Part shown: piece after piece, positions 1 through 64,000 of the stretch
How positions within the stretch are numbered: position 1 is the first letter of the stretch
Layout of the letters: each line of letters opens with the position of its first letter
Assembly (NCBI GenBank): GCA_023078555.1
Contig: CM041196.1
Coordinates: forward strand, 9,504,985 to 9,568,984
Direction: 5' to 3'
DNA from: Ulva prolifera
Lineage: Eukaryota > Chlorophyta > Ulvophyceae > Ulvales > Ulvaceae
DNA: 64,000 bases
Notes under the pieces: model-generated
The model's input: only the letters and a program-made list of their open reading frames with translations
Database searches by the model: none
What the model was told of the DNA's origin: nothing
Position numbers and translations under genes: made by a program

Positions 1-232
1 GTGTGCAGAAATTAAAACAGCAGGTTGCTGTATTGACGGTATGTCACTACCCCGATACACTTGAACTAACATGTGACACCAATGCCTGCAATTGTAGCAC
101 TATTTGTGTGACAGTCGCTCAGACCACGAATGCATTAGAGCCGTGCACTCATGCAGCTGGTATTGCATGCAGGCCGAGTTGTCAAAGGTGCAAGACTCCT
201 TAATTGACGACTTCCCGGACGAGGACGAGTAG
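1..232 (+). CDS. C-terminal end of CACTA second gene (partial)
   Basis: This copy of the element A second gene starts inside the window, in the coiled-coil exon (VQKLKQQVAVLT). The final short exon (AELSKVQDSLIDDF, then an acidic tail) ends at the TAG at 230-232, matching the stop at 22497-22499 in element A. An intron of about 120 bp separates the two exons. By comparison with elements A and B, the protein is the transposon's non-transposase product, whose function is unknown. The 5' part of the gene is outside the window. Confidence 0.6.
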
Positions 233-1041
233 ACATGCCAGTGCATTGTATGGTTGTATTTGGGCCACCTCAGGACCATCTTGCAGCCTGTACGTAGACA
301 TAGGTCCTTTGCCCGGTCCTGTCCGCGGAATGTCAGGGAGTCTGTCCTGAGGAAATGTGTGGGAGTGTAAGCTATGTATGAATCTAGCGATGAACAAGGA
401 AAGCACGCGCCATGTAAGCACCTACAGCATATGAATGCAGGCATATTGCCAACTGCAGCCCCGTGTTCACGTGCCTCATAACAAAGAAAACAACCACATC
501 ATGCTTCCACAAAACCGCGATCCTTCCTGCACTCCGCTTACATGTGCGCGACCAGGTCTGATCCGGTAATAACGCCCATGACGCCCATGACGCCCATGAC
601 GTCAGGCATTGCGTGTCCACAAGTGCACACTCCTCGAAACCATACGTGAGTTTATCTCAAGCCAGACGGATACATGTACGTCAAGAGGTCACCAATCCTA
701 CGGCCCAGCCTGTATTTCCCGCATCCCCGAGGCGGACGCCATACGGATCCGAGACGGATCCGAAATTTAGTGCACGCGTCCGTAGGCCCTCCGTCGGACG
801 CACAACGGAACCGTCTTTTCTTCCGTACATCCTCCGGTTGGGCTCCGAAGGCAGGCTAGTAACAAAAGGCGTTGCCCTGGGGCGTACCGGACGGGAATCG
901 GAAAATCCTACCTGCCTCTGCCCCACCTCCGCCACAAGTCTCCGATACTCCTAGCAACCTACGTCCGGCCTCCACCGATTCTCCGAAGGCTCTCCAACTG
1001 CCCCTCCGCACACACTACGTCAGCTCTCCGATTCACCGTGT

Positions 1042-1057
1042 CGCCATTCTTCTAGTG
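1042..1057 (-). repeat. CACTA terminal inverted repeat, right end (copy 1)
   Basis: CGCCATTCTTCTAGTG on the plus strand, which is CACTAGAAGAATGGCG on the minus strand. The same 16 bases end element A at 23309-23324, and a variant (ACCATTCTCCTAGTG) ends element B at 31548. No matching left terminus was found in the window. Confidence 0.75.
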
Positions 1058-1246
1058 CATCATGATGCACCTATGTGGCCAGAAGTGTCTACAGATGTTC
1101 TAGAGTACACGGGAGCAGACTAATTAGTTATAACATAGCACATGGGTCCATTTTGCAGCATTGTATTCTCCCGTAAATAGCACATTGGTCCATTCCAAAT
1201 CAACATCTATCCACACAGCCGCACTGCCGCAGTCTCACAGACACCC
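1058..1246. other. Non-coding spacer between CACTA end and Copia LTR
   Basis: No credible gene. It contains an imperfect direct repeat of TAGCACATGGGTCCATT near 1136 and 1177, about 41 bp apart. It may be old flanking DNA or further transposon remnant. Confidence 0.4.
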
Positions 1247-1712
1247 TGTTGGCCGGCAGGGCGCATGCAGTGGCCTCTCGTCTGGGGTCAGCTGCAGGGA
1301 ATCAAGGTGATCTGTTACAAGGACAAATGCGGCGGGACGGGCAGCGATGCGAAAGAAGCAAGCAGATCAAGTACAAACCCAGACACCCACGCAACACACA
1401 CAGAACTCATCACGTGCCCAGAAATCGACGTCGCACCCAGAACCTCAGACCGCTACACGCTGTTGTGTTCCTCGTTTCTTGTTGTTCCTTACAGTCTTCT
1501 TCTATACTTGGTATCTATGAGATACCTCTGACCTATGTTAACCTACAAAGATAAAGCTGTCTCTATGCATCTGTATTATCTATGACCCGTGTGCGTGCAC
1601 GCTCTCTCGTGCAGCGTGTCCATCGCTTGGCACCTACCAACAACCTCACATGCATTGGACATGCATGTCCGTGCATGCATGCACTAGTGCGGCGCGGCAG
1701 CGCCTCACAACA
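1247..1712 (-). repeat. 3' LTR of truncated Copia element (Copia-1)
   Basis: On the minus strand this segment starts TGTTGTGAGG and ends CCGGCCAACA, giving the TGTTG...CAACA termini typical of Copia LTRs. It follows the pol reading frame directly, and a purine-rich tract (AAAGGGGAG on the minus strand, 1713-1721) lies just inside it, as expected for the polypurine tract that primes plus-strand synthesis. The outer boundary is inferred from the TG...CA termini only, because the second LTR is missing. Confidence 0.6.
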
Positions 1713-1736
1713 CTCCCCTTTGTTGTCGGTGCCTTG

Positions 1737-3167
1737 TTACCCTGGCCTACGGACCAGGCCCATGTCCCTGACATTCTCTGAGAACTTCTGTAGTGGTACA
1801 GCCTTGGTTAAGCAGTCTGCCAACATCTTGCCTGTCTCTATGTATTCGCATTTAATCTCGTTCCTCTCGACATGCTCCTGGACAAACCGGTATGCCACAT
1901 CTATGTGTTTCGTCCTTTGATGCGAATGAGGATGATGGAGTAGTTTTAATGCTCCTTGATTATCCACCGACATCGGTATTGTTGACACAAAGCCATTGAA
2001 TTCGCCGTCCAGGTTGCGCAGCCATAGCGCCTCCTTGGCTGCGTGAGCAGCTGACATATATTCCGATTCGCAAGTAGAGGTCGCCACCGTAGACTGAAGT
2101 TTAGATGACCAGGTGATCGCTCCCTTTGCTCTAATGAACACGAATCCAGAGGTCGACTTACGTTGGTCCAGGTCTCCTGCGTAGTCCGCATCACAAAACC
2201 CATAAACTGCCTTTCCTTCGCCTTTCTGATACATAATGCCAAGGTCTGTGGTGCTCGCCAGGTATCTTATGACTTGCTTGAGAGCCGCGACATGGTCTGG
2301 TCCCGGATTAGACATGTGCCTCGCCAGCGCGCCTACAGATTGTGACAAATCTGGCCTGGTGCAATCTGCTAAGTACATCAGGCTTCCAATCGCACTCTGG
2401 TAATGTTGTAAAGTTTGTGAATCCGCTGTCCCTTCATACTTCTCCAGCTTCAGGTTGACGTCCATGGGTGTTTTCCTCCCCTTAGTGTCAGTCAGTCCAA
2501 ATTGTTTCACCAAATCCCTTGCTGTTTCTCGTTGACCAATCCATAACGTTCCTTGTGACCGGTTCCTGATAATTTCCATACCTAGGAAATGTTTGGCCTC
2601 CCCTCGATCCACGATCTGCAGTTTTCCTTTCAGTGCTTCACTGATCTCTTTCAAATCTTGTTGTGGACCCGTCAATAGAAGGTCGTCCACATATACTAAG
2701 ATGAATGTGACCTGTCCTTGGGTTTCTCTTCTGAATATGTACAGGCTCTGATCAGAATGAGCAACCGTCATGCCCATGTCCAAGAGTATTTGTTTCAAGT
2801 GCTGAAACCATGCCCTGCCAGCCTGCTTGAGCCCATAGAGTGCTCGATTTAGTTTCCAGACTTTTCCCGCTTCGCCATGTCCGGGTGGCGGTTTGACATA
2901 CACTGTTTCCTCCAGTTTGCTGTGCATAAATGCTGCCTTCACATCCAGCTGCAAAATGTCCAGGTCATGTATAGCTGCTTGTGACATCAAATATCTTGCT
3001 GTGGAGTAGCGGCCCACAGGTGCATAAACCTCCTTGAAGTCAATGCCAGGCTTCTGTGCACAGCCTTTGACCACCAGCCTTGCTCTGTATTTTTCAATAC
3101 GCCCTAACTCATCTCTCTTGATCTGAAAGACCCATCTCACGGGAATCGGCTTGACTGCCGGGTCCAA
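1737..3167 (-). CDS. Copia-1 pol fragment: reverse transcriptase and RNase H
   Basis: An open frame of about 475 codons encodes the C-terminal half of a Ty1/copia polyprotein. Visible motifs are RWVFQIKRDELG at the start of the reverse transcriptase, QLDVKAAFMH, ALYGLKQAGRAW, the catalytic YVDD (codons at 2682-2693), and then the connection/RNase H region with SLMYLADCTRPDLS, CDADYAGDLDQRKSTSG, STCESEYMSA, RTKHIDV and a final DCLTKA. The frame is uninterrupted, so the copy is fairly young. Gag, protease and integrase are absent: homology stops near 3168, where unrelated sequence begins, so the element is 5'-truncated and cannot move alone. The first codon is not a true start. Confidence 0.92.
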   Translation of the reverse strand: MDPAVKPIPVRWVFQIKRDELGRIEKYRARLVVKGCAQKPGIDFKEVYAPVGRYSTARYLMSQAAIHDLDILQLDVKAAFMHSKLEETVYVKPPPGHGEAGKVWKLNRALYGLKQAGRAWFQHLKQILLDMGMTVAHSDQSLYIFRRETQGQVTFILVYVDDLLLTGPQQDLKEISEALKGKLQIVDRGEAKHFLGMEIIRNRSQGTLWIGQRETARDLVKQFGLTDTKGRKTPMDVNLKLEKYEGTADSQTLQHYQSAIGSLMYLADCTRPDLSQSVGALARHMSNPGPDHVAALKQVIRYLASTTDLGIMYQKGEGKAVYGFCDADYAGDLDQRKSTSGFVFIRAKGAITWSSKLQSTVATSTCESEYMSAAHAAKEALWLRNLDGEFNGFVSTIPMSVDNQGALKLLHHPHSHQRTKHIDVAYRFVQEHVERNEIKCEYIETGKMLADCLTKAVPLQKFSENVRDMGLVRRPG

Positions 3168-4520
3168 ACACAGTGGTTATGGTGGGATTGCCTCACCTGG
3201 GTGCGCCACCAGGCAAGGTGCGCCACCAATGGGTGAGCTACTTTGTAAGTCACAGGTTGTCTCTCGAATCCACCTTAAATAGCATTCCTTGTAAATCATA
3301 TGCCTCAAGGTGTCCATGTGATATGCTGATTGCAGGATTTGTTGCGCATGGAAGCATGTACGTAAGAGCGGGACTCAGTTCTCCTCACCTGCGGGGTGCG
3401 TCAATCGACAGGGTGAGCTAGGCGCGGGGGAGCCTGGTAACCAACTCCCCACATGTGGGCATATATCGGTGGCTGGGCACTACAATGACTTCGATCATGT
3501 CAAGTGAGTTGAAATGACTCCGATTCAGGTGCAATGCACATCATTCAGTGATGCAGGGGTGTGCACCACTCACCCCACGGGTGAGCTGTTATGTATGGTG
3601 AGCCAGGCTGCATGAGCCAAGGCCACCAGCACGCCAGGCCTCAACAAGCCTCAAAGCATGTGAAGCAACTGGGGAACATGAGTATTTGATGCGTGGACAT
3701 GAGGGGTACCGGTCCACCGATGCGCGGTGTGCTGACCACTGGAGTTGCTGATCAGCAGATATATGCAGTGATGTCAATCATCTCTCCCTTTGGGAACTGC
3801 ATCATGGAGCCGCACAAATGGGTTCAGTGCTAGTAGAAGGATTGCTAATTGATATATTGCAGGACTTGTACTGTGCATACTGCCGTGGAGAGTCAAGTAC
3901 TTGAGTGCCAACCAATACACGGAGTGCAGCTGCATCAGATTGACTGATCGGTGGTGTGCACTTGAGATGACGAGTACCTCGTCCCCACATTGACGCGGTC
4001 CACATTCGGACAGCTTTAGAGATGTGAATTGGTGTGTGATGTCACGGAGATTATGTTGTGTGTAAGCTGACGCAGCTCAGGCATAGCTACGTGTTGCTCG
4101 CGAAGCGCTGTGCTGCTCCGGTCTCGAGATGCAACATCAGGGAACGTTGGCGGGGATTTTTTAAATGCCATACCTAAATCATACTCAAGGTCGTCGCCGG
4201 GCCTGCCAAAACTGATCCACCGATGTATTGATGTCATTCACCAGCCGCAGGACTCGACCATCACGCTCTATTATCTAGATGCGTGGAGTGGCTCCGGCAA
4301 TTCGCCGTTTTGAAGAATTAATTAAGCTCTATACGCTGTACACGGCGATTTTTTCTACCCCGCGCGATCCGCCCTTGACATGCCCGCTCGCAAGGTCGCC
4401 AATACGGCCGCGGGTGCAGGCAGAAGTGCTGTATCGGTCACTCAGCTTCACCCGCTACTGCATGGTATTAGCTGTCACACCATAATCCTGCATTTTGACA
4501 TGTACGTCTTTGTCAACCAA
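3168..4520. other. Non-coding region with recurring GGGTGAGCT motif
   Basis: No convincing gene on either strand. GGGTGAGCT recurs at about 3232, 3411 and 3583, spaced 179 and 172 bp apart, each within a patch of CACC/GGTG words that can pair locally. A CACTACAATGAC word at 3478 was considered as the left terminus of the downstream CACTA element, but no matching right end was found. The rest shows no feature I can name. Confidence 0.35.
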
Positions 4521-4643
4521 ATGCAGCTACATCTACTTCCTGCCGCTGATCGAGGCCATGTACGACGCCATCGCTGAAGGACCCTCGCATTGCGTGGCTG
4601 TGGGTGGTTTAGTTCCAGAGTGCGTGCGCGATGCGATCGTCTG
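4521..4643 (+). CDS. Possible terminal exon of an unrecognised gene
   Basis: A short frame following a plausible acceptor (AAATGCAG) reads YIYFLPLIEAMYDAIAEG, continues for about 20 more residues and stops at TGA (4641-4643). The residue pattern looks protein-like, but I cannot identify it or find the upstream exon. It lies just before the zinc-finger start of the CACTA transposase gene and could be a host or transposon remnant. Treat as tentative. Confidence 0.25.
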
Positions 4644-4765
4644 AGTCACGTCGACGTTTGGTACGAGCCACTTAGAAATTATTTGTGGTTGTCTAGGGCA
4701 CGATCTGTATCCGGAGAATGGCGTAGTATTAGCGATAGCAGAAACGTCGTCCATGGACGCAGTCA

Positions 4766-7700
4766 ATGGCAAAGAAGAGGTCGAGATCTCAGTCGACAGA
4801 GGAGCCAGCGAGGGAAGAATTTGTGAGTCTTGCATACGGCTGGTTCTGGTGCAGAAAGTGCGGCAAGAAGGTTAGACATACGGGGCACCTGAGTCGACAT
4901 CTCATTTCCAAGACGCACAAGCGCAACGTTCTTCGCGTATCAGATGGTGGAGAGTTGTTTCCCATAGCTAATGTGGTCACGCCGGAGCGCTGTGTATATG
5001 TTGCTGCAGGTGGCGACGCCAGTGCTCAACATAGACAGCCATCTCCGCCATTACCCCAGCATGATGACCTTAGTGATCCTGTTGGCCCATATTCAAGACC
5101 AATAGGGGCTTCAGACTTGAGTATATTATTTACACCAGCTGTCAGCGACGCTGAGGACGAAGGGCCCAAGCTACCACCATACGTACCACCCCCAGGTGAT
5201 GAGCAGCAGTCAGAAGAGACATTCGCTGTTGTGCCCTTGTCTTGGGAGGTTGATGACACAGCCGCCACAAAGTCAAGGCCTCTTCCTGAGGCTGTCAATG
5301 GAGAGGATGATGCACAATATGCGGTCAGTCCACGTTACTGTGTCCAGTGCAAAAGTTTCCCAGTCGTTATGACACTGCATCTCTTTACAATCTGACACTC
5401 ATTTACTTATTCTCTAGATCGTATCCAATAGTACCAAGGTCACGCTCTGTGCGGTGCAGGATGTGGCCAGCCTCATCCGATTTGGAGAAGATGAGATCCG
5501 TGCCCGTGGAGGGGTCGACGTTGCTGCAGTTTTGGAGGCCGCCTTATCGCAAGGTCTCCAGGCTGCTCCGGATGTCAGTATGCAGGTTCTCACTGCTGAG
5601 CTATTGTACCGCATGGATCTGCAGAAGGCTGCGCAACTGAATGAGGGGTTGCCACCTCCTCGACCATACACGGTGCGATGGTATCAAGACAACGCGGACG
5701 AGATGGTGGCATCTGGGAGCACAATCACAGTCCGCCAGGCCTGCTTTTGCCTTGCCGCACTGAAATTGCGCGGTGGTATGACGCGAAGGGCGTTCGATGA
5801 CTTGTGCAGACTGTTGTCCATCGGAGGATTTCTGAGTGGCGACACCAATTTCATGCCTCGGTGTGTCCCCGAGTTTTGTTGCCTGCACAACCATTGTACA
5901 TGTATGTGATGCTGCAATGATGTGCTGCTTGAGATGCACCCACACAAGACATTGTGTGTGACATATAGTAAACATCGTAGGTCTGAACATCTAATCAATG
6001 GGGTGTTGTGCCTCCAAGGTCCGGATGCATATGCATGGGATTTGTGTGACAATGGGCAATGCCCGACTGTTTATGGTCGATCGTTACCAATGGCTGAGAG
6101 ACGCTTGAGGCACGGCGAACGTTGTGTCAATTGTGGAAACCTGCGCTACTCAAAGAGGAACAATCAACTGCAGCCTGCACGGAGGTTTGTTCACCTCCGT
6201 TGCCATGTCATGTATGCACCCTGCATGCATTTATTCATGTGCACTTTCGCACGTTTGCAGTGCTTATATTCTCAAGCTAGACGACGTAGTGAGACACATG
6301 TTTGGAGTCGAGATGTTTGCACGATTCGCGGGCACGCGCACACGAGCCATGTTGGACTCTCCGGTGTACAAGCGTCTTGATGAAGTGCACGGCCACGTCA
6401 TCTCAACCCTGTCCAGCCAGGTCTCCGAGCACCCAGGTGACTCGGGCCTTGCTTCCCCAGAAGTGGCTGGGCCTTCCACCGCTGCAGCCGCACCGACATG
6501 TAGACCGGAGGATTTTGTGGATCCCGATCCTAGCGACGAAATCATGACAGCTTCTGGCGATGTCTTGACTTTGTGTTTTGCGTTATTTGTGGATGGTGTC
6601 CAGCTTCACCAGCACGGCAGAGCGACAACAACAGTTGTGGGCATCAAGTGCCTTGATCTACCCGGCTTCCTCTGCAACACAGACTTAGCATGCTATCCAC
6701 TAGCTTTTATTGGAGGGGAGAAAGAGCCATCGAATTTGCAAGAGTTCATGTCAATCATTTTGAAGCAGTTCAAGGCTCACGAACCCAATGGTTCTGTTGA
6801 CAAAGATGGTATGTGTGCGGGAGCCATTGCTCCCCGGCCTTCTTCCCTGTCACTTCACCATAGGAGCGATGTGGTGCTTCTAGCACAGTGTTGTGATCCA
6901 TGCGTGCTGGCATTGCAGGAAAATATTTGGTGGAAGGTCTTCCCATACGGGTCTGGGACACTTATAGGCGGAAATGGCGGCAGGTATATCCTGTCTTCGT
7001 CTTTGCTTTCGCAGACACCCCGGCGAGGCGAGGATGGGCTTTGACAACTGGACACACTGGGTTCAGTGGTTGTGACAGATGTGGCATTCGAGGCATTCGC
7101 CTGCTTCCCGATGGAATCAAGCTAAACTGGACGGCTTTTGCTGGATATTACCGCCCTTGCACTGCCGTTATCCCCGACATAGACAAAACCGTGCGGCACT
7201 CTTGTGCATGGTGCTGAATCAACTTGTCGTCTTACTGGCATAAGCTTGTTCATCTGTATGCAGAAAAAGCGCACCAAGAAAGTGGAGGTTGGTAAAAAGT
7301 GCCAGCAGAAGGAGAAAACCATTAATGTGCAATTCGGGAAGAACGGTCAGCCTGACCAAGCTGCGTTGCAAAGTGTCTTGGTCGATGATGTGCAGCACCG
7401 CGCCCGCAGCACCAAGGCCCTCAACATCACCAAACAGGCTGAGAAGAAGTATAAACTGCCTGAAATGGCAAGAGACGGCGGCCAGCACTCTGCAAACCCA
7501 CACACAAGAGAGCAGAGACGTCTCACACGAGGTCCGTTTGCCCCTATTCGTATTGATACTCACGCATGTTGTAGTGGTAACCCTCGACATCAGTTGATCA
7601 TGCTATTCAATGGGTATCACATGCTTGCGTGTACAATTGCATGTAATCTCTAATCGCTGTGCCGTTGACTTCAATTCACGCTGGTGGTGCAAGCCATAAG

Positions 7701-8079
7701 CAACACGTCACTGCAGCGACGTGTTTTCTTATCTCGGGTATGCAGATGTTGACTGCGGTGTGCACGATCTGTGCAGATTGCGAAGCAGCCTGGGACTCGC
7801 GATATAATCATGCCAACGAAAAACACAAGGAGATTGGGTGTCGCGGAGTGAATCCGTTCCAATTGAGCGGCTTGTTGGGATACGAGTAAGCGCTGTGGTC
7901 GACTGATTACTTGGAGATGCTGTCTCTTGCGCTGTCAAGGTTAACTTTGTTTGTATGCAGTTTTCAATTGACTTTCGTGGATCCCATGTCGCACTCAATA
8001 CTGTACAGCTTACTTCGTAACTTCATGGAATTGATTTGCAACACCACGAACGGCCTCGAAGTTGATGGCATGGGGTTCT
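4766..8079 (+). pseudogene. CACTA element 3 transposase, 5' part (TNP2-like)
   Basis: The first exon (from ATG 4766) encodes a basic N-terminus and a C2H2-type finger, C-x2-C-x12-H-x5-H (WCRKCGKKVRHTGHLSRH), then an acidic/proline-rich linker. Further coding blocks follow at about 5447-5865, 6020-6205, 6265-6815, 6899-7190, 7254-7580, 7720-7890 and 7960-8079. The block at 6550-6790 has LFVDGVQLHQHGRATTTVVG and CLDLPGFLC, matching the catalytic region of TNP2/Transposase_21 proteins around the first Asp-Gly. The 6990-7190 block has FADTPARR and GHTGFSGCDRCGIRG, the conserved Cys-x2-Cys region. DPMSHSILYSLLRNFMELI (from about 7981) leads straight into the Copia insertion after codons for DGMGF. 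Exon limits are approximate. The gene is inactivated by the insertion. Confidence 0.75.
8075..8079 (+). repeat. Target-site duplication GTTCT (left copy)
   Basis: GTTCT immediately precedes the left LTR and is repeated immediately after the right LTR at 12037-12041. A 5-bp duplication is standard for Ty1/copia integration. Removing the element and one copy restores a continuous transposase frame (GMGFFLAGQLQDRM) across the site. Confidence 0.95.
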
Positions 8080-8626
8080 TGTGGTGAAACCAGGAGTTTT
8101 CAGGAGAATCATAAGCATGGCTCAATAGGAGACTGCTGTGTGAGGGAGCTAGAAGCTAGCATATCAAGAGGTGGTTGTACGCATGGTTGCTGTACGCGTG
8201 CTCGACGCGATCCCTGAGATAAAGGGACTCAGAAAGCGGGAGCGTTTGTTGTTTTGCACATAGGTAGACATTATGTGTCTGTGTGCTTGTTTGCATATAA
8301 GCCTTGTGTTGACTCCAGTAGGACATCTTGTCTATTGGAGTTAAACACAGGTATGGTGTCCTCTAGCTGACATGCATGGATATGTGGTTGGTTTGTGCTT
8401 GTGGACACATAGTCTGCTGAGTTGGTATAACTCAGCATGTTGAATGCAGGCTGCATGAATCTGTGAGTACTCTAGAGGGAGACACTCACAGCAGCTGTGT
8501 TCTTTCACAGGTATACTTCTACTTAGTGTATACCTCTGTAATCTTGTCTATTGGAGTTAAACACAGGCTGCATGAATCTGTGAGTACTCTAGAGGGAGAC
8601 ACTCACAGCAGCTGTGTTCTTTCACA
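8080..8626 (+). repeat. Copia-2 5' LTR
   Basis: It begins TGTGGTGAAACCAGG and ends TTTCACA, and matches the 3' LTR except for seven single-base indels. It contains a TATA-like CATATAAG at about 8294, a likely promoter. It also has an internal duplication: a block of about 60 bp beginning CTGCATGAATCTGTGAG occurs at about 8450 and again at 8569, and GTCTATTGGAGTTAAACACA occurs near 8329 and 8545. Confidence 0.95.
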
Positions 8627-8642
8627 GGTTATGGGCTCATTG
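8627..8642 (+). promoter_or_regulatory. Copia-2 primer-binding site, anticodon-half type
   Basis: GGTTATGGGCTCATTG lies directly after the 5' LTR. Its first ten bases are the complement of GCCCATAACC, the anticodon loop and stem of eukaryotic initiator tRNA-Met, rather than of a tRNA 3' end. Some copia-group elements (Drosophila copia, yeast Ty5) prime from this internal half-tRNA site. The assignment rests on this match and on position. Confidence 0.6.
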
Positions 8643-8653
8643 TGTTAAGCGCA

Positions 8654-9655
8654 ATGGAAGATCAACGAAGCAGCACTCTCCATGCCGTCCGCAAGCTGAA
8701 GCGGGGTGGGGACTACCGGCTGTGGGCTGCACAGTTCCGGGCATCCTTGACTACTATGGGAGTGGAGGGCTGGCTCACAGAGGAGCCAGACATGGCTGCA
8801 CAACAGGAAGTGATGGCGGACGCGAAGGTCCGGAGCAGGATGCTGCTCTGCGTTGAAGACAGAGGTCTGGCGCGCATCATCGACCGTGCAGCCACCACCA
8901 TGGCGGCGTGGCAGCAAGTGCGTGCTGAATACGAGGCGGAGCAGGAGCTTCGGCAACCGCTCTTGGTGAGCGAGCTGAATGACATTCGGCAAGGCTCATC
9001 GGAGGCATACACGCGGTATGCAGAGAGGGTGCTTGAGGTTCTTGAGAAGCTTCAAGACACCGACTTCGCGGCAGCGGATCAGCTGGCCGCGAATGCGCTC
9101 GTGCGTGGACTAAAGGAGGCTCCAGAGAGGGGGGTCCCTGGTCATGATGCTTACACAGCATGTGAGCGCAGGCTTCAACCAGGTCATGAAGGAGCTGAAG
9201 GCTGCCGTCAGACTCGTGGAGAGTTCTCAGCAGAGTGCTGGGAACAGAGATGGCAAGGCGATGAACGCCGAGGGCCAGAAGAAGCGGAAAGAGACGCGGA
9301 AATGTTTCAACTGCGGGAAGGTAGGCCACATCCAGAAGGACTGTCGGCAACCGAAGGTGAAGCCTGAGGATCGCCCGCGGCCGGCAGCAGCAATGGTTGC
9401 ACAAGCTGCACATCCATCCGAGGGGATGGCAATGGCCACCGGGGCAAGCACTGATGCTCTGCTCTACGACAGCGGATCTTCTCACCACATTGTACACAAT
9501 CGCAATGTGATTCGTGACATGAGACCTAGCAGCACCAAGCGAGTGGTTCTGGGAGGTGGTGAGTGCCACGATGTCATGGGAGAAGGAGAAGTGTGGCTGG
9601 ATGGAGGCCCAGCGGGCCTGGTGCTGCTGCGTTCGGTGCTATGGTACCGAGCATG
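8654..9655 (+). pseudogene. Copia-2 gag and protease region, frameshifted
   Basis: From ATG 8654 the frame encodes a UBN2-type Copia Gag (DYRLWAAQFRASLTTMG near the start, then helix-rich sequence to about 9125). A frame change near the G6 run at 9128-9133 is needed to continue into the nucleocapsid part. A CCHC zinc knuckle, CFNCGKVGHIQKDC, is encoded at 9303-9344. The aspartic protease motif YDSGSSHHIV starts at about 9466. A second frame change near 9645 leads to the end of the protease (VNLLSGFL) and the pre-integrase strand (GRVYEMNC, about 9778). The two frameshifts could be sequence errors, because this element's LTR copies also differ only by indels. Confidence 0.85.
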
Positions 9656-9815
9656 ACAGTGAACCTTCTATCAGGGTTCCTGGCAACTGAAGCAGCTCAT
9701 GAGTGCACCCAGAAGGGTGACAGATGTGAGATCATGGACGCTAAAGGAGGCATCATCCTCACAGGACAGAAGCGTGGGCGTGTGTATGAAATGAACTGCG
9801 AGATGATGCCCGCAG

Positions 9816-11474
9816 ATGCAGAGCCGGTGGGCTCAGAGGACCGGTGAAGACCTGATGGCTCCTGATCTTGGAGAGCCAGACATGTATGCGGACATGCCAC
9901 CACTGGAAGCTGCCAGTGATGCCGAGGACTCGGACGGTGAAGACTCCGACGACGATGCTGGTGATGACGGCAATGAAGATGATGGCGATGATGGCGGTGG
10001 TGATGCTGGTGATGACGGCAACGCCGATGGTGGTGAAGACCCCGACAATGACGGTGATGCGGGCGCGCCACCCGTAGAAGAGATACCAGCACACAGGTAC
10101 CCCAGACGGGAGCGGCGTGCACCTGATGCATTTCAACCCCATGCGTATGCGTACGCTGCGGACGGGCTGACAGATGAACCGAAGACGACTGCGGAGGCGC
10201 TTGGCCGACCTGATGCGGAGCTCTGGCGTGCATCCATGGACGCAGAGTGGACATCCATCATTGAGAAGAGGGTTCTGGACCTCATGACTGAAGTACCAAT
10301 GGGAAAGAGGGTTCTGCCGATGAAACCAGTCTACAAAATCAAGCGCGATGCGTTTGGAGCAGTTGACAAGTACAAGACCCGGCTGGTAGTGCTGGGGTGC
10401 TTGCAGCGCAAGGGCATGGACTTCGAAGAAGTTTTTGCTCCCACTGCTCAGCAAGCGACATTTCGAGTCATGCTCGCACACGCTGCGGAGCATGATTTTG
10501 AGCTGCATCAGTTTGATGTGGCAACAGCTTTCCTGAATGGGGAGCTTGACCCGACCGACGAGGTGTACGTTCGGATGCCGGAGGCATTCGGCGGCCCGCA
10601 CATACAGACTGCGGAAAGCTCTGTATGGGCTGAAGCAGGCTGCGCGTGCCTGGCACGCCAAGCTGCTGAGCGAGCTCACCCGTCTCGGATTCACTGCATC
10701 GGAGTCGGACCCATGCATGTTCTACAAAGGTGAAGGGCAGCGGCGAGTCTACATTCTGATCTACGTGGACGACGGTATAATCATCGGCAGGAAGCAGATG
10801 GTTCAGGCAGCCTTGGCGGCAATCGCCGGCGCCTTTGAGATCAAGGACATCGGGAAGGTCACCTACTTCCTGGGTCTGCAGCTTCGGAGGGACCGTGAGC
10901 TAGGGCAGATGTGGTTGGTCAGCCGAAGTATGCCCGTGATGTGCTGGAGCGTTTCGGCATGTCTGACAGCAAAGCGGTCACCACACCGCTGGAGGCAAAC
11001 ACAGATGCTGATTACGCTGGTGAACCTGACTCTAGAAAGAGCACCTCAGGTGCAGTTGTACTCATGCATGGTGGTCCTGTGGTCTGGAAATCCAAGTTGC
11101 AGACTGTGGTAGCTTGCTCAACATGTGAGGCTGAGTATGTGGCAGCAGCTGCAGCGGTGAAGGAGGTGTTGTGGGTTCGCAAGCTCATGGCTGAGCTGAG
11201 TGGGCAGATGCAGCGTATTCGGCTGTATGGGGACAACCAGTCCGCCCTTGTTTTGATGAAGCAGCATACTCCAGGAGCAGCTGGTAGGACAAAGCACATA
11301 GACATTGCGTTTCATTTTGTCCGCCACCGTGTGATGCAAGGAGACATTGAAGCAGTGTTTGTCAAGACAGAGGAGATGAAGGCTGACATCCTCACCAAGG
11401 CGCTTCCAGGCCCGAAGCAGGAGGCTGGAGCAAAGGCGCTGGGAATGCAGATCTCTCAGATTGAATCAGTCTGA
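9816..11474 (+). pseudogene. Copia-2 reverse transcriptase and RNase H, integrase core deleted
   Basis: An Asp/Gly-rich linker (about 9910-10060) is followed by reverse transcriptase: MKPVYKIKRDAFG, QFDVATAFLNGELD, KALYGLKQAARAW (after a frame change near 10600) and catalytic YVDD at 10762-10773. After another frame change near 10910, GQPKYARDVLERFGM runs into TPLEA and then directly into NTDADYAGEPDSRKSTSG, so about 80 residues of the usual connection segment (YQSLVGSLMYL to the chromosome-typical RPDI region) are missing. RNase H then continues with STCEAEYVAA, GDNQSAL, GRTKHIDIAFHFVR and DILTKALPG, stopping at 11472-11474. No HHCC or DDE integrase is present between protease and RT, so the copy cannot integrate by itself. 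Confidence 0.88.
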
Positions 11475-11479
11475 TGATT

Positions 11480-11487
11480 CAGGGGGG
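11480..11487 (+). promoter_or_regulatory. Copia-2 polypurine tract
   Basis: CAGGGGGGC ends one base before the 3' LTR and is the expected plus-strand primer site. Confidence 0.7.
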
Positions 11488-11488
11488 C

Positions 11489-12036
11489 TGTGGTGAAACC
11501 AGGAGTTTTCAGGAGAATCATAAGCATGGCTCAATAGGAGACTGCTGTGTGAGGGAGCTAGAAGCTAGCATATCAAGAGGTGGTTGTACGCATGGTTGCT
11601 GTACGCGTGCTCGACGCGATCCCTGAGATAAAGGGACTCAGAAAGCGGGGAGCGTTTGTTGTTTTGCACATAGGTAGACATTATGTGTCTGTGTGCTTGT
11701 TTGCATATAAGCCTTGTGTTGACTCCAGTAGGACATCTTGTCTATTGGAGTTAAACACAGTATGGTGTCCTCTAGCTGACATGCATGGATATAGTGGTTG
11801 GTTTGTGCTTGTGGACACATAGTCTGCTGAGTTGGTATAACTCAGCATGTTGAATGCAGGCTGCATGAATCTGTGAGTACTCTAGAGGGAGGACACTCAC
11901 AGCCAGCTGTGTTCTTTCACAGGTATACTTCTACTTAGTGTATACCTCTGTAATCTTGTCTATTGGAGTTAAACACAGCTGCATGAATCTGTGAGTACTC
12001 TAGAGGGAGACCTCACAGCAGCTGTGTTCTTTCACA
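11489..12036 (+). repeat. Copia-2 3' LTR
   Basis: It is 548 bp, against 547 bp for the 5' LTR, and aligns end to end with it. All seven differences are one-base insertions or deletions and none is a substitution. It is followed by the target duplication GTTCT at 12037-12041. Confidence 0.95.
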
Positions 12037-12041
12037 GTTCT

Positions 12042-13578
12042 TCCTGGCAGGCCAACTGCAAGATCGGATGACACTTTCAGTGAGAAATTGAGTATCCAAG
12101 GCATACAATCGCCGCCCACCGAAATTCCGTCGGTAAGGCCTCACTTCTCCAAGAATTCAATGTAATCGTGGCTATCCATGTTGAGCTCCATTGACTGCAG
12201 GGGAATCCCATTTTCAAAGTGGCTCTTGAAGAGTTGAACACCGGTGTGGAGATTACCATTGCCATGATCATGTACGTAGCAAGATCAGAAATTCATCCAG
12301 GGATCTTGAAGATGTGGGCCCATTTGCGGAAGTTCACCTTGTACTTCCTACACTATCGACCAGGGCAACACACCGACGCACAGATTTTAGACGCACAGAG
12401 GGAATTGTTCCAATTTGGTGAGTATGCAGAACACTTGCATTGCAAGTCCTTGACATGTCTTGTCCACCGTTGCTTTGCTCACATACCTCAGCAAGTCATG
12501 GCCACGTTGCCTGGAGCGTATCTACGTGAGGATTGGGGAGAGAGAATGATTCGTCACAAGAAGGCGCAATTACTGGACATGCAAACGAAGCACGCAGCAA
12601 GAGCATCTGCCGGCGTATGTCTGGTGAAATGGGGCTGCGCGCCAACCAACAGCAACACCCGTCCATTGATGAGCCTTTGCGCGCAATTCGTCCGACACCG
12701 TCACCACGACCAAAGGACACGGGCGACGACTATGGCACCTTGCTGCACACCCTGTCACCTGCCTACACCGGCGAAGATCGAGATGAGGTGTGTAATTGTA
12801 CTAGCATCCGTGCAACGTGTTCTGTGGCCCAATTTGCAGTGACAACCGCACTGTACCTACTGTCTCCAGATTTGCATGTTTTCAGGTGAGTAGATTCGCC
12901 AAGTGCCTCACGGAAATGGCAGATAGGGTAGGCAGAGCTCACAGAGTTGAAGGAGAACTGGAGATAGCCGGTAAGTTGAAAGCAGAACATATCAAGGGCA
13001 CTAAGAACAGACAGAAAGGCGGCATTGACCATGAAGATGATCAGAAGGCTGAAGTGCAGTGCTCAGACTCTGCGACCATTCATCGCGGAGCATTTGTCCG
13101 AACTGCGGTCGGCACCAAGGCATATGGGCGTACCCACTCAGATCATATGTGTATGTTCCCTTCCGGGCTGGTGGGGCACACAATGCATGTGTGATGCGTA
13201 TCAGTCAACTGTTGCTAGTGAAACGGGCGGGTATGGGCTGGCCGAATGACGAGGCCAGGTTTGCAGTGGGGAAAATGTGGGACCATCTTGCTGTGAGGAA
13301 GGGTGTCGGATTGGAGACTCACTTCAACGATGATCCAGCATTAGGAGCATGTACCATCCCGAGGGCCCTTCTTGGCACCAAAACGGCGTAGAATGGGCAT
13401 AGGATTGCGTTTTTCTGCGACAGATTCACTGTCCTTGTGTACATTCCTGACCCGGCTGGTGACACCTTCATGACAGTGGGGAAAATGGGATATCATGGTA
13501 GGATGGACTTGCAGTGGGAGTCCGGGAGTTGGCTCCCGTGTGATGAGATTGTGATGAGAGGTAATCACGGTCTTGTGT
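12042..13578 (+). pseudogene. CACTA element 3 transposase, 3' part
   Basis: The frame broken at 8079 resumes here (FLAGQLQDRMTLSVRN). Downstream coding blocks lie at about 12208-12440, 12500-12790, 12890-13190, 13195-13390 and 13410-13578. The block at 12310-12560 carries MWAHLRKFTLYFLHYRPGQH and a REDWGERMIRHKKAQ segment. These align with THLRAGTLYFLRYEELQH and the FWIERMVQLLKRLIKYRST segment of element B and with their counterparts in element A. The final block (FCDRFTVLVYIPDPAGD to GNHGLV and a stop at 13576-13578) matches the position of the strand-rich C-terminal domain in A (GTVTYFVGELQYFTRA). Exon edges are approximate and some may be shifted by indels. Confidence 0.65.
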
Positions 13579-13714
13579 AATTCATAAAGAAAATACAACT
13601 CAATAGCTTCTAGTCGTGTGTTTGGGCTTCTGTTGGCCGTGTCATATTAACCTCAGAGCCGACATATCTTGTCACCGTCGCCGTCAAAGGCACAATGAGC
13701 ACAATTTCGTCCCT

Positions 13715-14402
13715 TTGGGAGATTCCAAGCAGCCTCTGAGCTGTCCGTAGCGACAGGCTCGCAGAAGTGTGAGATTGCAGTGCTGTGGGCACGGTGCAAG
13801 TCACGCAGCACACGGCCATGCACTGCATCAAGGTCTGATGTTGCTTTCTGTCATCCATGCATCAACATACTGGGGACTCTGCCTGCCAAAGTTGAGATCC
13901 AAATTCCAAGCCCTCTGAGCTGTCCGTAGCGACAGGCTCGCAGAAGTGTGAGATTGCAGTGATGTGGGCACGGTGCAAGTCACTGCAGCACACGGCCATG
14001 CACTGCATCAAGGTCGGATGCTGCTCTTCTGTCATCCATGCATAAACATACTGGTGACTCTGCCTGCCAAAGTTGAGATCCAAATTCCAAGCAGCCTCGA
14101 GCTGTCCGTAGCGACAGGCTAGCAGGAGTGTGAGATGGCAGTGCTGTGGGCACAGTGCAAGTCACGGCAGCACACGGCCATGCACTGCATCAAGGTCTGA
14201 TGCTGCTCTTCTCTGTCATCCATGCAATAAACATACTGGTGACTCTGCCTGCCAAAGTTGAGATCCAAATTCCAAGCAGCCTCGAGCTGTCCGTAGCGAC
14301 AGGCTAGCAGGAGTGTGAGATGGCAGTGCTGTGGGCACCGTGCAAGTCACTGCAGCACACGGCCATGCACTGCATCAAGGTCTGATGCTGCTCTTCGTCG
14401 TC
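13715..14402. repeat. Tandem repeat, about 181-bp unit, 3.7 copies
   Basis: The marker GAGCTGTCCGTAGCGACAGG recurs at about 13736, 13916, 14098 and 14285, and CAGCACACGGCCATGCACTG at 13806, 13986, 14168 and 14353. Copies are about 90-95% alike. The array ends at the ambiguous base at 14403. It encodes nothing convincing. Confidence 0.9.
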
Positions 14403-14403
14403 N
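14403..14403. other. Ambiguous base (N) at array edge
   Basis: The only N in the window. It falls exactly where the tandem array stops and unrelated sequence starts, so it probably marks an assembly join. The missing left terminus of element A could have been lost here. Confidence 0.7.
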
Positions 14404-14741
14404 CACCGCACAGAAACGTTCTATCCGCGCTATCGCGACGCAGTCTTCCTACATCAACTGCATCAGACCTTGCACCTACCATTAATCTGTCCGCTGGACC
14501 TGCGACGTGCACTAACAGACGACACCGACGCTTGAAGAGGGAGCGAAAGTGGCCACGAGCGCACGCCGCAGGACGTGGGTTGTATGGCTCCAACGAGGGT
14601 GGCGCCTGTAGACACGCACTGGCGGGGACTCTGGTCCCCCCCGTGGCCCTCTGGCAAGTATGGAAAATGCAAAGTGGGCACAACTGGGATTGCCATCAAC
14701 TGGGATTGCTGACGAAGGCATTTGGCGGTGGTCTTGTACAA
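14404..14741. other. 3' flank of element A transposase, no gene seen
   Basis: It lies between the N and the transposase stop. A CACTAAC word occurs near 14505 but does not match the right-end terminus of A. Nothing else recognisable. Confidence 0.3.
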
Positions 14742-17700
14742 TTACACAGTTCGGCCAGAAGCCTTGTTCGCTGTGGACCAATACTGCACATTTTGTGCAC
14801 CCCTCCGGACTGGAACTAACTGGCATGGAACTGCGTCCAAGTCTACGACGTATCTGCCGGCATATGCCCGAGACCCCCTGTTTGCACCCGCCACACCGAA
14901 AAACTCGGGGGGACGTTTCAACACGGGATCTGGGGCGCGGGCTCCCGGGGTGGCTGGCAAGGTGCAATTATACAGATCAGCAACCCCCAGGTACAATGGG
15001 TTTGGTTTCGCAACACATGACACGCAACACACGCCATCCCGGGGCTGCAGACACGCCCTCGTGAAATACTGCAGTTCCCCGACGAAATACGTCACTGTCC
15101 CGCCACCCCCGTCCCCGTCCCCCCCAATGAGGTACCTCAAGAGGCACCACTTGTTGTCTTTCTTCCCTTGCGTACCCTGTTGCGCGCAGCTGAACATGTC
15201 TGCAACGCGGGATTGCATCTGGTGGAACTTCATAAGTGTCACTGTGCCCTCACGGCGAGCCTCATCAACACTGCCATCCACCTTCAGGCCCAGAGCTCGG
15301 TGGATGGCCACCTGACGTGCATAACCAACCCCCAGGCGACTGTGAGTTGGCCAGCCCTCGTCCTGTAGGGAGTCCTGATGGAAGAGGAGGTACGGCAACC
15401 CTGTCAGATTATCTCCCACAAAGTCCAGGGGGAGGACCGCCGCAGTCTCAGACTGGGCTAGGGCCCTGCCCACCCCCACGACCCTGCCGGTGATCCGGTC
15501 ACTGTCAATTGGTTGCTCCCCGTCAGCGGATCTTCCATTGCGAGTTCGTGCCCGCCGGCGTTTCTCAGTCGCTATGGCATCTGACAGTGAAGTCATGGCA
15601 GCAGGCAGTGAAGCTGCATCATGCAACAGCCGCATACATGTGCGGCGCAGCAGTTCATCGCTCACATATACTTGTTCAGGGCAACGAGTCGATCGATACT
15701 TGATCAGTCTCTTCAGGAGCTGGACCATCCGCTCGATCCAGAATTCAAGACTGAAGAAGGATGCACCGCAGCACCTCACCTGATCCGGTAGGTGACTGGC
15801 CGCCAGATGCAGCTTGTACGTGCTGAGAGCAGCCCCTTCAAACGTCTCTTCCGCCAGTTTGGCGTACTGCAGCAGCAATCGCTGTGCTTCCGTGATTCGG
15901 GCCGGTGTGTGCTGACCCTCTTCATATCTGAGAAAGTAGAGGGCCCCTGCTCGCAGGAGCCCCCACGACTGCTCAAACACGCTGCGTATGCGTTTCTCGG
16001 AGGCTTTCCACGGGAGATCGTGCAGGAGGTACAGCGAGAATGTCTCGGTGAAGGCCAGCCAGTCTTCCATGAGCCAGCGACTGCGGTGCCTACGCAAACA
16101 GTCACCCTGACTCAGACGGGATGCTTCAACAGGAGTGCACATGGTTCCTGTGTCCAAGTAACAGTCCGAAAAATGGCGCAGCCTCGGATGCGAGCAGGGT
16201 GTGCAGGCGATGGGACTGCGCACTTGGTGATGTCGGTGTACACCTTCTTGAAAAGAGAGGTCTGCATGATGTGGGGCGCTCTGGCAGCTATCGCCTTGAC
16301 GACATCCTCTGGCAGTCGGAACAGGGCCCGGAGGCCAGTCAATGGCGCCTTCTTGGACTTCTTCCGGCCCAGGGGAGGGAGCCACTGGTTCCAGAAGTCC
16401 ATGAGCACACCGAGCAGAAACACGTGCGCCACTCCGAGCCGGAAGAAATGGCAGGGACTGCAACGCCACAGCGTAATTCATAATCAACTCCAGACTCAAG
16501 GGCGAGGCAGGCAGCAGCAGGCTGGGGGTGCTCGTACTTGAAGTAGGAGAGGAGACTGAACAGCGGAGAACCTTTCACCCCCAGTAGCTTGTACTCATCT
16601 TTGGCGAGCTTGGCCCTGGACTTCGGTGTCTTCCGGTCGCAATAGCGTTTCAAGGTTGGTGCGTGGACCTGCATTACCACAGGCCTGGCCAGGGTTACCA
16701 CAAGAAAAGAGCCGTATCACCAACGACGCTTGTTCGGTGTCAGAGGGGTTGGCAAGATGAGTTGCGGCGCACAGAGGGGGGGCAGGGGAGTAGGCCGCAT
16801 GTGCACAGTTTGCATTCGATGACACTGTAGATGGAATTGCACCTGGGCAGCGATCGTGTCGCCCTTTCGGCCCCTGGCCAGGATCTCTGCCGCCGAGTAC
16901 TTCAAGCGGTTGTCCGACTCCCAGGACGAGGGCTGCACATGCCGGGGCTCAGACCACGCGGTCCGTGGGGGGTTGCCACCAGTGTCCGGTTGTACACTCC
17001 CAGGCACCATCCGGGGGTTTGCAGCCGAGGATGCTGCTTCTTCCTCCGGGGTGAGTGATTTCCCTTTCAGAGGCCCGTCGGCATAGCAGGGCACGGGCTG
17101 GTGCAGAGGGTGATGGTGTCCCATCCACCTGTGTGGCATGCATGATAGCAGTTATAAGCAGGACAGGTACGTGAGACAGCACTAGCAGGAAAGAGATTAC
17201 AAACGTAAGTGAACACCCCGGACCTGACAGTGTTGGAGGGGTAATCCCACACGCCGTTTTGGGCACATCTGAAACATGCCCTCTTCGCTGTATGGCCGAT
17301 GCTGTTGGTAAGTTTCTCCAGCCATGGGATATCCCCCTCCACACAGCACAGCACCGGCCACACGTGCAGTACCTCGCCCCCGGGCAGTGTGATTTTGAGT
17401 GCCTCACCCCCAGCTCCTGCACTCCAGCCATCACGTGGTGCGGGGGCCAGACACTACGTGATCGGGAACTGTACACATCACCCGGCAGTGACCAGGAAGA
17501 CAAGGTGAGTGCGCGCCCGGATCATGCTTCTTGAAGAACGCCATCACGGACTCCAGAATGCTGGCCATGCATGTTGGTTCGGATGGCCCCTCCACCACTC
17601 CAAGGGGAATCCAGGCCACATTGGTACTTGAGAGATGGGGCGGCAGGTCAAGCAGGCGGATCCCCCAGATTGTGACACCGTGCTGCTTGTTGACGTACAG

Positions 17701-19258
17701 CTGGGCCCCGTCCCCCCCTGCAGGAAAAGCGACTGTCGGGACACGAGGCAGAGGGTCTCAATTCGCGGAGTTGCATAGGCGTGCCGATGCGGTGTGATAG
17801 CCACCTGCTCAGATGAGGAGGTGGAGCGCACCGAGGCTGAACAGCAGGACAAGCTCCCTATGCTTTGGCTTCAGGATTTTGCCCCCACACGCCAGGTTGA
17901 GGGCCTTTCCAGCCGGGGAGTTGAGGAAGCTGCTTTTGTCTTTGACAGCTGTTGCCCTGGCTTCCCGTACGCTCGTCAGCAGCCCCGGCTGCAGGAGGAG
18001 GTCTTTCAGCGAGGCTTCTTCGCCAAAGAAGAAAGCTGAGCGCACAGGGACACCCTTCCCTGTGAGATCGACATCGAATCGCTGTTGACAACAACCTGGG
18101 GTTCCACAGGTGTCCGCCAGATGCTGGTGATGGTCACCCGGATCAAGTGGGGGGAACAAGGTCCAGCATTGGGGACAAACGTGGCGCGTTACAGAGGAAA
18201 CAGGCGGGACACCCAAGACCGCCTTGACGAGGTGGAAGGAGGGAGGGAAAAAGTTTCCATCGGGTAGCAGGAGGTAATGTATGAACCTGCACCACGTGTC
18301 GACGACCACGTCTTGTATGCGGAAGAGGCTCTTCAACTGGGCAATCCACATGCACACTGTGAGGACGGTGAGGGCGCTGCCGGTGTATATGTGTTTCATG
18401 CGTTGCTCATGCCACCAGGCGCCCGTGCCCTTCCGGGCCCCTGTGGTGGGGTCCGGGCCGTCGTCATCCGCCTCCTGCATGTGCAACGATCAGGCGTGTC
18501 CTACGGAGGAGTACGAGCTGATTCACAGCATTGTATGTAATGGAAGATGTGGACACACCTCAGGTTCGTCTGAACTGTAGTCCGTCTCTGATGAAAAGGC
18601 AATGGAGTCGGCGTCTGAGAAGTCTGAGTCGTCGTCTGAAAATTGTGCGGGGCCCTCGGCGTGATCGCTTTCGGACGGTGGGGGCAGCTGTACACAATCC
18701 CAACACCTCGGAGTTGCATTGGGCGAGCAGGCAAGGAACAGCTGAGGGACAGGAGCGCTGACACCCATGGCCATCGTGATCACGAGCCGCTGTCATGCCG
18801 ATCTGCATCATGATCAGGCAAACCGGGACTTAGCACGGTCAACTACCGAAGGTACGCACGTCGAAGAGGTCGTCGGAGTGGGCAGGCTCATCGGGGGGAC
18901 CCCCCATGTCTGGAGGTGATGGGGATCTCCCAGAGGGACCGGCCCCGTCGTGTCTGCCGCTGCGGTCATCATCGGCAGTAGCGGAGGTCGGGCCAGCGGC
19001 TGGCCTCGAGTCTGGGCCCGCGTCGTCGTGTCCACCAGCGGCTCTCCGCGATGCGGCTGCTGCACTCAGTCGACGGCTGCAAGGACCGTGATGGTTTTGG
19101 GCGGTGTTGTGCCTCTGAAACTTCTCACCACAGCCTAGACACTGGTATTTAAACGGTTCCTTCCCCGTCGGCTCGGGAGGGATCAGGCGCTTACAGTTCG
19201 CTTTGGCAACCAATTCGTTCACCTCCGCCCTCTTCAGTCTATCCGCCGAACCAGCCAT
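14742..19258 (-). CDS. CACTA element A transposase (TNP2/Transposase_21-like)
   Basis: A multi-exon gene read from ATG 19258 to the stop at 14742. Exon 1 (19258-about 18839) has a C-x2-C-x12-H-x3-C finger (YQCLGCGEKFQRHNTAQNHH) and a low-complexity tail. An acidic Ser/Asp linker follows (about 18745-18545), then the core. It includes HYLLLPDGNFFPPSFHLVKA and HVCPQCWTLFP (18486-17700), WIPLGVVEGPSEPT downstream of a GDGAQLYVNK strand (about 17700-17510), VLCCVEGDIPWLEKLTNSIG and CFRCAQNG (about 17360-17220), LLGVKGSPLFSLLSYFK (about 16600), and GVAHVFLLGVLMDFWNQWL (about 16440-16380). The last long exon (about 16110-14742) carries HLPDQVRCCGASFFSLEFW, IERMVQLLKRLIKYRS and a C-terminal strand-rich domain. 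Order and motifs fit CACTA transposases. It should bind the element ends and cut and rejoin DNA in the nucleus. Exon borders are approximate. Confidence 0.82.
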
Positions 19259-19595
19259 GGTAGCCAGCCGGACTTAAGCATTCTTGTGAAGATGTTCAAC
19301 GATAGCGCGGCCTCTGGTGTTTGTCGTCCCTATGATGGCATTACGTCCCACGAAGACCTCCCTGTCGCATCCCATGTTCGCCCTGACGCCACTATCCCAG
19401 GCGAGGCGCCGGGGTATCGAGGCAGCCAAACCTTTGAAGGCGGACCGCGCGACGACGCTACATCGGCATACCATTCAAAGCACGGAGCAGCAAAGCATGT
19501 GCGAATGACGCGATATGTTAGCTGTGCCTACGATACGACCATCCACAGTACGGGCCATAGACGTGTGTTAATTCCGCTTTGTCTAATCATCCACC
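19259..19595. promoter_or_regulatory. Divergent promoter region of element A
   Basis: 337 bp separate the start codons of the transposase (leftward) and the second gene (rightward). Element B has the same arrangement with 323 bp (26912-27234). A shared bidirectional promoter is inferred from geometry; no specific motif was identified. Confidence 0.45.
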
Positions 19596-22499
19596 ATGTC
19601 CAACCTGCAGTTCACGTTCCTCCGCGCGGCGCCCGTCGTCATCGAGAAAGAAGTTGTAGATGACGCAGACAACGGAGCAGGGATGCTTGACGTGCTGGTC
19701 AGCAACGTGTGGAGCAGAGGTGCCGGCGTCGACGGGTTGACTTTGACGTCAACCGTCGACAAAGACAGCTCCGTTGATATCGACAGTGTCGAGAAACTGA
19801 TGACGTGCGTAAGGTACTTCTTCAGGAAAGGCACTATCGCTGGACTGCTGAAGCCGCCCGTGCTGGTGAAGGCGCTGGGCAAGGGCAGAGGGAGCGTGGG
19901 ACAAGCGTCGGCAGCAGTCGGCACTGCACACTCCACAGCTACGGCCTTGACTGCGGACCCGGAAGCTGACAGGCGGTGGGAAACGATGAAGGATGCGGTG
20001 ATGATGTGGACGGAAGGGATGAGATCCAAGGTGGCGGGAATGGCCGATGCCCACACGCAAGGCAAGAAGGTGCAGGGACTAGTGAACCTGGCCCTCCCAG
20101 ACGACGAGAAGGTGTGGGTCGGGAGTATTCTAACGAAAACACGGGCGGACGCACTCGGCAAAGCTGCACATGGGGTACGGCTGCTGTCTCCGACTAACAA
20201 CGTGATTGCAAACTGGGGTCCACTACCACCCCGTCAGGCCCACGGGATCCCATGCCACCGACTGTCAGTGTTGTGTCTTGGCGCGTCAGAGTCGCCATTC
20301 GCGGTCAGTATGCAGTGACGGGTATCGTGTACAGGTCGGCAGAACAGGTGAAGCGTACAAAGCTGCGACTAATATCAATCATGCTTTCTACCGCCAGCAC
20401 GCCCATTTGAACGCCGTGACCAAAGAGTGTGCCTCTGCTGATGCTCGGGTTATGCCGTGCCTGTTGCCGTGCCCATGCCGTACCTGCTGCCGTGTGTAAC
20501 GACTGTGAAGTCAAGAGACATAGAAGAAGAGATCTGTCGTCTACCCTTTAAGGTTCAGCTGCTTATATACTATGAGATCTGTCGTCTACCCTTTAAGGTC
20601 CAGCTGCTTATATACTATAAGACAGCCTGTGTACGACACCTGCCACAGTGTGCTGAGCTCAGCCCACTGTTCCCCGTACTGTGACGTATCGTCACACCGT
20701 GCCCAACGGTGGCGGAGAAGGGAAGCACACAGTATCCGCCCAAACGGAGGTGACCCGATGTGCAGGAAGTATGCGAGACGGGCGTGGGACCATAACACGG
20801 GCCTGCGGAGGAATCCCAGCGCCCGCGAGCAGAGGAAGCTGCTCGCGGCAATGAATGTGTTCCAGAACACCAAGGCATGTCCTCCACCTTGGTCAGAGTT
20901 GGAGTGGCCATTCGCCGAATGGCCACCCCAGCGCGTCCTGCGTTGTGTTGCACTGCACGCGCCCGGAGTGGCCATTCGCCGAATGGCCACTCCAGCGCGT
21001 CATGCATTGTGTTGCACTGCACGCGCCCGGAGTGGCCATTCGCCGAATGGCCACTCCAGCGCGTCATGCATTGTGTTGCACTGCACGCGCCCGGAGTGGC
21101 CATTCGCCGAATGGCCACTCCAGCCTGTCATGCATTGTGTTGCACTGCACGCGCCCGGAGTGGCCATTCGGCGAATGGCCACTCCAGCGCGTCATGCATT
21201 GTGTTGCACTGCACGCGCCCGGAGTGGCCATTCGCCGAATGGCCACTCCAGCGCGTCATGCATTGTGTTGCACTGCACGCGCCCGGAGTGGCCATTCGCC
21301 GAATGGCCACTCCAGCGCGTCATGCATTGTGTTGCACTGCACGCGCCCGGAGTGGCCATTCGCCGAATGGCCACTCCAGCGCGGCGCGGCCTGCTTGAAT
21401 CCGCACTTGCATGGCCACTGACCTGCCATTCGGCGACTGTGTTCCAACCAATGTGGTTCGTGCGCAGTTCACCGTGAGAGGAGACCGCTTCCCTATCGAT
21501 AGCGAACCCATGAAAACCCCCGAGGCCTGGGCTATGGAGGACGGTGAGTATGTGTGCGAAGGAATCGCCAAGGTTGCTGCGGCCCGGCGCGCCCTCGAAG
21601 GGACCGCTGACTCTCCCGTCCAACGGGGCAAGAGACAAAGGAAGACCGAGAAGGTACAATCTCACCACACGCTGTACTGCCCGCCTGAGGTTGACCATTA
21701 AGTGGTACCGGGATTGTACGGACGCCTGTGTGAGCGGCATGTGCCATCATTCGAGGCAGCCATGCGTGTACAGGCTCCTACCGCATCGAAGTCAGGAAGA
21801 CGGGGCACTCATTCCAACAGCGGACGGCGCACAATGCTCGCTGACTTTTCTCCCCGGCGGCCAGGGCGAGATCCAAGGGCAGACCGCACTGCTGATAAGG
21901 ACAGTGAGCACCAGCCGGACGTGGAAGAGGTGGGTCACGATCAGATGGGTGAAGAGGAAGAGCCTGATTCTCCCCAGCGGGCAGACGATCGATGCGAGTC
22001 CCCGGAGATGGAGTTACAAGCCGCAGCGCCGGTACGTCCTCTTATGATTTGTGCCAATTGACGCCTAGTCCGATTGTACTTGCCCCACCCATCATCAGAC
22101 CAGGTGTAAGAGCGCCTGTACATTGCAGAAGTCCAACAAAGCTCTTGAGAAGCGAAAGGCCAAGGCAGAGAAGGAGGCCGCCCTACAAGCGCGCAGGGAT
22201 ATTCGGAAAAAGATAGAGGATTGCGAGGCTAAGCTGGCAAGGCATCAGCCCAAGAGCAAGGGTGCGAGTGTGCAGAAATTAAAACAGCAGGTTGCTGTAT
22301 TGACGGTATGTCACTACCCCGATACACTTGAACTAACATGTGACACCAATGCCTGCAATTGTAGCACTGTTTGTGTGACAGTCGCTCAGACCACGAATGC
22401 ATTAGAGCCGTGCACTCATGCAGCTGGTATTGCATGCAGGCCGAGTTGTCAAAGGTGCAAGACTCCTTAATTGACGACTTCCCGGACGAGGACGAGTAG
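19596..22499 (+). CDS. CACTA element A second gene, function unknown
   Basis: Exon 1 (19596-about 20180) starts MSNLQFTFLRAAPVV and contains an acidic stretch, GMLDVLVSNVWSRG and FFRKGTIAGLLKPPVLV. Element B encodes the same pattern (GMLDVLARSIWRRG, FYFQKGKIAGGIEPPVLV). Later blocks: about 20332-20445 (GRTGEAYKAATNINHAF); about 20775-20910 (RRAWDHNTGLRRNPSA); after the hairpin array, 21411-21650 (EAWAMEDGEYVCEG); about 21830-22040 (acidic, ending EMELQAAAPV); and 22130-22310, a Lys/Glu-rich coiled coil (ALEKRKAKAEKEAALQARRD). A short acidic last exon stops at 22497-22499. I recognise no known domain. By position it corresponds to the non-catalytic partner (TNPA-like) of CACTA elements, but that is inference. 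The reading frames before and after the array differ, so the array is either spliced out or has broken the gene. Confidence 0.6.
20901..21380. repeat. Hairpin tandem array in element A (64-bp unit, 8 copies)
   Basis: Units start at 20901 and recur every 64 bp (20965, 21029, 21093, 21157, 21221, 21285, 21349). Each contains a perfect palindrome, GGAGTGGCCATTCG, one central base, then its complement CGAATGGCCACTCC. A constant linker rich in CATGCATTGTGTTGCACTGC joins the units. The first palindrome has one mismatch (CACCCC). The unit at 21157 has the central base changed from C to G, as if the hairpin had been inverted. The array lies within the second gene. Confidence 0.97.
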
Positions 22500-23324
22500 A
22501 CATGCCAGTGCATTGTATGGTTGTATTTGGGCCACCTCAGGACCATCTTGCAGCCTGTACGTAGACATAGGTCCTTTGCCCGGTCCTGTCCGCGGAATGT
22601 CAGGGAGTCTGTCCTGAGGAAATGTGTGGGAGTGTGAGCTATGTATGAATCTAGCGATGAACAAGGAAAGCACGCGCCATGTAAGCACCTACAGCATATG
22701 AATGCAGGCATATTGCCAACTGCAGCCCCGTGTTCACGTGCCTCATAACAAAGAAAACAACCACATCATGCTTCCACAAAACCGCGATCCTTCCTGCACT
22801 CCGCTTACATGTGCACGACCAAGTCTGATCCGGTAATAACGCCCATGACGCCCATGACGCCCATGACGTCAGGCATTGCGTGTCCACAAGTGCACACTCC
22901 TCGAAACCATACGTGAGTTTATCTCAAGCCAGACGGATACATGTACGTCAAGAGGTCACCAATCCTACGGCCCAGCCTGTATTTCCCGCATCCCCGAGGC
23001 GGACGCCATACGGATCCGAGACGGATCCGAAATTTAGTGCACGCGTCCGTAGGCCCTCCGTCGGACGCACAACGGAACCGTCTTTTCTTCCGTACATCCT
23101 CCGGTTGGGCTCCGAAGGCAGGCTAGTAACAAAAGGCGTTGCCCTGGGGCGTACCGGACGGGAATCGGAAAATCCTACCTGCCTCTGCCCCACCTCCGCC
23201 ACAAGTCTCCGATACTCCTAGCAACCTACGTCCGCCCTCCACCGATTCTCCGAAGGCTCTCCAACTGCCCCTCCGCACACACTACGTCAGCTCTCCGATT
23301 CACCGTGTCGCCATTCTTCTAGTG
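22268..23324 (+). repeat. Right-terminal region of element A (copy of 1-1057)
   Basis: It covers the final exons of the second gene and an 825-bp non-coding tail. The tail has a short direct repeat (ACGCCCATG three times, about 22839-22867), a candidate TGTAA polyadenylation word at about 22680, and many TCCGA/TCCGG words from about 22980 to 23250, which resemble the subterminal binding repeats of CACTA elements. It ends TTCTAGTG at 23324. Confidence 0.9.
23309..23324 (-). repeat. CACTA terminal inverted repeat, right end of element A
   Basis: Identical to 1042-1057. The next base, 23325, is already inside the coding region of the element B transposase. Confidence 0.8.
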
Positions 23325-26300
23325 CCGGACCTTGCGCCGTGTTGACCGACGGCGTTTCTCTGAGGCCACGGCCTCTTGCAACGTGCGCATGGCCGCCTCT
23401 GCCGTCTCGCTGCTGTGAAGCAGCCTCATACATGTGCGCCGCAGCAGCTCATCGTTGACATACACTTTCTCTGGTGATTTGGTGGAACGATATTTGATCA
23501 GCCGTTTAAGTAGCTGCACCATGCGTTCGATCCAGAACTCTAGACAGAAGAACGCAGGCCCACAGCATCTCACCTGGTCCGGTAGGTGCCAGGCTGCAAT
23601 ATGAAGCTTGAAGGTGCAGATCACCTCCCCCCCAAAGAGATCTTCTGCCATCGCGCCGTACTTCATCAACGCGTCTTGAGCTGCTTTGATCCGGGGTGCG
23701 GTATGCTGGAGCTCCTCGTACCGCAGGAAATACAGGGTGCCTGCTCGGAGGTGCGTCCACATCTCCTCGAACACCAGCCGAACATCCTCCTGCTCGGGCT
23801 CCCAATGGAGGTCGTGCAGCAAGTACAAGGAGAACGTCTCTGTGAACGCAAGCCAGTCCTCCATGAGCCACCGAGACCGGTGCCTGCAGCAGTGCAAACT
23901 TGAAGCGAGCCACCTGCTGGCCTCCACAAGCTGTAAGGTTCACGACACGTGTGCATGGGACAGCTGCCAGCAGTAACCTGTGTCCGCTGCCGTATTGTGG
24001 GGGGCCGCGGAACCGCACTTGGTGATGTCGGTGTACACTTTCTTGAACAGATAGGTGTGCATGATGTGGGACGCGCGGGCAGCAATCTGGGCCACCACCT
24101 CTTTAGGCAGCTGATACAACCGCCTGGGGCCTGCAGGGCGGGCTTTCTTACGCCTCTTCGAACTCGGCAGCCACTGATTCCAGAAGTCCATGAGGAGGCC
24201 AAGGAGGAACACGTGCGCGACACCGTAGCGGAAGAAGTGGCATGGACTGCAGAAACAACCTCCTTCACGGTGTATGCATGGGTCCAGATGACGGTACTGC
24301 AGCTGTCCTGTGGTAGGGGTGCGCACTTGAAGTATGAGAGGGTGCTGAACAGGGAAGACCCTTTAACCCCCAGGCGGATGTGCTCCTTCTTCGCAAGTTT
24401 CTGCCGTTCCAGCAAGGTGTCTTTGTCAGTGTAGCGGTCCAACGTGGGGCTGGTGGTCTGCATGCAAGCCTCCTGGTGGGCGGATCGGCAGAACATCGAC
24501 CATGCATGCAGGCACATGGGCCGCATGACAGAGGAAAGATTCATATACAAGGGTACCCGCACCTGATCAGTCAACTGGTCTGCTGTGTGGCCGCGAGCGC
24601 ACATCTCTGAAGCAGAGTACTTCAGCCGGCAGTCCTTTGCCAGGGTCGCCGGGTCGATGGTGGTAACCTCGGACCACTTCGTGCGGGGGGGGGGGGGGCC
24701 CGGGGTCTGGTTCCAGACTGCCGGGCACCATCCTTGGCACCGCCCCCGCGGCAATGTCGGCCTCTTGCGCCGCTGTGAGGGGCTTTCCTTGATCAGGCCC
24801 CGCAGCGTGAACCGGCTGAGGCTGGATGACCGGGCCGTGGAACCCAAGCCAGCTGCACGGCGGATGTCTCATAAGGATAGTAGGGAGCCCCCAAGCCATG
24901 TCGGAGGGGGTGGCGGAGGCGGGCTTGGCCGGGATGCCAGGGGTAAGCAGTGGTGGTCAGAGGCAGCATGGCGACAGCACGGCAACTGGAGCCAACATAC
25001 CGTACTGTGTTGGCTGCGAACACCCAGACGCCGTTCTGGGCGCAACGGTAGCACGCCCTCTTGCCGCCGTGCCCGATGCTGTTGGTCAACTTCTGCATCC
25101 ATGGAATGTCGCCCTCCACACAGCAGAGCACAGGCCAGATGCGCAGAACTGTTCCGTCGGGCATCTCGACTTTGAAAGCCTCGATCCCGTCCTCCCCCTT
25201 CCTGGCTGCATCGTAGGGGGTTCATAGTCAAACACTGCCACATCACGCACTGGCCGGACATGAGTGTGCGTTGGGAACACACTCGCCAGACTGACACGTA
25301 CCTGGATCATGCTTCTTGAAGAACTCGAGTACCTGTGCAAGGATGCTGTCCATGTTCGTGGGTTCAGTTGGACCCTCGACCACCCCCAGGGGAATCCAGG
25401 CATCATTGCAATGAGACAGATGAGGGGGGAGGTCCAGCAGGCGGATGCCCCAGATTGTGGTCCCGTGTTGCTTGTTCACGTACAGTTGGGCGCCGTCACC
25501 CCCTGCAAGCGGGCTCAGTGTCCGGGAGAGGCTACTGCAGGCCCCACTAGTGTACTGGACCCAGACGATATCAATGGCCTGGCTACTGAGTGATGATGAC
25601 GCAGGATAGGTCGAACTCAAGGGGAGCGCACCCAAGCTGAAAAGCAGTGCAATCTCGTCCGGGTCAGCCTTGTCGAAAATCCCCCCGCACTTGGCGTTCA
25701 GGGCACGTCCGGCAGGGGACTTCCAGAAACCGGCGGGATCCTGTAGGGCGTGCACTCGGTGAGCACGAACCGCGGCATGGACGCCGGGTTGCAGAATCAG
25801 GTCTTTCAGCGATGAGGCCTCCCCAAAGTAAAAGACACTCCGGCAAGGTGCACCCTTGCCTGCCAGGTCCACCTCGAAACGCTTCTGGGTGCACCCTGGG
25901 GTGTTGCAGACGTCGTCCAAGTGGTGGGTATGATCACACGGCTTTATACCTGGGAAGAGAGTCCAGCACTGTGGGCACACGTGCCGGGTAACCGAGGAGA
26001 CATCTGGTACCGCCAGGATAGCCTTGACCAGGTGGAAGGATGGGGGGAACATATTCCCATCTGGTAAGAGTAGATAATGCACAAAACGACACCACATGTC
26101 CACCACAACATCACTCATCCGGAACATGCTTTTCAGGCTGGCGATCCACATTGATACAGTCAACACTGTGAGACGGCAGGTGTCGGAGACCGGATCCATC
26201 CGTCTCTGATGCCACCATGCGGCAGTCCCCTTCACGGCTGCAGCCTCGGCTGCGACCTGTGGACCCTCGCGGCCGTCGAGGGAGTCGCTCTGCACATAGT

Positions 26301-26911
26301 CACCAGCCATTGACACCGAGAGGGAGCAGGGGGTGGGTGCCCAGCATAAGAGCAACTCGGAAAATCAGGCTGCGTCGGGAGACACCGAGAGGACAAACCT
26401 CGGTGGAGTCTATGTCCCAGTCATCTCCCGACAGGCTGGAGAGGACACTGCTGGCGTCGTCGTAAAGGCTGTCCGCATCGTCGTCTCCGTAGTCTTCTTC
26501 GGATACGTCGGAGCCCTCAGGGACCTGGCCACATGACACCAATCACGATCACCAGATAGTCAGCACTCGGAGATCAGACGAGGTGTTCAGGGACAGGCAC
26601 ACCTCGATGAGGACCTCGTCGACTCGACCGAGGTCGACATCACCCGGAGGCTGGTTGCCCGCCACTTGCTGGCTGCCTGTGTCATCGCCAGTGCCATCGT
26701 CACGAGTTTGAGCGCGCCCCGCGGGGCAGGCGCGGGGGTGCTTCTGGGCGGTTAGAAGCCTGTCAAACGGTTTACTACATTTAGTGCACTGGTATAGTAA
26801 CTTGAGGTCCCCATCACGAAGCGGAGGATCAAGGCGCAGAATGCCAACTTCTGCAAGGTCGTCGTCGATGTCGACAGCACGCTTACGCCTACGCGGAGCC
26901 ATTCTCGGCAC
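23325..26911 (-). pseudogene. CACTA element B transposase, C-terminus truncated
   Basis: Read from ATG 26911. Exon 1 (to about 26560) has the finger YQCTKCSKPFDRLLTAQKH, C-x2-C-x12-H-x3-C. An acidic linker follows (about 26500-26400), then the core: HYLLLPDGNMFPPSFHLVKA, HVCPQCWTLFPG, GDGAQLYVNKQHGTTIWG and WIPLGVVEGPTEPTN (26290-25310), then VLCCVEGDIPWMQKLTNSIG and CYRCAQNGVW (about 25145-25030), LGVKGSSLFSTLSYFK (about 24370), GVAHVFLLGLLMDFWNQWL (about 24225-24165), and the helix-rich segment with HLPDQVRCCGPAFFCLEFW (about 23590-23530). The frame runs EKRRRSTRRK and then into the right end of element A at 23324. In element A about 250 further codons follow this point, so B lacks the C-terminal domain and is probably inactive. 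Confidence 0.8.
24681..24698. repeat. Poly-G run within element B
   Basis: A run of about 11 G residues, interrupted and followed by CCCGGGG, lies in the transposase gene of B. Such runs are prone to length error and may shift the apparent frame here. Confidence 0.5.
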
Positions 26912-27234
26912 ATTAAACGTCGATAAACTCTGCCTGGATGAATGGAAAGACGTCGCGGCAAGCGAGCGGCGTGGTATGAACGAGGATCAGGCGTAGTGCA
27001 AGCGTACTCGGGGACGAGTTGAGTGGCGGGGGATATCATGCGTGAGGATGTAACGAGGGAGTGTCCCTGTGGCCAATGGCAGGGCACCAACACGGCACTG
27101 TGTTTTCAAAATCTTGGATATCAGCACCGACGGATAGGCATTGCCAAGTACCAAAGAAGTTGGAGTTACTGTATACGCATTGGCTGCTAAGTGCTTGTTT
27201 AGTTCCGGTCCTCTCTGTTGTGTACGCGTCGCGA
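26912..27234. promoter_or_regulatory. Divergent promoter region of element B
   Basis: This 323-bp gap lies between the outward-facing start codons of the transposase and the second gene, matching the layout in element A. No individual promoter motif is claimed. Confidence 0.45.
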
Positions 27235-30200
27235 TGCCGGACAGCCTTCAATTTCAGTTCAAGCGAGAGGCCGCGATCGTCGTCGATAAAGACACTGCGG
27301 ATGACGACTCTGCGAATGGGATGCTGGACGTGCTAGCGAGGAGTATCTGGCGAAGGGGAGGGGGGTCGGACGGCATGACACTGTCGTCGGCCAACGACGA
27401 GGACGCCACCTTGGACCTCGACAGCGTGGAGTTCCTGAAGAGATGTATTTCATTCTACTTCCAGAAGGGGAAGATCGCTGGCGGCATCGAGCCCCCGGTG
27501 TTGGTCCAGCCCATCAACCTGCGGAAGAATCGAGGCTCCGCTCCAGGGGCGTCGGCACGCACAGCGGGCTCCACTGCTACCGCTGCGACGTGCGACAGCG
27601 ATCACGTGTGGGAGGTACTACAATCGGGAGTTCTGATGTGGACTGACAAGCTGTCGGCGATCCTGGGCCAGATGAGGGACGAGGACAAGGCGTCTCCGCT
27701 GATGCAGGCGCTGCTGAAGGACACCGGCGACCCAAAGCTGCGTATGTATGAAGGAAGTATGCTGATGCATCAGCACGTTTGTGCGATCGCAGCGGCAGCA
27801 GCGGGGGTACGCTTGTGCTATGCCTGCTAACAACTTGACTCTGTATCGCCGGCCTGACATGCTGGGGCGGTTGCCATACGGTAGTGTGAAGATTACGGTG
27901 GATTGGGATGGTTTCGTGTTGTGTTGTATGGCTGAGCGTGTAGTGTGAATGACCCAGTTGTTGTTTTCATGCTGGAAGTGGTCGCCACGGACTGTGCTCC
28001 GCGGGAGGCAATGGCCACCACAGTACATCGATGACGACCAGACTTGATTGACTTATGCAGGCGGGCAAAGAGGGGACGGCGTACACGGCTGCGAGGAACA
28101 TAGCAGCCGCATTTCGGAGCCAGAAAGCCATGTTGAGGGACGTGAAGTACCAGTGCGTTTCCTCTTGCGCATGCGACATCACTACTGTGCATCACGACTG
28201 CGTCAGGATGCACATGTTCGGCCGTAATCGGTGGTCATCCTGTGTTCGTGTAAGCACACACGCACAGTCGTGATCATCCTGTTCTTGCAGCGGTTTCCCT
28301 CGACGAGCATTTGATCACAACAAGAAGTTGCGGCGGAGCGAGCGAGACCGCAAGGACCCGAGAGTGACCGCGGCAGTGAAGGACGTGGAGGAAGAACAGG
28401 CGCGTGCGTCTTGCTCCCGGATCGTGACGTACATGCAGGACTGCTCGGAATGGATGGTGGCCCACCAACCATTCCGAGGCGCGTTAATAGTGACGGGCAT
28501 GCATGCCCGAATGGATGGTGGCCCACCAACCATTCCGAGGCGCGTTAATAGTGACATGCATGCATGCCCGAATGGATGGTGGCCCACCAACCATTCCGAG
28601 GCGCGTTAATAGTGACATGCATGCATGCCCGAATGGCCGGTGGCCCACCAACCATTCGGGGCCCGTGGATAGTGAGATGCCTGAATGCCCGAATGGTTGG
28701 TGGCCCACCAACCATTCCGAGGCGCGTTAATAGTGACATGCATGCATGCCCGAATGGCTGGTGGCCCACCAACCATTCGGGGCCCGTGGATAGTGAGATG
28801 CCTGAATGCCCGAATGGTTGGTGGGCCACCAACCATTCCGAGGCGCGTTAATAGTGACATGCATGCATGCCCGAATGGCTGGTGGCCCACCAACCATTCG
28901 GGGCCCGTGGATAGTGAGATGCCTGAATGCCCGAATGGTTGGTGGGCCACCAACCATTCCGAGGCGCGTTAATAGTAACATGCATGCATGCCCGAATGGC
29001 TGGTGGCCCACCAACCATTCGGGGCCCGTGGATAGTGAGATGCCTGAATGCCCGAATGGTTGGTGGCCCACCAACCATTCCGAGGCGCGTTAATAGTGAC
29101 ATGCATGCATGCCCGAATGACTGGTGGCCCACCAACCATTCGGGGCCCGTGGATAGTGAGATGCCTGAATGCCCGAATGGTTGGTGGGCCACCAACCATT
29201 CCGAGGCGCGTTAATAGTGACATGCATGCATGCCCGAATGGCTGGTGGCCCACCAACCATTCGGGGCCCGTGGATAGTGAGATGCAGGCATGCCCGAATG
29301 GTTGGTGAGCCACCAACCATTCTCGTGCACCGCGCCTGACCCATCTGTCGCGGACGTTTTGCTACTGCACAACGAAGACATTAGGCAACAGCATCCTAGT
29401 GCACGTGACAAGCGCACGCCACTGACACATCACCTATACATGCAGCTGTCCAGAATCGGAACCAGGACTGCTTACGGCGATGGCACGATGAAGTCGGCCG
29501 CGCAGTGGGCACGTGAAGACGGAGTGTACGTGGCTGACAACCACTACTTTAGGGATTTCATCCTGGGTGAGATGAAAAGGGAACAGACAGCGGAATCTCC
29601 GTTGCGTCCCACTCACCGGAGGAGCCAACAGGGTGGACGGGTACGTCTTCGCGGCCACGCTGTACATGACGCAGGGATTTTAAAGCGATGTCAGCCGTGG
29701 AAGTCGCGTCGATACAGAATCGCGACATGCTTTGCTACGCAGGCCGAGACCAGCAACGGCGGGAGACGCGCCCGCAAGAGAGGCAGCGACAGGTCACTCG
29801 CCGATCTCCCCCCTTCACCTCCGGTTCTCAACCGAACACGGAAGGATGTACCTGACAGCGATGACGTAGAACTCGACGTCCTACCCCACCTAGTGGCAGC
29901 CGGCCTGGAAGTTGCGGACGACGAGATGCCAGTGCCCAAGACTCGGCGGAGCGGCCCAACAGAGATGGACATACAGGAGGATGAACCGGTACGCCTTGAT
30001 CTGTACATACCTCCACAAGGTTGACATAAACTGTGCTTTCATAAGCCCAGGCTCATGTACGCGCGTTCATGATGATGCAGTGCGCTTGCTGATGCATCAA
30101 AATCGTATATATGCTGGTCATGTGAGTTTTGTTGTTTCCTTAGGTGCGAGAGATCGTGTGACAGCATCGTTGTTCTGCAGAAGGCAAAGAAAAAAGATAC

Positions 30201-30512
30201 TCATCCAGCTCTGGAGAAGCGCCAGGCAGCGGCCGAAGAAGAGTCTCTCAGGCATGCCCTCGAGGTTCTCAATGAAAGAATAGCCAAGTCTGAGGACGAA
30301 TTAGCGGAGCTGGCATCCGGCCCCGCCCGCAACCGGAAGGGTCCGCAGGCAAAGAAGCTCGATGAATCAATCAAACAGGACAAGGTATGCCACAGTTTAT
30401 CTGAACAAGTATATCTCAATATGTGTGTACTGTCAGCGGTATGACACAGCGGCGGAGCGTGCAGGAGGAGGTCCGGGAGCTTATGCAGACCTTGATTGAG
30501 ATGCTGTCGTGA
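27235..30512 (+). CDS. CACTA element B second gene, function unknown
   Basis: Homologous block by block to the second gene of element A. Exon 1 (27235-about 27820) starts MPDSLQFQFKREAAIVVDKD. The next block is at about 28054-28160 (AGKEGTAYTAARNIAAAF), then about 28293-28450 (RRAFDHNKKLRRSERDRKD) leading into the hairpin array. After the array, 29330-29640 holds MKSAAQWAREDGVYVADN, about 29760-29990 is acidic and ends EMDIQEDEPV, and 30180-30385 is a Lys/Glu-rich coiled coil (ALEKRQAAAEEESLRHALEV). The last short exon contains VQEEVRELMQTLIEMLS, with a stop at 30510-30512. No known domain was recognised. The array contains stop codons in the entering frame, so it must be removed by splicing or it disrupts the gene. 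Confidence 0.6.
28446..29325. repeat. Hairpin tandem array in element B (60/61-bp units, 15 copies)
   Basis: Fifteen units start with GAATGG near 28448, 28509, 28570, 28631, 28691, 28752, 28812, 28873, 28933, 28994, 29054, 29115, 29175, 29236 and 29296. Each carries a near-perfect hairpin: GAATGGTTGGTGG, one central base, then CCACCAACCATTC. From the fourth unit two types alternate (one linker with GAGGCGCGTTAATAGTGACA, one with GGGGCCCGTGGATAGTGAGA), giving a 121-bp higher-order dimer. The central base is C in some units and G in others. Confidence 0.97.
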
Positions 30513-30863
30513 GGTGAAGACTCAGGTTGAAGATGTCTGTCTATTAGTTGTACACCAACGGGGGCTCAGAAGACACTGTCCCTGAACACAGGCGGTCGTG
30601 ACCGAGTGTATGAGTGGGGTATATGACATGTAAGACGTGGCATGACCGCCTGTTCTAGTAGTAGTGTCGTTCCGTATGGACATGCAGAGGTCACAAGGTG
30701 ACGAGATCTCAATGTAAGCAATGTCAATGATTGTTTATGATGGCCTATGCATGACCGCCTGCCTACAAACTCGTGTGAACACAACAACAAAGCTGTCTTG
30801 TTTCGGAACCACGGTGTACATGCTGCTTGTATACATCATGAATATAGTTTCGCGGTTGAACGA

Positions 30864-31007
30864 GAATCGCGAATGGTGCGCACATGATATACGGTCTTGC
30901 GGGATAGGCAGTTTTGCGTACGCGTTCATGATGGTATGCGTCAACAATACGGTCAATACGGTCAACAAGACCGTATGTCATGTGCGCACCATTCGCGATT
31001 CACGTTG
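30864..31007. repeat. Inverted repeat near right end of element B
   Basis: GAATCGCGAATGGTGCGCAC at 30869 and its complement near 31002 form arms of about 34-40 bp with few mismatches around a 66-bp loop. The loop also contains two direct copies of AATACGGTCA. It could be a MITE-like insertion or a transcribed hairpin. It lies after the second gene's stop. Confidence 0.85.
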
Positions 31008-31017
31008 AAAACCTGGT

Positions 31018-31090
31018 GCACCTGTTAAAATAGAGTGAATAAGAGAGAACAAACACCGATACCGAGTCGCATCCGTGTCAACGGCAACAT
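31018..31090 (-). repeat. Short retroposon-like repeat, copy 4 (inverted)
   Basis: On the minus strand this reads GTTGACACGG, then a diverged version of the GTGTTTGTTCTCTC/TTCACTCT repeat seen at 31950, 32361 and 32500. It shares extra upstream sequence with the 32500 copy, so copies have variable 5' ends and a common 3' end. Confidence 0.6.
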
Positions 31091-31194
31091 GCACGTGGCA
31101 CACATGTAAAGGAGGCCTCGCTGACCTCACCACGTACTCTGCCTCCGGCACGGTCGAACAGTGAGCAACCAAGTAATAACCCCTCATGAACCAG

Positions 31195-31548
31195 CATGTT
31201 CGTCCGGGCTTCCGGACGGATTCCGCAAGGCTCTGCCGGAACGTCCCCGGATCCGGAATCATTCCGAAATTTTAAGCATTCTTCCTCAAACAGTCCTCTG
31301 GATGCATCGCGGATCCTTTGCGCGTTCCGGCACCGCTCCGGAAACGTTCCGGCGGAACACCCACGTGGAGTGCACTTGGAAACCACCCGGTCGGAACGCT
31401 CGCGGAACTTCCTCCCACGCTCCGGACTGCCTTCCGGACGCTCCGCTAACAGTCCTTTCGCCGTTCCGGGGGCTCCGCCACGCTTCCGCCCCTCTTCCGC
31501 GAGCCGTCCTCGCACGTTCCTCACCACCACGTCACCATTCTCCTAGTG
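31195..31548. repeat. Right subterminal repeat region and terminus of element B
   Basis: TTCCGG/TCCGGA-type words are packed every 10-20 bp from about 31200 to 31510. The order matches part of the element A tail (GGATCCGGAATCATTCCGAAATTT here, GGATCCGAAATTT there). The terminus reads ACCATTCTCCTAGTG, close to the A terminus. These are the expected binding repeats for CACTA element proteins. Confidence 0.75.
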
Positions 31549-31919
31549 TGGAGGTCCCAGGCTCATGCGCGCAGAGAAGCGCATTGATAGCTGGCCTCCG
31601 CGAGCAGCTCGATGACGACGAAGTCATCGTGCCGTTACCGCTGTCGTGGAACGAAATACAGGCGTGGATCTCCTATGTCGAGGGACAAGGCCGCGCAGAT
31701 TCTGGGCCCTTCAGTTGGCGCCACTGCATCGAGCTCGAGGAAGCAGACCGTGACGCGCCAGACCACGATGCCACGCTCGTGCGAGCCCTGAAGGTAGGCT
31801 ATCGCAGGGCTACTTCATGGTTTTGTGAGCTATACATGCAATATCTCGATCGTCCTGTCCGTGTTGTGGGTGGCCACCCATGGGCCTGGCGCATCGATGC
31901 GATAGCACAATGCATAGTA

Positions 31920-32153
31920 CCGTACTAAATTAAGTCCATCGAGATGAGATTCGGTTTCAGTGTTTGTTTTCTCCCGTTCACTCTTTTGTAATAGTCCATC
32001 GACAAAAAGGCAGCGTTATATGGGGTCTAGGTCTAATAAATATTGTTTTTGCTGGGCCAGTCACTCCGAAAACTACTGATTATATATACCTAGCTGGGTA
32101 CCTAGAAAACCCAGCGTTATGCGTTACATGTCGATGGACTGAATTTAGTACGG
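31920..32153. mobile_element. MITE with TA target duplication (Tc1/mariner-like), in intron 1 of copy 1
   Basis: The left terminal repeat (31920-31942) begins CCGTACTAAATT and continues AGTCCATCGA. The right terminal repeat (32130-32153) is its complement with one mismatch. TA flanks both ends (31918-31919, 32154-32155). Without a nested 60-bp insertion the element is about 174 bp and has no coding capacity. The TA duplication and terminal repeats point to a non-autonomous Tc1/mariner-like element. Confidence 0.8.
31943..31992 (+). mobile_element. 50-bp insertion with 10-bp target duplication (copy 1 of short retroposon-like repeat)
   Basis: AGTCCATCGA occurs at 31933-31942 and again at 31993-32002, flanking a 50-bp insert that carries TTCGGTTTCAGTGTTTG and ends CACTCTTTTGTAAT. 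The insert lies within the left terminal repeat region of the MITE, so it is younger than the MITE. Confidence 0.85.
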
Positions 32154-32358
32154 TATATATATGCACTGCATACGCGTTGCACCGGTTCATGTACGGCTGT
32201 TCCGTAGCTTCTGCTGGTCATGGACTTTATCATAGCATTATTTTAGAGAGTTGAGTTCTTGTACATGCCCGCGTGGCACCGTGGCAGTGTGCATGAGGGC
32301 TCCATATTTGATCACCGACACTGCTGAGAACTCTTTCGAATGGCCATGTTTCGAATCG

Positions 32359-32405
32359 CTTCGGTTTCAGTGTTGGTTTTCTCCCGTTCACTCTTTTGTA
32401 ACAAG
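32359..32405 (+). mobile_element. 47-bp insertion with 12-bp target duplication (copy 2)
   Basis: TGTTTCGAATCG occurs at 32347-32358 and again at 32406-32417, flanking a 47-bp insert almost identical to the core of the 31943 insert (TTCGGTTTCAGTGTTGG to TCACTCTTTTGTAAC). Two unrelated sites with different duplications of the same tiny sequence show that it is inserted DNA. Confidence 0.85.
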
Positions 32406-32479
32406 TGTTTCGAATCGACCGACCCGTGACGTCCCTGCGTGCACAGTCGTGCGGTTGTGGTGTGATCGTGTGTGTATGT

Positions 32480-32550
32480 ACATGTGTTGCTGTTGATTCG
32501 GAGGAGATTCGGTTTAGGTGTTTGTCTTCTCTCGTTCACTCTTTTGTAAA
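32480..32550 (+). repeat. Short retroposon-like repeat, copy 3
   Basis: It contains GGAGATTCGGTTTAGGTG and ends GTTCACTCTTTTGTAAA. It is longer at the 5' side than copies 1 and 2, sharing TTGCTGTTGATTCGGA with the inverted copy at 31018-31090. I could not identify a clear target duplication. Confidence 0.65.
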
Positions 32551-35500
32551 GCCTGAGCCCAGGGGGGCATGTCCTGTACAGCATCACATTCTTGTTGATT
32601 ATACCAGTGCACTATTGCGGCGGCGTAGCAGCATGTAACTTTGTCGCCGCGTTCAGCTGCAGTCTAGCATGCCAGAGTCAACATTAATATTGTCCCAGTA
32701 CTAGTGGATGTGTGGCTGTGCGATCACTGATCATGAGGGCATGCATACACGATGTCACGGCCCATCTCATGCGCCACTGGCATCGCACGCGCGCGCCTCG
32801 CAGCCTAGTTGCAACTGAGGTTCGGCTAGCATGCGGAGACTCTCGGAGATCTTGGAGATCCAGCCTGATCATCCAGGCGTCCCTGCGGAGTGGTGCACGC
32901 TCAGCGCCGCCGCCTCTGCAGCTGACGATGCTGCCGGGATTTGTACAGGCTGCTGACTTCCTCCGCGATAGCGCCACCGTCGCGCAAGTGACTGACGCCC
33001 TCGCAGTGTCGCTGGACCAATCCGCCGGGTGCAGCACTGCATGGCATGGCCCCGCACTGCATGGCATGCATATGATCATGTCGAGCCAGCAAGAGCGGGC
33101 TGTCGGGGTGCGGCCTGATCTTTCCTGCATATGCATGTGACGCAGATGGACACCCCAACCTGAGGCCCGGTGAGGCGGCCGAGCTTGTTCACACATCGAT
33201 ATTTCGTTCGAGGCGCCTCGCCTGGTTGCAATAGCTGCCACACTACATTAATGGATTCAGGTGTGCAGCCATGCATGTATACACATGTACACACATCATG
33301 ATGGCTGCCGGCCACAAGCGGCCAGATCTAGAGAACACCGGCGGCGCGATCTGCTCATCTGCCACAGCCGAATCATCCTGAAATTTCAGCTTAAGCATCT
33401 GGAAGTGTGACTGGCGAGTCCATGGACGCACGCTCATATTCGCACAAATTCACTCTTTGTCACCACAAATTTGTGGTCTACTTTAAAGTAGATACTAGTA
33501 GTTTGCACGACTGCTGACATACTATACTGTAGTAGTAGTAACACAAGGCCGGCCGGCTGTGCAGATTGTGAGGGCGGTGCCGCACACATCTGTGCTGGGT
33601 ATCCTGACCGCGATGTACAGGCTGACCCACCCGCTCCGCTATGCCATGCCACCATCGGCCGCAGGCCGTGGCATCGATATCACCCCGTTCAGTCCACTTG
33701 AGCCACCCTCAAGCGACTTCTTCGGCCCGTACGTCGGGCCGCTGCTGCGGGCGCTGCCTCCAAGCTTCCACCCGGCCGTGGTGCGTGCATGCTGCTTGGA
33801 CCCTGCCGACGTTCTCTCCTGTGACCTCCGGGTTCTAGAGCCGGAGGCGAGTTCAAGTTCATCCGATGACGATCTCGGTGTCTATATCGAAACTATATAT
33901 GGATACAGTATATACTCGGAACCTGAGTCGGAGCCTAAGGTGTCATCACCCTGGTATGACGTGGGTGATCAACAACTGACGGAGCTCCTCGCCGCAGCAG
34001 CGCCGCTTGCTGGGGGATGCTTCAAGTGTGCATATGCATGGACTTCATGCATCGGTGACGGTAGCGGGAGCGATGAAGTTCCAGATGACTGGTACCACCA
34101 TGGACTGCTTCTCGCAGCTGGCTCCAGAGACCCCTATGGCGCGCATACATGTGGAGATCATCCGGCGGCGGGGTGCGGGCCGGAATGGCGGCTGCCGGAG
34201 GGGGGCCTGACGACGCTAAGGCTGGGCATCGATGATTCACGAGAACCCAAGACGGCTCGCTGGTGCACCGCGCTGGCGCAGCTCCGCACGCTGCGCTCAC
34301 TTGCAGTCGAGGTGTTGTGGGGACCGATCGGGTGCAGCATGCGAGACTTCACGGACGCGCTGCAGCACCTGCTCTCCCTGACTCACCTGTGCATCAAGTA
34401 TAGGTGCCTGCAGTACAAGAGGCGGTCGCACATTCGAGGATCGGGCCCCCCCCCTGGCAACGACGACTGGCTGCTGCTCGAGGGCGTCGGCACGCTGACG
34501 CAGCTCCAGTCCTTGGACCTGGACTGCTGCTACAACGCTGCCGCGAGCCCGGAGAGCGGGAGGTGTGCATTCGCGGCGCGCGCCATCGCGCAGCTGACGC
34601 AGCTGTCGCGACTGACATGCCTGCGCTACACCGGTGCCGCCATCGCCTCGGAGAACACCCAGCGGCTGGCCGAGTCTATTAGAAGTCTGGCGTCTCTGCG
34701 GGAGCTGTATGTTGCTCTGCTGGGGTACCGGTCTCACTTATTCCGTAGCACCGAGCCCTGGGGCGGTCATGCTGATCAACTTGAAGCTGGAGTTGACCAC
34801 GAGCCCGGCGCCCCCCCCCCCCCATGTCTGCCGCTGAATCTATTTCAGGCACCAGGGCTGAACTTGCTGCAGCATCTCGAGATGATCATGCAATTTCACC
34901 AATCCCCCTCAACCAGAGTAGATATCTGTTAAAGGCCGATCACAGAGTGCCATGCATGTATGCGTAAGCACGCCCCGGCCCTGCTGGCCAGGCTGACCGC
35001 GTTGCGTCTTGGTGCCGGCCTCTTTGGGTGTGAGCCCGAGGGCGCCTCTGTGGCACCCCTGCTTGCTGACATGCCGGCGCTCCAGTCGTTGCATCTCAGT
35101 TCCGTCGCTAAAGCAACGCGTTGGATGCAATCGGATAATGTTTGGAGCTCACGGGATCTCCTCAGCCTGGCCGGGGTGCTGCCGGGCATCGCAGGCCTGA
35201 CACGCCTCGACATCAACAGCTGCTACGCCAGCAGCGCCGCAGTGTTGGCGGTGCTGACCGCTCTAGCCCGGCCCGGCATTCCAGTGTGCGAGGGGCTGCG
35301 GGACCTTGACATCGGGCGCAACAACATTGGGCCGCAGCACGCGGCGGAGCTCGCCGGCCTGCTGCGGCAGTTCCACAACCTCGAGCGGTTGGGTATTGAG
35401 TTCCTGGGGCATACTGGCACTGGGCCGTTTGGCCTGGAGGGTCTGAGGGTGGTGTTGCGGGTTGTGGCCACTTTGCCGCGGCTACAGGTGCTGAATGCGG

Positions 35501-35583
35501 TGCGAAATTGCCGTGCAGAGGACAAGGCGGCAGCCTGGGACCTGACCGCGGGACTTGTGCATGTCAGTGATATTCAGTTGTGA

Positions 35584-36512
35584 GCAATGGCTCTGCAGTA
35601 ATGCGGTAGAAATTCTTGCATGTATACTACGTAGTGCACGTTCATTCGGTGTGTTTCATGCTGCGTGTGCCAGTGATGTGTGCTTGCGGCAGTGTGGGTT
35701 CACTGGGGCCGGTGCTGTTGAGCGGTCCCTAGGGCCTGCGCAGTGCGCTTAGGCCTGCGCAGTGCGCTTAGCTCTCGCTGCAGTATTCCGATGTATCAGC
35801 TGATGTAACCTCCAGGCTAAGCCAGATCGAGCTGTCGGCAAGCATCATGCCGCTGCAGTGACAGTGCGATGTATCCAACAAGCAGATCAGGTCTGCAGTC
35901 ACTACATACGGTATGTCAAGACATCAGGTCGAGCGCATGATGGTCCGGCTCGCCCTGTCAACGACCATGATGGTTACACTGCCAGGCCTAGGCTGCTGTG
36001 TCGCTGGCGTGGCGGATGTCTGCCACAGAGCGCGGAGTGCATGCATGAGAACTGGGTACTGACTTCACGGCAAGGCCGTCTGTGTAGGGATGTGTGCACT
36101 GCCGGTGTGGGGTCGCTTTTCAGGATTTCAAGGACTGCCACCCCAAAAGTAGATCTGAATATTCGGAATTGTTCTATGTGATCATGATCGGGCCCGATTG
36201 ACCCAACACTGGTGCACTGCACCGCTTCATGTGGGTCTGTTGTCTTGACTGTGGCTCACAGCATGCACCCGATCGATCGACGTCGACTACTAGCTGCTAG
36301 TAGCAGCTACATCGAGTAGACCTCAAAATGTGCACACCATTCAGAGTACACGCAAACATGAGATCATACCAATCTGCAGAAGATGAAGAGTGCACAGACA
36401 AATTGCCACACAAATATCGCCTACCCCGCGGCCATATGCATGCCAACCAGTCATGAAGTGAATCGCGAAACCCCCTCCATGCATGGAGATTGTACAATCC
36501 CGCAGTCCACAT
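35584..36512. other. Intergenic, duplicated at 40637-41420
   Basis: No gene seen. Several stretches match the region after copy 2 (for example GAGCGCATGATGGTCCGGCTC at about 35932 against about 40927, and CAGAGTACACGCAAACATGAGA at about 36340 against 41272), so it belongs to a segmental duplication. It also contains a 19-bp direct repeat, GGCCTGCGCAGTGCGCTTA, at about 35733 and 35752. Confidence 0.6.
36107..36213. repeat. Dispersed repeat of about 100 bp, copy 1
   Basis: It shares TGTGGGGTCGCTTT at its start, TGAATATTCGGAATTGTT in the middle and CCAACACTGGTG at its end with copies at 48005-48102 and 59366-59455. Confidence 0.8.
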
Positions 36513-36840
36513 GTTCCATCAAAAACGGAGGAAACACAGGGAACAGAGCATCACACAAGTTCCACGCTCCTCCATTTTGTTGTGCAGGAGCGGTCAGAGG
36601 CCTGGCTGCCAGAGGCGGTGAGTGCATGTGCAGTCATCGCCGGAGACGTGGCTACTGGGGTTGTTCGCAATGACGGCGGTGGCGGTCACGCCGCGCAGGT
36701 CGGACGACGGCAGAGCAGCAGAGGCGCCGCGGCTCCGGATGACGCAGATGTGGCAGACGGCGTCATGGAAGGAACACCAAAGCATGATTTGGACATGCAG
36801 GAATGACACTAGGAGCTTGACAGCTGTTGTGAAAGACATT
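36513..36840 (-). pseudogene. Remnant of a beta-helix repeat gene
   Basis: The left edge (36513-36560) matches the C-terminal end of the intact gene at 41421-41465 (CGGAGGAAACACAGGGAACA in both). The segment 36590-36790 on the minus strand encodes LRGVTATAVIANNPSSHVSG and the preceding GASAAL, matching LRGVTATAVVANDPGSHVAA and GASAAL near the N-terminus of that gene. Everything between is missing, so this is a copy with a large internal deletion. Confidence 0.75.
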
Positions 36841-38206
36841 CAAAGCTCGCAGCGACGGACGGCAATCTCAGGCCCTAGATCAGGCCTGGCCTAGCAAACC
36901 GTGTGAGGCCAAAGACAGAAGGTCGCGTAGGTCGGTGTCTGCGTGAGATCCTGTGCGCCTCAGGCATCATGCCCGTCCATGTCGTCAACCAAGAGTTGCG
37001 CCTGGAAATGCCCATGTCTTGCAAGACAGGGAAGACTGCAGCTGCGAGTGAGTCATGATCAGATACGGTAACCACTGTTGATAAGAGTACACCAGGATCG
37101 ATGAGACGACGTTGATGCCTCAACAGCTCGAGCCTTTCGAGGTTCAGATGGCCCAGGCACAACAGGCAACATCACCCGAGGATTCTGGCCTCCTGAGGAC
37201 ATGAGGAGGGTCTGCAGCGCTTGCATGGGGAGAGGATGCGTCTTCGTGTGACAGCCGGCACTGACCGTGACGGCAGGCGGAGGCCATGAACACATCTGAG
37301 ATTTCTGGAGCGGAAGTTCTCGCTCGAGCTGGCGCGCCAGGGGAAGCACTCATGAGTCATGTCAAAGCAATGGTGACTGCCTGGCCGTGCCCCATCCTTC
37401 ACAGCAACTGAGGCCATGTCGCATCTCGCGGTGTTCATACATTTGCATCAGATGGCTGCGACTGTTCAGTCTGTGGAGCTTGTGGCAGCCACATGAGACC
37501 TAGAGAGCCTCTGGCAGAGACATGATCCCCCGCTTTAAGTGCGCGTTCGCTGTGCACTCTACATGAACACGACCGCAAATCCCGCACCATATCTCCAACG
37601 TTATAGTGCATGGCTCCATTTTCTGTTGTCTGGTGATATTGATGACAGCAACAGCGATTGCAGCTGTGTGCCGGGCGGTGATGTCCACACCGCTGCAGCT
37701 GCGATGGGAGCACCGGGACAGCTTCCGCGCAAGTTTTAGGCCCGTTTATTGATTCCGGCCACGCAGATGCTGGAGCTTGCGATAAAAAATACATTCCAGA
37801 CGGACATCATGTCAGGCGCGCCAGCTTCCGGACATGCACGTTCCTTTCTTTGACGACAAAAGCGCACGCGTACTGTGATTTGACTAGAATGCGCTTGAGA
37901 TAGATTACAACTGTGGACTTGAGCCAGCCAGGTGGATCAAACAGCTTTTATCTTGCAGACGCAGCCTTGAATCGAGACACACGGCAGGCCGGGAGGAGCC
38001 TGTGGCCACTGCGACGATGCTGAAACCGTTGCATGCACTGTCTCGAGATACTGCAATCTGCTTTCAAACGGGACGTACAGGTGGCTTTCCGATACACGAA
38101 CCAGCGAATCAGGAACATACCGGCGCGTCCAGGTTCCAGGCGTTGACGTCTCGAATGATTGTGTCCATGCTGACACGGCAACGATCTGCAAGGGATCTCA
38201 GCAACA
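36841..38206. other. Intergenic, no gene recognised
   Basis: Open frames here are short and lack protein-like composition or homology to other parts of the window. No repeat was seen. Confidence 0.4.
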
Positions 38207-40636
38207 ATGAAACGCCAACGCATCGATGTGCCACTGCTGCAACTCTGCTTGACTGAATCCGCGGTTGTGGTTCTGGGCGGGCCCAGTGATCTGGAGATCC
38301 CTGCCTCCTGTGCGAGCGGCAGCGCGCTCATAGGCGACCTCCGCGAGCAACTCGATGACCATCAAGTCACTGTGCCGCTACCTTTATCCTGGAACGAGGT
38401 GCAGGCATGGGTAAACTATGCCGAGGGGCGCGGCAGCGCTGGTTCTGGGATCAGCGCCAATTCCAGCAGCATCCAGGAAGAAGACGCGGCAGACCTGGAC
38501 GTCATGCTGACAAACACCCTGCAGGTGAGATAGCAAGCGCAATGTGATGCCTCTGTGAGATTACAGGGTCACTGTGTTGTTCTGCTCGTGATATGGCGGG
38601 CTTGGTGCATGTCAGTGAGCATGCCTTGCTCAAGCAGCGCAACCGCGTGGTACCTGCTTGCCCTGGAGACGATCTCAAAATTTGTATCTACAGACGGCTA
38701 CATGCGAGCCTGGCACTTCTGGTGTCTATGCTGATTCAGCCTATGACCACTGACATGGGGGCTGCCAAACACAGTCTACCCACGTTGGGTCTGTGATCTG
38801 CAGCACATCAGACTGTCCATCCCAATCAGCAGCTACTGAGTAGCTCCCTCATATAGCTCACTTTCAAACGTCCGACGACCTGCACAATGAATAATGGTCG
38901 GAAGCAAGTGACGATCCATTCACTGTTGCCCACACCGCTGTTGTGTTGTGTCCGAGCCTGAGGATCTCGGGGACTGGCCCTGAGGCCTAGGCACATCAGA
39001 CGCCCAAGCATCTCCGAGGTGTGAATGTTTGAGTGGGTCGTGGCACTGCCCTTGACGCTGCTGACGGGAGTGTCCGCAGGCTGCTGAATTCCTTCGAGAC
39101 GAAGCCACCATCATGAAAGTGGCTAACACCCTCATAGATACGCTGGCTACTTTTACAGCCACCAACCCACTGTCTCCGAAGGAGCAAGTTCGAGCTGGAA
39201 ACGTGCGGCCTTGAACATGCGTGTCATGCATGCACTTGACTGCCACGCTGCAGGCTGGCAGGCGACCCACACATCTGCCAGCTATTTCTTTGATTTTTGC
39301 ATGCTCCATCTCATGATATGAACACACATGATGTCTGGCCTGTGGGTTCAAATGGATCATCATGTACGTCGCCACATGGGCGAGCCTTTGCCCTTGAGGT
39401 CAGTCCCTGTCTCAGAAGCATGTGCTCCCACGCAGACACCCGCTATGCAGATCCTGCGGGCTCTATCCCACGACAGCGTGCTGGCCATCCTGGCAGCTGC
39501 GTACAGAAGGCCCCGCGGGCCCGAAAGGATGTCAGATCTGTTGACTCATATGTTGGACATCATCGGGCATGATGGCGCCACTAGCTCATACTTCCGCCCA
39601 CCTCCGCCAGCGCCACCTAGCCCCTACGTCGGGCGGCTGCTGCCGCTGCTTCCTCGCAGCTTCCACCCAGCCGCCGTGCGAGCGTGCTGCCTGGACCCCA
39701 CTGATGAACAATCGTGCCAGCTCCAAGCAGGATTTTTAGTTCTGCATTCCAGGATGCTTGACGAAGATAATGAGAACCTGGAGCAGGTCCTCGCGGCGGC
39801 TGCGATGCTTGCCGGGGACTGCCAAGAGCAAGCGTATGCATGTGATGCATGTGCTGGCGACGCTCGGGACACCAACTCAGGTTGCCATCACGATCACGGG
39901 CCCAGGTCCACCCCGAAATCAGACTCTCGCAAAGATTCATGTCGGCCGTCCGCGGGCACTTCCGGGGCCGGGTGCGGCGTGCAATGGCGGCTATCGGCGG
40001 GGGGCCTGACGCAGTTGCGGCTGCAGATCATCGAAGCATTTGGCGCGTATAGTCCCCCCCCGGAGGGTGTTCCATTGCCGCAGACGACACAGGCGCCCGT
40101 CCGCTGGTGCACCGCGCTGGCGCAGCTCCGCACGCTGCGTTCAATCGCATTCGCTATGGCGGGCGGACGGCTCACGCACAGCACGGCCGCGCTGCGTCGT
40201 CTCCCGGCCCTGACACACCTCCACATCAGGTACATGGACGTCAGCGCGCGTGTCCATCCTGAGGGCACCCTAAACGCCAGAACATACAACGACCAGCGCA
40301 GCTGTGTTGGCGGTGCTTCGTGCTCTACCGCGGCCTGATTTTGCGGATTGTGAGGGGCTGCGGGACCTGGACATCGGGCGCAATGACGTTGGGCCACAGC
40401 ATGCGGAGGAGCTGGCCGGCCTGCTGCGGCAGTTCCGCAACCTCCAGCGGCTGGGCATGCAGGATCTTGGGCTCGATGCGCATTCTGGCTTAGAGGGGCT
40501 TAGGGTGGTGCTGCCGGCCGTGGCCACTTTGCCGCGGCTACAAGTGCTGAATGCGGAGCGGAACTGCGGTTCAGACAAGGCAGCGGCCTGGGACCTGACA
40601 GCGGGCCTTGTGCATGTGACGAGAATTCAACTGTGA
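38207..40636 (+). pseudogene. SKP1/BTB-like plus LRR gene, copy 2 (internal deletion)
   Basis: Exon 1 (38207-about 38525) starts MKRQRIDVPLLQLCLTESAV and contains EIPASCASGSALIGDLREQL and PLPLSWNEVQAWVNYAEG, ending at a CAG/GTGAGA donor. Exon 2 (39080-about 39202) begins AAEFLRDEATIMKVANTL. Exon 3 (39451-40636) begins ILRALSHDSVLAILAAAYRR and has YVGRLLPLLPRSFHPAAV, the CCLDPTDEQSC motif and early LRR sequence (LTHLHIRYMDVS). Near 40265-40310 about 290 codons present in copies 1, 3 and 4 are missing and the frame changes. It resumes with AAVLAVLRALPRPDF and CEGLRDLDIGRNDVGPQHAE and ends LVHVTRIQL. Likely non-functional. Confidence 0.75.
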
Positions 40637-41407
40637 GCAGTGTTCTGCAGCACTGCGGCAGAGGTTGAAGCACATAGTGCATGTACCTGCGTTGTATTTC
40701 ATGCTGTTTGTGCCGGTGATCTGGCATTACGGCAGCATGGCAACGGTGGTTCACTGGGGCAGGTGCTATCGAGCGGTGCCTGTGATATGATCGTGATATG
40801 ACAGCTGATGCAACTTGCAGGCTCAGCCAGATCGATTTTCCAATAAACATGATGCCGCTTCAGTGTGATGATGCCTATGTTTGCTCAAGCAGATCAGGTT
40901 TTGCAATCCGCAAACGGACCAGATCGAGCGCATGATGTTCCGGCTCGCCCTGCCGGGGACCAGGACAGGACCACCACCAGGCTGCTGCGTCACTGGCGTG
41001 GCGGATGACTGCCAAAGAGCACGAAGTGCATGCCTGAGAACTGTGTACTGACTTCATGGCCTGTCCATGGCCGACTGTGCACTGATGTGGGCACTGCACC
41101 ACTTCACGTGGCACCGTCGTCTTGACTGTGGCTCACAGCAGCTACATGCAATGGTCACACCACGTCCAGCACGGCTCTTGAGTGTATACGACACGCCTGG
41201 CTGGCGTAAAAAATGCCACCATCAAATGCTGTTCCTGTACTACATGATCGAGTAGACCTCAACACGCCAATCAGAGTACACGGAAACATGAGACCATATC
41301 AATCTGCACCAGATGCAGAGTGCACAGACAATCTGCCGCGCAAATATCGCCGCGCAGCCACGCCGCCCATTCATGACATGCGTCAATCAAGGAATTCATG
41401 GAATCCC
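40637..41407. other. Intergenic segment homologous to 35584-36512
   Basis: No gene seen. It lies between the converging ends of copy 2 and the beta-helix gene and is the second copy of the duplicated spacer. Confidence 0.6.
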
Positions 41408-44179
41408 TCAGTCAACACCTTCTATCACAATCGGAGGAAACACAGGGAACAGAGCATCCCACACAGGTGCGGCAGTCAGGCCACAGCCCCCCTCCGCAAC
41501 CACCTCCACGCCCCGCACCTCCTCAGGCTGACATCTGTCACAGTGACTTGGCCCGTGGCATAGCATCCCCACCACGGCCACGCCCCCCGCCACCTTGCAC
41601 TCACTGAAACAGCTCCTCTCCGCCATGACTGCCCTCGCCACACGGAGGCCCACAGCGCACCTGGCCACATCCACCCGCCGAGCCGTCATCACAGCATGCA
41701 TCGACACAGCCACCCCCATGTCGCTGCAGTCACGCACCTGAACCGCCTCGAGCGTCACGCGCGCCTGGGCCCCCTCATGCACGCACCGGGACTCCCGCCC
41801 CTCCGCCGCGCCGCGCGCGCGCAGCGCGTCCCATGCGTGCTGAAGCGCCTCGGGCCCGCACCGCCCGCAGACGCCGCACGGCGCCTCAAAATCGTACGAC
41901 CCTTCCCCCACATGCATGCCGGTTGCGCAGCCGGAGACTTGCGTCTCTCGCACCCGCATGACCGCGCCATTGGCAACGTCCACCCCAACGCCCCCCGTGG
42001 ATAGAGCGCAGCGTAGGAGAGAGGCCCGGGTGAGCACCCCGGCAACATGGACCCCCCTTTGTGCGCCTGACAAGCTACAGGAGACGAGCTTCAGGTCTGC
42101 GCGGCCGGCCGTGCGCGCGGTGGCCGCGATGCCCGCGGCGTGAGCTTTGACACGCTTCGCCGTGAGCGCGCCACCGCCCGGCCGCACGAGCAGCGCCGCC
42201 GGTCCGGCGGTGCACTCGCAGTCCTGCGCCGTGAGGTTCCCACCGCTGGCCACAGCGAGGGCATGGCGTTTGGCGTGAACTTCACTGTCGACGACCGACA
42301 TGCTCGCGCCGCTGCTCGCGACAAAGGCATCTCGTACGCCCTGCCCCACCGTGCACTTTCGCACTGCACACGTAGCCACCGCGCCTTCCGCGAAGACCGC
42401 TCTCGTCGCGTCAGCGAAACGGCATCCCACCACCGACGTGTCTGCAAGGGTCTTCACGCTCTCGCGGCCCCTCACAGCACCCCCCTCGAAAGAGCAATCC
42501 TCAATCTGCGCTGACCCGTCTTTCTCCACGATGATGTCCCGCCGATGGCCGCGGAACGAGCAGCCCCGCACCGTCACCGCCGGCACCGCGCGCAGACCGA
42601 GGCCACCTTGCATCCCTTCAACGCCTAGGTCTGCACCAAGAGCAGCTAGAGACACACGCACCGCGTCCCTCATGCCTTCATGCCCCTCAAAGCGGCACCC
42701 GACGATGTCGGCTCGGGCCGCCCCATGCACCTGCACCGCCCGGCCGTACTGCTTCATGACAACCTCATGCATGCGTACGACGGTCGGCGCCCCCGGCCTC
42801 CGCGAGGCGATGACGCCAAACATGCAGTCCTCCACCGACCCGCCCTCGACGTCAATCTCCCCGCCGGTGCAGATGTACGCGGCTGGAGGGTCGGCGATGC
42901 GAGCGCGCCCCGCGGCGTCGCGCTGCTTGGCTGAACTCGCGACCACCGCGCTCATGTGCGCCACGCGGGAGTCCTTCACCCGCACCCGGCCGCAGTTCAC
43001 ATGCATGCCGATGTAGCCCTCCGGGATGTCGCAGCGGAGGAAGCGGCCGCGCGCGCCGTCCTCCACCATGACGGCCGCGTCAGGCAGGACGTCCCCCGAC
43101 TGCGGCAGCTCACCCCCCCGGAAGCACACCCCGACCGCCGCAACACTGGCGTTGCTGGACGCATAACACGCAGCCCCCGCGGCCGCGACCTGCCCACCCT
43201 CAAACCTCATGGCCGCGCCCGAGCACACAAAACACGCGAGATCTGCGCCACGGGCGTCGCAACGTGACAACACCGCGCGGCTGCGGCGGCCATCCGCCAC
43301 CACAGCGTGGCCGCAGCGTAGCCGGCACAGCAGCAGTGCGGCGGCACCGCCCGTACCGACCCTAAGCGCCAGCCCGTCCGGACTCTGCATGTCGCAGCGC
43401 ATCATCTGAAGCCGCGCTGCCCCCTGTGACCACTTCAGCGGCAAGCTGTCCAGCCTCACAGCGATCGCCTCCGCGGGCCCCTGGCCACAGAACTGGACGC
43501 CCGTCATCGTCCCCCGGGCACCGTCCACCAGCGTGCATGCCTCAGCGCAGCGGATGCTGCTCTCGCACACTTCCAGTGACGCAGTCGCACCAGCGGCGAC
43601 GGCGGTCAGGCGAAAGTCGGCGATGTGGCAATGGCGCAGGCGCGCCGTGCCGCCATGCATGCGCAGCCAGGTCCCTTCGTTTGGGGTGCAGGGGCTGCTG
43701 GTGTCCTGGCTGCCGGTGCCGATGAGGGTGCAGTCGTCGGCGGCGACGTGGCTACCGGGGTCATTTGCAACAACGGCGGTGGCGGTCACGCCTCGCAGGA
43801 CGGACGACTGCAGCGCAGTAGAGGCTCTAGCCTCAGAGATGACGCAGATGCGGCAGTTGTGGAAGGAGCAGGCGGTGAGGGTGGCGGTGGTGGCGGGGCC
43901 GTGAGCAACCAGGGCGATGGGGCAGTCGCGCCAGGTGCATTGGGACAGGGCGGCGGAGGCGCCATGCACGATGTAGAGGGTGCACGCGTAGAAGGTGCAT
44001 CTCTGGAAGTTTCCGCAGAAGTCCAAGCCGGCACATATGACGGCGCCACCTGCACCGAGGAGCTGGTGACACCATGCAGTGGAAGCAGCTGAAGTACTTT
44101 TGTTAATTGACGCGGTGGGCAGTGGCGGAGCGGCTGACTGTGTAGGCAGAAAAGCAGGTTTGACCTGATCGGTACGCAA
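41408..44179 (-). CDS. Large right-handed beta-helix repeat protein (pectin-lyase-like fold)
   Basis: An uninterrupted frame of 923 codons from ATG 44179 to the stop at 41408. Almost the entire length is made of irregular 20-25-residue coils with alternating small, hydrophobic and Cys residues, such as LSQCTWRDCPIALVAHG, LRHCHIADFRLTAV, FEGGQVAAAGAACYASSN, IEDCSFEGGAV and LLRCALSTGGVGVDVANG. This is the pattern of parallel beta-helix (PbH1) repeats seen in pectin-lyase-like folds and in proteins such as FBXO11 and NosD. Cysteine is very frequent. A Cys cluster near the C-terminus (CGVCGRCGP) stands out. No catalytic motif, clear signal peptide or F-box was seen, so a binding or scaffold role is more likely than an enzyme. 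It sits tail to tail with LRR copy 2, and a remnant sits in the same place after copy 1. Confidence 0.75.
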   Translation of the reverse strand: MRTDQVKPAFLPTQSAAPPLPTASINKSTSAASTAWCHQLLGAGGAVICAGLDFCGNFQRCTFYACTLYIVHGASAALSQCTWRDCPIALVAHGPATTATLTACSFHNCRICVISEARASTALQSSVLRGVTATAVVANDPGSHVAADDCTLIGTGSQDTSSPCTPNEGTWLRMHGGTARLRHCHIADFRLTAVAAGATASLEVCESSIRCAEACTLVDGARGTMTGVQFCGQGPAEAIAVRLDSLPLKWSQGAARLQMMRCDMQSPDGLALRVGTGGAAALLLCRLRCGHAVVADGRRSRAVLSRCDARGADLACFVCSGAAMRFEGGQVAAAGAACYASSNASVAAVGVCFRGGELPQSGDVLPDAAVMVEDGARGRFLRCDIPEGYIGMHVNCGRVRVKDSRVAHMSAVVASSAKQRDAAGRARIADPPAAYICTGGEIDVEGGSVEDCMFGVIASRRPGAPTVVRMHEVVMKQYGRAVQVHGAARADIVGCRFEGHEGMRDAVRVSLAALGADLGVEGMQGGLGLRAVPAVTVRGCSFRGHRRDIIVEKDGSAQIEDCSFEGGAVRGRESVKTLADTSVVGCRFADATRAVFAEGAVATCAVRKCTVGQGVRDAFVASSGASMSVVDSEVHAKRHALAVASGGNLTAQDCECTAGPAALLVRPGGGALTAKRVKAHAAGIAATARTAGRADLKLVSCSLSGAQRGVHVAGVLTRASLLRCALSTGGVGVDVANGAVMRVRETQVSGCATGMHVGEGSYDFEAPCGVCGRCGPEALQHAWDALRARGAAEGRESRCVHEGAQARVTLEAVQVRDCSDMGVAVSMHAVMTARRVDVARCAVGLRVARAVMAERSCFSECKVAGGVAVVGMLCHGPSHCDRCQPEEVRGVEVVAEGGCGLTAAPVWDALFPVFPPIVIEGVD

Positions 44180-46752
44180 AACAGCAGCGAGGGCCTTTGA
44201 CTAGGCAGCTGGCGGGACTTTCACCCTTGAACGTGTAGCGACAAGTATCCTAGGACCGCAGATCGATAGTCTGTGAACGGCAGCCGCTGATGTCTGTGCT
44301 CTGAAGGGACTTGCTGCATGCACAGCTGCAGTGCAGCTTTGCCAGTGCATCGGCACCGGCATGACGCACATCAACGGTAGAGCCCGTGTCTGCCGAGGGG
44401 CATGACTGTGCTGTGGAGACGCGGACTGAGAGGGCATGCCAGTCATGATGGTTGATTTCAACAGGGCCGTGCCCGGACTTTAATTGTGCCTCGGCATTGC
44501 GGCAGGAGGCCAACCCTGGCACAGGGATCACACGATTCTCAAGGGCCAGACTACCACGATGATGGCATTGAAGGAGCAAGGGCCCGCAGGATGGAAACGT
44601 GTACATGTGAGCCAGGTCATGGGAGGCCTCACGTCATCCCATGAATGATGCACCACACACAGCACAGCGTGAGCATGTACTGAGATACTAAGCTCTATGC
44701 CTGCCGCAGCCTTTGCATCTGCACAGATTCCCTTGCGAGATTGCAGCTATCATGACATGCGTGTATCAGTTTGAACTTAGATCAGGCGGCGCTCACCGTT
44801 GAAAGTGGTGTCCGTGAAACGTGCTCCTTTGCCAGAGAGCAGGAAGATACCATCTGGGGCGATGGAGATGGACCCGTCCGCGACAGAGCCACCGAAACTG
44901 GTGCACCTCCATACATCGAAGGGTGTCCCGATACCCAGCGCCCCATTCGTATGTTATTTACGGCGCAATTCATGCGGCAGGACCACATGCAGGTTGCGGG
45001 CGGTGATCTCTCGCACCAGATCCTCCAGCGATGCCACATCCCTCTGCACTCAGCCAGGCATTTCCTATTACAGGAATTTATTCATTTGTGTCACGGCCCA
45101 AAACCGCTGGGCTAGGCGTCAGTGGACAGCCACGGCGAACCACTTGTCATGCGACACATTCCTGGTCGAAATGACTGCCTGATAGCTCTTCACGGCAACT
45201 TTAGCAGAATTTTATAGACTATAAAAACACGACGGTGGATTCCAACTGTTCTATCGTCAAGTGGATGGAGATCTCGCGAAGGCGTGCGTTGCTGCCAGCG
45301 ATCCTGACGTCGGGATCGTACTCAAGGTTCGAATGTTGCACGCATAGCAGCTCCCAGGCAAAAGCTCTGACAGATATGCGCACCGTGTCGCATGTATAAT
45401 CCTTCATCTTTGTCGACTTGAAGCATGCTGCACCGAGCCATCTCAGTTCCGATGTTGGCACAAGGTCTATGACGGGCGTCGGAACCCCGGAACTGCCACA
45501 CCCGCACTTAACACAGACACTAGGACGACGAACAGTAGCAGAAGTATGCGTTACGTGCGAGATGTGGCCGCAGGCGTGGGCGCGGACGGCACGCTTGCCG
45601 CGAGCGCTCCAGCATTCTGTAGACATCAGCTTGCGCAGCCTGAGGCGCAAACACACGAACGCCGGCAGGTGATAGGACCGTTTCGACAAGTTTCCACAAA
45701 TAAGTTGAACATGATCCGTGTCATGCTCACGCCGAAGTCGCTAACGAGCGTGGGCGACAGGCGCCCAGGCCACGTAACAAGGGACCCCTCCAGACACTTC
45801 GGAAGTTGAGACACAGACGGACGTACAGAAATCCAGGCAGGCTAGACCACGGAACGTAGTGGATATCAGCGCTGTATCATTTAGCTCCTGGTGGCATCCA
45901 GACTCAAACCTCTGTCCGGGATGCGTACGGCAAGGCGTAGCTTCCCGGCGGGCCTGCAAGAGATGAAGCCGCCCGGCCACGTTGCATAGGAGACTGCCGA
46001 AGATCACCAATACCGTAAAACATTGTCAAAGTTGTTGCGTTTTCAAGTGCGGCTAGATGCAGAGCCCCTTCGACTGTGCGAGACAGGACACGCGTGGCAT
46101 TGACACTTGCAGTTGCGCGTCTGGCGCCAGGATAATCACAAATCGGTCACCAGAACGCTTGACGGGTAGCCAGCTGGCAGCGAGGTTGCCAAATGACGTG
46201 CCACCTCGGCGGAGACACCTTCTCATGACCACCCATCAGACTGCCCGATGTGTGCACTGGCACACATACCTGCGACTGGTTATTCCTTCATTGTCATACC
46301 CAACATCTGCAACAGCGGCCGTCCGAGGTGATCGGCTGTGCAGACTGTCCAGGCTGGGTCCAGCAAGTGCACCAGGCCATCTGCGACGCATGCAAAACAG
46401 CACGCACGCGCTCCTCGACACATTGATCCGGCCTGGAGGTTGCGACGCCCCCAGACACTGGCATGATCTGAAAGCTGCAGGATTACACAGCCACGGCAAG
46501 CAGAGCTGTTGCAGATCAGTGAACAAGGCGGGGGTGCCCGTCGCCACAATGGGGACTCTGGAAACGTTAACGCCTTGGCGGAGATTCAGTATGTTAGTTC
46601 AGAAAGACAATCTGGTATAGTTGACATAGCAGTATGGCAAAAGAGTGGGCACATCAACGCCGCTTGCAACACGACTCTATTGACACAGTCATTGATCCAG
46701 GCTGCTCGTTGTCATCCGCCTGTCACTTGCCGCTCAGACGTCACAGGCTCGC
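44180..46752. other. Region with scattered coding-like frames, no gene identified
   Basis: On the minus strand, 45689-45219 contains a long frame with a protein-like second half (VIDLVPTSELRWLGAACFKS, then SVRAFAWELLC). A short frame at about 45035-44950 reads VASLEDLVREITARNLHVVL and stops soon after; its pattern resembles the end of a STAS domain of sulfate transporters. These may be exons of one minus-strand gene, but the link is not established. The rest (44180-44770, 46010-46750) shows nothing I can name. Confidence 0.25.
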
Positions 46753-47919
46753 ATGGATTCCCCCGTGAAAAGTGAAAGTGCCAGTCTGCGCCTCACTCGC
46801 GATGCAGCCTCTGTGTTGGTCTCGGGCACGACTGACGTGCTGGACATCCCTGCCTCCTGTGCGCAGCGAAGCACGCTCGTAGCTGACCTCCGCGACCAAC
46901 TCGATCATCACGAAGTCGTCGTGCCGCTGCCTCTGGGCTGGGACGAGGTGCAGGCATGGGTGACCTGTGCCGAGGGACAAGGCAACGCTGGTGCTGGGAA
47001 CAGGGCCGTGGCCAGCAGCGCCAAGGGAGAAGACGCGGCAGGCCTGGACGCCACGATCACGCGCGCCCTGAAGGTGAGATATAATTTCAAGTGCTGGTAT
47101 GGTGACTGGTTCGTTCTGCTCGTGTCATGGGCCGGCTTGGTGCACGGCAGTGAGCATGCCGTGCTCAGGCAGGGCTGCTTCGTGAGTCCTGATGGCGATG
47201 AATACTATCACAGTACTTCGATCAGCGGAAGGGTGACATCTACGCATGGCTCTGCTGGTGTGCATGCTGGGTCCGCCCAGATCTCCTTGACATTGGGGCA
47301 CTCTGAACCCACTCATCCAACGCGGGGTCTATCATCTGCAGCACATCAGACTGCTCATCCGAGACAACGGCTGCTCAACCACTCAAAATCTCCCTTTCAG
47401 TACCTGACTTCAAAGAGTCTAAAGATCTGCACAATGACTCCCTGCTTGAAAGCAAATAACAAAGCTGCTGCTGCCCACATCCGACTTGCATTGTTTCCGA
47501 GCCTGAGGGCCCGGGGGACTGGCGCTGAGGCCTAGCCACAGCAGCGCTCCAGGATTCCCCGCGTGTTTTGTGTGTAGCAGCACTGCCCTTGACGCTGCTG
47601 GCGGGAGCACACGTACAGGCTGCCGACTTCTTCCGAGACGATGCCACCGCCGCACAAGTCACTGACACGCTCGCAGACCTGCTGGCTGCGTTCACAATCA
47701 CCCCCCCCGTCTGCAGAGGACCAAGCTCGAGCTGCAAAGGTGCTTCCTGGACTTGCATGCTGATCATGCTTTCAATACACAGCCAAGCAAGCTAGAGACC
47801 GGCAGGTCACCCACACGGCGGTCTGCTGTGTGGAAACACACATCGTCACTCGATGGAGTCTCCACATCACATCGTGACAGCATGCTACAGTATCTCTGGC
47901 TGATGATGTCAAAACGGAT

Positions 47920-47952
<33 letters not shown>

Positions 47953-50061
47953 AGTCGTCCCTGAGATCACACACCCGTTGATGGTCGATTGTGCCTGGTA
48001 AGCAGTGTGGGGTCGCTTTGCAGCATTTTCAGGGTTGCCACCCAAAAACAGACCTGAATATTCGGAATTGTTACATATGATGTGGCCCGACGACCCAACA
48101 CTGGTGGTGAGAGACGCGTCCGGCTGTGCAGATCGTCCGGGCAGTGTCCCACAATGACGTGCTCGAGATCCTCACCGCCGTTTGCAAGAAAACCCATCCA
48201 CGCAACAGATCACCGAATGCCGTGGCCTTTGAACATGGCTCCAGCAGCTCATACTTCCGCCCACGCCCACCTGTCCCTCTCGGGCCGTACGTCGGACGGC
48301 TGCTGCAGCTCCTGCCTCGCAGCTTCCACCCGGCCGTCGTGCGCTCGTGCTGCCTTGACCCCACCGACCCGCAGTCGTGCGACCTCCGAGTGCTTCACTC
48401 AGTACCGGAGCTCAGCACGCATGACAGATATTTAAGTAATGAAGAGCTAGCGCAGCTCCTCGCGGCGGCAGGGCCTCTTGCCGGGGGCTGCGTAGAGCAA
48501 GCCACTGCCGGCACCGATTCCAGCCGACGACTCCAGCCTGATCAGCGCGCGCCTGGAACGCCCGCCGGAACAGGTTCCTGCGTCCATGCATGTGATGGGC
48601 CATTCGAGACGGGGTGCGGCGCGGAGTGGCGGCTGCCGGAGGGGCGCCTGACGCGGTTGAAGCTAGGCATCGATGAGTCACGTGGTGTTCTTCAAGCCCC
48701 TGCGGATGGTGATTCATCTTTGGGGATCCAGCAAAAATCCGCCCGCTGGTGCAATGCGCTGGCGCAGCTCCGCACGTTGCGATCCCTCGCGGTCGCGGCT
48801 GCGGGTGGAGGGCTCACGTACAGCGTGGGCGAGTTCACGGCCGTGCTGCGCCGCTTCCCGGCCCTCACACACCTCCGAATCTCATACGCAGATCTCGGCC
48901 AGAGTCCCCAGCTCGAAGATACCCCAGCCGCTAGAGCAAACGGCGTTTTGCAGCTCCTCGAGGGGGTTGCCATGCTGGGTTCGCAGCTGCAGTGCTTTGA
49001 ACTAGGCCGCTGCTCTGATGTTGCTCCATCCGCGGACCGCGCACACCTCGAGTCTGCAGCTGGCGGCATTGCCCAGCTGTCCCGCCTGTCGCGGGTGACA
49101 TGTCTGCGCCTGACTGGAATGGTGTTCACATCTGAGCTTGTGCTTGCATGGGCTGAAGCCATCGACGAGCTGCCAGCTCTGCAGGAGCTCGACATCGTTC
49201 CGGTGCGGGGCGCCGTATCCAGCGCTCAGCGGGAAAGTAGCGCGGCCGGCTCAGCCCCTGGACGTGGCGCAGCTGGCTCAGCCCACAGCGTGCTGCTGCG
49301 GAGCCTGTTTGACATTCCGGGGTTGCCGTCGCTGAGTCATCTCCAGATGGGTGTAGAGGAGGTCCGGGGACGAGTCGACACGATGTCGGACGAGGCACTG
49401 CTGGCAGACTGCCATGCATGTATGCGCAAGCACAGCCCGGCTCTGCTGGCCAGGCTCACTAGCCTGTGCCTCGGCCCGGGCATGTTTGCCTGCGGGCTGG
49501 GGGGTGGCTCTGTCGCAGCCCTGCTCGCAGACATGCCGGCGCTCTGTTCGCTGCGGTTGACTGCATCCTCGGACGGGTTTGCAATGGCCCAATTCCGCGC
49601 TGATGGCCTGATGAGTTCGCGGGATCTCCTGAGCCTGGTAGATGTGTTGCCGGGCATGTCAGGGCTGACACGCCTCGATATCAGCTGCTGTGGGGCCCGC
49701 GGCGTCGTGGTGCTGGCGGTGCTGACCGCTCTAGCGCGGCGTGGCGTGGAGGAATGTGAGGGGCTGCGTGAGCTGGACATTGGGGGGAACGACGTCTGGC
49801 CGCAGCACGCGGCGGAGCTCGCTGGCGTGCTGCGGCAGTTCAGCGGCCTCGAGCGGCTGGGCATGCACAACCATGGGCATGCACAACCATGGGGCTCAAC
49901 GGGCGATTCGGCCTGGAGGGGCTTGGGCCAGTTTTGCTGGGTCTGGCCTATCTGCCGCGGCTACAGGTGCTATTTGCAGTGCACAATGTCCTTCAGGCAG
50001 ACAAGGTGGCAGCTTGGGACCTCACCGCTGGCCTTGCGCACGTGAGTGATGTTCAGCTATG
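46753..50061 (+). CDS. SKP1/BTB-like plus LRR gene, copy 3
   Basis: Exon 1 (46753-47073) starts MDSPVKSESASLRLTRDAAS and holds LDIPASCAQRSTLVADLRDQ and PLPLGWDEVQAWVTCAEG, with a donor AAG/GTGAGA. Exon 2 (47619-about 47739) is AADFFRDDATAAQVTDTLAD and following. Together they resemble SKP1: an N-terminal strand-helix half and the later helix of the AANYLDI type. Exon 3 (48132-50061) has PYVGRLLQLLPRSFHPAVV, CCLDPTDPQSCDLRVL, then LRRs (LTRLKLGID, LTHLRISY, LTRLDISCCGARGVVVLAVL, CEGLRELDIGGNDVWPQHAA). The reading frame shifts near 49870-49895, beside a 16-bp tandem duplication (GGGCATGCACAACCAT). In the corrected frame it ends FGLEGLGPVLLGLAYL to AHVSDVQL, TGA at 50059-50061. TGTAA lies at 50138. 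Confidence 0.72.
47921..47951. repeat. Poly-G tract of 31 bases
   Basis: An uninterrupted run of G in the second intron of LRR copy 3. It can form G-quadruplexes, and its length is unlikely to be exact in the assembly. Confidence 0.95.
48005..48102. repeat. Dispersed repeat of about 100 bp, copy 2
   Basis: It begins TGTGGGGTCGCTTTGCAG, contains GACCTGAATATTCGGAATTG and ends CCCAACACTGGTG. It lies about 30 bp before exon 3 of LRR copy 3. Confidence 0.85.
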
Positions 50062-50891
50062 AGATATCTAGATCTTCCCTGTTGAATCTTCCCTGTTTTT
50101 GGTTGGCAATGGGAATTTGCAGTTGCTTATTTCGAGTTGTAACGCGTGTCTGCATCACGACAACTCTGTGTGCACCAAAGGTGGCTGTGGGCCGGTAGCA
50201 GGAGCTGACATGTGTGCTCCGCCAGTGCGACTCCCACCTCAGAGCACGTTCTTGCACCAACCTGTCCCCTCCTGCGCTCTGTAGCACTGCAGCGACTCTC
50301 ACTCTCAGCGACTCTGCAGTCATTCACCACCGTGTCAGTCGTTACAGAAGAGGGGACGATGGTTGACAAACACACACAAAGAACCTCGTCCGGCCCAACG
50401 TTGTACAGCCACCCGCACGCGGCCACACTACAGCAGCTCACACCCCTGAGGCCGCATCAGCCCATGGTGGTCACACTGCATAGCCCCCGCAGGACCCCGG
50501 GGCTGCACCCTGTGGCTGGGCAGGTACCTCAGGCACCTGGAGGTCAGTGCCGGTGACAGCTAGCTGGCGCGCCGACGGAGCTGCAGTGAGCAGCAAGCCA
50601 TGGTGCTCGGCAGTGGCACCCCATATGCATGCCAACCTGCTCTCCCACATTGATGTGCTCCTACGCAGCAGTGCCCAGAGCCTAGTGGGACGCTTGCAGT
50701 TGAACGGCCCGTGCTTCAGACGGGGTTCGTGTACGCGTGTCGCCTTTGCATGTCACAGGTTACATCATGGTGCCACTTGACGATGTCCAGGGCGCCTGAC
50801 CTGTTACACTCAACAAAGGGGAGCTGCATATGTGTCATGTCCAGAAAGGCCCGGGCACGCTCGAGCGAAAAGTATGTCTACAAGGCTCACC
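50062..50891. other. Intergenic between converging LRR copies 3 and 4
   Basis: No gene seen. Candidate TGTAA polyadenylation words lie at 50138 (plus, for copy 3) and 50764 (minus, for copy 4). Confidence 0.5.
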
Positions 50892-53800
50892 TCAGAGCCG
50901 GATGTCGGCCACATGCCCGAGGCCGGCAGTCAGGTCCCAGGCTTCATCCTCCTGTTCCCACCAGTAGTTCCCGCGTGCGTCCAGGCTCTGCAGCCGCGGC
51001 AGCGATGCCAGTGCCGGCAGCACCACCCGCAGCCCCGTCAAGCCAAAAGCTGCCTTCAAGCTGATGTGCTCGATGCCCAGCCGCTCGAGGCTGCGGAACT
51101 GCTGCAGCAGGCCGGCCAGCTCCGCCGCATGCTCCGCCCTAACCTCATTGTACCCGATGTCCAGGTCCCGCAGCCCCTGACCCCCCACAGAACTGCGCTC
51201 CCGAGCCGCCAAAGCGGCCACCACCTGGAGCACAGCCTCAGCGCTAGCGTAGCAGTTATGGATGTCTAGGCGCGTGAGCCCTGCCATGCGCGGCAGCACA
51301 CCCACTAGCTCAACAATTCTTCGGCAGTGTTTTGACACCCACCGTTCGTGAGCGATGCTATCCCCATTGGTGATGAGGCCTCTAGTTGGCCAATGGAAAC
51401 ATGGCTCCAGATGCAAAGACTGGAGCGCCGGTGTGTCACCCAGCAGGGCCGCTAAGGCTCCCTGGGACCAGTCAAACATGCCGTGGCCAAGGTGCAGGCC
51501 AGTTAAACGGGTCAGCAGCGCTGCGTTCTTCTCACGCATGCATTGATGGAAGCGCCTCACGAAATCCCGGCTGTCGTCCACTAGTTCTGAATAGCCCGGG
51601 TTGTGGACAAACACCGCCAGATGCTTCAGCGCCGGAAGCCCCGACCCGTCAAAGAGGCTCCGCAGTAGCCCATTGCGGAGCCTGCGGTGTCCCGCGTGCA
51701 TGCGCCGTTTACGGATGCGCTCGCCACCGCGGACCCAGCAGCCCCGTACCCCAACATGCAGATTCTGCAGGCCTGGCAGGTGCCGAATTGCATGGGCAAA
51801 GGCGCGTATGTGCTCCGAGGCGCCTGCAACCTGGCCGTAGCAGCTCCCAGCGTAGCACACGCCGGTGTAATGCAGGGAAGTCAGGCGCGTCAGGCGTGAC
51901 AGCTGCGCGATGGCCCTGGGCCGTGTGCTGCCGAGGGCTGGCGTCAAGTCACAGCAGCCGTCCAGGTGCAACGACTGGAGCTGAGTGAGCATGGCGAGGC
52001 CGTCTATAAGCCGCCTAGGGACAGACATCGACTGCATGTGCGCCATTCGCCGCCGGTGGAAGCTTGCGGAGTGGGGGTCGGAGAGGCTGAGGCACGTGAG
52101 TGCCGGGAGCCGCTGCAGCGCGGCCATGAAGTCACCGACGCTGTGTGTGAGCGGCCCATGGCTCATGTCGACAGCCAAAGACCGCAGCGTACGGAGCTGC
52201 GCCAGCGGCGTGCACCAGCGGGGGGCCTTCTGCGTCCCGTCGACGGCCAGTTGCAGCCGCGTCACGCCCCCCGCCGGCAGTGCTGGCCGCCACTCTGTGC
52301 CGCAGCCGAGTGACGGGTCATTGCCGCACGCATGGGCACCAGGGTGCCCTCGAGACACGGCTACCCGCGCGGCAACTCGCGGCGGAAGCTGGTCTGGATG
52401 GGCTTCGTCTTCGCCGGCTGTCTGTTGAGCACATGCATGCGCACGTCGGAGGCACCCCCCGGCGAGCGGCGCTGCCGCTGCGACGAGCTGCGCCAGCTCA
52501 TCCTCATCAGCGCGCAGGCGGCTCGAGCCCAGGCCCAGGTCTGACTCGGAGCACGAGCCCAGCACCCTGAGGTCGCACGCCTGCCTGTCTGTGGGGTCCA
52601 GGCAGCACGTGAGGACGACGGCGGGGTGGAAGCTGCGCGGCACGAGCGGCAGCAGCCCCCCGACGAAGGGGCCGAGAGGCTCCCTGGGGACTCGCCGGTG
52701 TGGGCTTGTGTGCCATTCGTCGGCCTCTCCAGCTGGAGGGGCCTCGGGGTGGCATGGGTGGGTTCTCTCATACACGCCGTCCAGGATGGCCAGCGCTGAG
52801 GCCTGAGAGGCCGTCTGGAGGATCTGCACCGTGACCGCCGATTGCACAGGGTGAATTTAACCTGATGGAGAGAGCCGGGAGGCTGCTGCGCTTTTCATCA
52901 GCATATACATGAAAAGTCGCTGTGCACAGCTTCCGGAATGGCCATGAAATTTCTGTGATCTGTCCACAGTTTCAGGAATACATAGTTATGACACGCCGCA
53001 ACGTTCCCAGGGGCTCGTGGTGCAGTGGGAAGATCACGGTGTCCGCCGGCCATGTGTGCAGGAGTACATCGAGTCCAACGTTGTTAACCATCACATGTGT
53101 TCACACATGGCATGTCAGTGCCGGCAGAACCGAACACGGTCGAGCGCACAGGCACAACGCACGCGTTTGCATGCAACGCCTGTCGCCTAAGCTTGGGCTT
53201 CGAGTTGCTGTCAGCAGAGGTAGTGCTGGGCGCATGCGCCGGACGATCCACGATGCGGCGGCGGTCGGAGCTTCACGCGGGCCAGCACTCGCGACCACGG
53301 ATGTGCGCGCACCGGTACCTCAGCCGGACGACTGTTGTTCGCAGAACATACCATACCGATAGCTATACCTAATAATCAATACCATTCAGGTCGGTACACA
53401 CGAATAGCAGTGTCGAGTCGCTCTGCAGCAGTAATACAATTAATCAATTACTTATATTTATCTATTAGCAATATTTCAGGGCGGCAGTTCAGAATGCAGA
53501 TGCGAGGATTCGGCAATGTTCCACCATGGCTGCAGCCAGGTACAGCTATAGAATGTGACCGGGCGCGTCGATCCAACACTGGCAAGCAGATCTCGAGGCC
53601 CCCCCGCACCTTTCCAGCGCGGGCGTGCTCTTCTAGAAGATCTTGTGACGGTGTAGATCCTCCAGTGGATAGGTCAGCCAGCAAGGCAGCGAGGGCGTCA
53701 ATCACTTGCGCGCCGGTAATGCCATCTTGAAGGAAGTCAGCACCCTGCACCCGACTTGGCAAGTAGCGCCAGTGCCACGCGCGGCAGGCCATGCATGTTG

Positions 53801-54515
53801 GTGTGGTATCGGCCGCTGCCGACATGCATGCTCACAACTATCCCATGTGCCACCTCATCACACGTCGCTATTGCTGCTAGGTACTGTATACAGTCTTGTA
53901 TACTAGTGTACATCTGAAGCATCAACTGAGATTGACATCAGTCAGAGGACTTGTCCGAATTAATTGAATGCCCTAGTGCGCTGCCTCCGGGAGCAGCTCT
54001 GCCAGCAGTGCCATGCTCAGATTTCATCCCATGGGTGCACTTAACGCTTTAGCTAGCTCCTAGATGGTCATCCACGTGGATCAATGTGAGCATGCATCGA
54101 TGTACAAGCAGCAGCCACGGCCGTGTGCGGCCAGTGCGCTGCATCCAGACTCGGCCCTGACTCTCGGAGTACAACACACCTTGAGCGCGCGTAGGAGCGT
54201 GGCATCGCCTTCTGCCTGGAGCTCTGCGGTGCGGCTTTCACCTCCGTGCAGCTCGTCATGAGATCGTGCGGTGGCGGAGGCGCCCTGCCACTGTGCACAG
54301 GCCGTCCATGCCTGCGCCTCCTCCCACGACAGTGGAAGCGGCAGCAAATCTCCGCCTTCATGGAGCTGATCCAGTAGGTTAACTATCAACGTGCTTCTTC
54401 GCACACAGGAAGCCGGGACGTCAAGAATGCCCTGCTTCGCCACGACTGACGCGGACGAAGCATCACGATCCAGGCGCAGCTGCACGAGAGAGGAACTTGC
54501 GCCATGAGATGCCAT
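50892..54515 (-). CDS. SKP1/BTB-like plus LRR gene, copy 4 (intact-looking)
   Basis: Exon 1 (54515-54180) starts MASHGASSSLVQLRLDRDAS and has ILDVPASCVRRSTLIVNLLD and PLPLSWEEAQAWTACAQW, with a donor AAG/GTGTGT. Exon 2 (53744-about 53620) follows a GTGCAG acceptor and reads GADFLQDGITGAQVIDALAA. Exon 3 (52823-50892) is a single open frame of about 640 codons. It starts ILQTASQASALAILDGVYER, then has LVPRSFHPAVV and CCLDPTDRQACDLRVLG. About 15 irregular LRRs follow (LTRLQLAVDG, LQSLHLDGCCDLTP, LTRLTSLHYTGV, LTRLDIHNCYAS, LRDLDIGYNEVRAEHAAEL, LERLGIEHISL), ending GHVADIRL. The architecture would unite a SKP1-like adaptor fold with an LRR substrate-binding surface. A role in ubiquitin-ligase recruitment is inference only. 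It is transcribed toward copy 3. Confidence 0.75.
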
Positions 54516-56536
54516 AATTTTTTACAGTCTAGTTGTCGGGGCTATCAATGACATAAGCGTAGACCCAGCATCATTGAATGCTGATCTGAAGCCGTATAAA
54601 TCAGCAGCGGGATCTCATACGCGATCTTGAGGCGCTTGGCGCCGTCTCCGGTGAATTGATGCACTCATCGATTTATATACATGCAGTCTCCGCTGCATGT
54701 TGAACAGGAAATGTGAAGGTGCCGGTTGCCTTCGGGACGAGGCGCGAACGAACCTTGGTGCGAACCTGAGTTGTTGGTGGCCACGAGCGTCCTACATTGT
54801 TGGCAGCTGCCCAGCTGGTGCTGCACACACCCCTTCAAGCATCACAGGCCTCAGGCTATGCCTCCTACAGGCTGTGGGCACGCACAGTCTAACTCCTGCG
54901 ATACTGCCGGACATGTGTGTCGCCCGCCCACCAGCTCTGCTTACGAACCGTAGGTGCTACTAGTATCAACAGCCGCATCATGTTTGCAAGTACTTCTGAT
55001 AGGTTGATGCATCTGCATGCACCATGCGCTTGGGCAAAGTGGGTCCGTATGCAGGCCAGACCCGGGATCCATGCATGTGGCACATTCCATCAAGCAGCTG
55101 ACCTGCTACTTGCCGCCAGCATTGACTGGCGCTTTGTCGACGTCAGTAGATAGTTCTACTTTGAGGCTTTGAGCAATGGCTGACGCAGGCCACTGTGGCT
55201 ACGTGTGCTGTGGCTGCTCATGAAGCTTAAGCTCAAGGCACCACAGTGGCTTCTGCGGACGCTGGCTGCAGCATGAATAGCACACTGAAGCAGCTGCCGC
55301 AGCAAGGAGCAGCCGAAACTGTGGCATGCGCACGGCTCTGAGGAGAACACTAGTGAGTACTCAGCATGCGCAGTCCTGTGGCACGACCTACCACTGCATG
55401 GCAGGAGGCAGCGCCTCCTGCCTGTGCCTTCATCGCTGATGACACCGTCCATGCTGTGGACCATGTGCGTCGCCTGCTGCAAATCAAGGCAGATACGTAT
55501 ACCGCGGCACGCAACCTGACACAGGTGTCCAGCTCAACGCTGGTGCACTTCAACTTCGCGTACACAGTCAGCACTGGGTGGATTGTTCAATTAGTGTGAA
55601 CCGTCCTGGACCTATGACCTGCGCATGCAGCTCCCCGGCGGGCACCGCCCGGCGCCTGCGGGACCAAAACCGTGTGGCAACACATCGTATCATGCGGCTG
55701 GGATTCCCCCCTAGTTGGCAGACACCCGCCGATGCCTGGCGTGGCAGCTTCAATTGAAGCTGACCTTGCAAGCTCAGGCAGGCATGCATGTTACACATCA
55801 TCCAGCTGTGGCTGCAGAGGTGCCCCCCCCCCAACGCGCTCCCTTACACGTTACACCGGGTGTGGGGCAGCACCGATTGGTAAGGCCCGCACGGAAGCAT
55901 TCACACTCATGCTGTCACGTCTAGTTCCAGGGATCACCTGGATAAAACAGGCATGTTCCGGGCGAGTCAACGAATGGGATCCGCCGGCACACCCATCTGT
56001 GCCTGCAGCTAACGAATGGGACCCATATGCATGGTCATTGTTGTGGCCACCTTCACCTCCGCAGCCCTGCCTGCCACCTGGCCGTCAGGCACGTAGGTAC
56101 GGCCTAGCCCCACATATCCAAGCTTTTCCAACAACAGCCTGGTGTGGGGGTGGGGAGCAAAACCCCCATCCTTTCACCTCCCACTCCCGCTCGCACCGTC
56201 GTGTCGACCTCGAGCCCGAGCTCATCAATGATGTCAACCATCTCACACATTCCAGGGCGCAAGGAATCGCTGGGATGCGGAGCGCCCCCCACGGCAGTTA
56301 TGATGAGTGTGGCCTACGGCCCTGCTGCCCGTGTGTTACAGCACACGGCTGCCGCGGCACAGCACACGTAAGGCAGGCCGGGGCGAGGGGCCAGGTTGGG
56401 GAGGGTACCTCCTCATGCAGCACCCCCACGCCACGACCAGCAGAAATTCTCCCTGCGGCAACGTTCAAGGCATTGCCGGAGTCCTGGGGGGGGGTTCTGA
56501 GATCGTCCCCCCTCCCCCCGGCCGCCGCTGCTCGCG
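54516..56536. other. Intergenic, no gene recognised
   Basis: Several long frames occur here but lack convincing protein character. A candidate TGTAA polyadenylation word for TFIIB lies at 56336-56340 on the minus strand, about 200 bp after its stop. Confidence 0.4.
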
Positions 56537-59500
56537 TCACACGGCATCGCGGCGTGCGGCGAGCTTCTTATTCGGCACAGGCAGCGCAGCCCACTCCTCC
56601 GCGGTGAGCGGAGGCTTGATGGTCGCGGGGATGAAGCGCTGGAGCTCGCCGTGGAGCTCCGCGAAGGTCGCCTCGATCGTCGACGGCGACACGCCGCACG
56701 CCTCCGCCACCTGCACGCGAGCTCCCGCCACGTTGTGAGACAGAGCCGGCCCAGTACGTGTGTACTCGATGGCAGAGGGCGAGTCCGGGTCGGCTCACGA
56801 CGCGGTGTCAAATCACTGCACTGCATGGCGGCGCATGTACCCGACATTCACACTCTCGGGATAAAAACCCCACGCATTCTTTTGGAAAGGGCTGTGGCGA
56901 AGGCTTTGCGATGCAGGACAGCGTCCGGTGCATCGCAGTATGGCCGGGATGATGTGACGGCGCAAGACTGGGGCAAATGCGCCTTGGAGCGTGGGTGCTG
57001 GTGCCCCGCGGCGGGAGGTGTGCATATGCGACGGCGGCAGGCGCCGCATCATGGCGCAGCACACTATGGACACATGCACGTGCACAGCACAACACACCAG
57101 CCCTGGCGGACACAGCAAGCGAGGCCTGCGCGTGATGCAATGCCACGACAGAGCACAAGAAACACCCAGAAAGCAGCATACACGCTGCAAAACACCGGAA
57201 CGGATGGAATGGAGGCCCTCCGAGGAGGAGGCGGGGTGGGTGAGTCACGGCACCTGTGAGAGCTTGCAGACCTCGATGCCGGGGAGCATCGTGCGGGGCC
57301 CGAGGTGCGTCGCGATGTAGAGTGTGACGGCCGTCAGCGTGATCGGCTGCTTGCCGTGCCACGGCCGGTGCTCCAGCTTCTCATTCAGATCGTCCGGCAG
57401 GATCAGGCGCGAGATCTTCTTCGCGATCTGCACCACCACCGCCGCCCCTGTCATTGGCGTCACTGAGGACGCTGCCATCTGCTCTGCCACCGGCACGGTG
57501 CACGAGCCAGCACGGCAACATGCCCGGGGCAGTGATGGACATGCGCCCCGCCAGGGACACGGCTGCTGGGAGTCCAAATACAGGGGAGATAGAACACAAC
57601 GTGAGCATGAGGGGCATGCATGCGACAACGGTCCTCAGCAGGCGGAGGGGTGCGCGCACCTGGATGCCGCGCTGCGAGAAGCCGAGGTCACTGCCGAAGC
57701 GCGGCACCTGCTGCGCGGGGTGGCCTGCGGCGCGGTCGGTGTCGGGCATCGCGAGCAGCGCGCCGAGGCCGCCCTGCTCCTTTACGAGCGCGTTCACCTT
57801 CTGGAAGTCCGAGACGTCGACGCCGTGCCGCCGCGCCTCCTCCTGCACACCCACCCGCCGCGATGTCACGGTTTGCATCAGGGACGCAGGAGGGTGGCTA
57901 GAGGGGGAGCAGCGCAGATCATCTGGTGGGGATGCGGTGGGGATGTGAGTTTCCACATCAAGGCTGGATCGGGGGCAGAGGGGGTGGCGGGTCTGAGTGA
58001 TTGGATTGTGACACATCGCAGCGGAAGAGTGGCCGAATGGAAGTGAGCACTTGAGGCCACGGATCGCAGAGGTGAGCGCGGCGCACCTGAGTCGATTGCG
58101 GACAAAGTGCTGTGGCAAAGCGGTGTCGGGTGGCGGCACGCTGTTGATCCGCGGCACAGCAGACTGCAGGGCGCTCAAATCGTGTGAGCGCAGCTCACAG
58201 CACGAATGCACCATGCAGTTGCGGCATGCCGCATAGCAACCACATGCACGCATGAATGCGCCTGCTGAAAGCACCGAGTGCGGCAGCGGCACTCACTGCG
58301 CAGCAGCTGTGGCGCGGGCCGGGCGCACCTGCACGCGCTCCTGTAGGGTGCGCTTGAGGTCGCGGTCGGCCTTGCTGATGGCCTTCTTCATGTTGACGGT
58401 CGGGTCGAGGACCTTGTTGATCTCCTTGATCGTGCGCCCGCATCCGCGCTCCTTGCAGGCGCGGAAGACGGCGGCGGCGGACGCGGCGCGCACGTCCGAC
58501 ACCTTCTCCCGCTGCGCCGCGTAGATCGCGTACAGCTCCTGCACACCGCGGAAGCAAAGAAACCGTCACACAAGCTCGGGTCGTCGCACGTGGCGTGGCG
58601 GTAGCTCCTGCGCACCAGCGCTGTGGAACACAACTGCGGGGGGAAGGGGGGGGACGTGAGCTCCTGCCGCAGAAAGACCCGTGTGGCCGTAGGTGATGTG
58701 GTGAGCATCCTTGGAACATGCATGAGAGGTGTATGTAGGAAGGTGTCGGGTGCAGAGTGCAGCGGGAGTGATGACTGCGGATGGAACGTGCTGATGGGGC
58801 CAAGAGGAATAACTGCGGATGGTACGTGCTGATGGGTCCAAGAGGAATGACTGCGGATGGTACGTGCTGATGGGGCCGAGAGGAATGACTGCGGATGGTA
58901 CGTGCTGATGGGGCCAAGAGGAATGACTGCGGATGGAACGTGCTGACGGGGCCGACCAGTGCAGCCGCGGGGCTGTCATGGAGCGTTTTTTACGTTCCTG
59001 GGGCAGGGAAAGTGGGGGGGGTGAAGTACGGACAGATGCAGCGTGGCTAGGGTGATGTGCTGAGAGGTATGCAACACGTCGGACAGACTGTATGCAATGA
59101 TGCATGCATAGCACACATGCATGCAGTCACTCACCGCTGCCAACTGGTGTTGATGCCTGGTTCCTGGCTGTGGAGCCGTGTGCGTGAATGTCACACAGGG
59201 ATGCTGCTGCGGCGCAGCGCACAAGGGTGGCTGGGGCACCGTGCTGCACTGTTTGCAACAGTACAGGTTCTGTTTCCGACGGATTTCCCGGGCACGGGAG
59301 TGAGACATCATGCAGGTCACATGTGGCTAATACGTGCAGCAGTGCCTCATACAGCGGTGCTGACCTGGGTCGCTTTGCAGCATTTCCAGGTCTGCCACCG
59401 AGAAATTAGACCTGAATATTCGGAATTGTTACATATGATCGGGCCAACACTGGTGCTGACACCTAGTGCTTGGAATCCAGTGCAGTTCCAGACAGGCAAC

Positions 59501-61349
59501 AGAGTGGTCTGTTTTCAAGTTGCGCTGAGACTGAGCATTCGTTCACGGAGTACATGCATCATCTTCGCATGCAACGCTGACGGCCAGAGCGAGCAGTTTG
59601 CTGGACTGTCGTTGACCCGTCGACAAACATCGCGTGCGGAACAGGACAGGGGCATGCTGACTGAGAGGCGGCCCTCATTGAATCGTCATGCCATAACTTG
59701 TGCCAGATGGAGTGACTTCTGATTGTTATACAGGCCATCACCGCTGTCATGCGATTGCGTGTAGACCGGGACCCCAGATAAGCCCGGGCAGTGACCTACA
59801 TTTCGAGGGTGCATCACACGCAGATGCGCTGATGCAAGCTCTGCAGTCGAGAGCCTGATCTGATTTTTGGAGGGGAGTGTGTGTGAAGACCATCAGTGGC
59901 ATGCTGGGATGGAACAACGAGCTATGGTTGCGACGGCCCTGGAGACGTTCACAGACACTGGCAAGCTGCTTTGTTGCTGTTTTGCTACAAGCTGAATGTG
60001 CTGCTGCAAGGTACAGGCTGACGTGCTGTGCTACCGAAAGACTCCTGGCTGGCTGGCATCGATTCCAGCATACACACCACAGAGGTCACCACAAGGACAC
60101 ATGTGACGCCTGGGACCAGAGTGCAGCACTGTGGGAAGCACTGGGAGGACGTCACAAAGAAGCCATCTAGAGTCGTGTCAGCGCTGTACATGCACCGCTT
60201 CTGGGAGCCATTGTCTACCTGTCACAGTCTGATGGGCGTGTGAACTGCCAACTGCGGCAATGCTGCACAGCCTCTGCCAGCAAGTCTTAGACATGTCTTA
60301 GACATGGTTCAACACCTCTTTGGGATGGCATTACACTGTAAATTGCAGGGGCATGTGATGATGTGATGCAGGGCACAGGAGGGATACCTGGGCGGCCTCT
60401 CGGACATCCTGGTCCAGATCTAGCTTGGTGACAGTGTCAGCTATGATCTTGAAAGCGGCCCTGAAGCGCTCCTCTGATTGACCGTTGGCACCAGCTACCC
60501 GCGGCCTTCGAGAGAAGCCCTGCTGGGCTGCCATAGACGTGCCCAGAGGTCCCGCAGCAACACGTGTGGGGTCTCCTGAACTGCTGATGCATGCTCAGGC
60601 AAGAGAAGGGCATGCAGAGGAGAGAAGACGCTACATATGGGGACTACATAGCTTGTCGTTGCGAGACACCTGCCTGAGTTCGGATCACACTGTTCATATT
60701 GATGAATGAAACAGCCGCAAGCAGGTGAACAGAAACGGCGTATGACAGACACGGCGTAAATCAGGACGCAGCTCTGCACCAATACAGCGAGACGTCACAC
60801 AATGTGCGGGTTTGTGCGATTCTGCTTGCTGCCAAGCGCAGCTTCGCGAAGCGAAACCGAACAGCAGATGCTAATCCAAAGCCACTACGGGCGAACGGCT
60901 AGAGCGGGAAAACTGTCAGATGTGCAGATTGCAAGCAATAGAGCAGTAAATCCGATGAAAACTAAAGGATGGCCGTCAAAAGTTGAAATGCTGCTTCATC
61001 GTGTGTTCTACGCGGCACCGGTCGCATGGATCGAGAGCCACATGGCAGACAGCATCTGAAAAGCGACTGGCACTGTTTCGAGATGGTAGGCTGCTCGCGA
61101 AGTAGTGGTGTTGTCGTGGAGCCTCGTGGCCCGCCCGCACGATGTGAGCGCACACTCACCTGTAGGCTTGTCGCTCTCGGAGAAATTTCGATATTCCGTG
61201 CTGGCAGAGATCATGCTAGCCTCTAAAATGACCCCACAGTCGTCACAAACCATGTGACCCTGCTTCGTGTCCGTGACCACATTGTCCGAACCGCACGACA
61301 CGCACTCTGGCGTCTCAAACTCTCTTCGCCGCTTCTTGAATGCACTCAT
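56537..61349 (-). CDS. TFIIB: Transcription initiation factor IIB
   Basis: A six-exon gene of roughly 390-400 codons. Exon 1 (61349-about 61163) encodes the zinc ribbon, Cys16, Cys19, Cys35 and Cys38 (PECVSCGSDNVV, HMVCDDCGVILEA), and the B-reader region (STEYRNFSESDKPTG). Exon 2 (from about 60580-60600 to 60388) has SGDPTRVAAGPLG and the start of the first cyclin repeat (FRAAFKIIADTVTKLDLD). Exon 3 (58538-58329) continues ELYAIYAAQREKVSDVRAAS and CKERGCGRTIKEINKVL. Exon 4 (about 57846-57659) contains EEARRHGVDVSDFQKVNALV and VPRFGSDLGFSQRGIQ. Exon 5 (about 57489-57254) gives the second cyclin repeat (AAVVVQIAKKISRLIL, PITLTAVTLYIATHLG), and exon 6 (56710-56537) ends it (EACGVSPSTIEATFAELHGE) and stops after KKLAARRDAV. 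Introns have GT-AG ends. The protein bridges TBP-bound promoters and RNA polymerase II. The exon 1/2 joint phase is unresolved. Confidence 0.9.
58773..58962. repeat. 38-bp tandem repeat, 5 copies, in a TFIIB intron
   Basis: GACTGCGGATGG recurs at 58773, 58811, 58849, 58887 and 58925, each followed by (A/T)ACGTGCTGATGGGGCC. It is a minisatellite between TFIIB exons 2 and 3. Confidence 0.95.
59366..59455. repeat. Dispersed repeat of about 100 bp, copy 3
   Basis: It lies in the same TFIIB intron. It contains GGTCGCTTTGCAGCATTTCC, TGAATATTCGGAATTGTTAC and CCAACACTGGTG. CAGGTCT and AGACCTG inside it can pair as a 7-bp hairpin. Confidence 0.85.
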
Positions 61350-61960
61350 TTGACCGGATCTGTTATATACGGTGATACGTGCACGGGCACTGGTATCGCG
61401 TCAGCGGCCTGAACAGCCGGGATGGAGCAAGCTGCTGCAGCTCACGTACCAAGCAGGTGAGGGCGAAGAGCTGAAGCACACGACACAACTGTGTGAGCTC
61501 ATCAGCTTTCCAATCTCATATCGATTCGGTCGCTGCCGACTAAAAGAACTAGCCTGCTACAGAACACTGCTAACGCAGAGGTCATGTTCGAGCGTGCATG
61601 TGTGGTGATGAACCTGGGGAAGCATCGTGAAGCTTCTGGAACTAATGCGGAGCTCATTACCTCGTGGCGTGGGATTCTCGCCATGTGGAGAAACTCAATA
61701 CGACTCGACGTGTGATGTGCTGCAGATCTCAACCAGTAATTGTTGTGCAAAGGCAGGTGTACGTATTCGCGGAGGCTCATGCAATTCACATCTGGCCTGC
61801 CACGTGGTGTGATGAGCTTGATCTGCCCATTACATAAATGGGATCGGGATACATAGATGAGATCGACCCACTGGTGCTAGCAGGGCAAGCGGACATTGTG
61901 ACCATCAATACGTTTATTCCCGTGACGATTGTCACGTGCACACGCACACACAGAAGTGTG
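61350..61960. other. TFIIB upstream region, no other gene seen
   Basis: It contains the presumed TFIIB promoter on the minus strand. No TATA box or other element is claimed. Confidence 0.35.
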
Positions 61961-61984
61961 CTGGCAACACCGATCGAGGCCCGG

Positions 61985-62008
61985 GGCGCAAGAGCCGGCT
62001 CTTGCGCC
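61985..62008. repeat. Perfect 24-bp palindrome
   Basis: GGCGCAAGAGCC followed directly by its complement GGCTCTTGCGCC. It lies just outside the larger foldback region. Confidence 0.95.
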
Positions 62009-62095
62009 TGGCTGTTTCGCGGGGTGTGGGTGGGGGTGGGCGTGTGGGTGTGCTTGTGGGCATGGGGTGGACGGCTTGTGTGCGGTTGTGTGGGT

Positions 62096-62525
62096 GTGCG
62101 TTACAAGGACAAAGCAAGCAAGGCAGGTAGCACTGCAAGAAAGAACCAGGGGAACCGCACACAACGCAGCAAGCCACACGAAGCTCACACCAAAACACCC
62201 ACGCAACGGCAGCACACAGCCACACAGCCACACAGCCACACACACACCCACGCCCACACGCCCAACCCCACCCGAACTCCGCCCACCAGCCAGGCGCACG
62301 AGCCCCGGAAGCACAAGCAGCCAAGGCCGCCCAGCAAACAAACAGCGAGACCGCAACAACAACCCCCAGCCCGGGGAGGCCCCCGCCTCCCCCAGCACTT
62401 GTGTGGGTGTGTGGCTGTGGCCGGCGCGGGTGCTGCGTGTGGCTCGTTGTATGGTGTGAGTTCCTCTGGTTGTTGCTCGCGGTGCTACCTGCCTTGCTTG
62501 CTTTGTCCTTGTAACACACACAGAA
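62096..62525. repeat. Foldback (long inverted repeat) region
   Basis: TTACAAGGACAAAGCAAGCA and the following GGCAGGTAGCAC (62101-62138) are matched in inverted orientation at about 62481-62518, nearly perfectly over about 40 bp. Pairing continues, more diverged, for roughly 100 bp further inward. The centre is rich in CACACCCA repeats. No gene is encoded. It may be a foldback-type or MITE-like element. Confidence 0.75.
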
Positions 62526-63382
62526 AGGGCTCTGATGAACTTTGCATGGATTCACAAATGCTTCAGCATGCACATCTGGGTGACAGGAACCATCAGCGAA
62601 GTTACATAGGCTGCCATCGCCACACCAGTGCTTCTCTCGATACTCGCTATCATCATGCAGCGGCATGGTTTGCACCATCTAGTCAATCCTCCCAGCCCAC
62701 AAAGAAGCTCTGCCTCCGACCCTTGGCACCCATGCCGGAGCAGATCAGGCCGGAATAGCTAGTTTAGAAATGACAGGTCAACAGCAGATCCTGATTATAG
62801 GGCGTGCAGCCCCTAACAATCATAAGCGCTACCATGTTCCACCACCGCCGGCACATAATCGCAGATACAGTCTGTATACAGACGATATATGCCTGCTTCT
62901 GCTCGCATGCATGGCGGTTGCTGCTGTGATTCAGGCTGCGACGCCGGGCCAGGCGCAGCAGCCGCAGCCGTCATGTATCAGGTCAGGCACAGGCTGCTAA
63001 CCGAGGCGGCTTCTCAGGTGCCTCTGCACCACGCCATCGAATGACAGCGCAAACGCATCAAACCCGCCGTGCAAACCCCTCAACGTCCTCTAGTTGCGAC
63101 CTAAATCCTAGATCCTGCCACCCTCTACACCCCCTCGCATATCTGCCGCAATATATTCCCAGACACCCACATGTCCGGCAGAAGCCCCAGGTTCAGCAGT
63201 GCGCTGCGACGCACACACGTGCCCTGCCGCATCACACATGTGGTGCAAATTACTCCCTCGGCATCTGGCATCAGGCACTACGACCTTAGCACAGCACACG
63301 TCGTAGTAGATTTAGCTGCAGCTGTAGATCTATATATATCTGTAGCTGCAACAAATGACTGCACTGTCCGCTGGCGCACGCA
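62526..63382. other. Intergenic, no gene recognised
   Basis: Downstream of the LCB2 stop on the minus strand. It includes a short AT-rich palindromic patch (GTAGATCTATATATATCTGT, about 63324). Nothing else supported. Confidence 0.4.
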
Positions 63383-63874
63383 TCAGACCTTCAGCGTGAC
63401 CTTACTTGGCACCGCATCGATCGGCGCCAGCCCTACATCCGCCGGCAGCGGCGGCAGCGACCGCAGCGCCGCCCGCTGGTACAGCGCGCCCGTCGCACGC
63501 CCCACGTCACACAGCACGCGCAGCGCGTAATCCAGGTCCGCCTGCGTGTGCGCCGCACTGATGCACACGCGCGCGCGCGCCGTCAGCAGCGACGTCGCCG
63601 GGAACCCTACCACCACAACCGCGACATGCCGCTGCAGGCACATGTCACTGAATCGGCGCAGGAGGCCGGGCAGGTAGAGCATGACGGGCATGACGGGGGA
63701 GTCCCAGTCGCCGAGGACATGGAAGCCCGCACGCATGAGGTGCGCGCGGAAGTAGTTGCTGTTGCGCTTCAGGGCCGCGATCTTGTCGGCGCCGCGGGAG
63801 GTGCCGTCGGCGCCGGTGATGAGGTTGAGGGCGCTCAGGGTCTGCTGTGCGGCGAGTGGGGACATGCTGGTCGC
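63383..63874 (-). CDS. LCB2: Serine palmitoyltransferase subunit 2, last exon (partial gene)
   Basis: The exon begins after a CTGCAG acceptor (63875-63880) and ends at TGA (63383-63385). It encodes ATSMSPLAAQQTLSAL, GADGTSRGADKIAALKRNSN, DSPVMPVMLYLPG, VAVVVVGFPATSLLTARAR and CISAAHTQADLDYALRVL. These correspond to the C-terminal domain of the LCB2 subunit, including the highly conserved DSPVMP and VVGFPAT segments. The enzyme joins serine and palmitoyl-CoA in the endoplasmic reticulum, the first step of sphingolipid synthesis, as a pyridoxal-phosphate-dependent heterodimer with LCB1. The PLP-lysine region lies in earlier exons beyond the window. The stop follows SKVTLKV. Confidence 0.93.
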   Translation of the reverse strand, partial: ATSMSPLAAQQTLSALNLITGADGTSRGADKIAALKRNSNYFRAHLMRAGFHVLGDWDSPVMPVMLYLPGLLRRFSDMCLQRHVAVVVVGFPATSLLTARARVCISAAHTQADLDYALRVLCDVGRATGALYQRAALRSLPPLPADVGLAPIDAVPSKVTLKV

Positions 63875-64000
63875 CTGCAGCCACGGCGGGCGGTGAGACA
63901 AGCAGCTTCGCAGGGGGAGGAGGTAACGCGAGACAGAAGGGAGGGCTGGGGCTGTGAGCATGAGGAAATGGTGGTACACGTTGAGTGATGTGCACTACAT
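63875..64000 (-). other. Intron of LCB2 (partial)
   Basis: Sequence upstream of the last exon acceptor. Upstream exons lie beyond the window edge. Confidence 0.7.

Follow-up and report, generated by a model that had tools for sequence, protein, structure and literature searches.

In FBXL proteins bound to SKP1, such as TIR1 and D3/MAX2, an LRR substrate receptor lies beside a SKP1 module as a second chain with a clear F-box. NLR genes are found in tandem clusters with broken copies, and the BTB-LRR genes of Protochlamydia are intronless. Adaptor and receptor can also share one chain, as in the BTB-CUL3 adaptors (BTB-kelch, MATH-BTB), for which this arrangement is presented as the accepted CUL3 model (PMC4107866). 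Protochlamydia offers published examples of an N-terminal BTB domain with LRRs at the C-terminus: 43 such BTB-LRR proteins are noted in UWE25 (PMC1257465), and the PEX1 family is given as 73 members, all but three with a BTB domain (PMC4209131). The BTB-LRR order is thus not new, contrary to a sequence-only reading of the DNA studied here, which knew of no described family with this order.

The family described here belongs to Ulva prolifera, and four of its copies lie in the window (the whole stretch of 64,000 nucleotides that was analysed). A plastocyanin that matches PDB 7pcy at 98/98 residues points to the same species. Each protein would consist of an N-terminal SKP1/elongin C-like domain encoded by exons 1 and 2, whose joined product probably adopts a BTB fold, followed by the conserved start of exon 3 and an LRR array of the ribonuclease-inhibitor type. 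As PEX1 is published, the two families would have in common the N-terminal BTB-fold domain and C-terminal LRRs on one chain, tens of copies and birth-and-death expansion. However, PEX1 is bacterial, is proposed to comprise secreted effectors and has a BTB domain detected by HMM, whereas the Ulva family is eukaryotic, has three exons and carries a domain missed by Pfam in most members tested. A search of GTDB genomes (pattern and tblastn) with A1, the alignment of 21 modelled members, gave 102 pattern matches and 0 confirmed relatives. In contrast to the FBXL-SKP1 pairs, the Ulva proteins are one chain and contain no recognisable F-box. They differ from BTB-CUL3 adaptors in a domain nearer SKP1 than BTB and in an LRR region instead of kelch or MATH. 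SKP1 itself is a stand-alone subunit, whereas here the related domain is fused to LRRs. Likeness to NLR immune receptors lies in the predicted NLRC4-like LRR fold of copy 4 and in the tandem clustering with broken copies, but the N-terminal module is SKP1-like; Pfam reported no NB-ARC in the exon-3 proteins scanned. No report of a SKP1-like domain with LRRs, or of a eukaryotic family of this size, was found in one open-access library.

All four window copies have the three-exon layout (Table 1), and the motifs and exon order lie where the sequence-only reading had placed them. Only copy 4 is intact: both of its introns are phase 0 and GT-AG, and the joined frame is open across 800 aa. Copies 1-3 consist of the same three pieces but are damaged, whether by a stop, by frameshifts, by a deletion or by loss of the start; in exon 1 of copy 1, neither an ATG nor a counterpart of beta1-beta2 was found. 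The frame break at the C run of copy 3 is possibly an assembly error, an explanation that suits the copy 2 deletion and the copy 1 TAA less well. With three of four copies disrupted, and with an apparent 43.5-kb duplication that likewise carries stops in one of its copies, the window cluster could be mostly pseudogenes whose function is gone. We regard this as highly improbable for a family in which exon 3 is open over nearly the whole query length in copy 4 and in two paralogs (L002 and L003), and in which exon-3 frames of at least 590 aa occur at 29 loci (a hand count that includes the broken copies 1 and 3).

Table 1. Pieces of the four family copies in the window
Copy	Piece	Position	Strand	Remarks
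Copy 1	extent	31548-35583	+	
Copy 1	exon 1	31548..31793	+	5' part missing
Copy 1	exon 2	32949..33105	+	uncertain 3' end
Copy 1	exon 3 (LRR)	33565..35583	+	in-frame TAA at 34930-34932
Copy 2	extent	38207-40636	+	
Copy 2	exon 1	38207..38524	+	open
Copy 2	exon 2	39080..39201	+	
Copy 2	exon 3	39451..40636	+	middle LRRs deleted, frame broken
Copy 3	extent	46753-50062	+	
Copy 3	exon 1	46753..47073	+	complete, open
Copy 3	exon 2	47619..47739	+	frame broken; contains 8-C run, 47701-47708
Copy 3	exon 3 (LRR)	48132..50062	+	frame broken at 16-bp tandem duplication from 49863
Copy 4	extent	54515-50892	-	
Copy 4	exon 1	54180..54515	-	ATG at 54515; predicted N-terminal part of SKP1/elongin C-like domain (beta1-beta2-alpha1-alpha2-beta3-alpha3 region)
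Copy 4	exon 2	53610..53744	-	GADFLQD...IDALAALL, predicted counterpart of SKP1 AANYLNI and the next helix
Copy 4	exon 3	50892..52823	-	LRR exon; TGA at 50892-50894

The family had been taken for a local one, but it is spread across the genome. Exon 1 matches 54 places (E up to 0.1), and 37 of these have an exon-3 match on the same strand within 6 kb downstream; the controls give 15 for the same strand upstream and 4 for the opposite strand downstream. Exon 3 matches 72 times, often several times in one gene. Of 30 exon-1 loci examined, 24 have a recognisable exon 2, and 21, the window copies included, could be modelled to form A1; the other nine are six that lack exon 2, a near-identical duplicate, a locus interrupted by inner stops and one whose donor was not clear. 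In 21/21 modelled members, intron 1 can be placed at one shared point, in phase 0 with GT and AG, between ALK and AADFL or close variants of these motifs, the donor having been picked at the ALK motif among several GT sites. Together with the open frame of copy 4 and the linkage of exons 1 and 3, this placement supports, at the level of sequence, the proposal that exons 1 and 2 share one polypeptide with a long LRR region. Compared with the closest complete paralog (L032/L003), copy 3 is 82% identical in exon 1, 84% in exon 2 and 70% over the leading 1700 bases of exon 3, against 58 and 53% in the introns and 64 and 41% in the flanks.

A diverged clade adds to these loci. Searches for it returned 39 places at an E cut-off of 5 and 44 at a cut-off of 1 (by hand count, 28 and 27 of the rows, respectively, have E <=0.01); merging gave 53 places, two of them near exon-1 places. 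About 105 loci (54 + 53 - 2) thus match some part of the gene at loose cut-offs; these are loci with one part rather than whole genes, and the weakest are insecure. Inspection upstream of eight diverged loci, much of it by eye, revealed exons 1 and 2 in L068, L073, L075 and L078, an exon-2-like piece alone in L074, L076 and L077, and neither in L079. The diverged member L062/L068 shares the three-exon layout.

Profile comparison places the domain of exons 1 and 2 near SKP1. A1 scores 25.65 in hhalign against an alignment of five SKP1 sequences (0/300 column shuffles reach the score) and 21.76 against SKP1 plus elongin C (1/300), but 13.06 against canonical BTB (25/300). With four diverged members added, the scores are 25.17 (0/150), 31.15 (0/150) and 13.07 (6/150), respectively; the diverged members by themselves are weaker (17.75, 2/150). 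On the same scale, canonical BTB scores 22.03 and elongin C 72.27 against SKP1, and unrelated control pairs score 7.75 (29/94 usable shuffles) and 13.6 (4/100). The alignment of A1 with SKP1 covers most of the domain; the SKP1 sequences were trimmed near residue 140, and the alignment stops short of that point, before the F-box-binding C-terminal helices. Shared features are PLP at beta3, the AAxxL helix and a variable-length stretch after alpha3, where low-complexity insertions are reported for many SKP1s (PMC1257465). In the AF2 model of exon 1 alone, which is weak, the order of strands and helices (E-E-E-H-H-E-H) resembles that of SKP1 and elongin C; Foldseek returned a SKP1-like protein as the best row, and rows 1-14 of a second look at the structure matches all came from SKP1 or elongin C complexes, the best structural matches for this weak model.

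Family-level searches detect little of this likeness. Exon 1 of L062 reaches 22.5 bits against Pfam Skp1_POZ (PF03931; cut-off 21.9), and joined as L068 it reaches 21.7, or 0.2 under. PF03931 did not match six c-type members (copies 3 and 4 included) or three diverged ones, BTB (PF00651) did not match in six members, and Pfam gave nothing useful for nine members searched with the domain joined or in part. The same holds for PDB sequence searches with A1, L068 and A3 and for IMG/VR searches with A1 and the genome's own SKP1. Pfam matches to CDC48_2 and GILT were dropped, as was SERTA, which lay under its cut-off (E 0.0055-0.0092) in one member.

The resemblance to SKP1 could be chance or convergence, with exons 1 and 2 encoding an unrelated small domain: for copy 4, no family-level match exceeded the cut-off in Pfam or NCBIfam, that sub-threshold SERTA match exists, A1 finds nothing in the PDB, and AF2 may fall back on a memorised SKP1-like fold when the cues are weak. 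However, the shuffles and control pairs speak against such a coincidence, L062/L068 reaches the Skp1_POZ cut-off with an identical gene layout, and the structure search returns SKP1 and elongin C complexes; we consider it very unlikely. The sequence comparisons thus support a domain like SKP1 and elongin C more than canonical BTB. The genome also encodes a single ordinary SKP1 and a single elongin C; the four BTB places found in it all lie away from the family.

Whether such a domain would act on a cullin is a separate matter. The PxPN motif in beta3 of SKP1 is described as a cullin contact (PMC1257465). At this position A1 reads PLPL in 16/21 members and [LV]P[LV] in 21/21, the asparagine being replaced by L in the same 16; the genome's own SKP1 reads PLMN. 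The loss of this residue fits a BTB-fold module for protein-protein interaction that is not a cullin adaptor and would form homo- or hetero-oligomers or hold the LRRs, for example in signalling or as an NLR-like sensor. BTB folds are described as having many kinds of partner (PMC1257465), and the best matches of the LRR fold, including CARMIL, NLRC4 and ribonuclease inhibitor, are compatible with such a module. However, the likeness is to SKP1 and elongin C, which are dedicated cullin adaptors, over canonical BTB, and this makes the module reading rather doubtful.

The LRR region itself was modelled for copy 4. After the conserved start of exon 3 (ILQTAS...LLPLVPRSFHP...), which is poorly modelled up to residue 185, AF2 predicts an alternation of strands (14 in all) and helices that begins at residue 186, a ribonuclease-inhibitor-like solenoid of about 14 LRRs (residues 186-643). 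Its Foldseek matches reach E values down to 6.9e-9 and also include TIR1-ASK1 and D3-ASK1 entries. The estimate of about 15 LRRs per copy suits copy 4 and does not extend to all four copies, because copies 1-3 are not intact. Pfam LRR models lie under the cut-off for copy 4 and over it for L068, and an NCBIfam match of exon 3 to XopL was dropped. Six pairs examined for positive selection on the concave face of the LRRs showed no clear rise in pN/pS: the ratio at strand-exposed positions was higher than in the remaining LRR in four pairs and lower in two.

The conserved stretch that opens exon 3 is roughly 50 residues long in the diverged clade and roughly 90 in the window copies. In FBXL proteins, the F-box occupies the equivalent position. 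The start of exon 3 could accordingly be a degenerate F-box packed against its own chain's SKP1-like domain, making each protein a three-part fusion. This start is common to both clades; in the diverged clade it reads (L/V)S.DL.L.IL..AP and aligns with F-box helix 1 at a score of 14.49, above the null maximum of 10.71 (285 usable of 300 shuffles), although the alignment has only 16 columns and its eight F-box sequences were entered by hand. Against this, an F-box (PF12937) was matched in 0/14 members in Pfam, the PDB gave no F-box match either, no family place has any of the genome's 23 F-box-like matches within 75 kb, and pLDDT is under 50 at the start of exon 3. An F-box-like helix is suggestive only, and the three-part fusion unlikely.

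The reading towards which we lean, by a small measure, is that the family encodes single-chain cullin-RING substrate receptors that combine the roles of SKP1 and FBXL proteins and evolve by birth and death. The SKP1-like face would dock on the N-terminus of a cullin (three cullin loci are present in the genome) while the LRR array binds a target protein. A single chain would then do what otherwise takes SKP1 together with an F-box/LRR protein, and the targets would be ubiquitylated. The family would expand and decay through birth and death of tandem copies, a pattern suggesting that its targets vary or change. An immune or proteostatic role may follow; an immune role as such was set aside, copy turnover being its sole support.

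If exons 1-3 work as read, a SKP1-type cullin adaptor and an LRR receptor would stand on one chain, a combination of adaptor and receptor already known from BTB-CUL3 adaptors and from the BTB-LRR proteins of bacteria. Nearly all members tested escape the Pfam SKP1 and BTB models, and the 54 exon-1 places and the diverged clade outnumber the 17 F-box-like matches over cut-off in the genome, both counts being exon-wise and lower bounds. A single likely NBS-LRR is reported in the account of U. mutabilis (PMC8891106). Speculatively, about 100 private receptors of this kind (SKP1-like, degenerate F-box and LRR) might replace much of the SKP1/F-box split in Ulva. They would dock directly on a cullin, exceed the F-box genes several-fold in number by the present counts and show a turnover resembling that of immune receptor genes, perhaps serving intracellular recognition via targeted degradation; we hold this broader picture to be doubtful. 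The family would offer a testable model of receptor-repertoire evolution in green seaweeds, and of the absorption of a separate adaptor subunit into its receptor.

All four window copies consist of three pieces, as the sequence-only reading had proposed, but only copy 4 (- strand) is open throughout, with exons of 112, 45 and 643 residues (800 in total) and two phase-0 GT-AG introns. In copies 1 to 3 (+ strand), the three pieces match those of copy 4 and are disrupted in each copy. Copy 3 and its nearest complete paralog share 82, 84 and 70% identity in exons 1, 2 and 3 (first 1700 bases of exon 3), 58 and 53% in the introns and 64 and 41% in the flanks. Across the genome (88.9 Mb, 44 contigs), exon 1 has 54 places and exon 3 has 72 matches, concentrated at C1:9.23-9.56 Mb and C9:3.3-3.7 Mb. 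An exon-3 match follows on the same strand within 6 kb downstream at 37 of the 54 exon-1 places and at none of the other 17; as controls, 15 places have a same-strand upstream match, these being neighbours in tandem arrays, and four an opposite-strand match. Exon 2 was recognised in 24 of 30 exon-1 loci examined, including the four window copies. Twenty-one were modelled; the other nine were six in which exon 2 was not recognised, a near-identical duplicate, a locus with inner stops and another whose donor was unclear. One common phase-0 position for intron 1, with GT and AG, fits 21/21, flanked by ALK or a near variant (5', where the donor was selected by hand) and AADFL or a near variant (3').

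Exon 3 shows dN/dS of 0.495-0.559 (NG86, five pairs) and exons 1-2 a value of 0.83 (one pair, containing the broken copy 3); pN/pS at strand-exposed LRR positions shows no clear rise. An apparent 43.5-kb segmental duplication is indicated by three exon-1 places repeated at equal distance, its LRR gene being open in one copy and carrying stops in the other. The broken copies, local arrays and this apparent duplication show that the family evolves by birth and death. Diverged repeats of a neighbouring beta-helix frame and its preceding stretch adjoin copy 1 (D14-D16, D18, D19), so the tandem unit may comprise an LRR gene plus a beta-helix gene. Elsewhere, the contig 6 plastocyanin is identical to PDB 7pcy at 98/98 residues (1iuz is lower); 7pcy is the plastocyanin of Enteromorpha prolifera, for which the NCBI name is Ulva prolifera, so the DNA comes from this species or one very closely related to it.

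Coordinates of the window and of features in and beyond it
Feature	Location	Strand	Description
Window	C1:9504985-9568984		
Tandem repeat	window 28415-29440		period ~121 bp, two alternating units of 60/61 bp
Beta-helix remnants	around window 35925-36725		
Beta-helix frame	window 41408-44200	-	930-aa open frame, right-handed beta-helix (PF13229, E 9.8e-15)
G run	window 47921-47951		31 G, within copy 3 intron 2
Tandem repeat	window 58750-58991		38-bp unit
Apparent duplication	C1:9426005-9441573 and C1:9469554-9485128		43.5 kb
L068	C2:4190800-4197799		diverged SKP1-LRR gene; exon 1 at Skp1_POZ cut-off, LRRs above Pfam cut-offs
Plastocyanin (L080, L081)	C6:3831550-3832455		two exons joined by hand

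The proposed SKP1/BTB likeness of exons 1-2 held for SKP1 more than for BTB. Pfam gave no match on six joined members except a sub-threshold SERTA in copy 4, and did not find SKP1 in three diverged members, nor did a PDB search with the profile of 21 members (A1). Profile-profile alignment was more sensitive: against five SKP1 sequences (the genome's own, three via PDB alignments, one other), A1 scored 25.65, reached by 0/300 column shuffles (maximum 23.78), with an alignment collinear across most of the domain. Scores were 21.76 against SKP1 plus elongin C (1/300), 20.01 with BTB also included (0/300) and 13.06 against six BTBs (25/300). Adding four diverged members gave 25.17 for SKP1, 20.0 for elongin C and 31.15 for both (0/150 each), and 13.07 for BTB (6/150); those four alone gave 17.75 (2/150), 21.52 (0/150) and 18.16 (1/150) for SKP1, elongin C and both. 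For scale, BTB and elongin C score 22.03 and 72.27 against SKP1; F-box scores 13.6 (4/100) and the exon-3 start 7.75 (29/94 usable shuffles). This profile evidence suggests SKP1 likeness and is good but not final, because it rests on small alignments and on a comparison that the finding itself prompted.

A genome search with Skp1_POZ returned three places: L061, the genome's real SKP1; L063, below the cut-off and named elongin C by sequence reading; and L062 on contig 2, above it (22.5 versus 21.9 bits). Downstream of L062 lie an exon-2 counterpart, AADLLIDKETTADVAHLIAGRL, and a 568-aa LRR exon frame, with matching junctions; the joined exons score 21.7 bits (E 2.3e-4). Its exon-3 start retrieves 39 genome places, itself included, and a typed consensus 44. 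Upstream of eight diverged loci, exons 1 and 2 occur in four (L068, L073, L075, L078), an exon-2-like piece alone in three and nothing in one; exon 1 profile matches are weak (L075, E 0.0024; L078, E 0.0029), the other diverged exons being judged by eye. Both clades merged amount to ~105 loci, each counted for a matching part under loose cut-offs.

The conserved exon-3 start is a candidate F-box: 16 columns align with F-box helix 1, scoring above all 285 usable of 300 shuffles. Neither Pfam nor the PDB lends support to an F-box there, and around the family places, up to 75 kb away, the genome has no F-box-like match. The sequence-only reading knew of no family with this domain order, yet two papers already describe BTB-LRR order in Protochlamydia (PMC1257465, PMC4209131). 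For Ulva mutabilis, PMC8891106 reports one likely NBS-LRR, and its main text lacks the terms F-box and SKP1; no publication on the Ulva family was found in one open-access library, in which the main Ulva genome papers did not surface. SKP1 carries a PxPN motif (PMC1257465), and PLPL occupies its position in 16/21 members. As lower bounds, the genome has at least three cullin loci, one SKP1, four BTB places and 17 F-box-like matches over cut-off. Judging by its putative fold, the SKP1-like domain may bind a cullin despite the PLPL at the PxPN position, and a single chain would then join an N-terminal cullin face to a C-terminal LRR receptor. L068, the same diverged member as L062, is suitable for starting laboratory work.
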